A stretch of 64,000 bases of DNA, from contig NZ_JACXAJ010000005.1 in the NCBI RefSeq assembly GCF_014773225.1, forward strand, positions 1 through 64,000, written 5' to 3'. A program made the position numbers and the translations under genes. The stretch comes from Pontibacter aquaedesilientis (GTDB lineage Bacteria > Bacteroidota > Bacteroidia > Cytophagales > Hymenobacteraceae). The notes beneath the pieces were generated by a model that saw nothing but the letters and a program-made list of their open reading frames with translations, was not told the DNA's origin and ran no database searches. Of this stretch, positions 1 through 64,000 are shown piece by piece (position 1 is the stretch's first letter; each line of letters opens with the position of its first letter).

Positions 1-240
1 TTTTCAAGCTCCGAAGAGCTAATGTGTCCGTTCGACCCCGGCCTTTTCCTTTTTAATTCTCTTGAATTGACGCGGTGGGTGACTCTGCAGTCACACCCGC
101 GCGGATGTACCTATCTTGTTTTTTCTTTTCTGTCTCAACAATCTCTCAAAGAACTTTCGGAAGACTTCCTCTTCCAGTAGCGCCCCAACTTCCTGGGGCC
201 TGTCTTGCTTGCGCTCCCGTGCCGAGCGCTCCTCGTTTTC
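1..240 (-). other. Probable 5' leader of an rRNA operon running out of the window
   Basis: No coding gene is credible here. Read on the minus strand, this is the stretch between the last promoter of a tandem array (247-277) and the window edge. It contains a perfect 5-bp hairpin at 7-20 whose minus-strand loop is a UUCG tetraloop closed by C-G, and a longer imperfect hairpin at about 72-101. Stable hairpins and strong tandem promoters are typical of the leader upstream of 16S rRNA. The 16S gene itself is not in the window, so the assignment is inference. Confidence 0.5.
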
Positions 241-246
241 GGTGTG

Positions 247-277
247 CAAAGGTCGGAAAACAATTCCGAATCCACAA
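247..277 (-). promoter_or_regulatory. Tandem promoter P1 (closest to window edge)
   Basis: On the minus strand TTG is followed after 20 nt by GACCTTTG, one mismatch from the Bacteroidota -7 consensus TAnnTTTG. It is the last of five similarly built promoters, all pointing left. Confidence 0.55.
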
Positions 278-375
278 GCAAAATCTCAATCTTTTTTTCT
301 CTTTCCTCTCAACCCTTCCGGCCGATCGGCACTCTGTTTCTCTCGCCCCGGAAACCTTCGTTTCGGAGCGGGCTG

Positions 376-405
376 CAAAGGTAAGAAGCTTTTTCGAATT
401 TGCAA
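376..405 (-). promoter_or_regulatory. Tandem promoter P2
   Basis: Minus strand TTG, exactly 19 nt, then TACCTTTG: a full match to the Bacteroidota -33/-7 promoter. The flanks (GCTGCAAAGGTAAGAAG on the plus strand) are repeated at P3. Confidence 0.7.
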
Positions 406-486
406 CAACTTTCAAAAACTTTTTTCCCTTTTCCTTCCGGCCTGTGTTACCAGGCGCTCCAGGACGCCTCCTTGTGAGGCGGGGTG

Positions 487-516
487 CAAAGGTAAGAAGA
501 GTTTTTCAATCCGCAA
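487..516 (-). promoter_or_regulatory. Tandem promoter P3
   Basis: Minus strand TTG, 19 nt, TACCTTTG. It lies 111 bp from P2 in an otherwise diverged repeat unit that keeps the promoter core and a T-rich, pyrimidine-rich plus strand. Confidence 0.7.
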
Positions 517-599
517 CAACCTCTTCAGACTTTTTTTCCTTTTCTTTTCGGCCTGCGTGAGCGGCCTTTCCGGAATCCCCTTCCTCTCGAAGCGGGGTG

Positions 600-629
600 C
601 AAAGGTAAGCAGCTTTTCTCAATCTGCAA
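600..629 (-). promoter_or_regulatory. Tandem promoter P4
   Basis: Minus strand TTG, 19 nt, TACCTTTG, 113 bp from P3. Full match to the Bacteroidota promoter consensus. Confidence 0.7.
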
Positions 630-749
630 GCCCTCGGCGAAAGTTTTTTTCTCAGTCTTTCTTTCCGACGTTTGCCCGTTGAGCCAGCCGCCGCGGGCCG
701 CCCTGCCGGCTGGCCCGTTCCCCCCTCCGGCTTGTCCGGGTTGGGAGTG

Positions 750-779
750 CAAAGGTCTCAAAAATCCCCGAAACCGCAA
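750..779 (-). promoter_or_regulatory. Tandem promoter P5 (most distal)
   Basis: Minus strand TTG, 19 nt, GACCTTTG, 150 bp from P4. One mismatch in the -7 element, as in P1. Between 780 and 1045 I see no gene or clear signal. Confidence 0.55.
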
Positions 780-1045
780 GGGCTGACCCCGAACTTTGGC
801 CCCGGACACCGGGCGGTTCCGCTTAACTATCTGAGTTGCACTGGGAATATTTGCAAAAAAACTTTCCGGTTTTCAAGATGATCTTATTGTCTCTAAGCTT
901 TTGCCTATTGAAAGTAATAGTTCGAAGTGTTCTCTTCATCCATTCCCATACTTTTTATCTTGCGACATAATGGCAATGTCTTATTATATTCTCCTAGTTT
1001 CGGTTTAATAATTTGTATTTAGTATTCCGTTCCACCCAAATAAAT

Positions 1046-1078
1046 AAAGGGCTTTACCCATAATAGGTAAAGCCCTTT
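1046..1078 (-). terminator. Terminator of the RSH-fur-STAS-purA operon
   Basis: A 13-bp perfect stem (AAAGGGCTTTACC / GGTAAAGCCCTTT) with a 7-nt loop, followed on the minus strand by an AT-rich stretch. It lies about 30 bp downstream of the purA stop. Confidence 0.85.
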
Positions 1079-1106
1079 AGCTTTAGAAACAGATTGGTTA
1101 TCTTAT

Positions 1107-2384
1107 CTATATCTTATCTCTTCTTAGAGTACTCTTTCGATCTGGTCCTACGGAAGCTATTGTTATCGGAACCTGTAGATGCTCTTCCAGGAAAGTCATA
1201 TAATTATTAAATGCTTCTGGCAATGCTTCTACAGTCTCAATTTGATTTAAGTCAACTTTCCAACCTGGTAGCTCCACATAGATTGGCTCTATAGTTACCG
1301 CATCTAGTGAGTGAGGTAATTGATCTGTTATCTCTCCTGTAGGTAACTTATAGTGTGTACATACCTTGATCGTATCGAACTCAGTTAGCACATCTGCCTT
1401 CATCATATTAAGCTGCGTCACACCATTCAACATAATGGAGTACTTCAAGCTTGGTAAGTCTACCCAACCACATCGGCGAGGGCGCCCTGTTGTCGAGCCG
1501 AATTCATTACCCGCTTTTCTGATCTGCTCCCCTACTTCATCTAGTAACTCAGTTGGGAATGGTCCGCTTCCTACACGAGTACAGTATGCCTTGAAGATGC
1601 CGTATACCTCCCCTATATGCTGTGGCGCAACACCCAAGCCGGTACAGGCTCCTGCTACAAGTGTAGTCGAAGACGTCACAAACGGATAGGTTCCGAAATC
1701 TACATCAAGTAATGAACCTTGGGCTCCTTCTGCTAATATGCGTTTGCCATTTTTCAAAGCCTCATTAATCATGTACTCGCTGTCTACTAGCTTTAAGGTA
1801 CGCAAGTAGTCCACTGCCTCGAAGAATGATTGCTCTTGGTCCCCCAGGTCCAGCGTTTTACCATAAAACTCCACTGTTTTGCGATGTCGCTCTACTAGCT
1901 TGTTGTATCTGTCCTGAAAATTATCTGCCAGTATATCACCAACTCGCAGTCCGACTCTACCGATTTTGTCCTGATAGGTTGGTCCTATACCTTTTAAGGT
2001 AGAGCCGATCTTCCCAGTACCCAGTGCCTCTTCAGACACTTTGTCTAATATTTTGTGAGAAGGAAGGATAAGTGCTGCCTTTTTGGAAACGAAAAGGTTT
2101 TTGGTTGCGTCTACTCCGCGATCCTGTAATTTCTGCATTTCGATGCGGAACACAATAGGATCCAGCACTACGCCATTACCAATGATGTTTTGAATAGTAG
2201 GATGGAAAATGCCAGATGGGATCTGGTGCAACACGTGCTTTGTTCCTTCAAACTCGAGTGTGTGGCCTGCGTTAGGACCGCCCTGGAAACGGGCAACAAT
2301 GTCATAGGTAGGTGCCAGTACGTCGACGATTTTGCCTTTGCCTTCGTCGCCCCACTGCAGACCTATTAATATGTCAACTGCCAT
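1107..2384 (-). CDS. purA: Adenylosuccinate synthetase
   Basis: Joins IMP and aspartate using GTP to form adenylosuccinate, the committed step from IMP to AMP, in the cytoplasm. The N-terminus carries the family P-loop-like motif GLQWGDEGKGKIVD (residues about 8-21), followed by GGPNAGHT, and the middle holds EGAQGSLLDVDFGTYPFVTSS. At 425 residues it is full length for the family, ending in the usual SVGPDR region. It is the last gene of a minus-strand run after RSH, a Fur-family regulator and a STAS protein, only 7 bp from the STAS stop, and is followed by a strong terminator. PurA enzymes are known to be inhibited by (p)ppGpp, so sharing a transcript with the (p)ppGpp synthetase is functionally suggestive. 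Confidence 0.97.
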   Translation of the reverse strand: MAVDILIGLQWGDEGKGKIVDVLAPTYDIVARFQGGPNAGHTLEFEGTKHVLHQIPSGIFHPTIQNIIGNGVVLDPIVFRIEMQKLQDRGVDATKNLFVSKKAALILPSHKILDKVSEEALGTGKIGSTLKGIGPTYQDKIGRVGLRVGDILADNFQDRYNKLVERHRKTVEFYGKTLDLGDQEQSFFEAVDYLRTLKLVDSEYMINEALKNGKRILAEGAQGSLLDVDFGTYPFVTSSTTLVAGACTGLGVAPQHIGEVYGIFKAYCTRVGSGPFPTELLDEVGEQIRKAGNEFGSTTGRPRRCGWVDLPSLKYSIMLNGVTQLNMMKADVLTEFDTIKVCTHYKLPTGEITDQLPHSLDAVTIEPIYVELPGWKVDLNQIETVEALPEAFNNYMTFLEEHLQVPITIASVGPDRKSTLRRDKI

Positions 2385-2391
2385 TTATACT

Positions 2392-2742
2392 TTAGTAAAT
2401 TGATTCCTTTAAGAATTGAGCTGCGAAGTTATCATTTTCTGCGATGGTAAAAATGGCATTGAGCTTCGTAACGATCAAAAGTTTGCGAATGTGATCAGAA
2501 GGTTTGATGAGCACCAGCTCTCCCCCCCTGTTTCTGAACTTGGTGAGCAACGAAACCAACACACCCATGCCACTGCTATCCATGAAGCGGACATTGGACA
2601 AGTCCACAGCACACAATAGTATTTTCCCCTCCACTTGCTCCTCAGCAACGGCCATTAAATTCTGCGTATCAGGGCCGGCGATCAAATCTCCCTCCAGCCT
2701 GATAAACAGGACATCATCCTTCAGTTCTGTCTGATACTTCAT
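2392..2742 (-). CDS. STAS-domain protein, anti-anti-sigma factor type
   Basis: A stand-alone STAS domain resembling SpoIIAA/RsbV, which bind anti-sigma kinases when unphosphorylated. The conserved phosphorylation loop [12 protein letters not shown] is present, in which the first Ser of the pair is the usual phospho-acceptor. The frame opens at 2790, but the Met at 2742 ([10 protein letters not shown]) fits the family start best and shortens the overlap with the upstream Fur-family gene to 29 bp; the longer start would give 132 residues instead of 116. No cognate kinase, phosphatase or sigma factor gene is in the window, so the partner is unknown. Translation is probably coupled to the regulator upstream. 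Confidence 0.8.
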
Positions 2743-3214
2743 GCTGTTGTTCGGTTGCTTTTTTGGCGCGGCAATCACCGCATACTCCATATAGGTTTAG
2801 GGAATGGTGCAAGATATGAAAATTTAAAAGGTCGCCCACCATTGTCTGTATATTATGAATGCGCGGATCGCAAAACTCCACCACTTTATGGCATTCTGTA
2901 CAGATGACGTGGTCGTGTTGACGGTAACCATAGGATTTCTCGTACTGCGCCAGATTACGGCCAAACTGATGCTTGCTCACCAGATCATTCTCCACCAGCA
3001 AATCCAGAGTATTGTATACCGTAGCCCTGCTCACGCGGTAGTTTTTATTCTTCATGCTGATGTAAAGTGACTCTACATCGAAGTGCCCCGAACGGGAATA
3101 GATCTCTTCTAGGATAGCGTAGCGTTCCGGTGTCTTGCGCAGGCCTTTGCTCTCCAGATAGGCTGTGAATATTTTTTTTACTTCCTCTATTCTATTTTTC
3201 TGGTCTATCGCCAT
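2714..3214 (-). CDS. Fur-family transcriptional regulator
   Basis: A metal-responsive repressor of the Fur/Zur/PerR family. The winged-helix part is visible at the N-terminus ([16 protein letters not shown], then [12 protein letters not shown], the recognition helix region), and the dimerisation half carries the structural zinc motifs CTEC and CGDC. The HDHVICTEC segment is typical. At 166 residues it is slightly longer than average. The sequence alone does not tell iron, zinc or peroxide specificity. It sits 31 bp after the RSH gene, overlaps the STAS gene at its 3' end, and is probably part of the RSH-to-purA operon. Confidence 0.93.
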
Positions 3215-3245
3215 GTCTGCTCCTTATATATATAGGTATAGCTGC

Positions 3246-5489
3246 CTAGTCAAAACGCTCAACAGTCAGCACACCACTTACTTTGCCCATACGCTGGATC
3301 AATTTGTCCAGGTGGCCGGTATCATTTACAAAAACCATAATGTTACCCTCAAAGATTCCATCATGCGAATCGATCGTGATAGAGCGCATGTTCACGCGCA
3401 GACTATTTGATATGATTCGGGTCAGGTCGTTTACTAGGCCAACGCGGTCTGTACCTTTAATGCGTATACCTGCCAAGAAGGCCAACTCTTTCTGATCTGT
3501 CCACTTCGCCTTTATAATCCGGTTACCGTAGTTCGACATCAGCTCTATACCTTTCTTGCAATTGGTGCGGTGAATTTCGATACCATCTCCTTCGGTTTCA
3601 AAGCCAAACACTTCGTCGCCAGGTATAGGGTTACAGCAAGAGGCCACTTTATACGCCATGTTAGAGGTGTTCTCCCCTATTACCAGCATGTCAGAGTTCA
3701 CACCCCGTAATTTCTGAACTTCCCGATCGAAGGATTTAGGCTCCAACATGGAAGCGCCCCGTTCGGCCTGCGCCGTAAAGATCACCTCTTTTATATTTTT
3801 GATGTCGATGTGCCCGGTGGCAATGCGGTAATGCAGGTCCTGCACGGTAGGCACATTGAAGAAAGCCAGCAACTTGTTTAGGTTTCCTTGTGTCTCCGGC
3901 ACCTTCAGGTAGGACATGCGTCGCTCCAACATCACCTTCCCCTGCTCCGATTTGTTTTTACGCTCCTCCCGCAGGTATTCTTTAATGCGTGATCTTGCTT
4001 TGGAGGTTACCACATAGTCCAGCCACTCTTCGTTCGGTTTCTGCTTTTGCGAAGTAAGAATCTCTACCTGGTCTCCGTTACGAAGCCTGAAGCTCAGCGG
4101 CACCAGTTTCTGGTTAACCTTCGCACCAAGGCATTGCAGGCCAATGTGTGAATGAATCTCAAAAGCAAAGTCCAGGGCAGTGGCCCGATCCGGCAGGATG
4201 AGCAATTCGCCTTTAGGGGTAAAGACAAACACTTCCTCCACAAACAAATTTTTCCGGAACTCGTCCATGAACTCCAGGGCGTTGGCTGTATTATTCTCCA
4301 GCATATCACGCACCTTGTTGATCCAGAGTTCCAGACCAGACTCTCCGCCAGTGCCATCGCTCTTATACTTCCAGTGGGCGGCATAACCACGCTCGGCAAT
4401 TTCGTCCATACGCTTGGTGCGTATCTGCACCTCCACCCACTGACCAGACTTACTCATCACGGTCGTATGAAGTGACTCATACCCGTTGGCTTTCGGGGTG
4501 TTTACCCAGTCGCGGAGGCGATCCGGGTTCGGCTGGTAGAAGTCCGTTATGATAGAGTATACCTGCCAGCAAGCTGCCTTCTCATATTCCAGGGGCACGT
4601 CCAGTGTGATGCGGATGGCAAACAGGTCGTATATTTCCTCGAACGTGATGTTCTGTTTCTTTATCTTCTTTAATATAGAGTAAATAGACTTCGGCCTACC
4701 CTTTATATTGAATTTGAAACCATGCTGACGCAGCTCCTCCTCTATCGGTGTGATAAAATCCTTGATAAACTTACCCCGGGCAGTTCGTGTCTGCCTTATT
4801 TTGTTGGAGATGTCCTTGTAGGTTTCAGTATCGGTATACTTCAGGTATAGGTCTTCCAACTCCGACTTAATGGCATATAGCCCCAAACGATGGGCCAAGG
4901 GCGCATACAGGTACATGGTCTCCGAAGCAATCTTGAGCTGCTTGTGGCGCGGCATACTGTCGAGGGTACGCATGTTGTGCAGACGGTCGGCCAGCTTTAC
5001 GAGGATTACCCGCACGTCGTCTGACAGTGTGAGCAGCATCTTCCGGAAGTTTTCGGCCTGTTGCGAGGTACCATAATCGAACACCCCGGAGATTTTGGTG
5101 AGCCCCTCGATAATACGGGCTACGCTGGAACCGAACTCACGCTCGATCTCATCGACCTCCATGGCGGTATCTTCCACCACATCGTGCAGCAGCGCTGCCA
5201 CGATGGAGGTCGTTCCAAGGCCAATTTCCTCCACTGCGATCTGGGCAACGGCAAGCGGGTGTAGTATGTAAGGCTCTCCGGACTTACGGCGCATGTCTTT
5301 GTGCGCTTCCACGGAGGTATTAAAGGCTTTCTTGATTATCTTGGCATCATTGTCCTTCAAAAAAGGCTTTGCATGCCGGAGTAATCTGCGATAGTGTCGT
5401 AAGATCTCTTTGCGTTCTGCTTCCGGATCGATCATATCAATTTGTAAGCTAGGGGTCATTGCGTTCAGGCCCTGTGAGCCTGCAACCAT
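3246..5489 (-). CDS. rsh: Bifunctional (p)ppGpp synthetase/hydrolase (RSH)
   Basis: Makes and degrades the alarmone (p)ppGpp in the stringent response. Domains in order: HD hydrolase with the catalytic HDVVEDT near residue 102, the RelA/SpoT synthetase domain near 260-370, a TGS domain near 410-470 (FVFTPKGELLILPD), a helical/CC region including VASCCNPIPGDEVFG, and a C-terminal ACT domain. The intact HD motif argues for a SpoT/Rel-type bifunctional enzyme rather than a RelA-only synthetase. The start could be the Met at 5489, 5459 or 5435; the family begins close to EAERKEIL. It is the first gene of the operon with fur, STAS and purA. Confidence 0.96.
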   Translation of the reverse strand: MVAGSQGLNAMTPSLQIDMIDPEAERKEILRHYRRLLRHAKPFLKDNDAKIIKKAFNTSVEAHKDMRRKSGEPYILHPLAVAQIAVEEIGLGTTSIVAALLHDVVEDTAMEVDEIEREFGSSVARIIEGLTKISGVFDYGTSQQAENFRKMLLTLSDDVRVILVKLADRLHNMRTLDSMPRHKQLKIASETMYLYAPLAHRLGLYAIKSELEDLYLKYTDTETYKDISNKIRQTRTARGKFIKDFITPIEEELRQHGFKFNIKGRPKSIYSILKKIKKQNITFEEIYDLFAIRITLDVPLEYEKAACWQVYSIITDFYQPNPDRLRDWVNTPKANGYESLHTTVMSKSGQWVEVQIRTKRMDEIAERGYAAHWKYKSDGTGGESGLELWINKVRDMLENNTANALEFMDEFRKNLFVEEVFVFTPKGELLILPDRATALDFAFEIHSHIGLQCLGAKVNQKLVPLSFRLRNGDQVEILTSQKQKPNEEWLDYVVTSKARSRIKEYLREERKNKSEQGKVMLERRMSYLKVPETQGNLNKLLAFFNVPTVQDLHYRIATGHIDIKNIKEVIFTAQAERGASMLEPKSFDREVQKLRGVNSDMLVIGENTSNMAYKVASCCNPIPGDEVFGFETEGDGIEIHRTNCKKGIELMSNYGNRIIKAKWTDQKELAFLAGIRIKGTDRVGLVNDLTRIISNSLRVNMRSITIDSHDGIFEGNIMVFVNDTGHLDKLIQRMGKVSGVLTVERFD

Positions 5490-5539
5490 ACCTATGCTAC
5501 TCTTTATAAGTATAAGTTGGGTAGTGGCAGTTTAAGTTT

Positions 5540-5574
5540 CAAATATAAGTGAATATACGCTTCCATACACACAA
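5540..5574 (-). promoter_or_regulatory. Candidate promoter of the RSH operon
   Basis: Minus-strand -7 element TATATTTG (5540-5547) matches TAnnTTTG exactly. The nearest TTG lies 24 nt upstream, a little longer than the usual 19, so only the -7 part is convincing. The implied leader to the first Met is about 45 nt. Confidence 0.5.
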
Positions 5575-5680
5575 TGCACCACGATTCATGCAATTAATTG
5601 ATACTTAAACAGTAAGCGAACACATACCTGTTTCACAAACCCAAAATCGAAAAATAATCTGTTTTTTTTAGGCCCTGCTA

Positions 5681-5710
5681 TTGTTTTTAAAAATAGCGTG
5701 TGTAAATTTG
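5681..5710 (+). promoter_or_regulatory. Promoter of tRNA-Leu
   Basis: TTG (5681-5683), exactly 19 nt, then TAAATTTG (5703-5710). Full match to the Bacteroidota consensus, with the tRNA beginning 27 nt downstream. Confidence 0.8.
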
Positions 5711-5736
5711 CACCATCATTACAGACAAGCACACAT

Positions 5737-5818
5737 GCGGATGTGGCGAAATTGGTAGACGCACTAGACTTAGGATCTAGCGCTGCGAGGCATGGGGGTT
5801 CGAGTCCCTCCATCCGCA
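5737..5818 (+). tRNA. tRNA-Leu (anticodon UAG)
   Basis: An 82-nt class II tRNA. The acceptor arms GCGGATG and CATCCGC pair perfectly with discriminator A; the anticodon stem CTAGA/TCTAG encloses the loop CTTAGGA giving anticodon UAG; there is a variable arm and the T-loop GTTCGAGTC. CCA is not encoded. It has its own promoter and a terminator, and lies upstream of tig. Confidence 0.97.
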
Positions 5819-5826
5819 CACAAACG

Positions 5827-5861
5827 AAACCCTCAACAGCCCATGTTGGGGGTTTGTTTTT
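5827..5861 (+). terminator. Terminator after tRNA-Leu
   Basis: A 12-bp stem (5827-5838 with 5844-5855, one G-T pair), 5-nt loop, followed by GTTTTTT. It separates the tRNA from tig, so tig may be expressed partly by read-through. Confidence 0.75.
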
Positions 5862-5895
5862 ACTAGATGTATCATCATTAAAATTATTGTAAGCC

Positions 5896-7218
5896 TTGAA
5901 TATTACATTAAATCAAACCGACGGCACTAACGCGCAACTCAAGGTAGTTCTGGAAGAGTCAGACTATGCTCCAAAGGTTGATCAGCAAGTAAAAGAGTTC
6001 AGCAAGAAAGCCCAGATCAAAGGCTTCAGACCTGGTAAAGTGCCTGCCGGCCTTATCAAAAAGATGTATGGCAAGAGCATAATGGTTGAGGCGATCAACA
6101 AACTCCTGCAGGAGGCGATCTCCAAATATATCAAGGACAACGACGTGAAACTACTGGGCGAGCCGCTTCCGGAGCCAAGCCAGGACGCGATCGATTGGGA
6201 CAACCAGAAAGATTTCGAATTTACTTACGCTGTTGGCTTACTGCCTGCCTTCAACCTTCCGCTTGACAAAAGCGTAGAGGGATACACTATTGATGTAGAC
6301 CAGGCTACGATCGACGAGGCTTACGAAAACCTGAAGCGCCAGTTTGGCAAGACCACTAATCCGGAAACTTCTGAAGAAGGTGACTTCATTTACGGTGACC
6401 TAAAGCAGGTAGACGGTGAGTTTGAGTCTAAAACACTTATCCCGACCAACCGTATAGTTGCAGGCAAAGAGCAATTCATAGGTGTTAAAGCCGATGATAT
6501 CATCCGCTTTGATATCCGTAAGGCTTTTGGCGATGACAACGCTGCCCTGGCACACGTTACAGGCTTGAGCAAAGAAGTTGTTGCAGATCTGAATGGCGAA
6601 TTTGAGTTTACAGTTGAGAAAATCAACCGCACGGAGGCTGCTGAGCTGAACCAAGAGCTTTTTGACAAGCTGTTCGGGAAGGATGAGGTTAAGACCGAAG
6701 AGGAGTTCGACGCCAAGATCCGTGAGACGATCAAAGAAAATTACGACCGTGAGGCAGATAACCTGCTGAGCCGCAACATTATCGATACTCTTGTTGACAA
6801 TGTAGACGTAGAACTTCCTAACGAGTTCTTCAAGCGTTGGCTACAGGTGACCAACGAAGGTCGCTTGACAGCTGAGCAGATCGAGGAAAACTTCGACAAG
6901 TACCTGAAGGAGCTTAAGTGGTCTATGATCAAAAACAAGGTTGTAGAAGAGCACGAGTTGAAGGTTACAAACGAAGAGGTTGTAAACGCTACCAAAGAGA
7001 AAATGCTGGCTCAGTTTAACATGCCAGAAGTACCAGAGGAATTGGCGGAGAGCATGAACAACTATGCCAACCAATACTTGAGCCAGGACAACGGCCGTAA
7101 CTACATCAATGAGTACGAGCAACTGCTGGCCGAGAAGGTGCTCGCTAAACTTAAGGAAAAGATGACTGTTGTAGAGAAAAGCATCTCTGCAGAGGACTTC
7201 AAAAACATGTCGTTCTAG
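5896..7218 (+). CDS. tig: Trigger factor, ribosome-associated chaperone
   Basis: Binds the ribosome near the peptide exit and shields nascent chains; also a peptidyl-prolyl isomerase in many bacteria. The N-terminal ribosome-binding signature is present (KGFRPGKVPAGLIKKMYGKS, residues about 43-62), followed by a diverged FKBP-like middle part and a long helical C-terminal part. 440 residues is normal. The start is TTG at 5896 giving MNITLNQTDG, which matches the family N-terminus; no ATG lies closer that keeps the conserved beginning. The clpP and clpX genes follow, the classic tig-clpP-clpX order linking folding and proteolysis. A strong terminator follows tig. Confidence 0.95.
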   Translation: MNITLNQTDGTNAQLKVVLEESDYAPKVDQQVKEFSKKAQIKGFRPGKVPAGLIKKMYGKSIMVEAINKLLQEAISKYIKDNDVKLLGEPLPEPSQDAIDWDNQKDFEFTYAVGLLPAFNLPLDKSVEGYTIDVDQATIDEAYENLKRQFGKTTNPETSEEGDFIYGDLKQVDGEFESKTLIPTNRIVAGKEQFIGVKADDIIRFDIRKAFGDDNAALAHVTGLSKEVVADLNGEFEFTVEKINRTEAAELNQELFDKLFGKDEVKTEEEFDAKIRETIKENYDREADNLLSRNIIDTLVDNVDVELPNEFFKRWLQVTNEGRLTAEQIEENFDKYLKELKWSMIKNKVVEEHELKVTNEEVVNATKEKMLAQFNMPEVPEELAESMNNYANQYLSQDNGRNYINEYEQLLAEKVLAKLKEKMTVVEKSISAEDFKNMSF

Positions 7219-7241
7219 AAACGCATAAATAATATTTAAGC

Positions 7242-7274
7242 AAAAAAGTCCTTTATTTTTTAAAGGACTTTTTT
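7242..7274 (+). terminator. Terminator after tig
   Basis: Stem AAAAAAGTCCTTTA / TAAAGGACTTTTTT with a short T-rich loop and a T run on the 3' side. Right after it TATTTTTG (7274-7281) could serve as the -7 element for clpP, though no TTG sits at the expected distance. Confidence 0.85.
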
Positions 7275-7304
7275 ATTTTTGACCAAACCGTAAATCTAAA
7301 CAAG

Positions 7305-8006
7305 ATGATGTTTAACAAAGACGAGTTCCGGAAATTTGCCGTAAAGGGCCAAGGTATGAGTGGCCTGGGCGTAGATCAATATATCAGTCATGTAGAAGGC
7401 CGGGCGATGCATACCATTGAGAGTATGACCCGTTCTGTAATTGAGGAGCGCCCTACGAATTTCCGTGAGATTGACGTATTCTCACGCCTGATCATGGATA
7501 GAATCATTTTCCTGGGCACTCAGGTAGATGATTTTATCGCCAACATTATCACAGCCCAGCTGCTGTTCCTAGAGTCTGCCGACGCCAAGAAGGACATACT
7601 ACTCTATATCAATAGCCCAGGTGGTTCAGTATATGCTGGCTTGGGTATTTATGACACCATGCAGTATGTGAATCCGGATGTGGCCACCATCTGTACTGGC
7701 CTTGCCGCTTCAATGGGTGCCGTACTTTTGGCAGGTGGAGCTAAGAACAAGCGCTCTGCCCTACCGCATGCCCGCGTGATGATTCACCAGCCAATGGGTG
7801 GTACACAGGGACAGGCTTCTGATATCGAGATCACCGCGCGTGAAATCCTGAAGCTGAAGAAGGAACTTTATGAAATTCTGGCTGAGCACTCCGGCAAATC
7901 ATATCAGGACATTTACGATAACTCTGACCGTGACTACTGGATGAAAGCCGAAGAAGCAAAAGAGTACGGCCTGATCGATGAAGTATTGCACCGCAAGAAA
8001 GAGTAA
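7305..8006 (+). CDS. clpP: ATP-dependent Clp protease proteolytic subunit
   Basis: Serine peptidase that forms the tetradecameric barrel fed by ClpX. The catalytic serine lies in [11 protein letters not shown], the histidine in HARVMIHQP, and the third residue is the aspartate of the downstream DRDYWM segment. The oxyanion-loop region [10 protein letters not shown] is intact. The 233 residues include an N-terminal extension of about 30 residues before the conserved core, possibly a propeptide. The start is one of two consecutive ATG codons at 7305/7308. It lies between tig and clpX, but both borders carry terminators, so it is probably its own transcription unit. Confidence 0.97.
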
Positions 8007-8044
8007 GTAACTGATAATCAACGGGCACTTGTCGCTCTATCAAC

Positions 8045-8076
8045 AAAACCCGCATCAGCTAACTGGTGCGGGTTTT
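8045..8076 (+). terminator. Terminator after clpP
   Basis: 12-bp stem (AAAACCCGCATC / GGTGCGGGTTTT, one T-G pair) with an 8-nt loop, 39 bp downstream of the stop. Confidence 0.85.
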
Positions 8077-8369
8077 GCTATTAATTTAAATGTAAAAAAT
8101 TGCACCATAACCACTTCGGTGTTCGTAAGATAAAATTTGTGCAAAAATTTATCAACAGTACGCTGTGGAAACACCATCATTGCAAGATATTGATAATCAG
8201 TTATTTAAATTAAAATAAACGAATAGCAATTTTTTAATTTATGGTTACTTTTTATAACCATATCAACATTAGTGCGCTGAAAATAATACATCAATAAAGT
8301 TTCAATTTTGTACCTTTGCTTTTGTATAAGATCAATTGAGAGTCTTAGAATCTTCTGAACAAACTTTTT
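8077..8369 (+). promoter_or_regulatory. AT-rich clpX upstream region with a -7-like element
   Basis: No gene is visible. TACCTTTG at 8311-8318 matches the Bacteroidota -7 consensus and would give a leader of about 45 nt for clpX, but I find no TTG at the normal distance upstream. The remainder is plain AT-rich sequence. Confidence 0.4.
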
Positions 8370-9593
8370 ATGGCTGAAATAACTTGCTCCTTCTGCGGCA
8401 AAAACAAAAAAGACGTATCTGTGATGATATCCGGTATAAACGCGCACATCTGTGACCGTTGCATCGGACAAGCTCAGCAAATTCTGAACGAGGAGAATAA
8501 AATACGCGCCAACAGCCGCACGCCAAAATTCAACCTAATGAAACCCAAGCAGATGAAGGAATACCTTGATCAGTTTGTGGTGGGGCAAGACAATGCGAAA
8601 AAGGTTATGTCGGTGGCAGTATACAACCACTACAAGCGCCTTATGCAGCGCAGCAATGAGGATGATGTGATGATCGAAAAGTCAAACATCATTATGGTAG
8701 GCGAAACTGGAACCGGCAAAACATACTTGGCTCGGATGATGGCTGGTATTCTGCAGGTGCCATTTTGTATCGCTGACGCTACCGTACTGACAGAAGCAGG
8801 CTATGTAGGCGAAGACGTAGAGAGTATCCTGACCAGATTGTTGCAGGCAGCTGACTACAACGTAGAAGCAGCGGAGCGTGGCATTGTGTATATCGACGAG
8901 ATTGACAAGATTGCCCGTAAGAGCGATAACCCGTCGATAACCCGCGATGTGAGCGGCGAAGGTGTACAGCAGGCTTTGCTTAAACTGTTGGAAGGTACCG
9001 TGGTAAACGTTCCGCCACAAGGCGGGCGTAAGCACCCGGAGCAGAAAATGATTACTGTAAACACGGAGAATATCCTCTTCATCTGCGGTGGCGCTTTTGT
9101 AGGTATAGATCGTTTGATCAAAAACCGTTTGAACACACGACCAATCGGCTTCTCCAAATCGAAGCAGGACGAGACAGAAGAGAAAGAAAACTTCCTGAAG
9201 TACCTGACGGCACAGGATCTGAAAAACTTCGGCTTGATTCCGGAATTGATCGGTCGTTTGCCAGTGCTCACCCACCTCGATCCATTGGATAAGGAAACGC
9301 TGCGCCTCATTCTTCTAGAGCCAAAGAACTCTATTGTGAAGCAGTACAAGCGCCTGTTCGAGATGGAAAACATCAGCCTGTCGTTTGATGACGATGCACT
9401 GGATTACATTGTGGAGAAAGCGGCCGAATATAAGTTAGGAGCTCGTGGCTTACGCTCTATCTGCGAAGGCATCATGACCGACGCCATGTTTGAGCTACCA
9501 TCCGATGAAGGGGCAAAAGAACTGTTGATCACCGGCGAATATGCCCGTGAAAAATTTGACAAGTCCCCTTTGAAGCAGTTGCGTGTTGCCTAA
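8370..9593 (+). CDS. clpX: ClpX ATPase subunit of Clp protease
   Basis: AAA+ unfoldase that recognises substrates and threads them into ClpP. The N-terminal zinc finger is complete (CSFCGKN near residue 6, CDRC near residue 28). The Walker A motif is GETGTGKT, Walker B is [11 protein letters not shown], and the GYVGEDVE pore-loop region and the ARGLRSI sensor 2 segment are present. 407 residues is standard. It lies 363 bp downstream of clpP, separated by a terminator, and converges on lpxB across a shared 25-bp hairpin. Confidence 0.97.
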
Positions 9594-9601
9594 GACATTA
9601 A

Positions 9602-9653
9602 TATTAAAAACAAAGGCCTCAGCTGAAATCAGCTGAGGCCTTTGTTTTTAATA
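9602..9653. terminator. Bidirectional terminator between clpX and lpxB
   Basis: A perfect inverted repeat of about 25 bp per arm (9602-9626 with 9629-9653) with flanking A and T runs on both sides, placed between the convergent ends of clpX and lpxB. Confidence 0.9.
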
Positions 9654-9719
9654 TCCTCCAAGGTATAGGTATACCTACACAAGCTATGGACAGGTAGCGA
9701 CCTGCTCCCTCAAAATTTC

Positions 9720-10835
9720 TTAAAACTGCTTCAGGTAGCCCACCATCAACTCTGCGGCACGCTCGGCCGTGCGGTACTCCCCTATTTTCTCTTTTACCAA
9801 AGCGTAGCCTTCTTTCTGCTTTTTGATCGCAAAGTTATCAAACAGAATGTTCTTCAGCTCCGCCACAATCTTCTTGGGTGTAAAGTCGTCCTGTATCAGC
9901 TCTGTTACGACAGGCCGGTTGGCGATCAGGTTAACCAGCGAAATATAGGGCACTTTGATTACCCGCTTACCAATGGCATAGGATATGGCGCTTGTTTTAT
10001 AGCAAACCACTTGCGGTACGCCAAAAAGAGCCGTTTCTAAAGTAGCCGTACCTGACGTTACCAATGCCGCCTTGGAGTGGGCAAGCAAATCATACGTCTG
10101 ATCGTAGATGATCTTGATATTCGGATCTTTGTTATACTGCTCGTAGTACTCCTTAGGGAAATCGGACACGCCAGCCACTACGAACTGGTAGTCACGGAAG
10201 GAAGGCAACACGCTCAGCATCACATCCAGCATGTTCTCTATCTCCTGCTTGCGGCTGCCGGGCAGCAAAGCAATAATGGGTTTGTTGTTTTGGATGTGAT
10301 TGCGGTTCCGGAAATCAGGTGCCGCCATGTGGTCGTTCACAGAGTCCGAAACCGGATTGCCGATGTAGTCTACCTTGTAATCGAAGCCGGCGTAGAATTC
10401 TTCCTCAAAGGGCATGATGACGAACATGCGATCGACCAACTTCTTGATCTTGTGTACCCGGCCCTGGTTCCAGGCCCAAAGCTTAGGCGAGATATAGTAG
10501 AAAACTTTCAGGCCGTTCTCTTTGGCAAACTTGGCCACACGCATGTTGAAGCCAGCATAATCTACCAAAATGACCACATCTGGTTTGAAGGCGGCCACAT
10601 CAGCCTTGCACTCGCGCAGAAAGCCCAGTATCTTAAAAAAATTAGCGGCAGCTTCAGCAAAGCCCATAAAGGCCATCTCCTGGTAATGCTTTACCAGTTG
10701 CATGCCGGCCTCCTGCATCATGTCGCCTCCCCAGCCTCTTATCTCAGCCTCCGGATCTTGCTTGCGGAGCTGCTTAATGAGGTTGGAAGCGTGCAGATCG
10801 CCTGATCGCTCACCAGCTATAATGTAATATTTCAT
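9720..10835 (-). CDS. lpxB: Lipid A disaccharide synthase
   Basis: Glycosyltransferase (GT19) that joins lipid X and UDP-diacylglucosamine to make the disaccharide core of lipid A at the inner membrane. The N-terminus shows the family motif GERSGDLHASNLI; further signatures are WGGD, KPDVVILVDYAGFNMR, YYISPKLWAWNQGR, YIGNPV and LLPGSRKQEI. 371 residues is normal. It shows that the organism makes lipid A, consistent with hldD nearby. It lies 84 bp downstream of queD and may be the end of the uptake-queD transcript or have its own promoter. Confidence 0.96.
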   Translation of the reverse strand: MKYYIIAGERSGDLHASNLIKQLRKQDPEAEIRGWGGDMMQEAGMQLVKHYQEMAFMGFAEAAANFFKILGFLRECKADVAAFKPDVVILVDYAGFNMRVAKFAKENGLKVFYYISPKLWAWNQGRVHKIKKLVDRMFVIMPFEEEFYAGFDYKVDYIGNPVSDSVNDHMAAPDFRNRNHIQNNKPIIALLPGSRKQEIENMLDVMLSVLPSFRDYQFVVAGVSDFPKEYYEQYNKDPNIKIIYDQTYDLLAHSKAALVTSGTATLETALFGVPQVVCYKTSAISYAIGKRVIKVPYISLVNLIANRPVVTELIQDDFTPKKIVAELKNILFDNFAIKKQKEGYALVKEKIGEYRTAERAAELMVGYLKQF

Positions 10836-10919
10836 GTAATGCGTATTCGTTTGGAGCTACCTGGGCAGATGGTACAGCTTGACAGCTATCTGAAAATATA
10901 GCAAGGCGGCTATGAATGC

Positions 10920-11336
10920 TTATTCGCCGAAATACTCCACGTAGTTGCGTGGCGTCTCATATAATTTCAGGCTATGCAGCTTTGCGCTGGAAATTTCAGC
11001 GATCTTGGGCTCCAATATTTTCCAGAATTCAACGACCAGATTCTCTGTGCTGGCCAGTTTGTCTTCCATGAAAGCAACATCCAAGTTCAGGTTTTTATGG
11101 TCAACCTTCTCAATGATGTTCTTGCGGATGAGGGTACTCAGTCTTTTAAGGTCAATCACGAAACCGGTATCGGGATCTGGCTTGCCTTTTACGGTCACGA
11201 TCAGCTCATAATTGTGCCCATGCCAGTTGGTGTTCGCACATGGCCCAAACACCTCCTTATTCTTCGCCAACGACCAGTTTGGGTTGTGCAGCTTGTGGGC
11301 TGCGTTAAAATGCTCTAATCTGCTTACGTAAATCAT
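10920..11336 (-). CDS. queD: 6-pyruvoyl-tetrahydropterin synthase / QueD family
   Basis: Zinc enzyme of the PTPS/QueD family; bacterial members usually convert dihydroneopterin triphosphate to 6-carboxy-tetrahydropterin for queuosine, while some make other pterins. Zinc ligands are visible as HFNAAH (residue about 9) and WHGHNY (about 38-43), with the catalytic cysteine in GPCANTNWHGH. 138 residues is typical. Its ATG follows directly on the stop codon of the ABC permease gene, so translation is coupled. QueD is favoured over eukaryote-like PTPS by the bacterial context, but specificity is not proven. Confidence 0.88.
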   Translation of the reverse strand: MIYVSRLEHFNAAHKLHNPNWSLAKNKEVFGPCANTNWHGHNYELIVTVKGKPDPDTGFVIDLKRLSTLIRKNIIEKVDHKNLNLDVAFMEDKLASTENLVVEFWKILEPKIAEISSAKLHSLKLYETPRNYVEYFGE

Positions 11337-12344
11337 CTAACTACTAAACTTATAATTCTTTCGAGACAGCAAATATACGAAGAAAGGAACACCAAAGAAC
11401 GAAGTAATGATTCCAATTGGCAACCCTGCCGGCGGATACAAAATACGGGAAAGCAAATCGCACAAAAGCATAAAAAAACCACCCACGAAAGCACAGAAAA
11501 GCAGGTTGCTCCGGCCGGTGGTCCCCATCAGACCCCGGGTAACGTGCGGAATGATCAGCCCGACAAAACCGATAGGCCCAGAGGTAGCCACGGCAAAACC
11601 GGTTACGATGGAAACAGTAGCCAATATGGCCCAGCGCGTTTGTGCTACCGGCACACCCAGTGCCTGCGCACGGTCTGCCCCGAGTAACAGTATATTGAGT
11701 TGCTTTTGCAGGAAAGCAAAAAGCAGAAGCGCAACGAGCAGGGCTGTGGCAGGGTATGGCAAAACAGTCCAGCTGGCTCTTTCGAAGCTTCCCATCGACC
11801 AGAAAATAACTGACTTGAGTTTGCCCTCTGAATCCGATAAAAAGGTGAGCAGACCGACAACGGCTGTCATGAGGGAACTGATGGCTATACCTGCCAGCAG
11901 CAGTTGCGCAGGTATAAGCTGCCGTTTGCGGTAACCGAGAATCACCACGACGAGTGTCACGACAAAGGCCCCCGCTAAAGCAAAGACCGGTGGCATGTAG
12001 ATGCCGGCCACTGTCATTTCTACAAAACCGAAAAAAACGATGACGGCTCCGAGCGAAGCACCTGAGGCAGTGCCCAGCAGGTAGGGGTCGGCCAAGCCGT
12101 TGTTGACCATGGCCTGCATCAGGTAACCACAGAACGCCAGTGAAGCCCCGACCACCAAGGCCAGCAAAAGCCGGGGCAGACGCAGGTGCACAATGGCGTA
12201 GTGTGTATTATTGTCCGGGTCGTACTGGGTGAAGGCTTGCCCGATGGTAGCCAGATCGGCTTCGAATGAGCCTACCTGCAAACCCAGCAGCAGCGCCGCC
12301 AGAATAAGCACGAAAGCTACCAGAAAGTAAAGTGCCCTGCTCAT
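11337..12344 (-). CDS. FecCD-family ABC transporter permease
   Basis: Inner-membrane permease of the BtuC/FecCD/FhuB family, which import cobalamin, heme or ferric siderophores. About ten hydrophobic segments are visible in 335 residues, together with the characteristic motifs LRLPRLLLALVVGASLA near the N-terminus, GASLGAVI, and GFVGLIIPHVTR, which contacts the ATPase. The start overlaps the stop of the binding-protein gene by four bases (ATGA). No ATP-binding subunit gene lies in or next to this cluster, so the ATPase must be encoded elsewhere. Confidence 0.92.
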   Translation of the reverse strand: MSRALYFLVAFVLILAALLLGLQVGSFEADLATIGQAFTQYDPDNNTHYAIVHLRLPRLLLALVVGASLAFCGYLMQAMVNNGLADPYLLGTASGASLGAVIVFFGFVEMTVAGIYMPPVFALAGAFVVTLVVVILGYRKRQLIPAQLLLAGIAISSLMTAVVGLLTFLSDSEGKLKSVIFWSMGSFERASWTVLPYPATALLVALLLFAFLQKQLNILLLGADRAQALGVPVAQTRWAILATVSIVTGFAVATSGPIGFVGLIIPHVTRGLMGTTGRSNLLFCAFVGGFFMLLCDLLSRILYPPAGLPIGIITSFFGVPFFVYLLSRKNYKFSS

Positions 12345-13294
12345 GGGTACAAGAAACCTTGCAGTTCAACGATAGACTCCACTACGCGCGGCCCGGGCCG
12401 CTCAATCAGGTTTCCGGTTGGGGCATAGATGCGCTTGTTGCGGTAAGCATCAATTTTGCGGAGTTCCGGGTATAGGCTGAAAAATTCTTTCTCCAGTCGC
12501 TCGATGCTTCCGCCCAGCAATATATCCGGATTCATTTTAAGGATATACTCGCGGGTTAGCGCCGGGTATGGTTGGTCAAATACTTCCTGCACGGCGTTCT
12601 CTGCACCCAGTATGCGAAGCTGGTCTGTCAGGATCGTGTTTTGGCCATAGACATAAATGGGATCGCTCCAGGTGATGGCCAGTACCCGCTGCTTTTGGGC
12701 CTGCTGCTTATACCTGTTTTCAATCACCTGCACCTGCCTCCGGAGCGAATCTGCCAGCTGACTGGCCTGCTGCTGGCGTCCCATAATGCGGCCAATGTCT
12801 TCTATACCTTCGAAAATATCTTCTACGGTGCGGTACTTTTGGTAATAGACAGGTATACCCAGTTCCTCCAATCGGGCGGCTACATCCAAGGGCGTCATTC
12901 CTTCTATGGTGAAAATGAGATCGGGCTTCAGGGCCAGTACCTGCTCGAAGTCCACGGGGTAGTTGTTAACGATGGGTTTACTGTATACCTCAGCCGGGTA
13001 ATCGCACTGCTGGGTGCGGCCCACAATGCTGGCTGTATCGCACACGGCGAAAAGCATTTCGGTCATGGACGAGGCGAAAGCCATCACCCGCTTGGGCGGT
13101 TGCGGCAGGCGCACTTCACGTCCCAGGCCATCTTGTAGCACAACCTCCTCCCCTGTTGGCTGTTTTTTTTCCTGGCTACAGGCCACAGCAATGAGCAAAA
13201 GAAGGAAAGCAATCAGGCGGTTCAGGTATAGAGACAAGGTATAGCTTCGTTTATGTAGGAAAGGTAAGGCGACCATTGGCGCGTCCCGCTCCAT
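12341..13294 (-). CDS. ABC transporter substrate-binding lipoprotein, BtuF-like
   Basis: Periplasmic binding lipoprotein of the BtuF/FhuD fold. A hydrophobic signal with lipobox LIAVAC is followed by the mature start CSQEKK. The TroA-type core shows GREVRLPQPPKRVMAF, the PDLIFTIEGM segment and WSDPIYVYG. The first Met gives a 40-residue pre-sequence; a start at the Met of MVALPF (13276) is possible. Composition and size fit cobalamin or iron-chelate binding; BtuF-like is inference from similarity of layout only. It is the first gene of the operon with the permease and queD, and diverges from hldD across 51 bp that contains the palindrome CGTAAATTTACG (13303-13314). Confidence 0.88.
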   Translation of the reverse strand: MERDAPMVALPFLHKRSYTLSLYLNRLIAFLLLLIAVACSQEKKQPTGEEVVLQDGLGREVRLPQPPKRVMAFASSMTEMLFAVCDTASIVGRTQQCDYPAEVYSKPIVNNYPVDFEQVLALKPDLIFTIEGMTPLDVAARLEELGIPVYYQKYRTVEDIFEGIEDIGRIMGRQQQASQLADSLRRQVQVIENRYKQQAQKQRVLAITWSDPIYVYGQNTILTDQLRILGAENAVQEVFDQPYPALTREYILKMNPDILLGGSIERLEKEFFSLYPELRKIDAYRNKRIYAPTGNLIERPGPRVVESIVELQGFLYP

Positions 13295-13302
13295 TTTATT
13301 TT

Positions 13303-13314
13303 CGTAAATTTACG
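13303..13314. promoter_or_regulatory. 12-bp palindrome in the divergent uptake-operon/hldD spacer
   Basis: CGTAAATTTACG is a perfect palindrome in a 51-bp divergent spacer. It contains TAAATTTA, close to the -7 consensus in both directions, but no TTG stands at the right distance. It may be a promoter core or operator. Confidence 0.3.
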
Positions 13315-13345
13315 CAATTTACATGACAGCCTTTAAATCTGAATT

Positions 13346-14311
13346 ATGATCGTCGTAACTGGAGCTGCCGGCTTTATTGCGAGCTGCCTCGTGAGCAGGC
13401 TCAATGCAGCTAATTTCAATGATATAGTAGTGGTGGACAATTTCTCAGTCGCCAAAAAAGAAGGGAATCTCAAAGGGAAAAACATAAAGGAGTATGTGGA
13501 TCGCGATGGATTCTTTGAGTGGCTGGACGAAAACTACGAGGAAGTAGAGTTCATTTTCCACCTGGGTGCCCGCACCGATACCACTGAGTTCAACAAAGAT
13601 GTTTTCGACCTGCTCAATCTTAACTATTCCAAACAGGTATGGAACGCCTGCTGCGAGTACCAGATTCCGTTGGTGTATGCTTCGTCTGCGGCTACCTATG
13701 GCTCTGGCACCCTGGGCTACGACGACGAAGAAGCGACTATACCTTTGCTGAAGCCGCTTAACCCTTACGGCGACTCCAAAAATGATTTCGATAAGTGGGC
13801 GTTGGAGCAAACAGCGAAGCCTTTCTTTTGGGCCGGCCTCAAATTCTTTAACGTGTATGGCCCTAACGAATACCACAAGGGCAAAATGGCCTCCGTTATT
13901 TTCCACGCCTACAACCAGATAAAAGATCAGGGCAGCATGAAACTGTTCCGCTCCCACAACCCGGACTATGCGGACGGCGAGCAGATGCGCGACTTTGTGT
14001 ATGTGAAGGATGTGGTGGAGGTATGCATGTTCCTGATGCAGCACCGCAAGAACTCCGGAATTTACAACCTAGGCTCCGGCAACGCCCGCACGTTTATGGC
14101 GCTGGCTCTGAATACCTTTGAGGCCATGGGCGTAGAAGCTAACATCGATTTTATGGACACCCCGGAAAACCTGCGAGATAACTACCAGTATTTCACAGAG
14201 GCCAATATGAGCAAGTTGCGCTCTATTGGGTACAACCGGGAGTTCTATACCTTGGAGGAAGGCGTGAAAGATTATGTGCAGAATTACCTGGCGGAGGGAA
14301 AGTATTACTAA
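13346..14311 (+). CDS. hldD: ADP-L-glycero-D-manno-heptose 6-epimerase
   Basis: NAD(P)-dependent short-chain dehydrogenase/reductase that makes ADP-L-glycero-D-manno-heptose for the LPS inner core. The Rossmann motif is MIVVTGAAGFIAS at the N-terminus, the serine of the catalytic site is in YASSAATYG, and the YxxxK pair is YGDSK. The segment FNVYGPNEYHKGKMASV is characteristic of HldD and distinguishes it from GalE or RmlB enzymes. 321 residues is normal. It stands alone between divergent and convergent neighbours, with its own terminator. Confidence 0.94.
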   Translation: MIVVTGAAGFIASCLVSRLNAANFNDIVVVDNFSVAKKEGNLKGKNIKEYVDRDGFFEWLDENYEEVEFIFHLGARTDTTEFNKDVFDLLNLNYSKQVWNACCEYQIPLVYASSAATYGSGTLGYDDEEATIPLLKPLNPYGDSKNDFDKWALEQTAKPFFWAGLKFFNVYGPNEYHKGKMASVIFHAYNQIKDQGSMKLFRSHNPDYADGEQMRDFVYVKDVVEVCMFLMQHRKNSGIYNLGSGNARTFMALALNTFEAMGVEANIDFMDTPENLRDNYQYFTEANMSKLRSIGYNREFYTLEEGVKDYVQNYLAEGKYY

Positions 14312-14352
14312 ATAGTATTGATTTTGCTGGATAAAAATTCGGCAGGTATAGC

Positions 14353-14385
14353 AACGCCCCGCTTATGGTTTTATAAGCGGGGCGT
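14353..14385 (+). terminator. Terminator after hldD
   Basis: 13-bp perfect stem AACGCCCCGCTTA / TAAGCGGGGCGTT with a 7-nt loop and a T run after it. Confidence 0.9.
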
Positions 14386-14420
14386 TTTTAATTAAAGTTG
14401 AGAACCTTGACTTGTAGAAG

Positions 14421-14454
14421 CAACGGAGGCATAACTGTTTATATGCCTAAAGTT
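14421..14454 (-). repeat. attC-like hairpin element C
   Basis: Minus strand: AAC, 3 nt, AGGCATA ... TATGCCT (7-bp stem), 2 nt, GTT. It starts right at the stop codon of the 177-residue gene. It shares the architecture, not the sequence, of elements at 15006 and 15502. Confidence 0.35.
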
Positions 14455-14456
14455 TT

Positions 14457-14990
14457 TCAGAAGCTATACCCTGCTGATACACCAAAATTCTGTGCTAAGA
14501 AACCTGTACTGCTGATCACAGGAGTCCAGTTGAGCCTAAACATAAATCCGTTGCCAATTGGCTGAAATCGATACCCTAAATTTAAATAGCCATTCGTTCC
14601 CCAACCATTCTTATCTATCATTTCAGGATTTGTGGGGCTGTAAATATCCGTACGAGCATAATAAGGCATAACCCCCAAACCCGCCTCTACTGAGCTTTTC
14701 TTTTCACCAATCAAGTAGTTTAAGCCTGCAGGGAAAGCAACAACGCCTGTCGCTTCAGTTCCTGCGTCAGCATTTGAGGTTCCAGTGAATATGCCACCAA
14801 CGCCTAAACGGAACCCAAGTCCACAGGGCACCCCTTTGACGAAGCGCATATCGAAGTTAACCGACGCGTGCAGGCCTTGCCCATAAGCTTCAACAAAAAT
14901 TGCTTTTTTATGGCTTTCGATTGACTGCGTCTGAGCTTCTGCTTGAAAAGAGAATACAATAAGAAGAAGTATGAATAGTTTTGTTTTCAT
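14457..14990 (-). CDS. Secreted hypothetical protein, probable small outer-membrane beta-barrel
   Basis: Not recognised as a named family. A clear signal peptide (MKTKLFILLLIVFSFQAEAQ) is followed by alternating hydrophobic stretches and Gly/aromatic-rich segments (VNFDMRF, LGFRLGVGG, LGVMPYYA, LNLGYRFQP), and it ends in a hydrophobic/aromatic strand with terminal Phe (FGVSAGYSF), as beta-barrel outer-membrane proteins do. 177 residues would suit an 8-stranded barrel. It is the last of three small minus-strand genes bounded by hairpin elements and may be a mobile cassette gene. Confidence 0.7.
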   Translation of the reverse strand: MKTKLFILLLIVFSFQAEAQTQSIESHKKAIFVEAYGQGLHASVNFDMRFVKGVPCGLGFRLGVGGIFTGTSNADAGTEATGVVAFPAGLNYLIGEKKSSVEAGLGVMPYYARTDIYSPTNPEMIDKNGWGTNGYLNLGYRFQPIGNGFMFRLNWTPVISSTGFLAQNFGVSAGYSF

Positions 14991-15005
14991 ATGCTATGGA
15001 TTTTG

Positions 15006-15051
15006 TAACGGCTCTGCTAAAAAGCGTTTTAATGGTTTTTAGGTTTTGTTA
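15006..15051 (-). repeat. attC-like hairpin element B
   Basis: Minus strand: TAAC, then an inner CTAAAAA/TTTTTAG stem, then GTTA. It is clearly similar base by base to the element at 15502-15549 although it follows an unrelated gene. It begins 15 bp after the stop of the 135-residue gene. Confidence 0.5.
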
Positions 15052-15065
15052 GTGGAAGTGCTTCT

Positions 15066-15473
15066 TTAAAACTGTTGCAAAGAATATTCTTCATCAAAAT
15101 TACCAATTAAATCACCGTCTTCAGTCTTTTGTCCAGTATAGAGGAATTTGTTATATCTTATTTTCCCATTTTCAACTTCCATTGAATTTAGGCAACCCAT
15201 TATTCTTTCACTTATGACATTGTCACCTGTAGCAATGTTGAAAATTACAAAATTAAAACCGGGTTCATTCTTTTCTAGATTCCACTTGACTAGAATTAAA
15301 TACTTATTGTCATCAGTCCAAAGAGACAAATCTTGCCAAGCATTATTTTCTAAGTTTATGTTAGTCCTGCCCGACAATTTGATTTCACAGAGAAGATACG
15401 GGGAACCCATTCTGATTTCTCTCGGATTAATAAAGTCAATCTGTAAAGGTCTGCGAACTTTATCTTCTGTCAT
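15066..15473 (-). CDS. Hypothetical protein of cassette-like island
   Basis: Not recognised. 135 residues, no signal peptide or membrane segment, with mixed alpha/beta character (LLCEIKLSG, YLILVKWNL, FNFVIFNIATG); it could be a small soluble beta-rich protein. The DNA is visibly more AT-rich than hldD or the histidine kinase on either side, which suggests foreign origin. It lies between two similar hairpin elements (15006-15051 and 15502-15549), the arrangement of a gene cassette. Confidence 0.6.
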   Translation of the reverse strand: MTEDKVRRPLQIDFINPREIRMGSPYLLCEIKLSGRTNINLENNAWQDLSLWTDDNKYLILVKWNLEKNEPGFNFVIFNIATGDNVISERIMGCLNSMEVENGKIRYNKFLYTGQKTEDGDLIGNFDEEYSLQQF

Positions 15474-15501
15474 TGTTATTTTTATTAATCCTGTATTACC
15501 A

Positions 15502-15549
15502 CCAACGTCTGGGCTTAAAAACGCTTTAGTGATTTTTAGCTTTTGTTGG
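15502..15549 (-). repeat. attC-like hairpin element A
   Basis: Minus strand: CCAAC ... GTTGG perfect outer arms, an inner GCTAAAAA/TTTTTAAGC stem with one extra A, 48 bp long. It overlaps the last codons and stop of the 131-residue gene, as integron attC sites often do. Similar to element B. Confidence 0.5.
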
Positions 15550-15931
15550 CTGATGGATTCCTTTCAAAATAATAAATTGTTTTAGGACTTATAATCTTTA
15601 AAATAATATAGTCCATTAGAAGTGCTGTAATAAAATAGAGAATGGGGTAATTGTCTACTTTGTCACCAAGTACAGGTTCAATCAATTCGGCAATCATAAA
15701 TATTGGGAAAATGCCTTTCTCATAAACTAAATAATACATCCAGCCGAAACTGCCACTACCTGCAATTTCTGGATTTCTTTCTCCAAGTAACCCAACAAGT
15801 ATAGCAAAATATAAAACTTCAAACGCTATCAATAAAATCAGTGAAAGCTTAGACTGATTCAGTCCTAATGTGTTTTTCTCTGGATTTTTGAAACCATATA
15901 TTATCCAAGGGATTAGAATCAGAGAAGACAT
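15536..15931 (-). CDS. Hypothetical membrane protein of cassette-like island
   Basis: Not recognised. 131 residues with about three or four hydrophobic segments (SLILIPWIIYGF, LSLILLIAFEVLYFAILVGLL, YPILYFITALLMDYIIL), so an integral membrane protein. AT-rich DNA unlike the flanking genes. Its stop codon falls inside hairpin element A. It is the first of the three small orphan genes, preceded by hairpin element D. Confidence 0.6.
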   Translation of the reverse strand: MSSLILIPWIIYGFKNPEKNTLGLNQSKLSLILLIAFEVLYFAILVGLLGERNPEIAGSGSFGWMYYLVYEKGIFPIFMIAELIEPVLGDKVDNYPILYFITALLMDYIILKIISPKTIYYFERNPSANKS

Positions 15932-15960
15932 TTCTATTTTCTTTTAAATTTATCTTACAG

Positions 15961-16016
15961 CCAACTATCTGCTAGCAGGAGTACCTACTCCTACTATCTG
16001 CACTATGTGTGGAGTT
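15961..16016 (-). repeat. attC-like hairpin element D
   Basis: Minus strand: TAAC ... AGGAGTA GG TACTCCT ... GTTGG. The inner 7-bp stem is perfect and the outer ends keep AAC and GTT. Sequence otherwise unlike A and B, so membership is tentative. Confidence 0.3.
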
Positions 16017-16112
16017 AATGACTTATAGTTAAATAAATACCTTATCTCAGTACAATATACAACTTTACCAATATTCCAGTTAGCACTTAGAAAAAGAAAG
16101 CTAAACCACCGT

Positions 16113-19100
16113 CTAAAACAAAACCGATACCTGCGTTCTGCCAGTATGCACTGCTCCTACACTATTCGCCTTGCGGCCATCATAGTTCAGCGAAATGTTG
16201 AGGCCGTTGCTCAGGCGCTGCTGCACATTAAAGGACCAGGTGAGGTTATTGCCGGGGCGGAGGGCATTGAGGATTTCGTAACCGACATAGGAATTCATAT
16301 CGCCGTCGTAACCAATGTTCACCCAGCGGATAAGCCCGGACACGGTGCGCTTGCTCACCTGGCTTAGCTTTGTCTCCAACCCCAATTCGTGGAAGGTGGC
16401 TTGCTGCTCGGAGTCAGCGGGTGATAGCTTGTCTTCGCGCAGCGCTAGTTGATAAGTGCCCGTAAAGCGCAACTTGGCGTTTGGTTGGTAGGCCAGTTCC
16501 GGTGTCAGCTCCTGCGACACAATGCTGAAATTTTTGGAGCTCAGGAAATTAGAGCGGTTATCGCGCACATTCTGGGCAAGGCTTATCTTGGAACTCAGCA
16601 CCTCATTCAGGTTTAGGCGGGCAATCAATTGGTGATTGCCCACACTGCGGGTCTCTGTGCCGTTCGCCAAAAGCGACTTCTGCTGGTTTTGCTGTACGGT
16701 ATACTCCAACCCATATTTCGGATTGCTCCGATTAAAGTAAAGCGTATTGCGAAGCGACTTTATCAACGAGATCAGAAACTCATCTTCAAAGTCCTCACTG
16801 AACGGGTTAAAACGGTTCATCACCTCATCATCAGTCGTTTTCTTGTCGATGCTCACAAATGTCAGGGCGGAGAATTTTGCCACAAAACCTTTGAAACCCT
16901 CGGCGCTGCGCCAGCTGCGGGGCACATTACTGTTTAGGCGATAAGTAAAGCGGTTTGTATAGGCGTTAATGTATTCATCTGTAGGCAGGAAAACTTTGAT
17001 GTAGCGCCGCTGGTCGACGGTCTGCGCTTCCAAGTAGTCGTTCAGATCATTTGGGTTGCCCCCATCGCGGAGGTAGTGCGTGCCTTGCCCCGGCAGCGTT
17101 TCCCTGAAAATAAAGATGCGTTTCAGTTCGCGCCCTGTGCCCACAGCATAGCTCATCTCGGAGCGGAAGCTACCATCCAGAAAAGACGTGTTCCAGTCCA
17201 CACGCGACTGCACGGTTTCTTCGTCCAGTCCCTGCGTCAGCTTGAGTTTGCGATACGTCCCTTGCAGGGCAATGTCGCTGTCGCGGCCATAGCGGCGCTG
17301 GAGCATGGCGTTGTAGGTCTGCCCTACTTCGGGGGCGCCCAACCCTCCTGCTGCTGTCGGGCGAAGGTCGGTGCGGTAGCTATAATCCACTCTAAACCGC
17401 GTGCTAGCCGTATCGCGGCTCTCCACAAACACAAGGTGCTCATCGAAGTACATGGCCGAACCTGTCACGGAATCGGTACCCAGGGCTTTCAGTTTGTTTT
17501 TGTCGAAACGGTACACATAGCCTGGCTCCACTTTACCCAGTTTATATTTGGCGCCTACGTCGCCCCTATACCATTCCGATTCCCGGTTAGCCTGGTCGCT
17601 TTGGAGCATAAAAAAACTGTTGCGCAGCTCTAATTTCCCCACCTGTCTATGGGCATCGAGGTAATGCTGTACCCCATCCACCTGTTGCTCGCGATAACGA
17701 CGACTGATGCGGTAGTTCACCAAATTCTGCAGGTCACGCACGGCACCCACTGAGAAATTGAAAATATGGTCTTCGGCTTTGCGCTCCAGGTTATCCAGAC
17801 TCCAGTCACGGTCGAACTCTATGGGCCGATAACGGTCAATTGGCTCAAAGTTGACATCCGTATACTCATAGTTAAGCGTGCTGTTGAGCCTGTACTTGCC
17901 CAAAAAGGCGAGTTGTCGGTCCTGCAATGCGTAGCCAACCCGCATGGCCGCTCCGTTATCGTCTTGCGCGTCGAGTTTAGAAAAGCGGTTGAGATCGTTC
18001 TGGGATGCGGCACCTTCCACGAAGAAGTTGACTCCTTTCTGCAATTCATAGTTACCACCCAGCGTCATCAGCTGCTTTTTTCGAGGCGTAGGCAAGATAC
18101 GCACAGGGGCATAATTGCCTTGCGGCACGCCATTAAGCGGCGCTACCCAGCGGTATACCCTGCCATTCGCGGCATTGTTGGCTGTCACATAATTGCCCCG
18201 GTTCATACCCACTTCCGAGAAGCGCACACTGTAAAGGGCCGAATCCGGATTACTCGAGAACACATAAATACTTTCAGGTATGCCGTTCACCAGCGTGTCG
18301 CGCAGGGCGTATAGCACTTGTGCCGGATCAAAGGGCACCTGCACGGCACCCGAAGTAACCGCCCTGTTCAGGCTGTCGCCTATACCTGCCAGCAGTTGTT
18401 TTTCTTCGTTCCGCAGGTCGAGGTGCAGGAGGTTATTCGGGTTATCGGACTCGTTGTAGTAGTTGGCGTATACCTGTACTTTTCCTAATTGCTGGTAGTG
18501 GCTGGCGTGGTAAATGCTTCGGCTGTAGTTCAGGTCGGAGTACTCAAAATCAACTTTGATACGGGAGTTCTTGGTGATGACGTGCCGGGTCGTGAAAGTG
18601 ATCTCTGCCTGGTTATAGTCGATCACATAGTCGAAGTCGAAACCCCGGACAAGCAGGCGACCGTCCAGGAACACCCGTTCAGAATTAGCCAGCACAATGA
18701 TAAACCGTTCGTTGTTCGGTCCTCTCAGGCGGTATGGTCCCTGTACCCCTTCCAACGCCTGCACGTTTTGTGAGGCAAATTTCCCTTTTGAGACCGATGC
18801 GGCCACCGTGGTTGTGCCCAACCGCTCCGGCGATTTGTCAAAGGTCGTTTCAAATGCCCCGCCTTGCACGTTTTTGTAAAACTGCATGAAGTACGAGGGT
18901 TTGTTTCGCAGCACCACATCGCCGGCCGACAGCTGCCACTGTCTGTGTTTGAGCGTGATGTATACCCGGTCAAACTCGTTCAGCTGCTGGGTGTTTCCCT
19001 CTGGTTGGAAAGGTATATTCTGGTCGGTGATAGCAGCCGTGATGCTGATATCATCGGTTAGTTTGCCATCCAGCTGCAGGTTCAGGGCCGAGTTTACGAA

Positions 19101-19595
19101 GACGTTCTGGGTGTTGCCGAAGGAAATCCCCCTTGATATGCTGCCAGTCTTATTCAGTCCGGGGGTCTTGAAGATCTCCTCTCGCTGCGCGAAGTCCTCT
19201 TTGTAAAAATCCTTTTGGAAAGAACTCATCTCCAGCTTCCCAATATCGCGGCGGAAAGCAGGTTTGGCGAGGCTCAGCGGCAGCACCCGGTAGCAAATCA
19301 TCACCGAATCCGGTATAGGAGCCAGCGTGCCCAGGGTATCCAAAAACAGGAAGGTCGGCTTCGGAAACTCCGTCAACCGAAACTCATGGCTGTAGTAATT
19401 GTAGTCGAATTTAAATTGATCTTTGCGTGGCCCTACAAAAGTGACCGAATTCACATCAATGGTCAGAGTGTCGAGCTGGATAGGGTATTCGTTCACCGGT
19501 ATCCAACGGCAATAGCGGTTACTGACGGGGGTCTGCGCCAGTGCAGACAGGTTCAGAAGCAGCAAAGCAATCCCGATGATCAGCCCTTTGCTCAT
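16113..19595 (-). CDS. Large secreted protein, probable outer-membrane beta-barrel, unknown function
   Basis: Not recognised by name. Translation from the ATG at 19595 gives a signal peptide (MSKGLIIGIALLLLNLSALAQ) and about 1160 residues. Upstream in-frame codons would add an unlikely 21 residues that overlap the kinase. The mature part is rich in alternating beta-strand segments with many charged and aromatic residues (LNLQLDGKLTDDISITAAITDQN, RYREQQVDG, LRFTGTYQLALRED) and ends in VSVLF, consistent with a large outer-membrane barrel. SPEGNTQQL-type turns and repeated Arg-rich strands recur. It overlaps the stop of the histidine kinase gene by four bases (ATGA), so the two are translationally coupled. 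Confidence 0.75.
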   Translation of the reverse strand: MSKGLIIGIALLLLNLSALAQTPVSNRYCRWIPVNEYPIQLDTLTIDVNSVTFVGPRKDQFKFDYNYYSHEFRLTEFPKPTFLFLDTLGTLAPIPDSVMICYRVLPLSLAKPAFRRDIGKLEMSSFQKDFYKEDFAQREEIFKTPGLNKTGSISRGISFGNTQNVFVNSALNLQLDGKLTDDISITAAITDQNIPFQPEGNTQQLNEFDRVYITLKHRQWQLSAGDVVLRNKPSYFMQFYKNVQGGAFETTFDKSPERLGTTTVAASVSKGKFASQNVQALEGVQGPYRLRGPNNERFIIVLANSERVFLDGRLLVRGFDFDYVIDYNQAEITFTTRHVITKNSRIKVDFEYSDLNYSRSIYHASHYQQLGKVQVYANYYNESDNPNNLLHLDLRNEEKQLLAGIGDSLNRAVTSGAVQVPFDPAQVLYALRDTLVNGIPESIYVFSSNPDSALYSVRFSEVGMNRGNYVTANNAANGRVYRWVAPLNGVPQGNYAPVRILPTPRKKQLMTLGGNYELQKGVNFFVEGAASQNDLNRFSKLDAQDDNGAAMRVGYALQDRQLAFLGKYRLNSTLNYEYTDVNFEPIDRYRPIEFDRDWSLDNLERKAEDHIFNFSVGAVRDLQNLVNYRISRRYREQQVDGVQHYLDAHRQVGKLELRNSFFMLQSDQANRESEWYRGDVGAKYKLGKVEPGYVYRFDKNKLKALGTDSVTGSAMYFDEHLVFVESRDTASTRFRVDYSYRTDLRPTAAGGLGAPEVGQTYNAMLQRRYGRDSDIALQGTYRKLKLTQGLDEETVQSRVDWNTSFLDGSFRSEMSYAVGTGRELKRIFIFRETLPGQGTHYLRDGGNPNDLNDYLEAQTVDQRRYIKVFLPTDEYINAYTNRFTYRLNSNVPRSWRSAEGFKGFVAKFSALTFVSIDKKTTDDEVMNRFNPFSEDFEDEFLISLIKSLRNTLYFNRSNPKYGLEYTVQQNQQKSLLANGTETRSVGNHQLIARLNLNEVLSSKISLAQNVRDNRSNFLSSKNFSIVSQELTPELAYQPNAKLRFTGTYQLALREDKLSPADSEQQATFHELGLETKLSQVSKRTVSGLIRWVNIGYDGDMNSYVGYEILNALRPGNNLTWSFNVQQRLSNGLNISLNYDGRKANSVGAVHTGRTQVSVLF

Positions 19596-22500
19596 GGTTT
19601 GGCCAGCGGTAAAGAAATATAAAACGTCGTCCCCTCTCCCTCTTCTGTCACAAACCAAATGCGACCACCTGCGTTTTCAATTCCTTTTTTGGCCACGGCC
19701 AAGCCTATACCTGAGCCGGTATACTTTGTACTGAAATTAGGTATAAACACCTTCTGCTGAATATCTACAGGTATACCGCTGCCATTGTCCGTGATCGAGA
19801 TGAGTGCCAAATCATCCTCTTCCACCTTTAGCACCACGTTTATCTCGGGCATTCGATTAGCTGGCACGGCCTGTATGGCATTCAGCAGCAAGTTATTGAA
19901 GGTACGCACCATCAGCGCTTCATCAGCTATTACCATAACCGGAGCTTCAGGTATGCGTACGGTCACAGCCACCGAAGCCGGGTTGTTATGCAGGTCGGCG
20001 GCTTTGCGTAAGGCCAGTCCCAGATCCATTAGCTCTGTCTTTGGCTCCGGCATGGAGGTAAAGTTGGAGAAGGAGGTGGCAATATCACTCAGGATGTTGA
20101 TTTGGGTGATTAGCGTGTGCGATATCTTATTGATCATTACCTCCGTGTTGGGGTTCTTCTCCGCGATGGCTTTCTGCAGGTACTGCAACGACAGCTTCAT
20201 GGGGGTAAGCGGATTCTTGATCTCATGGGCTACCTGACGCGCCATTTCCCGCCAGGCGGCTTCCTTCTCGCGCATGGCCAACTCCTGTTTATTCTGCTCC
20301 AGTGTCAGGAGCATGCGGTTGTACTCATTTACGAGCATACCGATCTCATCTGTTCCTTCGTAGGCCAGCATCTCGTTTTTGCCTGTCAGGGAGGTATGCT
20401 TCAGTTTGTCGGCCAGCATACGCAGAGGCACTGTCAGCGCCCTGGAGGCAAAGAAGGTCAGGATGATGAACATGATGAACATCACGGTGAAGATGTTCAT
20501 GGTCGTCGTGATCAGTTCGATCAGTTTCATGTCGAGTTGCCGCTCCGAGTCGAAGAAAGGGATGCCAATAAAACCCAGCAGTTGCTCCGGATCGTTGTAC
20601 TGTCGCAGCGGAAGGTATAGCGCATTGAAACTCAGGTTACCGGCCTGTTCATCCAAAAGCACCCGCAACGCCTGCCGCTCCGAAATGGCCGCAAAAGCAT
20701 TGGGGTTGACCAGTTTAGACAGCAAACCGGTTTCGAATATAAGCGGCTGGCTGGTCACCAACAGGCGTCCGTTGCGGTCATACAAACTGATGTCAGCCTC
20801 TGAAAGTGCGGCAATGGAGGTAACGCGGCGCAACAAACGGCCTTTGTCGCGCAGCAGATCGGAAGTGGCTAGTTCACTAAGGTTATCCTGTATGGTCTCC
20901 CCTTTCTTTTCGTAAGAAGACATCAGGTCTTTCTTATATGAGGCAGTCACAAGGCCAGCCGTGGCGATGCTCACCAGCATCAGCGGTAGCAGTATACCGA
21001 AGTTCAGGAAAAGCTGGATCTTGGTACTGAAATTTGGTTTGAACTCGCGCAAACGCTCATGCTGCAACAAAATGTAAACCAGCACCAGCACGATCAAGCC
21101 CACCGTGAAAAACAGGAACAGGAAAGAAAAATTGGAAAGTACCTCTCTTATACCATACTTGCTTGTTGTGATAATTACCACTGGACCAGCCTCTGTCTGC
21201 ACCCCCACATGGTGGTAGCCATTCTCGGTTGTGCCTTGCGCAAACAGCTCCTTTCGCTTTAAATGATTGCGGCTGAAATTGGTGGCGTAATCAAAATCAC
21301 CTTCGCTGTACGTCAACCTTTCCTTGTTGTAAATCGCATAACTCAGAATGTCAGCCCTAAAAGGTTGCTGGTACCGCTGCCCCGACAGCAACTCGGGCAC
21401 CACACTGTTGGGCAGCAATTCTTTCAGACTGAGCTGTAGCACTATAGTGCCGTGCATTTTTGGCCCAAGAGGGACCTGTATCAGCTTTAAATAGAAACGG
21501 GTGTGCGGCCTGGCCGGGTCGTTGATCAGGTATAGGTCTTCGTATTCTGTTCGGTTCTGCTGTGTGGCATACTTCTGACGCAGTTCCTGCAGGGTAGCAG
21601 CCGTGGTGTCGGCACTTTCAAGGGCACGACCCTCACTGTCGAAGAGCAGGATATTCGTTTCGTACTTATCAAAGTAGTCACTCAAGAACTGTCGAGAGAT
21701 TTTTCGCCGGATAAAAAAGGCATCTACATACGGGCCCTTCATCTTCGACTGGATCAGCATATCCTCTGAGACGCGCACAGCCACGTCTTCTTCGAGCAGG
21801 TACTCGGCCAGCACATCGTTGCTCTGCATCAGGTCAAAGGCAAATTTCTGCTTATAGGCCAGCAACTCCCCTTGAAAGTGTGTATACAGCGAGGCAGCTC
21901 CTGTGATAGCACTCACCGCCATGATAAGGAAAAAGAACAGGTAGGTGCGGTAAGGGAGACTGATGGCATGCCGGTGTTGCGCCGCCATAATGATAATCAG
22001 CCAGAACACAGCCCCGATCAGCACCACACTTACATATTGCGGAGCGAGGAAGGCTGCAAGCACCAGCATAATGCCGGTCAACAACCCCAGCACCTTATAA
22101 GGCCACCAGGTTTCCTCCCGCTTGAGCAATACCGTGACCACCGACGACAGCATGTATGTAAATATACCGAGCGCGATGGTGTGCACGAACATCAAGCCAA
22201 ACATCACCAGTTTATACCTGCCAAGATCCAGAGACTGGTTTATATCCAGCGCCAACGGGGAGTTGTGGTAGATGCCGTAATAGAACCTGAACAGGATAGC
22301 CAACAGGATAAAAAAAGCTGACATAGTGCCCGCCTGCAACAATCGGCTCTGCCCAGGCGGAAGCGACCTTAGCTTTGTCAGCACACCCTTCTTATGGAAA
22401 AGGTTAAAAACCGCCCAGGCCACCGCCAACAACAACAGGACGTTAAGCCCCAAGTCTCCAACTGAAGGCGACCAAAAAGATGCGGCGTACAATCTCGGAT

Positions 22501-23299
22501 CGAAGAGTTCTGTTTCGGCTATTTCGAAAGGTAAGTTGAGTAGCAGTAGTGCCAGCCTAAAGGCACTCAATAAAGCCAGCAATAAAACGACACCCCGCCC
22601 ATACTTACCTTTTCGCCCAAAAAGGCTGCTCAGCTGTATACTGAATAAGACAAAGAAAACCGTCCCCAATGCCAGCAGAATCAACTGCAGGTCATCAAAC
22701 CCAGAGTTAAGCCGATTGCCTCCATAATCCACGGCAAATAAAAACTGACCGTCTGGCGTCAGTACCTGGCGTAGCTTGCCCGGGCGCTCCAACACGAGCC
22801 TGACAGAGGCATTCCCGAAAATGTTTTTTTGCAAGCCGGATGAAAGGTAGTTATTGTCGATTCCATAATCGACTTGCAGCGGTATGTAGGTATAAATATG
22901 GAAATCTTGCACCTGATGGGGCAGGACGATAAACGTACCATAGTTATTGCGGATCGTGGTCGTGGTCGTGACCGTAGGGGGAATATCAAGATCCGGGATA
23001 ACCGTATGGTCGGACCAGAATACCAACTTACCTTGCCGGTATATGAAGGTGGGATAATTTGTCTGGCTTAACAAGGAGGAAAAGTCCACATGGCCGGCAG
23101 CCAGCTGGTCACCCAAGTTCGACGCTTCCTGATGCGCATCGGATATTGTTTGGTGTACTTGCTGTGCTATACCTAGCTGTATGCGCTCATTTTGATTTTC
23201 GAGCCAAGAGGGAGGGACATTGAAATGCAAAAAAGCTGTCGCTATGAAGCACAGCGCAGCAGCAGCAAATAAAAGTATTGGCGTAACCTTCCGATTCAA
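19592..23299 (-). CDS. Large membrane sensor histidine kinase, NtrY-like
   Basis: Two-component sensor. The N-terminal part has a signal-anchor and a long extracytoplasmic portion, then a block of several membrane spans (residues about 200-480), a second extracytoplasmic region, a further span, a HAMP linker near 940-1000, the HisKA H-box VAHEIKNPLTPMK near residue 1020, and an HATPase domain with N box NNLLLNAIQAV, G1 DNGSGIP and G2 GSGIGLAVAK. The NPLTPMKLS form of the H-box is that of NtrY-type kinases. 1235 residues is long for the class. No response regulator lies next to it. The following gene encodes a large exported protein, overlapping by ATGA. Confidence 0.92.
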   Translation of the reverse strand: MNRKVTPILLFAAAALCFIATAFLHFNVPPSWLENQNERIQLGIAQQVHQTISDAHQEASNLGDQLAAGHVDFSSLLSQTNYPTFIYRQGKLVFWSDHTVIPDLDIPPTVTTTTTIRNNYGTFIVLPHQVQDFHIYTYIPLQVDYGIDNNYLSSGLQKNIFGNASVRLVLERPGKLRQVLTPDGQFLFAVDYGGNRLNSGFDDLQLILLALGTVFFVLFSIQLSSLFGRKGKYGRGVVLLLALLSAFRLALLLLNLPFEIAETELFDPRLYAASFWSPSVGDLGLNVLLLLAVAWAVFNLFHKKGVLTKLRSLPPGQSRLLQAGTMSAFFILLAILFRFYYGIYHNSPLALDINQSLDLGRYKLVMFGLMFVHTIALGIFTYMLSSVVTVLLKREETWWPYKVLGLLTGIMLVLAAFLAPQYVSVVLIGAVFWLIIIMAAQHRHAISLPYRTYLFFFLIMAVSAITGAASLYTHFQGELLAYKQKFAFDLMQSNDVLAEYLLEEDVAVRVSEDMLIQSKMKGPYVDAFFIRRKISRQFLSDYFDKYETNILLFDSEGRALESADTTAATLQELRQKYATQQNRTEYEDLYLINDPARPHTRFYLKLIQVPLGPKMHGTIVLQLSLKELLPNSVVPELLSGQRYQQPFRADILSYAIYNKERLTYSEGDFDYATNFSRNHLKRKELFAQGTTENGYHHVGVQTEAGPVVIITTSKYGIREVLSNFSFLFLFFTVGLIVLVLVYILLQHERLREFKPNFSTKIQLFLNFGILLPLMLVSIATAGLVTASYKKDLMSSYEKKGETIQDNLSELATSDLLRDKGRLLRRVTSIAALSEADISLYDRNGRLLVTSQPLIFETGLLSKLVNPNAFAAISERQALRVLLDEQAGNLSFNALYLPLRQYNDPEQLLGFIGIPFFDSERQLDMKLIELITTTMNIFTVMFIMFIILTFFASRALTVPLRMLADKLKHTSLTGKNEMLAYEGTDEIGMLVNEYNRMLLTLEQNKQELAMREKEAAWREMARQVAHEIKNPLTPMKLSLQYLQKAIAEKNPNTEVMINKISHTLITQINILSDIATSFSNFTSMPEPKTELMDLGLALRKAADLHNNPASVAVTVRIPEAPVMVIADEALMVRTFNNLLLNAIQAVPANRMPEINVVLKVEEDDLALISITDNGSGIPVDIQQKVFIPNFSTKYTGSGIGLAVAKKGIENAGGRIWFVTEEGEGTTFYISLPLAKP

Positions 23300-23691
23300 A
23301 ACAGCATGGATTATCCACGAATTTAAACAAATCGCGGGATAAGAACATGTTTAAAGCTTATCTATTAAACAGTATGGGTACCAATCTATAGAATGAAGCT
23401 CCATATAAGATGTTTTGCTAAACGCCATGGGTTAAATTGGCTTTATCCCATTCGTTAGTCTATTCCCAGGAAATGCTTCATTATTGATAAAAGGGTCTAA
23501 CAGCTCTGAAACTATAAGAGTTCAGGAATTGACTTCGCCCCAGGAGAAAGAGGAATCAAATTTCACTCCAGAAAAGAAATGGAATTTAGGGATACGAGAT
23601 AAGTGTAACTAGACAATCCAAAGGTAATTACACCTCGACCAAATGGAGAGGCCATCACCCCAGTAAATCCGATGCAAGATAGGTTAAGAGC
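23300..23691. other. Intergenic region without a gene
   Basis: No open frame or RNA is convincing. On the minus strand TACCTTTG (23619-23626) resembles a -7 element that could serve the histidine kinase with a leader of about 310 nt, but its TTTG lies only 13 nt upstream. A lone TTATCCACG at about 23324 is not enough to call an origin. Confidence 0.4.
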
Positions 23692-23961
23692 TTAGGCAGC
23701 TTTGGTATTTTTTTTACGGCTGCTTCTGTACCAGAGAAATCCTACCGTACCTACCAAGATGTAAGGAATCAGCATGAGGTATAGAATGCCCGTATTTAAG
23801 CCAGCACCAACTTGCGACTCTGGCTCCTTGCTACCCGTACCCACATTAGACTCCACAGTGGCGCGGCACATGGCGCATTGGCTATAAGCATCGGAAACAA
23901 CCAAACTAAGGGTCAAGGCCATCAGCACTGAAAAAAATACTCTATATAATTGTCGCTTCAT
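23692..23961 (-). CDS. Small membrane protein with CxxC, end of the respiratory cluster
   Basis: Not a named family. 89 residues: an N-terminal signal or signal-anchor (RVFFSVLMALTLSLVVSDAYS), directly followed by a CAMC motif at the predicted mature start, a Gly/Ser/Glu linker, then a second span (ILYLMLIPYILVGTVGFLWY) and a basic cytoplasmic tail. The topology puts the CxxC on the periplasmic side. It closes the act-cox cluster, 33 bp after the DUF420 gene and close to the Sco gene, so a role in heme or copper handling during oxidase assembly is a reasonable inference but unproven. Confidence 0.8.
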   Translation of the reverse strand: MKRQLYRVFFSVLMALTLSLVVSDAYSQCAMCRATVESNVGTGSKEPESQVGAGLNTGILYLMLIPYILVGTVGFLWYRSSRKKNTKAA

Positions 23962-23994
23962 GGCTTGATAACAACCAAAAGGTGAAGTAGGTTC

Positions 23995-24549
23995 TTAGGT
24001 ATAATACGGTGAGATCAATAGATAGACCAACACCCCAGTTACGGCTACATACAACCAGATCGGGAAGGTCCAACGGGAAATACGACGGTGTCGCGCAAAC
24101 TGCTCTGTAATGGCAAAGTAAACCGAAAGCAATACCAATGGCACGATCACCACTGCCAGTACTATGTGCGTCAGCAGCACAAAGTAGTAGAACGTTTTGA
24201 GTAGACCATCGCCACCATAAATAGTCCTTTCACCAAAAAAGTGATAGGTCACATAAGATACCAGAAAGATAGCGGACAAACCAAAGGCAGTCACCATGGC
24301 GGCTCTATGCCATTTGATGTTGCCGCGCTTGATATGATAATATCCTACTACCAAAGCAATCGCCGTCAATGAATTCAGGATAGCGTGCAAAGTGGGCAAA
24401 AAGGATACATCCACGCTTTGAGAACCTTCTTTGGGCATAAAAAAAAGAATGGCCACTACGACTGGGATTGCTAATGAAAGAATAGCAATCAGTATCAGGT
24501 ATTTTTTGTCGCTGCTGGTGGCAGGACTATTTTGATTTACTGTATTCAT
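23995..24549 (-). CDS. DUF420 membrane protein, CtaM-like oxidase assembly factor
   Basis: Integral membrane protein with about five spans in 184 residues (LILIAILSLAIPVVVAILFF, TAIALVVGYYHIKRG, MVTAFGLSAIFLVSYVTYHFFG, IVLAVVIVPLVLLSVYFA, LYVAVTGVLVYLL). The HAILNSLTAIALVVGY and HRAAMVTAF segments are typical of DUF420, to which CtaM (YozB), needed for active heme-copper oxidases in Firmicutes, belongs. The conserved His residues could bind metal or heme. It overlaps the Sco gene by 23 bp and ends 33 bp before the small CxxC protein. Confidence 0.88.
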   Translation of the reverse strand: MNTVNQNSPATSSDKKYLILIAILSLAIPVVVAILFFMPKEGSQSVDVSFLPTLHAILNSLTAIALVVGYYHIKRGNIKWHRAAMVTAFGLSAIFLVSYVTYHFFGERTIYGGDGLLKTFYYFVLLTHIVLAVVIVPLVLLSVYFAITEQFARHRRISRWTFPIWLYVAVTGVLVYLLISPYYT

Positions 24550-25195
24550 CTAAAAGAACTCTAATCTCTAAAATAAGCCGGTCAACATCAGCCACGTCCG
24601 TGCCATCATAAATGCCTCGCACATACCTGTTTTTATCTACCAGCATAAACTTCTCACTATGGATAAAATCCTGCTGGCCCTCCACCTGCATGACAGGAAG
24701 GTAGAATCCTTTTTGTGCCAGCGAATAAATTTGTTCCCGGTCGCCTGTCAGAAAATGCCATTTGGCTGGATCTGCTCCGTAGCGCTCCCCATATTCTTTC
24801 AATACCGCTTGTGTATCATATTCAGGGTTGACGGTAAATGACACAAGTTTAACTTGTAACTCGTCCTGAAATGCCTCTTGTACCCGAACCAATTGAGATG
24901 ACATGTCCTTGCAAATATCCGGGCAGGTAGCGAAAAAGAAGTCTGCTACATAGATGTGTCCATCTAATTGCTTTTGGGATATCGTCTGGCCTGTTTGGGA
25001 AGTGAAACTGAACTCTGGTATTCTGTTGAAAACAGTATCACCTTGAGCATCCGTCACAACCTCACCTACATTGTCAACCTGGGGGAAATAGGTTCTCAGC
25101 GTGAAATGATGTTCACCGAAACTTCCGATGAATATAAAAATAAGAATAGGCACTAATAGTAGGATTCCTAATATTAGTGCCTTTGCATTACTCAT
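24527..25195 (-). CDS. SCO1/SenC/PrrC family copper chaperone
   Basis: Membrane-anchored thioredoxin-fold protein that delivers copper to the CuA site of cytochrome oxidase subunit II. The single N-terminal anchor (ALILGILLLVPILIFIFIGS) is followed by the copper-binding CPDIC motif (CxxxC) around residue 92 and the partner histidine in DFIHSEKFMLVDK. 222 residues is usual. It lies 11 bp after the subunit IV gene and overlaps the DUF420 gene, in the assembly-factor part of the oxidase cluster. Confidence 0.94.
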   Translation of the reverse strand: MSNAKALILGILLLVPILIFIFIGSFGEHHFTLRTYFPQVDNVGEVVTDAQGDTVFNRIPEFSFTSQTGQTISQKQLDGHIYVADFFFATCPDICKDMSSQLVRVQEAFQDELQVKLVSFTVNPEYDTQAVLKEYGERYGADPAKWHFLTGDREQIYSLAQKGFYLPVMQVEGQQDFIHSEKFMLVDKNRYVRGIYDGTDVADVDRLILEIRVLLDEYSKSK

Positions 25196-25206
25196 AGTAA
25201 GTATAC

Positions 25207-25554
25207 TTAGTTGAAGTAGTTTCTTATGGAATCGAAGTAATAGCTCCCTTCAGAAATAAGGGCAACCATCAACCAGATTACCAAAGCCATCGGGATCAGA
25301 ATTGACCAGATAAGCGCTTTAGACTCATGCTTCAAGTGCATGAACTCAGCTACAATGTAGAACGCCTTGAAGATAGTCAGGATGATGAAGATCGAGTTAC
25401 GAAGCGTACCTGCATCCATCGTGAAAGCGAACAAGAATTCAACCGCAGTCAGGCCTACCAGGATAAAGAAAGTTTTCCAGATAACCTTTGTCTGTGCTTT
25501 AGGTATTTCACCTGTCTGGTGAAAATCGTTGGAGTGATCCGAATGAGCTGCCAT
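25207..25554 (-). CDS. Cytochrome c oxidase subunit IV family protein
   Basis: Small membrane subunit of a caa3/aa3-type oxidase. Three hydrophobic segments (TFFILVGLTAVEFLFAFTM, SIFIILTIFKAFYIVAEFMHL, LIWSILIPMALVIWLMVALI), with the family feature FKAFYIVAEFMHLKHE. The N-terminus is His-rich (AAHSDHSNDFH). 115 residues fits. It stands 75 bp after the larger subunit III gene, the widest gap inside the cluster. Confidence 0.88.
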   Translation of the reverse strand: MAAHSDHSNDFHQTGEIPKAQTKVIWKTFFILVGLTAVEFLFAFTMDAGTLRNSIFIILTIFKAFYIVAEFMHLKHESKALIWSILIPMALVIWLMVALISEGSYYFDSIRNYFN

Positions 25555-25629
25555 AATGTGCTTTATGTTTTAGAGGCAGCCCCCGCTTTTAACGGGCGCT
25601 GCAACCGTTTTAGTTTATACCGAATGAAA

Positions 25630-26376
25630 TTAGATCAGATAGAAGAACGTAAACACGAATACCCAAACAAGGTCTACAAAGTGCCAGTAAAGGCCTACTT
25701 TCTCCACCATTTCATAGTGACCGCGCTTGTGATATACTCCGTTTACTGTATTGATGAAAATCATGAGAAGCAATACCACACCGGAGAATACGTGCGTTCC
25801 GTGAAATCCAGTGATAAAGAAGAACAGGTCAGCGAACAATGGCGGACCGTACTGGTTCATCGTCAGGTTTGCACCGAATATACGTGTGCCATCAGCCAGC
25901 AGCATACCTTCGTCAGTACCAGTTATAAAGTGAGCCCACTCCCATGCCTGACAACCTAAGAATATACTACCGAACAGGATTGTCCACAGCAACCATTTCT
26001 GAACATCATTTTTATCCATACGATGCCCCGCTTCTACTGCCAATACCATAGTTACAGAGCTCAGAATGAGGATCATCGTCATTAAGGCTACGAAAGCCAA
26101 AGGAAGATCCACCCCATGGAAACCAGGGAATGCATTGAACACCTTCTCAGGTATAGGCCACCATTCTGTAGAGAATGTAAAATCTTCTGGCGTTCCTGTG
26201 TATGGTGCGTTACTGTGGCGTGACAGACCGTAAACGATCAGAAGCGCACCAAAAGTAAATGCGTCAGAAAGCAGGAAAAACCACATCATGAGTTTCCCGT
26301 AGCTCGCTTTTAGAGGCTCGTTACCACCATCCCATGTACCTGTTTTAGGTGCTTCCAGCGTAGTTGAAGTAGACAT
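25630..26376 (-). CDS. Cytochrome c oxidase subunit III
   Basis: Heme-copper oxidase subunit III, which stabilises subunit I and lines the proton uptake side. About six or seven spans in 248 residues; family signatures are SYGKLMMWFFLLSDAFTFGAL, QAWEWAHFI, FFITGFHGTHVFSGV and YWHFVDLVWVFVFTFFYL. It is the second of two adjacent subunit III-type genes and the more complete one. Located between the shorter copy (25 bp upstream) and subunit IV. Confidence 0.93.
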   Translation of the reverse strand: MSTSTTLEAPKTGTWDGGNEPLKASYGKLMMWFFLLSDAFTFGALLIVYGLSRHSNAPYTGTPEDFTFSTEWWPIPEKVFNAFPGFHGVDLPLAFVALMTMILILSSVTMVLAVEAGHRMDKNDVQKWLLWTILFGSIFLGCQAWEWAHFITGTDEGMLLADGTRIFGANLTMNQYGPPLFADLFFFITGFHGTHVFSGVVLLLMIFINTVNGVYHKRGHYEMVEKVGLYWHFVDLVWVFVFTFFYLI

Positions 26377-26401
26377 AGTTTATGTATTGAAAAAAACGTG
26401 T

Positions 26402-26992
26402 TTAGTGATTTAATCTCAAAAATATATACAAATATAGCCAAAGCCCTCCTAAAAAGTGCCAGTAAATCGTGCATAGCTGAATGCGCAACATACTCTTTGA
26501 ATGCACTTTATAACGAATACTGGCCGTAATTACAAAAGCAAGGTATAACAACCCTGTAATTATATGGAATGCATGCACTCCAGTTAATACATACATAAAT
26601 GAACCGGAAGGGTTGCTGGTCTCACCACCGAAGAAAACATTGTTCGATACCAGTTCAGACCACCCGTTCCACTGCCCAATCAAGAAAGTTATACCTAAAC
26701 CAAAGGTAAGGTACAGCAACAAACGCATCCTTGAAATATTATCAGAGGCTGCAGCATTGTGCGCCATTTGCATGGTAACACTGCTTAGCGCAATGATCAC
26801 CGTGTTGATGAGCAAGATGTTTGGTAAATCGAATTCCAGCCAGTTGCCTTCTGCCCGGCGCACCAAGTAGGCGCTCGTAAAGGCTGCAAACATCATAATA
26901 ATACTAATAATAATCAACCACAGCGTAAACTTTAATGGGTGTACTCCCGCTGTGTTATTCTCCTCTCCAAGTGATTTAGCCACCATATCCAT
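26402..26992 (-). CDS. Cytochrome c oxidase subunit III-like protein
   Basis: A shorter subunit III homologue of 196 residues with five spans. Conserved segments include HPLKFTLWLIIISIIMMFAAFTSAYLVRR, LTGVHAFHIITGLLYLAFV and YWHFLGGLWLYLYIFL. It lacks the first two helices of long subunit III proteins. Both copies differ clearly in sequence, so this is an old pair, not a recent duplication; Bacteroidota oxidase clusters often have such a pair. Three bp after the heme O synthase gene. Confidence 0.9.
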   Translation of the reverse strand: MDMVAKSLGEENNTAGVHPLKFTLWLIIISIIMMFAAFTSAYLVRRAEGNWLEFDLPNILLINTVIIALSSVTMQMAHNAAASDNISRMRLLLYLTFGLGITFLIGQWNGWSELVSNNVFFGGETSNPSGSFMYVLTGVHAFHIITGLLYLAFVITASIRYKVHSKSMLRIQLCTIYWHFLGGLWLYLYIFLRLNH

Positions 26993-26995
26993 CTA

Positions 26996-27892
26996 CTAAA
27001 TTTTATCTAAAACGAAAGCTATCTGCACAATAGGCAGATACAGAAATGACCCAAACATGATATTCATAGCAGCCTTATTGGTGCAGGTGCGCATGAGATG
27101 AAAAGTTTGAGCCAGAAAAAGCACACCGCAAATAACCGCAATCAGTGCCGAAGTGGTACCTGTCATACCAAATTGCAAGGGCAAAAGGCTTAGCGGTATC
27201 AGCACCAAGGTATAGATCATAATTTGGACGGCCGTTTTCAGGTTTTTGCCACCTTCCATGGGTAACATCTTGAAACCAGCTTTCTTATAATCATCATCCA
27301 ATACCCAAGCAATTGCCCAGAAATGAGGGAATTGCCAGATGAACTGTATCCCAAACAGGATCCAGGCCTCTACACTTAAAGTACCTGTAGCAGCCACCCA
27401 ACCGATAAGCGGAGGCAATGCACCAGGTATAGCTCCCACAAAAACATTGATTGGGCTTATTCTCTTAAGCGGGGTATAAACAAAACCGTAAAGTACAAGC
27501 GATAAGAGCGCAATTGCCGCTGTGAGCGTATTAAAGAGATTCGCCAGTATCAGCAAGCCTCCTATACCTAGGATAACGCCATAAACGGAAGCCTCTAAAA
27601 CACTCAGCTGATTGGTTGGCAAGGGTCTGTTAGCTGTCCGCTTCATTAATTTATCCAGGTCTTTTTCTAAGATCTGGTTAACAATATTTGCAGCGCCGGT
27701 TACCATTAAACCTCCCAGCATGACCAATGCAATCTGTACCCAACTTCCCCCTGGGTGACCTAAAATAAAACCAATAGCACTCGAGAAAGCTACAGTAAAA
27801 CTTAATCTGAACTTGAGAAGTTTGAAATATGCTGAAGCCTTTTGTGCCATGAAAGCTAAGGACAGTACCGATTCAGATCTATTGGAAATCAT
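26996..27892 (-). CDS. ctaB: Protoheme IX farnesyltransferase (heme O synthase)
   Basis: UbiA-superfamily prenyltransferase that farnesylates heme B to heme O for the oxidase. The first aspartate-rich motif is NQILEKDLDKLMKRTANRPL and the second is VLDDDYKKAGFKMLP; about nine spans in 298 residues. The sequence YTPLKRISPINVFVGAIPGALPPLIGW is typical. Its start codon overlaps the ctaA stop by one base. It feeds CtaA in the heme A pathway. Confidence 0.95.
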   Translation of the reverse strand: MISNRSESVLSLAFMAQKASAYFKLLKFRLSFTVAFSSAIGFILGHPGGSWVQIALVMLGGLMVTGAANIVNQILEKDLDKLMKRTANRPLPTNQLSVLEASVYGVILGIGGLLILANLFNTLTAAIALLSLVLYGFVYTPLKRISPINVFVGAIPGALPPLIGWVAATGTLSVEAWILFGIQFIWQFPHFWAIAWVLDDDYKKAGFKMLPMEGGKNLKTAVQIMIYTLVLIPLSLLPLQFGMTGTTSALIAVICGVLFLAQTFHLMRTCTNKAAMNIMFGSFLYLPIVQIAFVLDKI

Positions 27893-28968
27893 TAGTTAAG
27901 AACCACCACTGGTTTTTCAATCGCTTTTCTAGAAGCGTAATAGTAAACAATCATTATCAGAAACTGCATGCCAAATAACAAAGTAGCAAATGTTAAGTGC
28001 AGAGGTTGCAAGATGGCAGGTATAGCAAAATATGCCATGATCACACCAAATACAATCTCAATTGCTACCAGAAAAAGCATCCAGTTAGTTAATACTCTCA
28101 GCTGACGATCTTTTAGCTTGTAAATCACATAAGCCATGTAAAGATGAATCGCCAGTAACAGGATAGAAAAAGAACGATGGATGTAAAAACTCATCCCAAG
28201 CTGATCAACCCACAGCTCTCTACTTGCGCCGTTCATGTCGAAAGCCACTATGTCAATTTCTTCGCGCACTTGCGTGCCAATTAGAATCTGTACAAAAGTA
28301 GCCAGCATCACTAGCCAGATCACAAAAAACAGTTTTCTGGAAAACTGTAAACGAATCGGTATCGAAATTGACTTTGCTCTAACGACTGCGTACTGTAATA
28401 GCGCTACCAGAACCAGCGCCAGCGCCATGTGTACCGTTATGGTAACAGGCAACAGGTTAGTTGACACAACAATTGAACCTAGCCAGCCCTGAAAACCTAC
28501 CAGTATAAAACTGACCAGAGATAGATAAAAAACAGCTTTATCCGTTTTTAAATATGGAACTGCATACACAACAGTCAGGAAGATCAAAAGACCAATGATT
28601 ACCCCTACCAGTCTATTTAAATACTCAATCCAAGTCTTCGTAACGTTAAACTCCGTTTCGATGTATTGGCTCGGATGATCAAACAACTGCTTCGATACTT
28701 GATCGAAGCCCAACCTATCCAGGTACCCGGCTAGTTTCTTGTTCTTCTCTATGCGTTTCTCTTTATATACCTCCAGATAATCATCTGGCAACTGTTTAAC
28801 ATCAGTTGGAGGAACCCAACTGCCAAAACACTTAGGCCAGTCAGGACAACCCATCCCAGACCCGGTGCTTCGCACGATTCCTCCAACTAATATCAGGAAG
28901 TACACAGCAATGACTGTAAGTACTCCAATATTTATAAACCTTTTATGCTGAAAAGATTTAATAGCCAT
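27892..28968 (-). CDS. ctaA: Heme A synthase, COX15/CtaA family
   Basis: Oxidises heme O to heme A for the a-type centres of the oxidase. The protein has eight hydrophobic segments in 358 residues. The GGIVRSTGSGMGCPDWPKCFG segment near the N-terminus is characteristic, as are the heme-binding histidines in FNVTKTWIEYLNRLVG (E/N-R region), VHMALALVLVALL, FYIHRSFSILLL and HLTFATLLFGMQ. The long periplasmic loop after the first span is the COX15 form. It lies 5 bp after subunit I and shares a base with ctaB. Confidence 0.94.
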   Translation of the reverse strand: MAIKSFQHKRFINIGVLTVIAVYFLILVGGIVRSTGSGMGCPDWPKCFGSWVPPTDVKQLPDDYLEVYKEKRIEKNKKLAGYLDRLGFDQVSKQLFDHPSQYIETEFNVTKTWIEYLNRLVGVIIGLLIFLTVVYAVPYLKTDKAVFYLSLVSFILVGFQGWLGSIVVSTNLLPVTITVHMALALVLVALLQYAVVRAKSISIPIRLQFSRKLFFVIWLVMLATFVQILIGTQVREEIDIVAFDMNGASRELWVDQLGMSFYIHRSFSILLLAIHLYMAYVIYKLKDRQLRVLTNWMLFLVAIEIVFGVIMAYFAIPAILQPLHLTFATLLFGMQFLIMIVYYYASRKAIEKPVVVLN

Positions 28969-28973
28969 TTATG

Positions 28974-30800
28974 TTATTCTAAATCTCTCTCGTGCGGCAG
29001 ATTTGAAGACTGCGTCTGAGAGAATGGTACGTGCTGAGGAATGTAATCCTCTACCGCGCCTGGTTTGCTGTAATCATAAGGCCATCTGTATACTGTAGGG
29101 ATTTCTCCTGGCCAGTTACCGTGACCTGGGTTAACAGGCGTAGTCCACTCCAATGTGTTAGAATGCCACGGGTTAGCTGTAGCACGACGACCTTTGAAAA
29201 TGCTGTACACAAAATTGAACAGGAAGATAATCTGAGCAGTAAAGCCAAGAATGGCAGCGATACTGATGAAACTGTTCATATCTGCAAACATATTGAAGGC
29301 GTTAAATCCAGTCCAAGAGTAATATCTTCTTGGGAAGCCTGCAATACCCAGGTAGTGCATTGGCATAAACACCAGGTAAGCAGATAGGAACGTAAACCAG
29401 AAGTGAACATATCCTAACTTCTCATCCATCATTCTACCGAACATCTTCGGGAACCAGTGGTAAATACCACAGAACATGCCGAAGAAGGCAGCAGCTCCCA
29501 TTACAAGGTGGAAGTGAGCGATTACAAAGTACGTATCATGCAGCATGATGTCCAGTGAAGAGTTACCCAGGATAATACCTGTCAAACCACCAGAGATGAA
29601 CAATGACACGAATGCGATGGCAAACATCATAGCAGCAGTGAAGCGGATATTACCTCTCCAAAGCGTAGCCAGCCAGTTGAATACTTTAACAGCTGATGGT
29701 ACCGCAATAATCAATGTAAGGAACATGAATACGGAACCAAGGAAAGGGTTCATACCTGTTACGAACATATGATGCGCCCATACTACGAAGGATAGTAAGG
29801 AAATACCCAGCAAGGAACCGATCATGGCTCTGTAACCAAAGATTGGCTTACGGGAGTTAGTAGCAATTACCTCCGATACGATACCAAAAGTAGGCAGGAT
29901 CACGATGTAAACTTCCGGGTGACCAAGGAACCAGAACAAGTGCTGGAACAGAATGGCGCTACCACCTGTATTAGAAAGAGCCTCTCCGGCAATATAAATA
30001 TCTGAAAGATAGAAGCTAGTACCGAAGCTACGGTCAAATATCAGAAGCAAAGCAGCTGAGAAAAGAACCGGGAATGAAAGAAGACCCAGAATAGCTGTCA
30101 GGAAGAAAGCCCAAATGGTAAGCGGAAGCTTGGTCATGGACATGCCCTTCGTTCTCAGGTTGATTACGGTTGTGATATAATTCACACCACCCAATAACTG
30201 AGATACAATAAACAAGGCCATACTTACTAACCAAAGCGTCATACCTGTACCTGAGCCAGAAATAGCCTGTGGAAGTGCACTTAGTGGAGGATATACTGTC
30301 CAGCCACCGCCTGCAGGACCTGTAGACAGGAACAGAGAAATGAACATCACTACGCTGGCCATAAAGAAAATCCAGAAAGACAGCATGTTCATGAATCCGG
30401 ATGCCATATCACGGGCACCGATTTGCAGCGGAATAAGGAAGTTACTGAAGGTACCGCTCAAACCTGCTGTCAACACGAAGAATACCATGATGGTACCGTG
30501 CATTGTTACCAAAGCAAGGTAGAACTCCGGATCCAGTTTACCATTTACGATCCATCCGCCCAAGATTGGCTCAAGGAAAGTAAAGGTAGCTTCTGGCCAG
30601 CCTAGTTGTAAACGGAAAATAACAGAGAGGAATCCACCTACAAAACCCCAGAAAATACCTGCAAACAAAAACTGCTTTGCAATTACTTTGTGGTCCTGGC
30701 TAAAGATGTACTTCTCGAAAAAGTTCTGATCGTGATGATGATCATGCTCCTCGTGAGCGTGATGTACATCTTTATTGATTGAGATATCTGTACTCGACAT
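28974..30800 (-). CDS. ctaD: Cytochrome c oxidase subunit I
   Basis: Catalytic heme-copper subunit reducing oxygen to water and pumping protons. Twelve or more spans in 608 residues. Visible ligands: the low-spin heme histidine in TMHGTIMVFF, the CuB/Tyr site WFLGHPEVYIVILP (His with the cross-linked Tyr), the VWAHHMFVTGM histidine pair, and HDTYFVIAHFHLVMG with the heme a3 and a ligands. The YIVILP tyrosine puts it in the A-family of oxidases. The N-terminal tail is unusually His-rich (VHHAHEEHDHHHD). It lies 18 bp downstream of subunit II. Confidence 0.97.
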   Translation of the reverse strand: MSSTDISINKDVHHAHEEHDHHHDQNFFEKYIFSQDHKVIAKQFLFAGIFWGFVGGFLSVIFRLQLGWPEATFTFLEPILGGWIVNGKLDPEFYLALVTMHGTIMVFFVLTAGLSGTFSNFLIPLQIGARDMASGFMNMLSFWIFFMASVVMFISLFLSTGPAGGGWTVYPPLSALPQAISGSGTGMTLWLVSMALFIVSQLLGGVNYITTVINLRTKGMSMTKLPLTIWAFFLTAILGLLSFPVLFSAALLLIFDRSFGTSFYLSDIYIAGEALSNTGGSAILFQHLFWFLGHPEVYIVILPTFGIVSEVIATNSRKPIFGYRAMIGSLLGISLLSFVVWAHHMFVTGMNPFLGSVFMFLTLIIAVPSAVKVFNWLATLWRGNIRFTAAMMFAIAFVSLFISGGLTGIILGNSSLDIMLHDTYFVIAHFHLVMGAAAFFGMFCGIYHWFPKMFGRMMDEKLGYVHFWFTFLSAYLVFMPMHYLGIAGFPRRYYSWTGFNAFNMFADMNSFISIAAILGFTAQIIFLFNFVYSIFKGRRATANPWHSNTLEWTTPVNPGHGNWPGEIPTVYRWPYDYSKPGAVEDYIPQHVPFSQTQSSNLPHERDLE

Positions 30801-30818
30801 TGTTGATTTGATTTAATG

Positions 30819-31877
30819 CTACAACTCTGTTTTTACTTCTTCTGCACTCTTCTCAAGCACCACCTGATTTTTTGAATCAGTAGCGAATTTAGTAAGAAGC
30901 TGTGGGTTCTGCTCAATGAAAGGTGACTGTGCAGCCATCCATTCCTCGTATTCCTCCGGCTCATCAACTACCAGAATATATCTCATAGCAAAGTGACCAC
31001 GACCGCATATTTCAGTACAGGCAAGTTCATAGTTAAATTCTGGGTTACCAGTCTCTGAACGCATCTCTGCTGTAGTCTTGCTAGGAACGAACCAAAACTT
31101 GGTTGGCATACCAGGCACAGCATCCATTTTAAGACGGAAGTGAGGAAGGAACACGCTATGAATCACATCTCTTGATCTGATTTTCAGGAGCACTGGCTTT
31201 CCCTTAGGAACGTGAATCTCACGTGGCATGAAATCATCCATTGAGTTTGGATCGCTGAAATTAACACCCATCTCGTTGGTAGCATCAATGTATTGCACAT
31301 TGGCCTCACCCAATTTACCATCAGCACCTGGGTAACGAACTAACCAGCTAAACTGCTTGCCCATTACCTCTATTACTACAGAATCTTCCGGTGCAGCGCT
31401 GGTAATATTAGACCAGGTTTTCCAACCGGCAAACACCAACAAAGCCATTACTACAGCCGGAATCATGGTCCACACGATTTCCAGTTTGTTGTTGTGTGGG
31501 TAATAGTAAGCACGCTTGTCATCCTTGTGCTGATACTTGTAAGAGTAAAAGAATAGCAAGATCTGGGTGATTACAAACACGATGCCGATCACAACCATCG
31601 TAATCCAGAACAACTCATCAGTCCAGGCACCATGTACTGATGCAAGAGGCTGATTCATCTGGTCCCATGAGTCAGAGAAAGACCAGGCAAATACTACTCC
31701 ACCTACAATCAGGAAGAGCAATAATAAAACACCGTTTACTTTGTTACTTGTCTTGGTTGTTCCAGCAGCACGTTGTGACGAACCTCTGAAAATAGAGGCC
31801 AATGTGCCAATCCTGAACATAAGGAACAGGATGACTAATAACAGAACTATGGATAAACCTATGGCGAACGTAATCAT
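30819..31877 (-). CDS. ctaC: Cytochrome c oxidase subunit II
   Basis: Carries the CuA centre that accepts electrons from cytochrome c or directly from alternative complex III. The CuA motif is complete: an upstream His in VIHSVFLPHFR and CTEICGRGHFAM (two Cys, Glu carbonyl site, His, Met). 352 residues is longer than usual because of an additional N-terminal span (ITFAIGLSIVLLLVILFLMF) before the standard two-span hairpin. There is no CxxCH, so it is an aa3-type rather than a caa3-type subunit. 24 bp after actF. Confidence 0.95.
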   Translation of the reverse strand: MITFAIGLSIVLLLVILFLMFRIGTLASIFRGSSQRAAGTTKTSNKVNGVLLLLFLIVGGVVFAWSFSDSWDQMNQPLASVHGAWTDELFWITMVVIGIVFVITQILLFFYSYKYQHKDDKRAYYYPHNNKLEIVWTMIPAVVMALLVFAGWKTWSNITSAAPEDSVVIEVMGKQFSWLVRYPGADGKLGEANVQYIDATNEMGVNFSDPNSMDDFMPREIHVPKGKPVLLKIRSRDVIHSVFLPHFRLKMDAVPGMPTKFWFVPSKTTAEMRSETGNPEFNYELACTEICGRGHFAMRYILVVDEPEEYEEWMAAQSPFIEQNPQLLTKFATDSKNQVVLEKSAEEVKTEL

Positions 31878-31901
31878 TATTTAACGCTTTTAGTATGATC
31901 T

Positions 31902-33188
31902 CTAAACATGATGGTGAACACTCTCCTCCAGGAACGGGTGGTTTACTGGAACAAGAGACGCTTTAGCAAGGCCTTTTGTAAAAGTAATGAGGAATACACC
32001 CAGGAAGATCAATGTAGTACCAATCTCAATAAACCCTATACCTGCTCCGGTACGAAGCGTACCTGGCATCATCATAAGGTAGAAGTCCAGCCAGTGACCG
32101 GCAAGGATTGCAATACAAACGATTTTCAACATGATCATCTGACGTTTTGCATCTCTTGTCATAAGAACCAAGAAAGGGAATGCAAAGTTTACAATCAGGT
32201 TCGTAAAGAAGATCCACTTGTAGTGGCCTTCATTTCCGCTCAAACGCTCAATGAAGTATATGGATTCTTCCGGAATGTTTGCATACCAGATCAGCATGAA
32301 CTGTGAGAACCACACATAAGTCCAGAAGATTGAGAAGGCAAATACGAACTTACCCAAATCGTGCAGGTGATTGGCATTAACCATTTTCAGGTAGCCATTC
32401 TGCTTCAGGATGATTACAGTTAATGTAGTGGCGGCCAAACCAGATACCCACCAGCTAGCGAATACATACCAGCCAAACATAGTGGAGAACCAGTGTGTGT
32501 CAATGGATAGTACCCAGTCCCAAGCTGATAGCGAAGATGTTACACCAAATACTACCAGGAACATAGCAGAAATTCTGATGCTCTTATGGTAATAAGATGT
32601 GCCTCCATGCAGATCTTCGTTGATTGAGTTTCTTCTCAACCAATTGAAGAATACAATCCAAAGCACGAAGTAAGCAATCATTCTGATCAGGAAGAACCAA
32701 AAGTTAAGGAATGGGGCCTTACCGGCAATAATTGGGTCGTACTGAGGGTTTGGCGTTACGCCGTCTTCCAAAAATTCATTGTAAAGATAGTCGTGTGTCC
32801 AATGGAATATATCGTGACCTCCCAATAAGAATACAACTAACATAACGGCACCACCAATTGGCAGGTAGTAACCTAATGCTTCCGGTATACGCTTAATCAA
32901 TACAGACCATCCCGCGTAAGCTACATACTGCACAGCTACAAAGAACACGCCTACTAGCGCTATACCTGTAAAATAAACGTTATTCAACCAAAGGTTCACA
33001 AAGAGCCTTTTGGTCCAAGAAACTGCTTCGTGGCCTGCGGCGGCAGCTTCTCCATGCCCTTCGGCATGATCTCCGCCACCCATGGCAGCCACAATTATCC
33101 CAGCTATAAGCAATACAACACCTATAGCTATCATTAAGAAAAACTTATTGTTCGTTTTTCTGGAAATGATGAGTCTTTCTTCTGTCAT
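31902..33188 (-). CDS. actF: Alternative complex III subunit ActF, quinol:cytochrome c oxidoreductase membrane subunit
   Basis: NrfD/PsrC-like integral membrane subunit of alternative complex III (ACIII). About ten hydrophobic segments in 428 residues. It resembles ActC in organisation and occupies the F position directly before the oxidase genes. ACIII oxidises menaquinol and passes electrons to cytochrome c or the oxidase, replacing complex bc1. The acidic and aromatic residues seen in membrane segments (FWTYVWFSQFMLIWYANIPEE) are typical of ActF. Separation of 26 bp from actE. Confidence 0.93.
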   Translation of the reverse strand: MTEERLIISRKTNNKFFLMIAIGVVLLIAGIIVAAMGGGDHAEGHGEAAAAGHEAVSWTKRLFVNLWLNNVYFTGIALVGVFFVAVQYVAYAGWSVLIKRIPEALGYYLPIGGAVMLVVFLLGGHDIFHWTHDYLYNEFLEDGVTPNPQYDPIIAGKAPFLNFWFFLIRMIAYFVLWIVFFNWLRRNSINEDLHGGTSYYHKSIRISAMFLVVFGVTSSLSAWDWVLSIDTHWFSTMFGWYVFASWWVSGLAATTLTVIILKQNGYLKMVNANHLHDLGKFVFAFSIFWTYVWFSQFMLIWYANIPEESIYFIERLSGNEGHYKWIFFTNLIVNFAFPFLVLMTRDAKRQMIMLKIVCIAILAGHWLDFYLMMMPGTLRTGAGIGFIEIGTTLIFLGVFLITFTKGLAKASLVPVNHPFLEESVHHHV

Positions 33189-33214
33189 TATCCTTTTGAT
33201 ATTATGCCTTAGAC

Positions 33215-33847
33215 TTAGTTAGTAGGTGTAGTACCTGTTTGTGTTGTATCAGCTGCTTCCTCAGTAGCAGGGGCTGCTGCCTCGCCTTTCTGAAGTTGCT
33301 GCACGTACATCACGATTTTCCAACGCTCTGTTGGATTAACCTGCGAGCCGTGTGGCATCATGCGTCCTCTGCCATTGGTGATCACATGATAAATGTGTCC
33401 TTCAGAAAGTGACGCTACTCGGCCAGCAGAATAGGAAGGTACACCTTTAAACTTCTGCCCAACAAGTCCTTGTCCGTCGCCCTGGTCTCCATGGCATGGA
33501 GCACAGAAACGTGTGTAAAGCACTTGTCCTTCTGACAGGTTCAATTCACTTTTCTCCAGTGGATTCTTCAACTCCACGCCAGCTGTCTCTGCGTCGTCTT
33601 TGGTTAGATACAGGTTGTAACCCATCTTGCCACGAGCTACAGTACCTTCCGCTGGTTCACGCATGTTCAGACCGCCTGGGTTGAATTTATTCTGATCAAG
33701 TTGAGAATAAGGGTCAAGCGGAACTGAATGATACATATCAGGCGCATACTCCAGTCCTGGCTCCTTTTCATTGCTACATGCTACCAGCATGGCACCTGAA
33801 AACAATACCGCAGAGGCTTTAATACCTAGATTTAATAGACCTTTCAT
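33215..33847 (-). CDS. actE: Alternative complex III subunit ActE, monoheme cytochrome c lipoprotein
   Basis: Periplasmic monoheme cytochrome c of ACIII. The signal peptide has a lipobox LVAC at residue about 24, giving a lipid-anchored mature protein. The heme motif is CAPCH near residue 115, with the distal Met most likely in the MMPHGSQVNP segment (GRGRMMPHG). The C-terminus is a low-complexity Ala/Glu/Thr tail (APATEEAADTTQTGTTPTN). It shares one base with actD upstream and lies between actD and actF. Confidence 0.94.
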   Translation of the reverse strand: MKGLLNLGIKASAVLFSGAMLVACSNEKEPGLEYAPDMYHSVPLDPYSQLDQNKFNPGGLNMREPAEGTVARGKMGYNLYLTKDDAETAGVELKNPLEKSELNLSEGQVLYTRFCAPCHGDQGDGQGLVGQKFKGVPSYSAGRVASLSEGHIYHVITNGRGRMMPHGSQVNPTERWKIVMYVQQLQKGEAAAPATEEAADTTQTGTTPTN

Positions 33848-34371
33848 TATTTGATTACCTCCTTCTCGTTAACTTCGATAGCACCATTAGAACGAAGCAG
33901 GTTGTTAAGTGCTGACATGTCTGTTACACCTTCTTTCACTTCGATCGCCATCACAAACTTGTCATCTGTTGAGCGCTTGTCAAAAACATTCACCTTAAAG
34001 GAAGGCTTCAGTTTTGTAACAATGAAGAAAGTGATCACCATACCGAAAGCGGCGCATAATACGGTAAGTTCGAATGTTACCGGGATGAAGGCCGGCAATG
34101 AGATGTGCGGCTTACCACCGATGATCATTGGCCAGTCGAAACCAAGCATCCAGATTTGCATCCACAATGCGAAGGAAGTTCCGAACAAACCGCAGAAAAA
34201 TGCTACGATTGGAAGTCTGGAACGCTTGATACCTAATACATCATCGATACCGTGTACAGGGTATGGCGAGAAAACTTCGTAAATATTAGTACCGGCAGCC
34301 CGGACGTTCTCGATGGCCTGCAGCAGGACATCCTCATCATCGTAGATACCTAGAACGAATTTTTTAGTCAT
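33847..34371 (-). CDS. actD: Alternative complex III subunit ActD (DUF3341)
   Basis: Membrane subunit of ACIII with a DUF3341 fold. Begins with a small alpha/beta region (KFVLGIYDDEDVLLQAIENVR, SPYPVHGIDDVLG), then two spans (PIVAFFCGLFGTSFALWMQIW and FIPVTFELTVLCAAFGMVITFF), and a C-terminal alpha/beta tail (DKFVMAIEVKEG). 174 residues is standard. The SPYPVHG sequence is a hallmark of the family. Two bp from actC. Confidence 0.95.
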   Translation of the reverse strand: MTKKFVLGIYDDEDVLLQAIENVRAAGTNIYEVFSPYPVHGIDDVLGIKRSRLPIVAFFCGLFGTSFALWMQIWMLGFDWPMIIGGKPHISLPAFIPVTFELTVLCAAFGMVITFFIVTKLKPSFKVNVFDKRSTDDKFVMAIEVKEGVTDMSALNNLLRSNGAIEVNEKEVIK

Positions 34372-34373
34372 TG

Positions 34374-35792
34374 CTATGGATGTGTATTAGTGTGCGAATC
34401 CTTATCAGTTCCGTGCATGGTGCCATGTGGGTGGTGCTTCACTTCTGAAGAAGACTTCAGGATAGATTTCACCTCTGCCATATTCACTACAGGGAAGAAC
34501 TTGGCAAACAAAAGGAACAATGTGAAGAACAAACCGATTGTGCCGACATAAACTCCGATGTCTACAATTGTTGGAGAGAACATAGCCCATGAAGATGGCA
34601 GGTAGTCTCGGTGCAGTGACGTTACGATAATTACGAATCGTTCGAACCACATACCAATGTTCACGAAGATAGTGATAATGAAGGTAGCGGTCAGACTTCT
34701 TCTGATGCTTCTGAACCAGAACAGCTGTGGTGTAATTACGTTACAGGTCATCATAGCCCAGTAAGCCCACCAGTAAGGACCAGTAGCACGGTTGATGAAG
34801 GCGTACTGCTCATATTCTACACCTGAGTACCAAGCAATAAAGAATTCAGTGATATAAGCCACACCTACGATGGAGCCAGTCAGGATAATTACCTTGTTCA
34901 TCGACTCCACGTGCTCCAGCGTAATGTAATCTTCCAGTTTGAATACTTTGCGCGTGATAATCATCAGCGTAAGTACCATCGCGAAACCAGAGAAGATCGC
35001 ACCTGCCACGAAGTATGGAGGGAAGATCGTGGTGTGCCATCCTGGAATTACAGAGGTTGCAAAGTCCATGGATACGATCGTGTGAACAGAAAGTACCAGT
35101 GGAGTCGCAAGACCAGCCAGAATGAGGGAAACCGTTTCGTAACGAGACCAGGCTTTGGCGGAACCAGTCCAACCAAATGAAAGGAACGCATAAGCTCTGC
35201 GGGCGATCGGACCTGTTGCTCTGTCGCGGATGGTTGCAAAGTCAGGAATCAAACCGATGTACCAGAAAACAAGCGATACTGAGAAGTAGGTAGAGATCGC
35301 GAACACGTCCCAAAGGAGTGGTGAGTTGAAGTTAACCCAAAGCGAACCGAAGGTGTTAGGCAATGGAAGCACCCAATAGGCCAACCAAGGACGACCCATG
35401 TGCAAAACCGGGAACATGGCGGCGCATATTACGGCAAAGATCGTCATCGCCTCGGCTGCGCGGTTAATTGAAGTTCTCCACTTCTGACGGAACAGGAGGA
35501 GGATCGCTGAGATCAGCGTACCGGCGTGACCGATACCTACCCACCACACGAAGTTGGTGATATCCCATGCCCATCCTACTGTTTTGTTGAGGCCCCACTC
35601 GCCTATACCGAACCACAGGGTGCGGTATACGGACCAAAGAAAAATAGCCAGACCTACCAGAGCCACAGCAAGGGCAGCCGCCCAACGTGCGTTGGGCTTG
35701 GCCTCCACCTGTCTGCAGACATCTTCGGTGATATCGTGGTATGTTTTACCCCCCGTTACCAGAGGCTCTCTTATCGGAGATACGTGCTGCAT
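34374..35792 (-). CDS. actC: Alternative complex III subunit ActC, NrfD/PsrC-type
   Basis: Quinol-binding, NrfD-type membrane subunit of ACIII. About ten spans in 472 residues; conserved segments include [59 protein letters not shown] and the [29 protein letters not shown] segment. The His-rich C-terminal tail ([21 protein letters not shown]) is notable. It lies 20 bp after actB. ActC is considered the main quinol site of the complex. Confidence 0.94.
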
Positions 35793-35812
35793 AGCGCTAT
35801 CTAAATTTTAAA

Positions 35813-38800
35813 TTAAGCTAAGTTTCTAATTTTTGTCAGGTATGTCACGTTCGGCTGTACGTTCAGTTCTTCCAGTACGTGGAAGGCACGCTCGCCTTTT
35901 TCACGGGCAAGAGTCTTAGAAATACGGCTTTCCGGATCCAGCATATCACCGAAGATGATCGCGTCGGTTGGGCATGACTGCGCACAGGCACTCACGATTT
36001 CACCGTCAACCGGTCTTCTGTTCTCACGCTTGGCTTCGAGCTTGCCCAACTGCACGCGCTGCACGCAGAAAGAGCATTTCTCCATTACACCTCTGGAACG
36101 AACCGTTACATCCGGGTTCAACACCATCTTACCCAAGTCGTTGTTCATGTTGAAGTCAAACTTATCGTTGTTAGAATAAGCGAACCAGTTGAAACGACGA
36201 ACTTTATAAGGGCAGTTGTTAGCGCAATAGCGGGTACCTACACAACGGTTATAAGCCATCTGGTTGATACCTTCTGAACTGTGCATTGTGGCAGCAACCG
36301 GGCAAACCGTCTCACATGGAGCATGGTTACAGTGCTGGCACATCATTGGCTGGAAGATAACGCTTGGATTGTCGGCCGGATTTTCCATTGTCTGGTAATC
36401 CTTCGCCTCATGCTCCACAGCACTATAGTAACGGTCGATACGCATCCAGTGCATTTCACGACGGTTCAGAACTTCCTGCTTGCCTACTACTGGAATGTTA
36501 TTCTCAGCCTGACAGCTGATCGTACAAGCACCACAACCGATACAGGAGTTAAGGTCAACTACCATACCCCAATGGTGGTTCTTGTATTCGTAGTCATCCC
36601 ATAGGGAGATAGCAGCTGGCTTAGCCGGACCCTCATGCGTAGCGATACGGATGTATTCCGTTACTTCTTTCGGGTTTTTCTTATAGTTAGCCAGTGTGTT
36701 TTCCTGCACAACCAGACGATCCATGATCGTGTGGTGCGTTTGCATCTGGGCGATCTCAACAGTTGAACCGGTTTTCTCTAGCTGCACACCACCTGCAAAC
36801 AGAATAGTATTGTCAGCTACCGTAGCTATAGGGAAGGCGTTAGCACCCCGACCTTTAGCAGTTGGCATGGATTCCACCTCACGGCCATAGCCCATGGCTA
36901 TACCTACTGTTCCTGCCGCTTGTCCTGGCTGGATAAGTGCTGGGAGCTCCAGTGTTTTACCATTCGCGTATGTTACCTTGATAACATTGCCCTGCACGAT
37001 ATCCATTTCTTTTGCCATGCTTTGTGACATAGCAACGTAGTTATCCCAAGTTGCTTTAGAGATAGGGTCAGCCATCTCTTGTAACCATGGGTTATTCGCT
37101 TCTGAGCCAGTACCAATCGCTACTTTCTCATAAACTACTGCTTCTATTTTGCCTCCGGCTACAGCTTTGGATGCTCTTCCGGCAGCGTCAGCTGCAGTCA
37201 TGGTGCTGGCAGCTCCTGTGCTTAAAGCAAGCATGCTGGTACCATTCTCCAGTACACCGTCATGCACGGCTTTCTCCCAGAATGCGTTGAAGTCTCCTGA
37301 AGCAGATTTTCTCCAGTTGTTGCGCAGGTACTCGTAGAAGTTGGTGTTGTTGCCACTCCAGGTAAGCAAGCTGTCCTGCATCTGGCGTGTCATGAAGATT
37401 GGGCTGATCACAGGCTGAGCCAGGCTTAGGAAGCCTCTTTTCGGCTCGTAGTCATTCCAGGACTCCAGGTAATGATTGTCTGGCGTAACGTAGTCAACCA
37501 GTGCAGCAGTCTCATCTACCCTGTCAGCAAATGAAACTTTCAAGGCAACACGCTTTAGGCCACTTGCCACACGCTCTGCAAGTGGATGGTCATAAACAGG
37601 GTTTGCACTGTAGAAGAAAACTGCTCCTACGCTACCATTGTTCATTTCCTCGATCAAACGCAGCATTTGCGCATCGTTACCCTGCTTCACAAAGTATGGA
37701 GCAGCTGTATCGATCGTTGTGCCTTCCGCTCCTATCGACTTATTGATTGCCGTTATAAGCGTTTGTACAGCAGGATCGTTAGAACCCGACACTACCAATG
37801 CACGACCATTGTTCGCACGGAGATCTTTGATAACCGCGTCGATGGCCTTTTTATCTACAGTAGCAGGAGCGCTTGAACCCTGGCCAGAAAGACCATTGTA
37901 GATTGCCTTTACTACTGCCAGCTCTTCTGAAGGCTTGATTGGAACACGTACGTCTGCGTTAGCACCTGTCAGAGACATAATGGTCTCGAACTGGTAGTGG
38001 CGTGACATGTTACGGTTGTCAGAAGATACTTTTCTATTTTGGATGTACTGTTTTGCAAATGGAATTGGAGCAACCCATGTACCCAGGAAATCAGCACCGA
38101 TGCTCACAATGATGTTCGCCTTGCTGAAGTCATACCCTGGCACCACGCCACCGTTCGCTCCTATCAGGGCCGAAGCAGAGTTAGCGTCGTAAGTTACGTG
38201 CTCGAAATTACCAGTTTTAGCACCGAACTCATTGATCAATTGCTTGGTAGAGGGGCTGATAACAGTAGAAGACACGAAAGCTACTTTGCCGCTTACACGG
38301 GAAAGTGCTGAACGAATCTCACTGTCAACCTTTTTCCACTCTGCTTCTTTGCCTTTGATCAGTGGCGTGCGAAGTCTGTTATTGTCATAAAGACTCAGTA
38401 CAGATGCCTGTGCCTTTGAGCTTGTGCCCATTGGCGTGAGCGAAGAGCTTGGGTTTGGCTCTATTTTGATTGGTCGCCCTTCGCGTGACTTCACCAGGAT
38501 GCTGTTGAAGTCGCCGTTGTTGAAGTAAGTAGACGCATACCAGTTTGCTACACCTGGCTCTACATCCACTGGTTTATTCAGGTATGGAATTGCCTTTCTT
38601 ACAGGCGCCTCACATGAAGCGAGCGTGGCAGCTGCCAGGCCAAAGCCTAACAGTTTTAGGAAATCTCTTCTTGGGGCAGTTGCTCCCGAAGACTCTCCGT
38701 CTCCTTTTGCTTCGTTTATCGGCAGGAATTCTGGAAACTCATTATGAGCGTTTTTCGCGAATCCAGGAGTATTCTCAAGCTCCTCTATCCCTTTCCAGTA

Positions 38801-38818
38801 TTTTATTCTGTCTTGCAT
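35813..38818 (-). CDS. actB: Alternative complex III subunit ActB, molybdopterin-oxidoreductase-like with iron-sulfur domain
   Basis: Fused B1-B2 subunit of ACIII. The N-terminal Tat-like signal (RRDFLKLLGFGLAAATLASC) ends in a lipobox-like Cys. The B1 part resembles molybdopterin oxidoreductases but, in known ACIII, binds no cofactor. The C-terminal B2 part carries the ferredoxin-like clusters: CIGCGACTISC near 765, CQHCNHAPCETVCP, CVGTRYCANNCP, CSFC and CAQSCP. 1001 residues is the family length. It is exported folded, then joins ActA and ActC on the periplasmic face. 39 bp after actA. Confidence 0.96.
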   Translation of the reverse strand: MQDRIKYWKGIEELENTPGFAKNAHNEFPEFLPINEAKGDGESSGATAPRRDFLKLLGFGLAAATLASCEAPVRKAIPYLNKPVDVEPGVANWYASTYFNNGDFNSILVKSREGRPIKIEPNPSSSLTPMGTSSKAQASVLSLYDNNRLRTPLIKGKEAEWKKVDSEIRSALSRVSGKVAFVSSTVISPSTKQLINEFGAKTGNFEHVTYDANSASALIGANGGVVPGYDFSKANIIVSIGADFLGTWVAPIPFAKQYIQNRKVSSDNRNMSRHYQFETIMSLTGANADVRVPIKPSEELAVVKAIYNGLSGQGSSAPATVDKKAIDAVIKDLRANNGRALVVSGSNDPAVQTLITAINKSIGAEGTTIDTAAPYFVKQGNDAQMLRLIEEMNNGSVGAVFFYSANPVYDHPLAERVASGLKRVALKVSFADRVDETAALVDYVTPDNHYLESWNDYEPKRGFLSLAQPVISPIFMTRQMQDSLLTWSGNNTNFYEYLRNNWRKSASGDFNAFWEKAVHDGVLENGTSMLALSTGAASTMTAADAAGRASKAVAGGKIEAVVYEKVAIGTGSEANNPWLQEMADPISKATWDNYVAMSQSMAKEMDIVQGNVIKVTYANGKTLELPALIQPGQAAGTVGIAMGYGREVESMPTAKGRGANAFPIATVADNTILFAGGVQLEKTGSTVEIAQMQTHHTIMDRLVVQENTLANYKKNPKEVTEYIRIATHEGPAKPAAISLWDDYEYKNHHWGMVVDLNSCIGCGACTISCQAENNIPVVGKQEVLNRREMHWMRIDRYYSAVEHEAKDYQTMENPADNPSVIFQPMMCQHCNHAPCETVCPVAATMHSSEGINQMAYNRCVGTRYCANNCPYKVRRFNWFAYSNNDKFDFNMNNDLGKMVLNPDVTVRSRGVMEKCSFCVQRVQLGKLEAKRENRRPVDGEIVSACAQSCPTDAIIFGDMLDPESRISKTLAREKGERAFHVLEELNVQPNVTYLTKIRNLA

Positions 38819-38857
38819 ATTATATCTAGAAAACTCGAATCCTTAAATCTTAATTAA

Positions 38858-40123
38858 TTAGTAGTGGCACTTAGAACATTCTGCACCACCATTGGACGTC
38901 ACTGTAAAGGCACCTTTGGAGCTCTCCTCGTGCAATTTCACCAGGTTGTCATAATATGCATTCCCTTCTGTGTTGAGAGGCGTTTCACGGTGACAGTCGA
39001 TACACCAGCCCATCGTTAGCGGAGAGTACTGGTACACCACTTCCATTTCCTGGATAGGACCGTGGCAAGTCTGGCACTCGATTCCACCAACCTGTGTGTG
39101 CTGTGAGTGGTTGAAGTAAGCCAGGTCAGGCAAATTATGAATGCGCACCCACTCGATCGGCTTGTTACGCTCTAGGGCTTTGTAAATCTTTTGGATTTCA
39201 GGAGATTCTGTTTTGATCTGGCTATGGCAGTTCATACAGATATTCGCTGATGGTATACTTGCGCTCTTGCTCTCATATACTGTCGTGTGGCAATAGTTAC
39301 AGTCGATCTGATGCTCGCCAGCGTGCAGTTTGTGCGAGAAGGCGATTGGCTGGGTCGGCGCATAACCTTCCTGAATACCAATACCCATCACTTTACCCAG
39401 GGCCAGATCCAGCAGCACTATCACAAAGATCAATACTACCAGTGTGCGTACGGCTTTAGACTTGTATACCTTAGAGAAATCAAAACGCTGATTAACAACC
39501 TCTGCGTCATACTCATCCAGTTCCTTATTCTTGTTAAGATAGTTCTTAAGAAGTGAAGAAATCAGCAATAGGGTCACGACCAGCACGATCAGCACAATAA
39601 TCAGCACTACCAGGATGATATCCAGGTAACCACCAATCGCACCTATAGCATCAGTACCAACATTTTTGCCTGGTGCTGCGTCAACCGCACCAGCGGCCGG
39701 AGCCTCAGCAGCTGCAGCCTCAGCTGACTTGATGTAAGTCAGAATAGCTTTCACCTCATCATCAGAGAAAGCAAAGGAAGGCATCGCCTGCTTGTTGAAC
39801 TGATTGTAAACCGCGATTGCATCCTTATCTCCGGACTGGATCAGCGCCTGGGAGTTTTTGATCCAGCTCACCAGCCAAGGCTGTGCTCTGCGCTCATTAA
39901 CACCTTTCAGACCAGGACCAACAACTACGTCGCTTCCCACAGAGTGGCATACCACGCAGTTATTCTTGTACAGGGACTCGCCTGCACTTACAATACCTGC
40001 ATCATCTACAGGTAGACTTGCGCCCTGCGCATACCCAGATGTAGACACCCCGAAGGAAGCCGTCAGGGCAAACAAAAAGGCAATCAAGAATTTGGTTTTC
40101 GCTCTTAGTATACAGCTAATCAT
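38858..40123 (-). CDS. actA: Alternative complex III subunit ActA, multiheme cytochrome c
   Basis: Periplasmic multiheme cytochrome of ACIII. It has a signal peptide, a mono-heme module with CVVCH near residue 57, a membrane span (IILVVLIIVLIVLVVTLLLISS) and then a c3-like part with five further CxxCH motifs: CNYCH, CMNCH, CQTCH, CIDCH and CSKCH. So six heme sites can be counted in 421 residues. The fusion of a monoheme c domain to the pentaheme part is common in Bacteroidota. It is the first gene of the cluster, with a near-perfect promoter 50 bp upstream. Confidence 0.95.
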   Translation of the reverse strand: MISCILRAKTKFLIAFLFALTASFGVSTSGYAQGASLPVDDAGIVSAGESLYKNNCVVCHSVGSDVVVGPGLKGVNERRAQPWLVSWIKNSQALIQSGDKDAIAVYNQFNKQAMPSFAFSDDEVKAILTYIKSAEAAAAEAPAAGAVDAAPGKNVGTDAIGAIGGYLDIILVVLIIVLIVLVVTLLLISSLLKNYLNKNKELDEYDAEVVNQRFDFSKVYKSKAVRTLVVLIFVIVLLDLALGKVMGIGIQEGYAPTQPIAFSHKLHAGEHQIDCNYCHTTVYESKSASIPSANICMNCHSQIKTESPEIQKIYKALERNKPIEWVRIHNLPDLAYFNHSQHTQVGGIECQTCHGPIQEMEVVYQYSPLTMGWCIDCHRETPLNTEGNAYYDNLVKLHEESSKGAFTVTSNGGAECSKCHY

Positions 40124-40172
40124 AGCCAGAATCGCTTGTGTTTAGTATAATGGTGAATTTACTTTACGGGCA

Positions 40173-40203
40173 CAAATCTACTACCTGAAACCCATTAATC
40201 AAA
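40173..40203 (-). promoter_or_regulatory. Promoter of the act-cox cluster
   Basis: Minus strand TTTG (40200-40203), exactly 19 nt, TAGATTTG (40173-40180): a full match to the Bacteroidota consensus. It would give a leader of about 43 nt to the actA start. No other promoter of this quality was noticed down to 23692, which suggests one long transcript of about 16 kb. Confidence 0.8.
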
Positions 40204-40598
40204 TATTATATGTTTATTTTTGACCCTATACACAATATCCCCGGGAGTACAATCCTTTTAAACCTATTTCCGCTATTAATTTAATGCTAGGGCCTTTTTT
40301 AATTAAAATTATTCTAAATAACCCCTTTGCATTACGCTCGTCTTTCCTTGAAAATATCTACAATTTTAAAGGCATTTCTCAATCACATAATTTACACTTT
40401 ATGAACCTATACCCATGGGCTTTTGTTTGCCTGCGCCGAGGTAATTGTTGAACTTTCAATTTGTGTTCACTCCCTCTAGTTGGCTACCTTATATATATAT
40501 AGTGTGTAATCGTTATGCTCCCAAAAGCCTACTCGCGGGATATCCGTTGTTATCCACTCTTCAATTCCCTGCACTCACGCATAATTTCTACACAAGTT
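40204..40598. other. AT-rich divergent spacer between actA and rpsF
   Basis: No gene seen. AT-rich with a TA-repeat at about 40491-40501 and a single TTATCCACT-like word near 40549, insufficient for an origin. Each end carries a consensus promoter. Confidence 0.5.
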
Positions 40599-40629
40599 TT
40601 TGTATTACAGAATCCTTACCGTATATTTG
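40599..40629 (+). promoter_or_regulatory. Promoter of rpsF-rpsR-rplI
   Basis: TTTG (40599-40602), exactly 19 nt, TATATTTG (40622-40629). Full match to the consensus, with a leader of about 24 nt before the rpsF ATG at 40660. Confidence 0.85.
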
Positions 40630-40659
40630 CACCCTAAAACAAAAAATTCTCATAACCAA

Positions 40660-41028
40660 ATGGAATTAAAAAATTACGAAACGGTCTTCATTCTGACGCC
40701 TCTGTTGAACGAGACGCAGATGCAGGAAACGGTCGAGAAGTTCAGACAGGTGCTTAAGGAAAATAGCGCCGACATTATCCACGAAGAGAACTGGGGCCTG
40801 CATAAGCTTGCTTACCCAATCCAGAAGAAATCTACTGGTTTCTACCACCTCATCGAGTTTAAGGCTCCATCTACTGTAATTGATGTGCTTGAGCTGGCTT
40901 ATCGCCGCGACGAAAAAGTTGTTCGCTTCCTTACTACTGCTCTTGATAAGCACGCAGTTGCTTACAACGAGCGCAGAAGAAAAGGTGAGTTTAAATCACA
41001 GGCTAAAAAAGAGGAGGTTAAAGCATAA
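40660..41028 (+). CDS. rpsF: 30S ribosomal protein bS6
   Basis: Small-subunit protein of the platform that pairs with bS18. The frame is open from 40600, but the ATG at 40660 ([16 protein letters not shown]) is the family start and lies just after the promoter, so the earlier start is discarded. 122 residues, with a basic/acidic tail ([18 protein letters not shown]). The leader before this ATG has no Shine-Dalgarno sequence. The last codons, encoding EEV, form GAGGAGGT and can act as a Shine-Dalgarno sequence for rpsR. Confidence 0.96.
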
Positions 41029-41279
41029 TGAGCCTAGTTAACGAAAGAGTACACAAGCAAGAGAATCGTCAGAAATACTGCCGTTTCAAGAAAAGCGGTA
41101 TCAAGTATATCGACTATAAGGATGGCAACTTCCTGCTTAAGTTCGTAAACGAGCAGGGCAAGATCCTTCCAAGAAGATTGACAGGCACTAGCCTGAAGTT
41201 CCAGCGTAAAGTTGCTCAGGCTGTTGCCCGTGCACGTCACCTGGCTATCTTACCTTATGTAACTGATTCTTTAAAATAA
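41028..41279 (+). CDS. rpsR: 30S ribosomal protein bS18
   Basis: Small-subunit platform protein, binding partner of bS6. The family core [23 protein letters not shown] and the C-terminal [28 protein letters not shown] are complete; 83 residues. Its ATG overlaps the rpsF stop by one base. GAGGAGGT (41011-41018) lies 10 nt upstream. In Flavobacterium johnsoniae bS18 helps hide the anti-Shine-Dalgarno sequence in the ribosome, so a Shine-Dalgarno site in front of the gene may be regulatory. Confidence 0.97.
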
Positions 41280-41285
41280 GGAGGT
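41278..41285 (+). promoter_or_regulatory. Strong Shine-Dalgarno sequence of rplI
   Basis: AAGGAGGT, eight bases fully complementary to the 16S 3' end, 7 nt before the rplI ATG. Overlaps the rpsR stop codon. Strong sites like this are rare in Bacteroidota, where most genes lack them. Confidence 0.75.
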
Positions 41286-41292
41286 AACGAAC

Positions 41293-41736
41293 ATGGAAGT
41301 AATACTTAAAGATGACGTTAAGAACCTTGGTTACAAGAACGATATCGTTACTGTAAAGCCAGGATATGGCCGTAACTACCTTATCCCACAGGGACTGGCT
41401 GTTTTGGCTGACAAGACTAACAAGAAAATCGTAGCTGAGAACATCCGCCAGGCTGCTCACAAACTGGAGAAAATCCAGAATGACGCGCAGGAAGTGGCAG
41501 ATAAGATCGGTGACCTTACGTTGGAAATCCCTACTAAAGTAGGTGAAACTGGCAAGATCTTCGGCTCTGTTACAACGAACCAGATTTCTGAGGCTCTTAA
41601 GGCAAAAGGTCACGATGTAGACCGTAAGCGCATTTCTTTTGATCAGGAAGTGAAAACAGCTGGCGAATACACTGCCACGCTGAACCTGCACAAAGAAGTG
41701 AAGCACCAGATCCGTTTCAACGTAGTAGCTGAGTAA
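41293..41736 (+). CDS. rplI: 50S ribosomal protein bL9
   Basis: Large-subunit protein that binds near the L1 stalk and influences reading-frame maintenance. The N-terminal domain (MEVILKDDVKNLGYKNDIVTVKPGYGRNYLIPQGLA) and the long connecting helix followed by the C-terminal domain are visible; 147 residues, full length. It is the third gene of the rpsF-rpsR-rplI operon, 13 bp after rpsR, with a strong Shine-Dalgarno site. Confidence 0.97.
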   Translation: MEVILKDDVKNLGYKNDIVTVKPGYGRNYLIPQGLAVLADKTNKKIVAENIRQAAHKLEKIQNDAQEVADKIGDLTLEIPTKVGETGKIFGSVTTNQISEALKAKGHDVDRKRISFDQEVKTAGEYTATLNLHKEVKHQIRFNVVAE

Positions 41737-41753
41737 TTTTAGCCGCTACCAAT

Positions 41754-41791
41754 AAAAAAAGCGCCCTGCCCAAAAGCAGGGCGCTTTTTTT
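41754..41791 (+). terminator. Terminator of the rpsF-rpsR-rplI operon
   Basis: Stem AAAAAAAGCGCCCTGC / GCAGGGCGCTTTTTTT with a 6-nt loop, 17 bp after the rplI stop. Confidence 0.9.
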
Positions 41792-41940
41792 ATTGCCCAC
41801 TTCCGGTTATTTTGCGGTATACCTGTGGCTGCACCGAATTAAGAATTAGAATACAAAACGGGATATTTCTTACTCTGATAACACAATACTACGTTATTTC
41901 TAAAAATTAGAATGCTCTCCTACTACACCGCGTTGATCAC

Positions 41941-41975
41941 TAACTCAGAACTCAAGACTCAGAACTCATAAACTC
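41941..41975. repeat. Short direct repeat upstream of the GSCFA gene
   Basis: The word CTCAGAACTCA occurs twice in about 25 bp, with a further ACTCATAAACTC copy behind it. It may be a fragment of a dispersed intergenic repeat; its function is unknown. Confidence 0.4.
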
Positions 41976-41983
41976 GTCAGCCT

Positions 41984-42964
41984 ATGTTCCGAACCGAAGT
42001 AAATATACCTGCCAGTGACTTGAGCCTGACTTTGCAGGATGGCATGGTTACTATCGGTTCGTGCTTTGCGGAAGTAATCGGCGGTAAACTACTCGAAAAC
42101 AAAGCGAATGTGCTGGTAAACCCTTTTGGAACGGTTTTCAACCCACTTTCTGTCTGCCGTCTGCTACAGGCTACCATCGGACAGCAGCACAGCTTCGAGA
42201 ATAATCTGGTGCAGCACGATGGAATCTGGTATGCCTACGATCTGCACTCCTCCCTCTCCTCCCCTAACCGCGCAGAGCTCTTACAACTTATTTCTGAGCG
42301 ACTCGAACACACCAACAAAGCCCTAAAACAGGCGAAACTACTGATCATCACATTGGGAACGGCTATAGGTTATCGTTTACAGAGCACTGGTGAGGTTGTT
42401 GCGAATTGCCATAAGCTGCCCGCCCGCCAGTTTAACCGTGAGTTGTTATCGATTGAAACCATACAGGCTGATTTTGAAAACACGTTGGCCTTATTGCGAC
42501 AATTCAACCCCAAGCTGCAGGTATTGCTCACCGTTAGCCCGGTACGGCACATCAAGGAAACCATCGAAACCAATAGCGTGAGTAAGGCGATGCTGCGGGT
42601 GCTGTGCCATCAATTAACCCAACCATTCCAACAGGTAAGCTACTTCCCTGCGTTCGAGATAATGATGGACGACCTGCGGGACTACCGTTTTTATGGCCGC
42701 GACATGGTGCATCCGACAGCGGTGGCTGAAGACTACATCTGGGATAAATTCACAAACGCCTACCTCGACAAAAGCTTTCTCGTTTTTTTAAAAGAATGGG
42801 AAAAGATGCGCCGCGCCGTGGCACATCGCCCTTTCCACCCTCAGTCGGAGGCCCATCAATCCTTTTTGAATAAAACTTTGCAGCAACTGCATGCCCTATC
42901 GCAACGGTATAGCCTGGACATTTCCGAAGAAGCGCAGGTACTCCAACGCCAGATCATTCTTTAA
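41984..42964 (+). CDS. GSCFA domain-containing protein
   Basis: Member of the GSCFA family, named after the motif present here as GSCFAEVIGGKL (residues about 25-36). The fold is related to SGNH/GDSL hydrolases, and members may act on acyl or sugar esters, but no substrate is established. Further conserved features are NPFGTVFNPLS, LIITLGTAIGY, KLPARQFNR, LTVSPVRHIK and the catalytic-like DMVHPTAVAEDYIWDKF near the C-terminal third. 326 residues is normal. Stands alone between the rplI operon and the YyaL gene. Confidence 0.93.
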   Translation: MFRTEVNIPASDLSLTLQDGMVTIGSCFAEVIGGKLLENKANVLVNPFGTVFNPLSVCRLLQATIGQQHSFENNLVQHDGIWYAYDLHSSLSSPNRAELLQLISERLEHTNKALKQAKLLIITLGTAIGYRLQSTGEVVANCHKLPARQFNRELLSIETIQADFENTLALLRQFNPKLQVLLTVSPVRHIKETIETNSVSKAMLRVLCHQLTQPFQQVSYFPAFEIMMDDLRDYRFYGRDMVHPTAVAEDYIWDKFTNAYLDKSFLVFLKEWEKMRRAVAHRPFHPQSEAHQSFLNKTLQQLHALSQRYSLDISEEAQVLQRQIIL

Positions 42965-43099
42965 TTTCTGCTGCAGGACGGTCTGTTAACTGCTACAGGT
43001 ATAGCCATTTGGCTTTCAGGACGGTGGCCCATATAGGCATACTTTTACTGGTCTTGCCCGTAGGTATAGAGTGCCTATAGCCAGTAAACCTTGACGACA

Positions 43100-45163
43100 A
43101 TGGCCAAAAACAAAAAACCAAATAGACTGATACAAGAGAGTAGCCCGTATTTGCTACAGCATGCCCATAATCCGGTTGACTGGTACCCCTGGGGTGATGA
43201 GGCGCTACAAAAGGCAAAGCAGGAAGACAAGCCTATTTTGGTGAGCATTGGCTATGCTGCCTGCCACTGGTGCCATGTCATGGAGCACCAGTCTTTCGAG
43301 AATGATAAGATCGCCAAAGTGATGAATGAGCATTTTGTGTGTATCAAAGTAGACCGCGAGGAACGACCCGATGTGGATGCCGTGCACATGGATGCACTGC
43401 AGGCCATGGGCGTACAGGGAGGCTGGCCCTTGAATGTGTTTTTGAACTCGGACGCAAAGCCTTTCTATGGTGGCACCTATTTTTCTCCGCAACAGTGGGT
43501 CACCCTTTTACTTAACATTGCCGAAGCATACCAGAAAAACCGGCAGGAACTCGATCAGTCAGCCGAGCAGTTTGTGCAGCACCTGAACCAAAGTGAGCTG
43601 ACCAGGTATGGGCTGCACGAAAGTGAGGCCAGTGTGAGTGAGCATGAATTTGAGCAACTCTACCAGAACCTAGCCAAACAATTCGACAAGAAACACGGCG
43701 GTTTGGGCAGAGCACCCAAATTTCCCATGCCTACCAATTACCTGTTCCTGCTCCGCTACTACCACCATGTCGGCGACGAAACCGCTCTGAAACACCTCAA
43801 CCTGACGCTGCACGAAATGGCCTATGGCGGAATTTACGACCAGATTGGGGGTGGTTTTGCCCGCTATTCGGTGGATGAAAAATGGCTGGTGCCTCACTTC
43901 GAGAAAATGCTCTATGATAACGGCCAGTTAGTAAGCCTATATGCGGAGGCCTATTTGCTGACCAAAGACCCGCTTTACAAAGACGTAGCCTATGAGACCA
44001 TTGCCTTTGTGGAGCGGGAACTTATGAGCGAAGAAGGCGGCTTTTATTCGTCGCTCGACGCAGACAGCGAAGGCGTGGAGGGCAAATTCTACGTTTTCAC
44101 CAGAGAAGAATTGCAGGACTTAGTCGGCGAAGAAGAACCGATCATGACGAAATACTATCATGCCACCACAACCGGAAACTTTGAGCACGGGCAAAACATC
44201 CTACACCGTCGGATCAGCGACGAGCATTTTGCAAAGGAGAACGAACTGGAGCTGGAGGTATTGGAGGAAATGGTAAAAACCTGGAAAGAGAAGCTGATGG
44301 AGGCACGGGCTAAACGCATCCGACCGGGGCTGGACGACAAGATTCTTTGCTCCTGGAATGCGCTCATGCTCAAAGGGCTTGCGGACGCGTACTATACCTT
44401 CGGCAATAAACATTTCCTGCATTTGGCCACACGCAATGCGGAGTTCATGCTGCAGCGCTTCAAAAAGGGTGACAGGCTATACCATAACTATAAAAAAGGC
44501 ACTGCTTCCATCGAGGGTTTCTTAGAGGACTATGCGCTGTTCATCCGGGCACTTATTCGGGTATATGAGATCACGTTTGATGAGAAATACCTGCAGGAAG
44601 CCCGGCAACTCGTCCATTATACCTTGGCCAACTTCTTCGACGAACAGGAAAAGCTCTTCTTCTTCACTGATCAAAACGCCCAAAGATTGGTGGCCCGTAC
44701 AAAAGAGCTGCTTGACAATGTGATCCCCTCTTCTAACTCCGTGATGGCGACTAACCTCTACCTATTGGGGTTGTACTTCAATGAGGAGCGCTTCCAGCAA
44801 TTATCCGATGCCATGCTGGCGCAGGTCAAACCGCTGGTCGTGAAAGAGCCAAGCCACATGAGTAACTGGGCCTGTCTGTACTTCCATAAGCTGGAGCCCA
44901 CCGCTGAAGTTGCGATTGTGGGTCAATCGGCACCGGAAATGCGCTCCGAACTTAGCTCCTTCTACATCCCCAACATGCTGCTGGCCGGCACCGACAAGCA
45001 AAGCACCCTCCCCTTGCTGCAGGATCGCAGCGCCGTAAATGGCAAAACCACGGTATACGTGTGCTATAACAAAGCCTGCCAGCTTCCGGTACACACAGCC
45101 GGCGAAGCTTTGGAGCAGCTACAAAAGGGACTTAAGAAAGATCCCAAATTCCCGGCACTGTAG
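43100..45163 (+). CDS. Thioredoxin-fold DUF255 protein, YyaL type
   Basis: Large protein with an N-terminal thioredoxin-like DUF255 domain and a C-terminal alpha/alpha-barrel like glycosidases or N-acylglucosamine epimerases. The start at ATG 43100 ([32 protein letters not shown]) fits the family; the TTG at 43091 is less likely. The active-site-like CHWC lies near residue 57 in [11 protein letters not shown], and [26 protein letters not shown] follows. 687 residues is standard. The physiological role is unknown; the human homologue is SPATA20. Confidence 0.93.
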
Positions 45164-45568
45164 TATACCTTGGCAAGTATCAGGACACTAGTCGTGAGAC
45201 TTAAAACAGGGCAAGGATGATCCCTGCTATACCTACAACGGCGCTGCTCCATTACTTTATTTGAAAGCCACCGCTAGTCTCGCAACTGAAAAAACTCAGC
45301 ATTCCCCTCATCTCTGACTGTTAAACCAAGGTTGCGATTGCCCCACTCCTGTCCCTCCACAAAGGCGCATTTGGAGCAAAAGCAATTTATTTTCCTTCCC
45401 ATGAGTGCTAAGGATGGGTAAAGGCTTTGAGTCCATTCTGTAAATTCCGGCTTGAGTTTCTGATTCGTCTCAGTCTTAACGTTGCAGGTATAGCCATACC
45501 TCATGGAAAGCCTTCGGGATTTACCGGCTTTTTTACGACCTTTGTAAGGTATACCCTATACCTGAAAC
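45164..45568. other. Intergenic region before priA
   Basis: No confident gene. On the minus strand 45274-45504 could encode 76 residues with a CFCSKC motif, but it has no visible family, promoter or ribosome site. The AGGTATA word occurs several times, twice as inverted pairs (45487-45502 and 45549-45565). Confidence 0.4.
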
Positions 45569-48100
45569 TTGTCCGAACTACTCGATTTCAATTATCCGCC
45601 TGAGCCCGCAGTGGACCGTGTCACACTCTTTGCCGATGTGATTCTGCCCCTGCCGTTGCCAAAGCTCTATACCTACCGCATCCCATTCGAAATGAACGAC
45701 GATGTGCTTGTAGGCGCCCGGGTAATTGTGCAGTTCGGGGCCAAGCGGGTACTCAGCTGCATCGTTGCCGACATCCACGAAAACGCCCCTGCAGACTATC
45801 AGGCCAAGTATATTCTGGATGTGCTCGACGACAAGCCAATCGTCACAGCCCCGCAACTCAAGCTCTTCCGCTGGATCGCGGACTATTACATGTGCACCAT
45901 CGGCGAGGTGATCAATGCGGCATTGCCCTCTGCACTCAAGCTCAGCAGTGAGTCACGAATACAGCTGCATCCGCATTTCAATCCGGAGGAAGACGATATT
46001 CCTTTTGCAACGCAGGAGGCCAAGATCATCTATGCTTTGCAACAGAACCAAGCCCTCACCTTCTCGGACGTAGGCAATCTGTTACAGATCAAGAGTTACC
46101 ACAAATTCATCAAATCGCTCATCCAGAAGGAGGCGATTATCATATTTGAGCAGGTAAGCGATCGTTTTTCGCCCAAAGTGGTGAAGAAGATCCGCTTGAC
46201 CGAGCATTTTGTGCAGGAAGAAGGTATGCTGGAGGAACTCTTTAACCAGCTCGCACCCAAGCCAAAGCAACTTGACATCCTCCTCAATTATCTTCAGAAG
46301 GTGCCTGTGCACCAGGACATCAACCTGAACTATGCAGGCATAGAGAAAAGTGCACTGGCCAACAATCCGCACCTTTCCAAATCCTCTATTGACTCGCTCA
46401 TCAAAAAAGGCGTGCTCGAGCAGTTCGACCAGATCATCTCCCGTTTCCCGGTAGACAACTCTGTGCCGCTCAAGCCCATGACACTGTCGGAGCATCAGGA
46501 GCAGGCAAAGGATGAAATTCTGGGATTGTTCAAGGAGAAGGATACGGTGCTGTTGCATGGCGTGACGGGCAGCGGCAAAACGGAGGTATACATCGACCTG
46601 ATCAAGCATGCGCTGGAAGGCGGCGGGCAAGTACTCTACCTGTTGCCGGAGATAGCCCTCACGGCCCAGATCGTGACCCGCCTCATGAAAGTGTTTGGCG
46701 ACAAGCTGGGCATTTACCATTCCAAGTTTTCGGATAACGAAAGAGCGGAGGTATGGCAAGGCGTGCTCTCGGGCCGCTTCCAGCTGGTGGTGGGTGTGCG
46801 TTCGGCTGTTTTCCTGCCTTTCCATAACCTGTCGCTGATCATAGTAGACGAGGAGCACGAGCCCAGCTACAAGCAGTATGACCCGGCGCCCAGGTATAAC
46901 GCCCGGGAAACGGCCCTGATGATGGCCCACCTGCAAGGCGCCAAAACACTCTTGGGTTCGGCCACGCCGTCCATCGAGACCTACTATAACTGCAAGACCG
47001 GCCGCTGGGGACTCGTGACCATGAGCAAACGCTTCGGCGAGGCGAAGCTTCCGGAAATAGAGCTCATTAACGTGCGCGAAGAACAGCACCGGAAAAACAT
47101 GCACAATCACTTTTCGGGCAAGCTGATTACAGCCATCGAAACGCGGCTGGCACGAAACGAACAGGTGATTCTCTTCCAGAACCGCCGTGGCTATGCCCCC
47201 TTCATCAGCTGCGACGAGTGCTCCTGGATACCCAAGTGTAAACACTGTGCCGTGAGTCTTTCCTACCACAAGTATAACAGCGAACTACGCTGCCACTACT
47301 GCGGTTACCACGAGCGCATGCCACACGATTGTCCGGCCTGTGGCGCCACCACGCTCAAAAGTATGGGCTTCGGCACTGAGAAGGTGGAAGACGACCTCAA
47401 ACTTATGCTGCCAAACGCTGAGGTGCAGCGCATGGACCTGGACACGACCAAAAAGAAAAACAGCTACCAGCAGATCATCGCCGACTTTGAAACCGGCAAA
47501 ACCAACGTGCTGATCGGCACGCAGATGGTCACCAAAGGACTCGACTTCGAGAACGTGAGTCTGGTAGGTATACTCAATGCCGACAGTATCATCCATTTCC
47601 CGGATTTTAGGGCGCATGAGCGGGCCTACCAACTGTTTGTGCAGGTAAGCGGCCGGGCAGGCCGTAAAGGCAAACCGGGCACGGTACTCATCCAGACCCG
47701 CGACCCACTGCAGCCAATCTTCCGGAAAGTACACAGCAACGACTATACCTCGCTTTACGAGCACGAGATAGAGGAGCGCATGCGCTTCGGCTACCCACCC
47801 TTTGCCCGCATGATCCGAATTACAGTGAAGCATGCCGATGAGAAGATCTCTGAGAATGCCGCCATTGTGCTAGCCAAGGATCTGACCGATCAATTAGGTC
47901 GCCAGCTGGTGCTAGGACCGGAAGTGCCATACATCTTCAAGATCCGGAACCTGTTTCTGAATGAGATTCATGTAAAATTGCCGCGTGAGAACGTGAATTT
48001 AAGAGCTGCCAAACAGGCTATTTCGAAGGTAATTCAGCAGCTGTATCAGCTTCCTGACTTTAAAGGGATAAGGGTTGTTGCGGATGTGGACCCGGCGTAA
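45569..48100 (+). CDS. priA: Primosomal replication helicase PriA
   Basis: Superfamily 2 helicase that restarts stalled replication forks. The N-terminal 3'-DNA-binding domain (LFADVILPLPLPKLYTYRIP) is followed by Walker A GVTGSGKTEVY, Walker B VDEEHEPSYKQ, helicase motif LLGSATPSIET, a zinc region with eight cysteines (CDECSWIPKCKHC ... CHYCGYH ... CPACGA) and the C-terminal helicase half (GTQMVTKGLDFENVSLVGILNAD). 843 residues, longer than in E. coli. The start is TTG at 45569 (MSELLDFNYPPEP); no ATG with the conserved beginning is closer. Single gene. Confidence 0.96.
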   Translation: MSELLDFNYPPEPAVDRVTLFADVILPLPLPKLYTYRIPFEMNDDVLVGARVIVQFGAKRVLSCIVADIHENAPADYQAKYILDVLDDKPIVTAPQLKLFRWIADYYMCTIGEVINAALPSALKLSSESRIQLHPHFNPEEDDIPFATQEAKIIYALQQNQALTFSDVGNLLQIKSYHKFIKSLIQKEAIIIFEQVSDRFSPKVVKKIRLTEHFVQEEGMLEELFNQLAPKPKQLDILLNYLQKVPVHQDINLNYAGIEKSALANNPHLSKSSIDSLIKKGVLEQFDQIISRFPVDNSVPLKPMTLSEHQEQAKDEILGLFKEKDTVLLHGVTGSGKTEVYIDLIKHALEGGGQVLYLLPEIALTAQIVTRLMKVFGDKLGIYHSKFSDNERAEVWQGVLSGRFQLVVGVRSAVFLPFHNLSLIIVDEEHEPSYKQYDPAPRYNARETALMMAHLQGAKTLLGSATPSIETYYNCKTGRWGLVTMSKRFGEAKLPEIELINVREEQHRKNMHNHFSGKLITAIETRLARNEQVILFQNRRGYAPFISCDECSWIPKCKHCAVSLSYHKYNSELRCHYCGYHERMPHDCPACGATTLKSMGFGTEKVEDDLKLMLPNAEVQRMDLDTTKKKNSYQQIIADFETGKTNVLIGTQMVTKGLDFENVSLVGILNADSIIHFPDFRAHERAYQLFVQVSGRAGRKGKPGTVLIQTRDPLQPIFRKVHSNDYTSLYEHEIEERMRFGYPPFARMIRITVKHADEKISENAAIVLAKDLTDQLGRQLVLGPEVPYIFKIRNLFLNEIHVKLPRENVNLRAAKQAISKVIQQLYQLPDFKGIRVVADVDPA

Positions 48101-48207
48101 GCTGCTTAACTATTGCTTGATCCGATTTTTGCTAGCGTAGCTACATCAGTTACAAGTATAGCAACTTGTATTGTTGTTTGGCTTGGCCAGCCGGTCTCTA
48201 CTTTTTT

Positions 48208-48228
48208 CTCCCGAATCAAGTTCGGGAG
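48208..48228. repeat. REP-like hairpin downstream of priA
   Basis: CTCCCGAA / TTCGGGAG 8-bp perfect stem with a 5-nt loop, with T run on the left. It is placed like a dispersed palindromic element rather than a standard terminator of priA. Confidence 0.4.
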
Positions 48229-48268
48229 AGGGATCAGAGGTGGTTGGATCCTGTTCCCGTATCCAGGA

Positions 48269-48303
48269 AAATCCTGCTAATCCTAAAATCCTGTTAATCC
48301 TGA
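48269..48303. repeat. Tandem AATCCTG-type repeat
   Basis: Two tandem copies of about 17 bp (AAATCCTGCTAATCCTA and AAATCCTGTTAATCCTG) between priA and the next gene. Repeats of this wording are found between genes in other Bacteroidota genomes; function is unknown. Confidence 0.55.
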
Positions 48304-48387
48304 TCCAGACAAACGAATCTACCGTAAAAATATTTTATTTTTCCTAACCCATCTGAAACCCTGTCAAAAATGGGGGCGTATAAAGAG

Positions 48388-48465
48388 TACCTTTGGCTAA
48401 AAGTTGAAAGCCTGAAAATCAGGAATATCTACCAAGATACTCTATGATTTTCAGGCTTTTCTTCT
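48388..48465 (+). ncRNA. Possible small transcript or bidirectional terminator
   Basis: TACCTTTG (48388-48395) resembles a -7 element, and a long hairpin follows: arms 48407-48421 and 48445-48459 (15 bp, perfect) around a loop with its own small ATCT/AGAT stem, then TTTTCTTCTTT. This could be a short RNA of about 65 nt, but the hairpin works equally well as a terminator for the minus-strand gene that ends at 48478. No TTG at the right distance is seen. Confidence 0.3.
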
Positions 48466-48477
48466 TTAATCCGCTAC

Positions 48478-48729
48478 CTATTGCTGCTTTCTGCTTCTGT
48501 TTAGCAGTACCACATACATGATCCCGAATCCGAGGAAAGCAATCAAAAAGAAGATATCCATCCACGTGTAGACTCCCTGCATAATCTGCCAGCCTTTTAC
48601 GCCTGCGAAGACAAAACAGGCGATGGCAAGCAATATTCTGAAAATTCTCTGGTTAGGCATAAACGTTATGTAAGTGTGAACAAAGAGAACAAGGTATAAA
48701 ATCAGCGCGACAAATAGAAAGTTACCCAA
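48478..48729 (-). CDS. Small hypothetical membrane protein
   Basis: Not recognised. 83 residues with three hydrophobic segments (NFLFVALILYLVLFVHTYITF, IFRILLAIACFVFAGVKGWQ, WMDIFFLIAFLGFGIMYVVLL) and a basic tail (NRSRKQQ). The first Met overlaps the SLC13 gene by 28 bp; a start at the Met at 48660 (MPNQRIFRIL) would remove the overlap and give 60 residues with two spans. It is probably co-transcribed behind the transporter. Confidence 0.6.
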   Translation of the reverse strand: MGNFLFVALILYLVLFVHTYITFMPNQRIFRILLAIACFVFAGVKGWQIMQGVYTWMDIFFLIAFLGFGIMYVVLLNRSRKQQ

Positions 48730-50141
48730 AAGGTAATTACAGCCGCTGCCACCATATTGAGTAGTAGCCCCGTACGCACCATGGTGCTGATGGGCACTTG
48801 TTTACTACCGTACACGATCGCATTAGGGGGAGTGGCAACGGGCAGCATAAAAGCCATGCTGCAAGCCACTACTACACCCAGCACGGGGTATAGCCCCGGC
48901 AATTGCAGCTGATTCAGAACCCCAATCACAATCGGGACAAAGGTAATGGCGATGGCCGTGTTCGAACTCACTTCTGTCAGCAGAAGCACCCCGCCCACCA
49001 AGACCAGTACCAAAAGAAACAGCTGCTCCGGATCAACAAAAGTAGTGATGCTGGCTCCGATCACGTCAGCCAAACCCGAACTTACCACTAACTGCCCCAA
49101 GGCCATACCTCCCCCAAAAAGAAGAATCGTATCCCAGTCAATTTTCAGCAGATCGTCGCCCGTGAGTGTGCCTTCTCCTTCGTTCTCCTGCCCCGGCGGA
49201 ATCAGGAACAGCAGCAAGGCCGCCAGCACAGCCACCGTGCTCTCGGCAAAATAGGTGCTCATGAAGGTATAAGCCTCTTCCATACCCAACAGGTTAAACA
49301 CACCAGGACTCAACCAAAGTATAACAGCCAGTGCAAAAACGCCCATAGTTATCTGTTCGCCCTTCGAGATCGGTGGTTGCGTTTGTGTATGTTCTGCCAC
49401 ATAAGCTTTTATACCTGCCAGGCTAAAGCTAAATTTCTTCAGAAACCAGCGCACATACAGCAGCATAAAGGCATACAAACTCAAAGAGATCGGCAAGGCC
49501 ATGATCATCCACTCCAGAAAATCAATGCGTATGCCCTCTTTGGCCAGATAATTTACCCCGATCAGGTTAGGCGGGGAGCCGATGATGGTACTAATGCCCC
49601 CAATCGAGGCGCTGTAGGCTATACCTAACAAAAAGAATGGCGCCGGGCTTTTATGTGATCCGGGTTCATGAATAAGCTGCACTACGCCAATGGTCAAAGG
49701 CAGCAGCATGGCTACCGTCACAGAGTTGCTCACCCACATCGAGAGCATATACGACACCAGCGAAAAACCCAAAAACAGACTGAACAGGCTTTTCTGAAAA
49801 ACCCGCCGGGATAAAATAAAGAGGGCGATTCGTTTATCGAGGCCGTGGCGGGTCATGGAGCGGGCCAGCAGGAAGCTGCCTATAAATAGCAGGATAATCG
49901 GGTGACCGAGGTTTTGAAAGGCGGTGCTGATGTCCCCTATACCTGTCATCACGGCCAGGAGCACTCCCAGAAAAGCGGTCATGGAAAGCGGAATCACTTC
50001 AGTCATCCAGAAGGCAAGACAGAACACCATGATGGTCGCCACTTTCCGGGCATCGGGCTCCAGTCCTGCCGTAAGCCACCACATTGCCGTAGCCAGTAAA
50101 GGAGCTACTATCAATCCAATGTTTCTTCTGGTTAAATTCAT
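48702..50141 (-). CDS. SLC13/DASS family sodium-coupled anion or dicarboxylate transporter
   Basis: Inner-membrane symporter of the divalent anion:sodium family, carrying dicarboxylates, phosphate or sulfate. More than ten spans; the sodium/substrate hairpin motifs are seen as SNSVTVAMLLPLT and SSNTAIAITFVPI, with PVATPPNAIVYGS close to the C-terminus. The frame opens at 50198 but the Met at 50141 (MNLTRRNIGLIVAPLL) fits better, giving 479 residues. The substrate cannot be read from the sequence. Followed by the small membrane protein gene. Confidence 0.92.
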   Translation of the reverse strand: MNLTRRNIGLIVAPLLATAMWWLTAGLEPDARKVATIMVFCLAFWMTEVIPLSMTAFLGVLLAVMTGIGDISTAFQNLGHPIILLFIGSFLLARSMTRHGLDKRIALFILSRRVFQKSLFSLFLGFSLVSYMLSMWVSNSVTVAMLLPLTIGVVQLIHEPGSHKSPAPFFLLGIAYSASIGGISTIIGSPPNLIGVNYLAKEGIRIDFLEWMIMALPISLSLYAFMLLYVRWFLKKFSFSLAGIKAYVAEHTQTQPPISKGEQITMGVFALAVILWLSPGVFNLLGMEEAYTFMSTYFAESTVAVLAALLLFLIPPGQENEGEGTLTGDDLLKIDWDTILLFGGGMALGQLVVSSGLADVIGASITTFVDPEQLFLLVLVLVGGVLLLTEVSSNTAIAITFVPIVIGVLNQLQLPGLYPVLGVVVACSMAFMLPVATPPNAIVYGSKQVPISTMVRTGLLLNMVAAAVITFWVTFYLSR

Positions 50142-50159
50142 GGATTTAAATATAACAAT

Positions 50160-50184
50160 AAAACCAGCACAAGGGGCTGGTTTT
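50160..50184 (-). terminator. Terminator after the DinB-family gene
   Basis: 9-bp stem AAAACCAGC / GCTGGTTTT with a 7-nt loop and U-rich minus-strand flank, between the DinB gene and the SLC13 start. Confidence 0.75.
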
Positions 50185-50245
50185 AAGGTATAGTCCAAGA
50201 AAAGACAGGTGCCGACAGACTGGCTCAGCCTGCCCTTGTTTGTTT

Positions 50246-50770
50246 CTAAATGAGGTAACGTTGTTTTATAATATTCAGGTGATGTATCTCATGGCCCAGA
50301 ATAGCAAAACCCAAGGCACGCACTGATACGCTACGGCCGCTGGCAGTACCTTTCCGGTCCAGCATTTCATCTTCAAACCCTTTAAACAACTCGATCGTAG
50401 CTTGTCGGGCAGCAGCGTACTCAGCCAGGATAGAAGTAATGGGACGTGCATCTGACTTGCTTTCTTCAGCATAAGCATTCTCGTCGAAGCCAGGCAACTC
50501 CGTCTTATCATTTCGGGCAAAACACAGGGCTCGGTAGGCAAATATGCGCTCCGTATCAGCCAGGTGCATCAGTATTTCTTTGATCGACCATTTGCCGGGC
50601 TGGTAGCGGTGCTTTAGCTGTTGTTCTTTCAGAGAGAGCATAAGATTTACGATGTACTCTTCGCTCGCAGCGAGTGCCGTCAGCAAGTCATCGGTGTTGG
50701 CGTTACCGATGTAGCTGTTGAAGAACTCGTCGTATTCAGATGCTTGTGGGGCTGTTATGATTCTATCCAT
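50246..50770 (-). CDS. DinB/YfiT family protein
   Basis: Four-helix-bundle, metal-binding protein of the DinB superfamily, often thiol or sugar transferases, in many cases of unknown substrate. The metal histidines are visible in ILMHLADTER (residue about 70) and GHEIHHLNIIKQRY near the C-terminus, and GKWSIKEILMHL is typical. 174 residues is standard. Single gene with its own terminator. Confidence 0.9.
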   Translation of the reverse strand: MDRIITAPQASEYDEFFNSYIGNANTDDLLTALAASEEYIVNLMLSLKEQQLKHRYQPGKWSIKEILMHLADTERIFAYRALCFARNDKTELPGFDENAYAEESKSDARPITSILAEYAAARQATIELFKGFEDEMLDRKGTASGRSVSVRALGFAILGHEIHHLNIIKQRYLI

Positions 50771-50855
50771 AATTTATGGTGGATTTTGTAATAGTGTTTC
50801 AGGTATAACGTGAAGGTACAAATTATATGTGTACAAGGGGTAGCGGCAATTATAA

Positions 50856-50897
50856 AAACAGCGTCGCCCTACCAGGTATAGCAGAGTGACGCTGTTT
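50856..50897 (-). terminator. Terminator after the M14 peptidase gene
   Basis: 10-bp stem AAACAGCGTC / GACGCTGTTT with a 22-nt loop that contains the word AGGTATA, then a T-rich minus-strand tail. Confidence 0.75.
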
Positions 50898-50928
50898 CAA
50901 TATTAAAGAAGGAATTAACTTAAACCGC

Positions 50929-53487
50929 TTATTGGCCTACCAGGAACACAGCATTGCCGAAAAGTAGTTTACCGTTATGCCAGAAACCCCGGAAAAGTGG
51001 GTTATCAGCCAGGTATACCACTTGCCCACGTCCCATAGGCTGTGAGCCAAGGATCAGGGCGTCCTTCAGTTTTTCCTTGGCTTTGGCCCCCACAAAACCG
51101 GTCGCGTAGTTGTTCTTCTTGAGCACACCCACATTCCAGCCGTCTTTCATAAACTCAAAGGTATCAGAGGTACGCACCAGCGCATAGTACGTATCGCCGT
51201 AGCCGAAAGCCAACGGGTGGGTTTTGTCGAGGTTCACACGGAACACACTGCCCTGCACGTCTTCGGAAATGGCGTCGCGCTCACGGTCGCCGTAGGCACG
51301 CAACAAACGGTAAGGGTCTGCCTTTTCCTCTTTGGCTTTCTCTTTCTCGGCGGCTTCGTCGGTGCCCTTCTTTTGCAGACTGAAGTCTTTCTTGCCGGCC
51401 AGGAAACCTGCCGCACTCTCCATGGCGATCAGCTTTCCGCCGCCGCGCACCCAGTTTTTCACCTGCTCCAGCGTCTGCTCATTCAGCACACGCGCATAGG
51501 AGCCGGCTGGCAAAATGAGCACATCAAACTCATGCAGCGGCACATTGGCAAAGTAGCTGGTACCCAAAACAGTCACAGGATAACCGATCTGCTGCTCGAA
51601 GTAATGCCAGATCTCCCCAAAGGCATAAGGCGACACGCCCTCCCCGGACATTACTGCCACACGTGGCATTTTAAGGTAACGAACGCTACCCGAACCCAGA
51701 TCGGCACCACTGCTCACAAAACCGGTTGTCGTCATCTGTAGGTCTATCCCATGCTTGCTGGCCAGGGCACGAACGGTAGCGTCGAGTTTATCGCCCATCC
51801 CTTCGTTGCCGGTGCGGGTGATGATGAGCGTGCCCGCATCGTACTGCTTCCCTTCCGTCTCAAACGGCTTTTCGGACATACGCACTTTCACTTTCTCGCT
51901 CATCAGTTTGGTCAGGAACTTCACATCCTGCAGACTGTTCCACCGGGCCAGGTAGGCATAAGGGCGCTCAACTGCCAGTGTATGGGCCACTTTAGCTGGC
52001 TGCTGCTTTCCGGGCTCCAGGCGGCTCTTCAGGGCATAAGCCTGCAAACCGAAAGCATAAGGCATTGCCCAGGAGGTAATGTCATAGGTCAGGGAGTCTT
52101 CCAGGTTAGAGGAGGGTTCAAACAGCACCTTTACCAGCGTTGACTTTGGCTGATACATGCTCACCACCAGGTCATTCTCATTTACACGCACACTCTCTTC
52201 CTTACCAGTTGCATAGTTAAAGCCCCTGGCAGAGCTGTTCTTGCCGGCGTAGCCGTACTGTATCTGCTGCTGGTCAAGGTAATTAGTCAAAGCTTTCAGG
52301 TTGCCGGCGGTGCGGCTTTCCGCTTTGAACACAAAGGCTTTGTAATTGCCTGCCGGCTTTTTCAGGTTATTGTCGTAATACTTGCGGAACTCCTGGGTCA
52401 GTTGCTCGGCCTTCTCGGATGTAGCCTGGATGGTAGCCAGACTTGCCGCATGGTGGTGGGTGATACGGTCTTTCAGGGTGAGTGTGTCGCCATCCTGCTT
52501 TTTGTAAGCCAATCCTGCGCGGCCGGAGCCGCCTTGCTCATAGGTCATCCCGATGGCTCCGTTGAAGGTAGGCCAGGTATCGCCGTAGCTTGGGTAGAAC
52601 AGGTCAAAGTTTTCGCGGGTGAAGTAGAGCCAGTTGTTCTTGTCAAAATACTGGCGGTTGTAGTCGCCGATGGTATACTGAAACTGACGCTGCCACGGGG
52701 TAATGCTCTCGTGCAGGGGTTTAGCGGCCGGCGAGAAATAGTAAGGCGATTCGGCACCCATCTCGTGGAAGTCGGCGTGTACCTGTGGGAGCCAGCTGTT
52801 ATACTTCGCCAAACGCTGCTTCGACTCGATTTGCGTTTGCCATGCCCAGTCCCGGTTCAGGTCAAAATAATAATGGTTTGGCCTTCCGCCTGGCCACGGT
52901 TCGTGGTGCTCCCAGGCATAGGGCGAGGCGTTGCCCCCCTGATTCTGCGTCTGCTTGTACCACTGCACGTAGCGCTCACGACCGTCCGGGTTCACGCAAG
53001 GGTCTAGCAGCACGACTGTGTTCTCCAGCCATTTTTTTGTCTGTTGGTTATTGGGGTCAACCAGGTCGTAAAGCACCTGCATCACCGACTCCGTGCTCAC
53101 CGATTCGTTGCCGTGTATGTTGTAGCTCATCCAGACAATGGCCGGCTGTTTGCCCTGTACCTGCCCGCTCATCACACCGGCCTGGCGCAGGTTGTTCTCT
53201 CGGATCTGCTCCAGCCTGGGCAGGTTTTCGTCGTTGGCTACATAGGCCAGCAAGAGCGGGCGTCCTTCATAAGTTTTGCCGTACTCCTGTACCTTGATGC
53301 GGTTTGGGGCCTGCTGGGCCAGGTAATTTACATAGTCTACCACACGGGCATGGGTCGTGAACTCCTCTCCCAAGGTATAGCCCAGAAACTGCGCCGGTGT
53401 TTTCAGTGCTGCCTGCTGCGCAATGGCCGCCTGCACGCTTAGCAACACCAAAGCAAAAGCGAAAAATCGCCTCATTGTATTTTGCAT
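50929..53487 (-). CDS. Secreted M14 family zinc carboxypeptidase with amidotransferase-like domain
   Basis: Exported metallopeptidase. Signal peptide MQNTMRRFFAFALVLLSVQAAIAQ. The M14 catalytic domain covers roughly residues 45-360: zinc ligands in NIHGNES (HxxE, near residue 123) and VHADFHEMG, substrate-binding NPDGRERY and the DLNRDW motif. The C-terminal third (AVMSGEGVSPYAFGEIWHYFEQ ... FDVLILPAGSY) looks like a class I glutamine-amidotransferase-like fold, an arrangement seen in several Bacteroidota peptidases. It probably works in the periplasm or outside; a T9SS tail is not visible. 852 residues. Confidence 0.9.
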   Translation of the reverse strand: MQNTMRRFFAFALVLLSVQAAIAQQAALKTPAQFLGYTLGEEFTTHARVVDYVNYLAQQAPNRIKVQEYGKTYEGRPLLLAYVANDENLPRLEQIRENNLRQAGVMSGQVQGKQPAIVWMSYNIHGNESVSTESVMQVLYDLVDPNNQQTKKWLENTVVLLDPCVNPDGRERYVQWYKQTQNQGGNASPYAWEHHEPWPGGRPNHYYFDLNRDWAWQTQIESKQRLAKYNSWLPQVHADFHEMGAESPYYFSPAAKPLHESITPWQRQFQYTIGDYNRQYFDKNNWLYFTRENFDLFYPSYGDTWPTFNGAIGMTYEQGGSGRAGLAYKKQDGDTLTLKDRITHHHAASLATIQATSEKAEQLTQEFRKYYDNNLKKPAGNYKAFVFKAESRTAGNLKALTNYLDQQQIQYGYAGKNSSARGFNYATGKEESVRVNENDLVVSMYQPKSTLVKVLFEPSSNLEDSLTYDITSWAMPYAFGLQAYALKSRLEPGKQQPAKVAHTLAVERPYAYLARWNSLQDVKFLTKLMSEKVKVRMSEKPFETEGKQYDAGTLIITRTGNEGMGDKLDATVRALASKHGIDLQMTTTGFVSSGADLGSGSVRYLKMPRVAVMSGEGVSPYAFGEIWHYFEQQIGYPVTVLGTSYFANVPLHEFDVLILPAGSYARVLNEQTLEQVKNWVRGGGKLIAMESAAGFLAGKKDFSLQKKGTDEAAEKEKAKEEKADPYRLLRAYGDRERDAISEDVQGSVFRVNLDKTHPLAFGYGDTYYALVRTSDTFEFMKDGWNVGVLKKNNYATGFVGAKAKEKLKDALILGSQPMGRGQVVYLADNPLFRGFWHNGKLLFGNAVFLVGQ

Positions 53488-53677
53488 GATTTATTTTTAG
53501 AAAAGATGATAAGGGGAAAATTCAATAAAGTCACAATCTGCGCAAAAAAGCTGAAATAGACAATTTTATACCCCCAAAGCTTGTCTATACAATGATATCG
53601 GGGAGTGAGGCTGCTTTATCCGGGAATTTAAGCGTGAATTGATCGGTTTCTTTTCTAAACCCGATAGTAGAATCGCC

Positions 53678-54388
53678 ATGTGCGTACCTATAGCTATGTA
53701 CCTTTATTGGAGAAAAACAGGCAAAGGCCTGGCCGCCTTCTTGGCGGGTCTGGCCCTGATGACCGTGCTATACGTGCTGGCAGGGCTTGTCTTGGGCAGT
53801 ATACCTGTCAACAGTTCTTATGCGCAGGCCACGCAAGGTATAGAGATCTTTGTAACGGATAATGGCGTGCACACCGACCTGGTATTGCCTGTTAAAACGG
53901 AGATTATTGACTGGCGTGGCAAGCTGCATGTGCAGGACTATGCCGGTGCTGACAGCTCGTTCACACACGTAGGCTTTGGCTGGGGCGACCGGCAATTTTA
54001 CATGGAAACACCCGAATGGAAAGACCTGACCCTGACTACTGCCCTCACCTCGCTCTTTTGGCCTACCCGCACTGCCATGCACGTGGAGTACATCGCACGG
54101 CCTTTGCGGCAAAACAAATACCAGCAAGCAGTCATTTTAAGCGAAGCGCAGTACCAACAGCTGGTGCAGTATATCCTGGATAGTTTTCAGCAGCAGCCGG
54201 ATAGGGAATTTCTGTTGATCGAAGGAAAGGGCTACCATGACCGGGATAACTTCTACGAAGCCACCGGCAAGTTTCACCTCTTTAAAACCTGCAACGGCTG
54301 GACCAACGGCGGGCTCAAGGCAATGGGACACCGGGCTGCCGTTTGGGCACCCTTCTCTTTTTCGGTGATGCGGCAGGTGCGGGAGTAG
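53678..54388 (+). CDS. TIGR02117 family (DUF2459) protein
   Basis: Conserved protein of unknown function, with an N-terminal span (GLAAFLAGLALMTVLYVLAGLVLG) and a periplasmic domain. Family features: IEIFVTDNGVHTDLVLPV, HVGFGWGDRQFYMETPEW, ARPLRQNKYQ and CNGWTNGGLKAMGHRAAVWAPF. The Met at 53678 or 53696 is more plausible than the TTG at 53639. About 236 residues. The Cys-Asn and His-containing segments suggest a hydrolase-like active site but none is proven. Single gene. Confidence 0.9.
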   Translation: MCVPIAMYLYWRKTGKGLAAFLAGLALMTVLYVLAGLVLGSIPVNSSYAQATQGIEIFVTDNGVHTDLVLPVKTEIIDWRGKLHVQDYAGADSSFTHVGFGWGDRQFYMETPEWKDLTLTTALTSLFWPTRTAMHVEYIARPLRQNKYQQAVILSEAQYQQLVQYILDSFQQQPDREFLLIEGKGYHDRDNFYEATGKFHLFKTCNGWTNGGLKAMGHRAAVWAPFSFSVMRQVRE

Positions 54389-54529
54389 GTTTTATTTCCT
54401 CTCTTATAACCTCAAACCCTCTGTTGATTTTGCAACTTCAGCAGAGCCGTTTTCCCAACCTTGAATAAAGGCGGACTTGTGACTTTCCCAATTGTACACC
54501 AAGTCTAAAACCAGCATGGTGGCTATACT

Positions 54530-55147
54530 TTATTTATTGCCAACAGCTAAAGGCCGATCAGGCTTGTAGACGGCGTATAGCGTTCCCAGTTTTGAATTCA
54601 GCCCCATGATAGGGGTCGCCACTTTTATGCTGGTAGAGTCGGTTGTGTTCAGTACTGTGTCGTCTCCATTCAGCAAGCTTGCCTCGAAATGGTCGGCAAA
54701 GGATTCGCCTGTATACTTTTGGTTGGTCGCACTGATTACCTTGCCCTCGGCGTCAGTTACCAATATCAGTTCAAAGTTCTTCTCCTGCACAAACTGATAA
54801 AGGTATTGGTCCACCTGCTCCACATTGCCTGAGAGCATGGCTGTCCGCACCGCCCAGGAAAAGGGCATCATCAGGGTTTTCAGAAAATAGGCGGTATTGT
54901 TGGAGAGCCGTTGGTTTGCTCTTGTCACCATCTCTTCTTTTTCCTGTGCAGCTTGCTCCTGTGCTTCGCGTATTTGGTTATTTTTTGAATTGTTCAGGAT
55001 AAGCAGAATGACCAGTAAAGCGAGTATAAGTAGTACAGGAATATAAACGACTGGCTTCCTGATCATGCCCTGGAGGCTGTTTTCTCTGTAGTGCTCCTTC
55101 GGCGGTCTGCCTGTTTCGTAATCTGTTGGATGTTTTGGCCTTTCCAT
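54530..55147 (-). CDS. Membrane-anchored Cache-like sensor domain without output
   Basis: Not recognised as a named family. One span near residues 35-50 (VYIPVLLILALLVILLIL), an amphipathic coiled-coil (IREAQEQAAQEKEEMVTRANQRLSNN), then an extracytoplasmic alpha/beta domain with PAS/Cache-like order (FELILVTDAEGKVISATNQKYTG, VLNTTDSTSIKVATPIMG, GTLYAVYKPD). 205 residues end right after this domain, so no kinase, cyclase or methyl-accepting part is attached. It could be a cut-down sensor that works with a partner. The DNA shows no frameshift to explain a lost output. Confidence 0.6.
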   Translation of the reverse strand: MERPKHPTDYETGRPPKEHYRENSLQGMIRKPVVYIPVLLILALLVILLILNNSKNNQIREAQEQAAQEKEEMVTRANQRLSNNTAYFLKTLMMPFSWAVRTAMLSGNVEQVDQYLYQFVQEKNFELILVTDAEGKVISATNQKYTGESFADHFEASLLNGDDTVLNTTDSTSIKVATPIMGLNSKLGTLYAVYKPDRPLAVGNK

Positions 55148-55317
55148 GCGAATATTGATTTTGGTTTCTGTTTATTTCACCGGGCTCACTTCTCTCAAAA
55201 CTTTCTGTACCAACCTGACACGAAGCAACTTACCAGTTATTTACATTTATTTCTTCATACGATTATATTGCCAATACAGCTAACCTTCACGGTGCCAATC
55301 ACAGCGTCCTAAAAGCA

Positions 55318-55346
55318 AAAGGGCCGGGTAAGATACCCGGCCCTTT
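55318..55346 (-). terminator. Terminator of the giant surface protein gene
   Basis: Stem AAAGGGCCGGGTA / TACCCGGCCCTTT, 13 bp, with a 3-nt loop, 21 bp downstream of the stop, with U-rich minus-strand tail. Confidence 0.85.
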
Positions 55347-55366
55347 CAGCTTTAAACCCTAATAGT

Positions 55367-58300
55367 CTATTGTTTGAGCAATTTGAAATGATTGGTGAAG
55401 TCGCCCATACGGGTGGAGATGATGTAGATACCCCGTGGCAGATTCGGGTCTAGCACAAGTTTCTCTACGTTAGCCCCCTTCTCTACCTTGATGGTGCGCT
55501 GCAGCAACTGCTGGCCTGTGGCATTGGTCACCGTCACGAGCACGTCTCCCTTTCCTTCAGCGTCAATGCTGAGTTCCACTTCGGATTCGAACGGGTTTGG
55601 GTAGGCCTTCACTTTGTTCATGGTTACCTCGCCGAAGCTCACAGCCTTGGTGCTGAAGTACTCGAACTGACCGTCCAGATCTACCTGCTTGAGTCTGTAG
55701 TAACGCGTACCGTGTTTGCCGTTTTCCTTGTCTACGAAGGTATAGACCTGCTTGAGGCTAGTCGTTTGCACTTTCGACTCCACAAAGCCCAGGCTGCGGA
55801 AGTTTTTCGCATCGGTTGACACCTGCACCTCAAAGCCTTTGTTGTCCTGCTCGGAGGCCGTTGCCCACTCCATGGCCACGTCGTTGCCGCGCTTCATGGC
55901 TTTGAAGTAGATCAACTCTACCGGAAGCGGAACGATAGCTTCGGTGCTTAGAGAGAAGGCGCGATCAGCCAGCAGCGAATAGCAGGTACCCGGATTCTTA
56001 GGGATATCGCACCTGATAGAAACCTTTAGCGTACCCATAGGTTCTGTCATTTTATATTCAGTTCCACCGGTTTGCTTGAGCACCCAACCGCTTTCAGAGC
56101 CATCTCCCATGTACCACTCGATCGCGGAAACGTTGGCGTCATTGTTGTCCAGAATATTCGACTGCACTTTAAAGGTATACTTCTCCCCGGATTTCATATT
56201 CCTAGGATCCATCACCTGCACACCGTTTTCATCATAGATGAGTATGTCGCCGGTTGCTTGTATGACAGGGTTGATTGTCACCGTGCTGGTTTGTGTTACG
56301 CTCTCACAAGCCTGGCTGTCTGTTACCCGCACGGTATATTGCCCAGCTACAGTAGTTTCAAAGCTGGCAACGTTACCTGGATTAGCTACACCATTCGGCA
56401 CAACCCAACTATAGGTATAATTGCCTGAGCCATTGTTTGTCGTTGCTGTTACAGTCGCCGACATGCTTTCGCAGGCCGCAGGGCTGTTTACTGTGACTAC
56501 TGGCATTGGGTTAACTGTCAGCAGGGCTACCTCCGATGTTATAGGCGGGAAGCATGTACCCGCTACCAACACCGTGTAATTGCCTGCGGTCTGGTTGTTG
56601 GCTACCGGCACCGTGTAAGTGCTGGCTCTGGCCCCGGATATAGCAGCTCCGTTTCGATACCACTGGTAGGTAATGCCCGCACCCGTGGCAACCACACTAA
56701 AGCTTACGTTCTCTCTTCCCTCACAAACCGTAACCGATTCAGGATCTGCCGTGATCTGTGGCGCTGTATTCACGGTAAGAGCTGCCACTGCAGATGTTTC
56801 GCCAAGAGGGGAACATGTACCTTTTACAACAACTCTATAGTTGCCCGCATCGGCTGGCTGCACATTGTTCAAGGTTAGTATTCTGCTATTCGCACCACTA
56901 ATGTTAGCCCCGTTCTTCTGCCATTGGTATGTTAAGCCAGTTCCGACTGCATCTACGCTGAATGTGGCTGTTTCTCCGGCACATACAACATCTGCCACTG
57001 GCTGTGTTTGTATTTCCGGGGCGGTATCGACTGTGAGCAATGCACCCAGCGTCGTTACAGGAGTGCCACACGTCCCGGAAACTGTCACGGTATAGTTACC
57101 TGCGTCTGCCCGGTTCACATTGCTGATGGTATAGCTACTAGAGGTTGCACCTGTTATCGGGTCTCCGTTTTTACGCCACACATAGGACAGACCTGTGCCA
57201 GTGGCTCCTACACTAAAGGATGCCGACTGCCCCTCGCATACCGTTACCGGTTGAGGAGCCGCTGTGATGGCAGGAGGCGTATTCACGGTCAGCGCCACGG
57301 CATTAGAGGTTTGCGACGGCGAACAAGTGCCCGACACAATAACCCGATAGTTGCCTGCGTCAGAAGTCTGCACACTGGTCAGAGTTAGTGTATTGCTTGT
57401 TGCACCGGTAATGTTGCCCCCGTTTTTCTGCCACTGATACGTTACACCCGTGCCTGAAGCGGCTACACTAAAACTGGCGGTTCCGCCCACACAGGCCTGC
57501 GCAGCAGTGGGCTGCGTCGTAATCGCTGGCAGGGTATTGATGATAAGAGTAGCTACTGAGGAGGTCAGTATGCCACAGTTTCCAGTTGCTCTTACCGTGT
57601 AGTCGCCGGCATCGCCTGCCACGGCATTGCTGATGGTATAGGAGGAGCCGGTGGCCCCGTTAATGGCCACACCATTTTTCAACCATTGGTAGGTGACATT
57701 GGTACCGGTGGCGGTGGCATTAAAGGTATGGCTTGCGCCTGGGCATATTGCACCACCCACAGGCTGCACCGTCATGACAGTAACCGGGTTAATGGTGAGC
57801 TGCGCATTGACTGATGTAACAGGCGATGGACAAACACCACTCACAATTACATAGTAGTTACCGGCGTCACCTGCTTGCGCATTGTCAAAGGTCAACGTAG
57901 CTGTAGTAGCGCCTGAGATTCTTCCATTGTTTGCCACAGCTGTACCATTACCAGTTGTAGATGAACCCGGGCGCTTGTACCACTGGTAGGTAAGACCTGT
58001 TCCTGTGGCTCCTACCGTCAGCGTGGCTGTCGAGTTCGCGCAGAAGGCTCGGTCAGATGGCTGCGTGGCAATGACTGGTGGCTGGTTCACCACCATGGTG
58101 ACGAAGCTTCCCTGGTCTCCGGAGGTCAGACATTTTACCACATCTGTCTGGAAGTGGATAGAAATCACATCCCCGTTTTCTATCATACCCGGAGCCACAT
58201 TATACTCATACACAGCTGGGCTGGAGCCAGGAACAGGTTGTGTAACCGGCTGACCCGGATTCAGGACCACAGGAGGTTCCTCTGCAGGAGAGTTCGCTTT

Positions 58301-61300
58301 TTTGATGTAGAAGTACAGTTCCAGGTTGACGTTCGAGAAGTTGAAATTCACGTTTGGAGTTGCTGTTAGCTTGGTGCCTTGCCCTGCGCAAATAGGGTTA
58401 GTTGCCGTAAGCGTGAAGCTGTAGTTTGCTGGGGTACTTATCCATAGGCTGTTGGACCGCAGGGCAGCTGAACTTCCTGTACAGTATAATGGATTCTTAG
58501 GTGTTGCCAAGACCCAAAACTCATCAGTAGCAGACAAACCTGCCTGTCTTGTAGTCACCCTGTCATTACCCAGCGCAGTGCCATTTTTGTACCACTGATA
58601 GTCGAACAAGTTACTTGAGCTCTTGTCCACGTCATCCGGGTTCATGATCAAACTGGCGGGTGCGGGCTGCAGCTTGCCGTTTGCATCCAGTGGTAACACT
58701 CCTACAAAAGGCTGCCAGTATCTAAACGCTTCATCTCTTCTGAGCGCATTGGGTTCTGTAAACCATTCGTTGTAGCTTGGGTGTCTTGTATCTGTTACAG
58801 GCACCACAATAACATCCCGATAAACAATAGCTCTATACTCTGTATTCTGGCCTTTACAGATCGGGAAAGGCGTGGCAAAGTTTACAGCGGTATAGGTAGT
58901 TTTCTTAAGTGTAACTGACTTGTCAGCGGTAGAGGTACAGGCGTTTCCTCCACTACCTGACGTCACCGTATAGCGAATGGTAATGGTTTTCTCGTCAGCG
59001 GTGCCAAGTGCTGTGCATGGGTTGAGCACACCTCCAGAACTCATGCCGCTAGTGCCCGCAGGCGAAGCAATCGAGAATGATCCGCCTGTGGTTCCGGTAG
59101 GTGTAAGGGTAATATTACCGCTAGCAGAATATATGGTCTGCCCTTCAGTTACTCCTGTGAAGGAAGCCACCGGAGTAGGATTAACCCGGACTACCACCTC
59201 CTGTGTGTTGGGAGGACAACCATTGGCTGTCATTGTGATGCTGTATGTGACATTTGTAAAGCTGGAGCTGGTGCTGGTCAGCGTTTCGTTAATTGTAGGT
59301 GTCGAGCCGCTGGACGTAGCACCTCCATTAATGGCTGCATTTGCTTGTCGCACCCAGCTGAAAGTCGTGTTCGCCGTGGCACTGGTGGCCGTGTAGCTGA
59401 AGATGTTCCCGCTACAGATAGCCGCCGGTGTGAGTGTGCTGCTCAGTTTAGGGGTCGGGTTGACGCGCACCACCACATCCTGTATGTTGGTGCAGCCGTT
59501 GGCTGTCAAGGTATAGCGGTAAGTCACGTTCGCTGGTGCAGTGCCTGAGTTGGTCAGCACTTGGTTGCCCGTGCCAGCCGCAGTGCCGCTGGCCGCGCCG
59601 GTGGCTGTGACGCCCGTCGGCAGCGTCTGCCGCGCCCAGCTGAAGGTGGTATTCAACGTGGCGCTGGAGGCCGTGTAACTGAAGGTATCCCCGCTACAGA
59701 TAGCTGCCGGCGTGAGCGTGCTGCTCAGCACAGGCGTTGGGTTCACCGTCACCACCACGTCCTGCGTGTTGGTGCAGCCGTTGGCTGTCAAGGTATAGCG
59801 GTAAGTCACGTTCGCCGGTGCAGTGCCTGAGTTGGTCAGCACTTGGTTGCCCGTGCCAGCCGCAGTGCCGCTGGCCGCGCCGGTGGCTGTGACGCCCGTC
59901 GGCAGCGTCTGCCGCGCCCAGCTGAAGGTGGTGGTCGCCGTGGCGCTGGTGGCCGTGTAGCTGAAGGTGACCCCGCTGCAGATGGCCGGCGTGAGCGTGC
60001 TGTTCAGCACAGGCGTTGGGTTGACGCGCACTACTACATCTTGGGTGTTGGTGCAACCGTTGGCTGTCAAGGTATAGGTATAGGTCACGTTCACCGGGGC
60101 TGCTGTGGTGTTGGTTAGCGCATGGCTCACACTGGCCGTCGAGCCCGAGGACGGGGCCGTGGTCGTGATGCCCGCGGCAGACTGGCGCACCCAGCTGAAA
60201 GTGGTGCCCGATGTGGCGCTGGTGGCCGTGTAATCGAAGTTAGTGCCGCTGCAGATGGCTGCTGGCGTGCGGTTACTGCTCAGTACCAGTTCCGGTCTAA
60301 CAGTTACTGTTACTTCATCGCTTGTGCTAACGCACTGCCCTACACTTGCCAGTCGTCTATAAACCGTTGTTTCAGTAAGATTGCCAGGCGTATAGTTCTC
60401 ACCTGTTCCGCCTGTAGCCACATTGGCAAAGGCAGCGCTCCCGGTTTTAAATTGCCACTGATAAAGCACAGCCTCACCAGGTATATCCGAAGTAGCTGGG
60501 CTGCCATCCAATTCTTCTGGCGTGGCACCGTAGCATATGGTCTGGGTTCCACTGATGATGTTGTTGTCTACAACGGTCGAGCCGACATTGATTGTTGAGG
60601 AAGTGCTTATACAGCCGTTTCCGTCTGTCACTTCAACATAGTAATTGCCGGTTTGATCGACGTCAAATAAACGTGCAAGACCTACAGGATTTGTATTCCC
60701 CACTCTATACCATGTATAGCTATAGTTTGACCCAGTCTTGGCTGACAGTGTAATTACATCACCCGGGCAGAAATAGGTTTGGGTACCCTGCTCTATCTCT
60801 GCTACTGGAGGTGCCGTAACGGTAACAGATACAGTACCAGATACGCTGGTACAATAGCCCGATGTAACCGTACGTCTGTAAAGAGTGGTCGTGTTAGTTG
60901 TAACTGTTTTGGGAGTCGGGGTATAATCTGCTTCGTTGTTAGTGCCTTCTGCTGCAGTCCAGGAGCTGGCTGACCCTGTCGGACTCTGCTCCCACAGGTA
61001 GGTAACATCCCCAGCCTGACCTCCAGAGAAAGTTCCTGTCAGTTTGCTGATCGTAGCACCCGAACATACGCTTCCACCGCCTGAAATCGTGTTGACGATG
61101 GTAGGTGTTACCTCAACGGCAACAGGATCGCTTGTATTCGTACAACCACCGCCCGCTATCGTTCTTCTATAGTATGTCGTGCCACCCGAAGCTGTGGAAG
61201 GTGAATAATTCGCCAAATTGTTGGTGCCTGCAGCGGCTGTCCAGTTGCCTGTGCCTGAAGGGCTCTGCTCCCACAGATAGGAAATGCTCGCACTGCCTCC

Positions 61301-63037
61301 GCCTGTCACAGTTCCTCCTACAAGTGAAGCCGTAGCATTCTGGCAGTAGTTCAGGGTGCCAGAGATAGCGCCCTGCCCAAGCGTAGGCGTCACAGTGATG
61401 TTAACAGCCTCCGACTGTTTGGAGCAACCTTCAGCTGAAGTGACAGTAACGCGGTAACTACCCGTTGCATTGGCGGTATAGGTGCTTGAAGTACCTACTT
61501 CTGTAGAACCATTGAACCACTGGTAGGTATAGCCTGTGCCGGTAGTTGCCGAAAGTACCAGTTCGCTACCTTCACAGAAAGTTGTTGCGCCTGTGTATGT
61601 TATCTCAGCATTAGGTGTCTGGTTGACGGTTATATCTCTTGAGGTGCTTGTTCTAACACCACAGGCGTTTGTTGCAGTAACCGTTATTCTAACAGGAGCT
61701 ACCGGCGCTGTTGCATTAAATGCTATGCTAGCAGAGTTAGCCGAAGACGAAGCAATGGTAGCACCTTCGCCAATCTGCCATAGGTAACTAGTAAATCCTG
61801 TAGGAACAGTGTAAGTCAGCGTTTGTCCTGAGCATGCTGTTGAGTTGCCGGAGATGGTTGCGTTTGCAAAGTTTGGCCTTATCGTTAATGTTTGACCATC
61901 TGAAACCTTACTGTCTGGAGGGCCGGGGTTCAGGACTGTAATCGTTCTGGTGCCAGCTGTCTGCACATCGGCAGCAGTCAGGCTAACCGTCAATTGGTTG
62001 GCATTGTTGAAAACCGTTGTTCTAGATGTTCCATCTACCCGCGCTACTGCATTTCGGTCGAAGTTTGATCCGGACAAGACCAATGTCTGCGCTCCAGAGC
62101 CCTCGGTAATACAAGCTGTAATGGCATTAAGTGTAGGTGTTACACTGTTGATATTGAATGCATTGCTTGCAACAGATGTAAAACCACTACTAGAGGCCAC
62201 TAAAGTATAGCCAGTGCCTGCTGCATTGATACTGAGGCCTGAAAATGTAGCAACACCGCTTACTGCATTGACTGTTGTTGTGCCACTTAGTGTACCGTTG
62301 CTTCCTACTGGGTTATTTCCGATCGCGATAGAAACCGACGCCGTTGATCCAGAGCCTGTCGTAACTATGTTGCCAAACTGGTCTTGGAATCTAACAGCAG
62401 GTGCAATTGATGTGTAAATGTCAGTGTTGGTAGGCTGTTGGGTAAAGACTATTTGCCTGGCAGCACCGTGGGTCATTGTAAGATTAGCTACTGCTGTATT
62501 TAACCCTAAGCCGGCTATGTTTGGATTTCCTTCTATAAAAACACTACTCGTTGACGGCAACGCCACAGCACCAGATATAGGCTGTACTTCAATCCCGCTA
62601 ATAGTTACAACATCTATGCTATTACTATTAGAAATTCCACTCAATGAAAAGGTCAGGGTTTTCCGGTCGGGAGAGAGCACTGGCCGGAAAGCAGTCGTTG
62701 GAATATTCCCTCCCGGACTAGCTACAAATGCTACAGTTGTCTGACTATTGGAGTTGAATTGCCAATTGCCCGAAGTTTTAATTATAAAGTTATAGCTGCC
62801 ATTGTTAAAATCTTTACCATTCTGTTCTCTGATAACTACATTACCTATTGAAACATAAGATGGTGAAATAGCATTAGCTGCCTGATCCACTGTGGCACTT
62901 CTATCAACTGCCGTAATAGGCTGTATATCTGCGTACAAATACAGAGAACCAGCCAGAATCATCAGGCTGGTGAGGGCGATTAAAAACTTTTTAGATTGAA
63001 TGAGACCATTAATCAATTGCGTAAAATTCTTTTTCAT
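55367..63037 (-). CDS. Giant Ig/PKD-repeat surface protein with type IX secretion sorting domain
   Basis: Exported multi-domain protein of about 2556 residues from the Met at 63037 (MKKNFTQLINGLIQSKKFLIALTS); the ORF Met at 63070 would add 11 residues. Domains from the N-terminus: signal peptide, a TIG/IPT-like domain coded near 61930-62150, several Ser/Thr/Gly-rich beta domains, four PKD-like repeats (each starting with a TPxxICSG pattern) coded near 59200-60300, a unique segment at 58100-58900, six Ig-like repeats coded at 56500-58080 (each with a QWxKNG/RNG turn), and a C-terminal type A T9SS sorting domain (AYPNPFESEVELSI ... NLPRGIYIISTR ... HFKLLKQ). Likely an adhesin or surface matrix protein. 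Two of its repeats are almost identical in DNA. Confidence 0.9.
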   Translation of the reverse strand: MKKNFTQLINGLIQSKKFLIALTSLMILAGSLYLYADIQPITAVDRSATVDQAANAISPSYVSIGNVVIREQNGKDFNNGSYNFIIKTSGNWQFNSNSQTTVAFVASPGGNIPTTAFRPVLSPDRKTLTFSLSGISNSNSIDVVTISGIEVQPISGAVALPSTSSVFIEGNPNIAGLGLNTAVANLTMTHGAARQIVFTQQPTNTDIYTSIAPAVRFQDQFGNIVTTGSGSTASVSIAIGNNPVGSNGTLSGTTTVNAVSGVATFSGLSINAAGTGYTLVASSSGFTSVASNAFNINSVTPTLNAITACITEGSGAQTLVLSGSNFDRNAVARVDGTSRTTVFNNANQLTVSLTAADVQTAGTRTITVLNPGPPDSKVSDGQTLTIRPNFANATISGNSTACSGQTLTYTVPTGFTSYLWQIGEGATIASSSANSASIAFNATAPVAPVRITVTATNACGVRTSTSRDITVNQTPNAEITYTGATTFCEGSELVLSATTGTGYTYQWFNGSTEVGTSSTYTANATGSYRVTVTSAEGCSKQSEAVNITVTPTLGQGAISGTLNYCQNATASLVGGTVTGGGSASISYLWEQSPSGTGNWTAAAGTNNLANYSPSTASGGTTYYRRTIAGGGCTNTSDPVAVEVTPTIVNTISGGGSVCSGATISKLTGTFSGGQAGDVTYLWEQSPTGSASSWTAAEGTNNEADYTPTPKTVTTNTTTLYRRTVTSGYCTSVSGTVSVTVTAPPVAEIEQGTQTYFCPGDVITLSAKTGSNYSYTWYRVGNTNPVGLARLFDVDQTGNYYVEVTDGNGCISTSSTINVGSTVVDNNIISGTQTICYGATPEELDGSPATSDIPGEAVLYQWQFKTGSAAFANVATGGTGENYTPGNLTETTVYRRLASVGQCVSTSDEVTVTVRPELVLSSNRTPAAICSGTNFDYTATSATSGTTFSWVRQSAAGITTTAPSSGSTASVSHALTNTTAAPVNVTYTYTLTANGCTNTQDVVVRVNPTPVLNSTLTPAICSGVTFSYTATSATATTTFSWARQTLPTGVTATGAASGTAAGTGNQVLTNSGTAPANVTYRYTLTANGCTNTQDVVVTVNPTPVLSSTLTPAAICSGDTFSYTASSATLNTTFSWARQTLPTGVTATGAASGTAAGTGNQVLTNSGTAPANVTYRYTLTANGCTNIQDVVVRVNPTPKLSSTLTPAAICSGNIFSYTATSATANTTFSWVRQANAAINGGATSSGSTPTINETLTSTSSSFTNVTYSITMTANGCPPNTQEVVVRVNPTPVASFTGVTEGQTIYSASGNITLTPTGTTGGSFSIASPAGTSGMSSGGVLNPCTALGTADEKTITIRYTVTSGSGGNACTSTADKSVTLKKTTYTAVNFATPFPICKGQNTEYRAIVYRDVIVVPVTDTRHPSYNEWFTEPNALRRDEAFRYWQPFVGVLPLDANGKLQPAPASLIMNPDDVDKSSSNLFDYQWYKNGTALGNDRVTTRQAGLSATDEFWVLATPKNPLYCTGSSAALRSNSLWISTPANYSFTLTATNPICAGQGTKLTATPNVNFNFSNVNLELYFYIKKANSPAEEPPVVLNPGQPVTQPVPGSSPAVYEYNVAPGMIENGDVISIHFQTDVVKCLTSGDQGSFVTMVVNQPPVIATQPSDRAFCANSTATLTVGATGTGLTYQWYKRPGSSTTGNGTAVANNGRISGATTATLTFDNAQAGDAGNYYVIVSGVCPSPVTSVNAQLTINPVTVMTVQPVGGAICPGASHTFNATATGTNVTYQWLKNGVAINGATGSSYTISNAVAGDAGDYTVRATGNCGILTSSVATLIINTLPAITTQPTAAQACVGGTASFSVAASGTGVTYQWQKNGGNITGATSNTLTLTSVQTSDAGNYRVIVSGTCSPSQTSNAVALTVNTPPAITAAPQPVTVCEGQSASFSVGATGTGLSYVWRKNGDPITGATSSSYTISNVNRADAGNYTVTVSGTCGTPVTTLGALLTVDTAPEIQTQPVADVVCAGETATFSVDAVGTGLTYQWQKNGANISGANSRILTLNNVQPADAGNYRVVVKGTCSPLGETSAVAALTVNTAPQITADPESVTVCEGRENVSFSVVATGAGITYQWYRNGAAISGARASTYTVPVANNQTAGNYTVLVAGTCFPPITSEVALLTVNPMPVVTVNSPAACESMSATVTATTNNGSGNYTYSWVVPNGVANPGNVASFETTVAGQYTVRVTDSQACESVTQTSTVTINPVIQATGDILIYDENGVQVMDPRNMKSGEKYTFKVQSNILDNNDANVSAIEWYMGDGSESGWVLKQTGGTEYKMTEPMGTLKVSIRCDIPKNPGTCYSLLADRAFSLSTEAIVPLPVELIYFKAMKRGNDVAMEWATASEQDNKGFEVQVSTDAKNFRSLGFVESKVQTTSLKQVYTFVDKENGKHGTRYYRLKQVDLDGQFEYFSTKAVSFGEVTMNKVKAYPNPFESEVELSIDAEGKGDVLVTVTNATGQQLLQRTIKVEKGANVEKLVLDPNLPRGIYIISTRMGDFTNHFKLLKQ
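59486..59932 (-). repeat. Near-identical tandem 282-bp repeats inside the giant gene
   Basis: Positions 59486-59650 and 59768-59932 match over 165 bp with one difference that I could see (T at 59534 against C at 59816). The period is 282 bp (94 codons). A third, more diverged copy starts near 60048. Codes for the PKD-like domains. Confidence 0.9.
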
Positions 63038-63070
63038 ACACTGTAGGGTTAAGATGGGATTCGGGCGCAC

Positions 63071-63866
63071 GCTATTAGGGTTTGTGTGCTTGTTTTCCGT
63101 TTCAAAAAGGCAAAAGGAGTCATGCGAAGGCTCAAAGGGAGCTTCGGGGAGGAGTTAAGCCTTTGGTTCGGGCTTCAAATCAAAAAAGCAGCTAACTGAC
63201 ACCTATAAGGCACAGACTGCCAGGCTTTATTAGTCTGGAGGATAGAAAGGAGAACCGTCATAACAGACCTGTGCAAGTCGAAAAAGGCTGGCTCGTTCTT
63301 CCTTATGGCTGTAAGTCGACATATCGGCTAAAAGTCTCACGTTATATATGACTGCAACTGTATACTTCCTAGCCTATAATTACCTTTAATAAGTATAAAA
63401 GTTTCATACTTAAGGTATAATCTTATTAAATTATTATAAATTATTATACTTTATTTCATAATTATCACACAAAGTATTGCATCCAACCAATATAAAATTA
63501 TCCCTGTATAATTTCTAACATGCCACCCGATTAGGCCTTATATTGCTATGTGCCTATGTTTTAAGGTAAAATGATTCTGAGACCCGAATTCAAAATTGCA
63601 CTGAATAACCACTTGTTTCACAGCCTGTCAGCTTTTTGACCTTGTGTTTTATTAAGAGAAAATACCATCCCATTTTGCCTTGTGCTGTTACCAGGCAGAC
63701 ACAATTTCATTGGCTAACCTGCTTCACGAAAGCCGCTTACCAACCGTTTTGGAGAAGCTCTTATACACCTGCTAAGTAGCGTGTTAACTTACTCCAATAA
63801 CCTGTTTCAAATTGTTGCAGCAACCCGGGTATTTACTTACTTTTAGGTTTCTATATCTGTGCCATT
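63071..63866. other. Long AT-rich intergenic region before the PepSY gene
   Basis: About 800 bp without a gene. The right part (63380-63560) is very AT-rich, with a small AAGTAT/ATACTT stem at 63391-63411. I could not find a consensus promoter for either the giant gene (minus) or the PepSY gene (plus); TATATCTG at 63852-63859 is one mismatch from the -7 element. Confidence 0.4.
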
Positions 63867-64000
63867 ATGAAAAGGAAAACTCATCTTCGGGTTCGCAAGA
63901 CCCATCGCTACCTGGGACTGATCACAGGTATACAGTTCGTTATGTGGACCATTGGCGGACTCTATTTCAGCTGGAGCGATATGGATGAGATACACGGCGA
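63867..64000 (+). CDS. PepSY domain-containing membrane protein (partial, N-terminus)
   Basis: Only the first 44 codons lie in the window; the gene runs out on the right. The translation starts MKRKTHLRVRKTHRYLGLI, continues through one hydrophobic segment (GLITGIQFVMWTIGGLYF) and ends in SWSDMDEIHG. The HRYLGLITGIQFVMWTIGGLYFSW pattern is the usual N-terminal span of PepSY-associated membrane proteins of Bacteroidota, often linked to iron uptake and reductases. The ATG at 63867 is the only reasonable start. Domains beyond the first span cannot be seen. Confidence 0.7.
   Translation, partial: MKRKTHLRVRKTHRYLGLITGIQFVMWTIGGLYFSWSDMDEIHG

Follow-up and report, generated by a model that had tools for sequence, protein, structure and literature searches.

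A TATA-Centred Word of Pontibacter with Dialects That Switch in Place: A Candidate Self-Recognition Tag

Why does one short word recur throughout a stretch of Pontibacter DNA, within genes and between them, and what might read it? The window, i.e., the whole 64,000-nucleotide stretch analyzed here, spans positions 1 to 64,000 of contig C14 in the Pontibacter aquaedesilientis genome (G000; 4,117,105 bases in 18 contigs). A sequence-only reading had put the copies of AGGTATA at 80–85 by eye, against about 8–9 by chance, and had compared the word to uptake signals and to HIP1 of cyanobacteria. The excess is larger than claimed: the window holds 87 exact copies (50 on the forward and 37 on the reverse strand), and 100 dinucleotide-preserving shuffles gave 5.5 on average and never more than 12.

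The word in the window and in its genome

AGGTATA is the most overabundant 7-mer of the window at Markov orders 2 and 3. At order 4, it ranks second, behind its own shifted form GGTATAG, with an expectation of 37 that is inflated by the motif itself because the model was trained on the window. The 8-mer AGGTATAG leads at orders 2, 3, and 4 (48 copies versus 8.7 expected at order 4), and the consensus extends to cAGGTATAGc. The 9-mer AGGTATAGC is present 19 times. On the forward strand, it lies between two ORFs at 3234–3242, 14344–14352, 42997–43005, and 50874–50882, upstream of priA at 45486–45494, and also at 13237–13245, 20613–20621, 27425–27433, 28018–28026, 53373–53381, 59509–59517, 59791–59799, and 61525–61533; reverse-strand copies are found at 11884–11892, 23166–23174, 32959–32967, 36897–36905, 45226–45234, and 49618–49626. 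The positions first given by eye for the long form were correct to within 4 bases (actual starts 14344, 28018, 42997, 45486, and 50874). Two of the inverted pairs reported at the same time are exact, namely three overlapping AGGTATA copies in AGGTATAGGTATACCT at 9661–9676 (9661 and 9667 forward, 9670 reverse) and AGGTATACCCTATACCT at 45547–45563, just upstream of priA; the third, AGGTATAGCCATACCT at 45486–45501, of which the 9-mer upstream of priA forms the first arm, carries one mismatch in the second arm. Copies are indeed scarce in tig, which has none, as have clpP, lpxB, and the COX1 gene, while clpX has one; a copy-free interval of 4.25 kb (4850–9100) covers tig, clpP, and the first 60% of clpX.

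Far from approaching expectation over the whole genome, AGGTATAGC occurs 1,882 times (967 + 915), compared with 28 (15 + 13) for the reversed 9-mer. We counted AGGTATA in genes and between them in the window and 17 further stretches of its genome, which together comprise 316 predicted genes and exclude L014–L016. Inside genes, there are 452 copies (1.36 per kb) versus 50.1 from synonymous-codon shuffles, with enrichment in each of the six coding frames; between genes, there are 145 copies versus 16.3 expected at Markov order 2, and their density of 2.31 per kb exceeds that of genes, so the excess does not reduce to codon-pair preference. Copies in several frames and in intergenic DNA had been noticed by eye, and both are borne out. 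Since the excess is present in six frames and in intergenic DNA, neither codon use nor composition explains the word. The density of the 7-mer is about one per 0.3–0.8 kb, and in G030, a genome using a related word described below, AACTATAG occurs 556 times in 400 kb versus 12.9 expected.

These counts bear on two explanations that dispense with a dedicated reader of self DNA. That the word is an artefact of codon use or composition, or a small mobile repeat, hardly deserves credence: its overlap with Ile and Tyr codons is all that speaks for it, the excess over synonymous-codon shuffles and in intergenic DNA contradicts an artefact, and most copies align gap-free to other words in relatives, which does not fit a mobile repeat. 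A site of the Chi or KOPS kind, read by AddAB/RecBCD or FtsK, would likewise be short, asymmetric, overabundant, and lineage-specific, and yet we regard it as very improbable, because replication polarity was nil in the three genomes examined, G030, G021, and G000. Copies fall evenly on the G-rich and C-rich strands (515/508, 248/246, and 294/290, respectively; G-rich share 0.503, 0.502, and 0.503), which excludes such sites as the main cause. The per-stretch and polarity counts for G000 omit L013–L016, with L015 holding no G or C.

Nor are the copies regularly arranged. Gaps between them are over-dispersed rather than even (coefficient of variation 1.09–1.53), and terminator-like inverted pairs show no strong excess beyond head-to-head pairs that mainly reflect overlap at a 3-bp offset, in an analysis that omits L013–L016 and L009 of G000 and the motif-poor stretches L160, L162, L163, and L165 of G030. 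Several stretches of foreign or special character are poor in the word: L009, which bears a relaxase gene, has three copies in 20 kb; L163, with a C5-methylase gene and read as a defence island, has five; and the RHS-type array L165 has six. The 20-kb stretch L162 of G030, a ribosomal-protein cluster by eye, has 13 copies of AACTATA, compared with 49–82 in 15 of 20 stretches. A counter-example is L013, a small, mobile-looking contig with integrase and resolvase genes, which holds 18 clustered copies.

Dialects and their distribution

De novo word counts were made around the best 80 of 505 priA loci of relatives, with up to 10 kb on either side; an uncultured Pontibacter has a PriA protein 98% identical (842 alignment columns) to the one encoded in the window. 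The counts revealed three related words, AGGTATAG, AACTATAG, and AAGTATAA, which we call dialects (carriers are given by epithet or isolate name). AGGTATAG is carried by the group of the window (isolate 912, FD36, HSC-36F09, ramchanderi, HSC-14F20, indicus, roseus, lucknowensis, amylolyticus, and virosus); AACTATAG by Tf4, burrus, fetidus, and populi; and AAGTATAA by fourteen, namely isolate 905, aydingkolensis, chinhatensis, mangrovi, isolate 4-1420, litorisediminis, 172403-2, oryzae, flavimaris, ruber, mucosus, cellulosilyticus, anaerobius, and vulgaris. The priA locus of isolate 903 has both AACTATA and AAGTATA. Pooled ratios of observed to expected counts (order 2) are 29.8, 43.7, and 23.2 for AGGTATAG, AACTATAG, and AAGTATAA, respectively. 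Weak words were seen elsewhere (GGGTATA/GGTATGG in E15-1 and AAGTATA in harenae), and palindromic words occur at some Hymenobacter loci.

All three dialects share a TATA core. The sequence logos (cAGGTATAGc, cAACTATAGc, and aAAGTATAAa) have TATA at their centre and lose information beyond about 10 bp, and flanking T-rich tracts are absent from them. Words that differ by one letter at central positions 4–6 stand at 0 to 2.5 times expectation in all three dialects; at the edges, such one-off words reach 6.6-fold at position 1, 6.7-fold at position 7, and 13.4-fold at position 8. Positions 2–3 tolerate little change in AGGTATAG and AAGTATAA (at most 2.4-fold), unlike position 2 of AACTATAG, which is lax (up to 7.9-fold). 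Both analyses omit L013–L016 of G000, and the logos also omit L009. The word is asymmetric, with palindromic copies a minority in G030 (138 of ACTATAGT versus 556 of AACTATAG).

We extended the counts to 50 whole genomes of the genus, with one 9-mer per dialect; a genome was called positive if any of these 9-mers exceeded 200 per Mb. Thirty-six are positive, nine for AGGTATAGC, 22 for AAGTATAAA, and five for AACTATAGC, with AGGTATAGC counted in 37 of the 50. The tests of association described below compare the 36 with nine low genomes, G069 being placed among the low and G059, G063, G064, G067, and G068 dropped. In G026, G032, and G065, a second word reaches about 180–260 per Mb, so that two dialects share one genome. 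By the joint pattern ARSTATARC, 15 of 18 drawn Pontibacter genomes are high, G024 is at about twice its control, and G025 and G069 are near control. Among 372 genomes from the same order but outside the genus, inspection by eye shows none at the high Pontibacter level per Mb, and a few small ones stand at two to three times control.

On a PriA protein tree, which represents a single gene and has 10 of 38 inner branches drawn open, the AGGTATAG species form one clade (100/97), and the AACTATAG species form another with the mixed isolate 903 (100/100). The AAGTATAA species are scattered over vulgaris, ruber, 172403-2, and a weakly supported group of 11, which makes this dialect probably the ancestral one. 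Species with no clear word occupy three or more separate positions on the tree, i.e., beigongshangensis and qinzhouensis with Botryobacter; silvestris; and ummariensis, and pamirensis with diazotrophicus; this suggests that the word was lost repeatedly within the genus. Low-motif genomes are also larger (median 5.6 versus 4.6 Mb; Mann–Whitney P = 4e-5, uncorrected for kinship); weaker self-filtering or curing could produce such a difference, which is no more than suggestive. In about 90–100 kb of each of the motif-poor genomes G025, G027, G023, and G002, no substitute word of comparable strength was found. The strongest words there include AATAATT in G025 (53 versus 11.3) and CCTGCTC in G027 (75 versus 20.4), and G002 retains AGGTATA (48 versus 19.2) and AACTATA (28 versus 8.9) faintly.

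Conservation and switching in place

How one dialect becomes another was followed site by site in blastn alignments between priA loci, with L041, L046, and L085 ungrouped and L033 counted under none of the dialects. Within its dialect, AGGTATA is kept at 2,492 of 3,705 places, compared with 4,793 of 14,482 for words of the same composition. Towards AAGTATAA species, it reads AAGTATA at 456 of 2,230 places (20%), against 2.8% (973 of 35,183) when random words are scored for the identical G-to-A change; it is unchanged at 99 of the 2,230, and control words are unchanged at 6,203 of 35,183. This main effect is seven-fold over control, in comparisons that are non-independent of one another. Alignment gaps at copies account for 188 of 3,705 places within the dialect and 207 of 2,230 towards AAGTATAA species, and towards motif-poor loci AGGTATA is kept at just 12 of 778.

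The window itself illustrates the change. At its own locus, 20 distinct sites could be aligned, six of which switch to AAGTATA in at least one AAGTATAA species. The clearest is the forward-strand AGGTATA within priA at 46584–46590, which reads AAGTATA in all 14 aligned loci of the AAGTATAA dialect; the reverse-strand copy at 44393–44399 does so in four of five. Switching into the AACTATA dialect is weak and that between the two derived dialects rare. AACTATA reads AAGTATA at 29 of 799 places (control 53 of 9,293), and AAGTATA reads AACTATA at 29 of 798 (control 61 of 11,677); among 624 AGGTATA places compared between the derived dialects, nine read AACTATA and 68 AAGTATA. The simplest cause of in-place switching would be a trans-acting reader whose preference has changed. 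The word is real, genus-wide, and old, and appears to be under trans control.

Competence genes, a putative reader, and known systems

Genes of DNA uptake were looked for in the same 50 genomes. A search with PF00437, in which up to 31 candidates per genome were scored, found a full-length ATPase of type IV pili or type II secretion in none of the 50; the matches in all 50 are P-loop pieces some 60 residues long, of which three lie just over the cut-off. Matches to comEC (PF03772) and dprA (PF02481) are present in all 50, with stops flagged in G009 and G021 alone for both genes, a coincidence in the same pair of genomes with a chance of 1 in 1,225. In G009, a DDE transposase ORF lies beside the comEC pieces. 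The comEC frame of G017 is 561 residues long with no stop flagged, and other unbroken frames have about 700–736. Among the matches listed, 49 of 50 genomes encode a ComEA-like helix-hairpin-helix (HHH) protein 304–346 residues long, which contains HHH_3 repeats and, near its N-terminus, what looks by eye like a membrane stretch; in G000, its gene lies at L208:9109–10062 (HHH_3 by Pfam). The gene adjoins the same three genes in seven of seven neighbourhoods and is whole in six; in G021, it is in pieces, with a 96-residue remnant between intact neighbours. The comEC/dprA/HHH set therefore looks maintained in most species and lost together in G021, and in G009 at least comEC and dprA look lost.

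The link between this set and the word is not a simple one. The motif-poor G025, G027, G023, and G002 have comEC, dprA, and the HHH gene as well, and the word cannot be predicted from these genes alone. G009, with comEC and dprA broken, has the motif at full strength (observed/expected 24.6) and no decay. G021 has the lowest density of the 36 positive genomes (231 per Mb), nearly equalled by G019 at 261 per Mb, which has no stop flagged in comEC or dprA. In G021, one-off transitions in the core number 358 versus 274 expected, an excess no clearer than that of the pool, 244 versus 184, in a comparison of decayed copies that omits L013–L016 of G000.

No receptor for the word was found in the candidate examined, a DUF5689 lipoprotein considered as a receptor resembling RS04920 of Riemerella and then rejected. 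PF18942 matches in 22 of 50 genomes and not in G000, and, judged by ORF size, order, and N-termini in six neighbourhoods, the gene stands beside SusC-like and SusD-like ORFs in two loci of nutrient type; in the alignment of twelve such ORFs, rows L107 and L116 are meaningless, being taken from the wrong strand. Another gene, near the HHH gene and missing in the motif-poor L211 and L212, proved to be an S9-like hydrolase.

Known uptake words offer the closest comparison. To our knowledge, the uptake sequences DUS and USS are known from Neisseriaceae and Pasteurellaceae only, where a type IV pilin reads them or is predicted to do so. In Pasteurellaceae, the USS is an overabundant short word, tied to a preference for self DNA and flanked by T-rich tracts. 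The Pontibacter word, known from sequence, resembles it in being short and overabundant and differs in that T-rich flanks are not seen around it. A predicted USS receptor has been published for Pasteurellaceae, as far as excerpts of that paper indicate (PMC12616744). The DUS of Neisseriaceae is a closer likeness: an asymmetric word of about 10–12 bp in thousands of copies, read by the type IV minor pilin ComP, with lineage dialects around a shared core and, in S. muelleri, two of them in one genome (excerpts of Frye et al., PMC3630211), and with inner bases that are essential to the ComP–DUS interaction and peripheral bases that are less so (excerpts of PMC3868556). However, the DUS core is CTG, unrelated to the TATA core of Pontibacter, which belongs to another phylum and has no full-length match to a pilus or type II secretion ATPase in any of the 50 genomes.

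Within the phylum, the comparison is with Riemerella (Flavobacteriaceae). Excerpts of PMC8459023 describe transformation that needs ComEC, DprA, ComF, and RecA, as well as four proteins that do not resemble known machineries, one of which has an HHH domain; Pontibacter likewise has ComEC and DprA, and its HHH gene recalls that of Riemerella. R. columbina is described as preferring its own DNA in competition, and its candidate words are A/T-rich and just a few-fold over composition, with no dialects reported in the available text (PMC7965970), unlike the words of Pontibacter. Effects of TonB are touched on in transformation-related literature (excerpts of PMC8383284). In open-licence literature, no listed match other than those on Riemerella concerns transformation or an uptake word in Bacteroidota, Pontibacter and Hymenobacter included. 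We know of no report of transformation in Pontibacter.

Two explanations without uptake remain to be weighed against this background. HIP1 is an octamer highly iterated throughout cyanobacterial genomes (excerpts of PMC4390886), and an origin of that kind, in which a DNA methyltransferase and methylation-directed mismatch repair accumulate the word, would account for its density and its spread over genes and gaps; the lax edges also follow from Elhai's ratchet model (excerpts of PMC4390886), and the palindromic Hymenobacter words point the same way. We nevertheless judge it quite unlikely. HIP1 and its relatives are palindromic and methyltransferase-linked, whereas the Pontibacter word is asymmetric, switches dialect in place, and follows neither methyltransferase family compared: strong Eco57I-type matches (PF07669, best E ≤ 1e-20) occur in 19 of 36 positive and three of nine low genomes, any N6_N4_Mtase match (PF01555) in 23 of 36 and five of nine, and eight positive genomes have neither. 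Whole clades also inherit their dialects, unlike the turnover that one would expect of restriction–modification systems. The other explanation, a site for a protein of chromosome maintenance or repair that is not replication-polar, such as a nucleoid organiser or a recombination or mismatch-repair factor, we hold to be unlikely. Core-genome spread, conservation, and clade dialects suit any DNA-binding protein of slowly changing specificity, and competence genes are kept in motif-poor species; on the other hand, single-site effects would have to be selected at thousands of sites, and repeated loss of the word in the genus counts against an essential function. We know of no maintenance system with thousands of non-polar, dialect-forming sites.

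We therefore consider it probable that the word is a self-recognition tag working like DUS and USS and read by a putative receptor other than a pilus. Of the two likenesses proposed in the sequence-only reading, that to an uptake signal is the better supported: the word is asymmetric, non-polar, and about 10 bp long, its centre is strict and its edges are lax, its dialects replace one another in place, and it occurs in genomes that have retained comEC, dprA, and a ComEA-like gene. The likeness to HIP1 fits less well. In the proposed mechanism, a trans-acting DNA-binding receptor would prefer DNA with about 10 bp around a TATA core, and free DNA of the same lineage would be taken up and recombined more often. 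Copies would build up throughout the chromosome, on either strand and in genic as well as intergenic DNA, and their loss would be slow. When the preference of the receptor shifts, old copies one or two mutations away would be rewritten in place, giving rise to dialects. We infer that the reader is a cell-surface DNA-uptake receptor rather than a type IV minor pilin, and Pontibacter would then be transformable. The word is not filed as a DUS here, since the known pilus route seems to be absent and the uptake role is read from genomes. As to the wider proposal that Bacteroidota have a DUS of their own, i.e., a TATA tag in Pontibacter with at least three dialects and mutual in-place rewriting between two of them, and a putative non-pilus surface receptor, so that self-tagging evolved again without type IV pili, we find the case evenly balanced.

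Were the word not an uptake tag, it would still be an unexplained, self-propagating chromosomal word under trans control. If the self-recognition reading is true, a tag that forms dialects would provide a handle on the outer-membrane importer of DNA in Bacteroidota, whose transformation takes a different route. The receptor should then co-vary with dialect and be missing or changed in motif-poor species, a prediction made testable by the presence of three dialects, mixed species, several losses, and many cultured species within a single genus.

Palindromic forms of the word and a mobile-looking contig

The palindrome TTCCGGAA is overabundant at several places in the window, with 18 double-strand counts against 2.5-5.0 expected. 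In G030, a relative whose dialect of the word is AACTATA, 16 of the 20 stretches read (L149-L168) together hold 98 copies placed head to head and offset by 3 bp, an arrangement that forms the palindrome AACTATAGTT; the expectation for all neighbours within 40 bp, whatever their kind, is ~113. The G030 stretches contain ACTATAGT 138 times (4.3 expected). Within the P. aquaedesilientis genome (G000), AGGTATA clusters near both ends of a low-GC contig of 13,339 bases (L013, contig C7), at 338-925 and 11480-11737, often as the overlapping palindrome AGGTATACCT. This contig bears integrase and resolvase genes and may be a mobile element exploiting the word, or its clusters may be unrelated repeats.

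comEC, genome size and the word

The comEC gene is fragmented in two relatives that retain the word, G021 (L205) and G009 (L206), and in the latter a DDE transposase ORF adjoins the comEC pieces. Among the 45 of 50 genus genomes that were assigned to a class, the median size is larger in motif-low (5.6 Mb, n = 9) than in motif-positive genomes (4.6 Mb, n = 36), kinship not being corrected for.

A large repeat protein in the window

A 2,567-residue protein encoded on the minus strand (window:55367-63070) contains Ig-like and PKD-like repeats, and its C terminus matches Por_Secre_tail slightly below the cut-off.

Iterated words in related genera

Counts around priA revealed other overabundant words. 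In Hymenobacter, these are CTACCCC/CCCTACC at L058, L060, and L070 (31 CTACCCC at L070, 2.4 expected); palindromic CCTAGG words at L071, L073, and L079 (35 CCCTAGG at L079, 3.1 expected); and GGGGCCC at L077 and L099 (65 at L077, 9.7 expected). In Adhaeribacter rhizoryzae (L056), AAATATT is overabundant (61 copies, 17.2 expected). The family may harbor several iterated words that are mutually unrelated. The priA locus of Arcicella rosea (L101, GC 33%) carries eight copies of GGCGTAGC against 0.1 expected.
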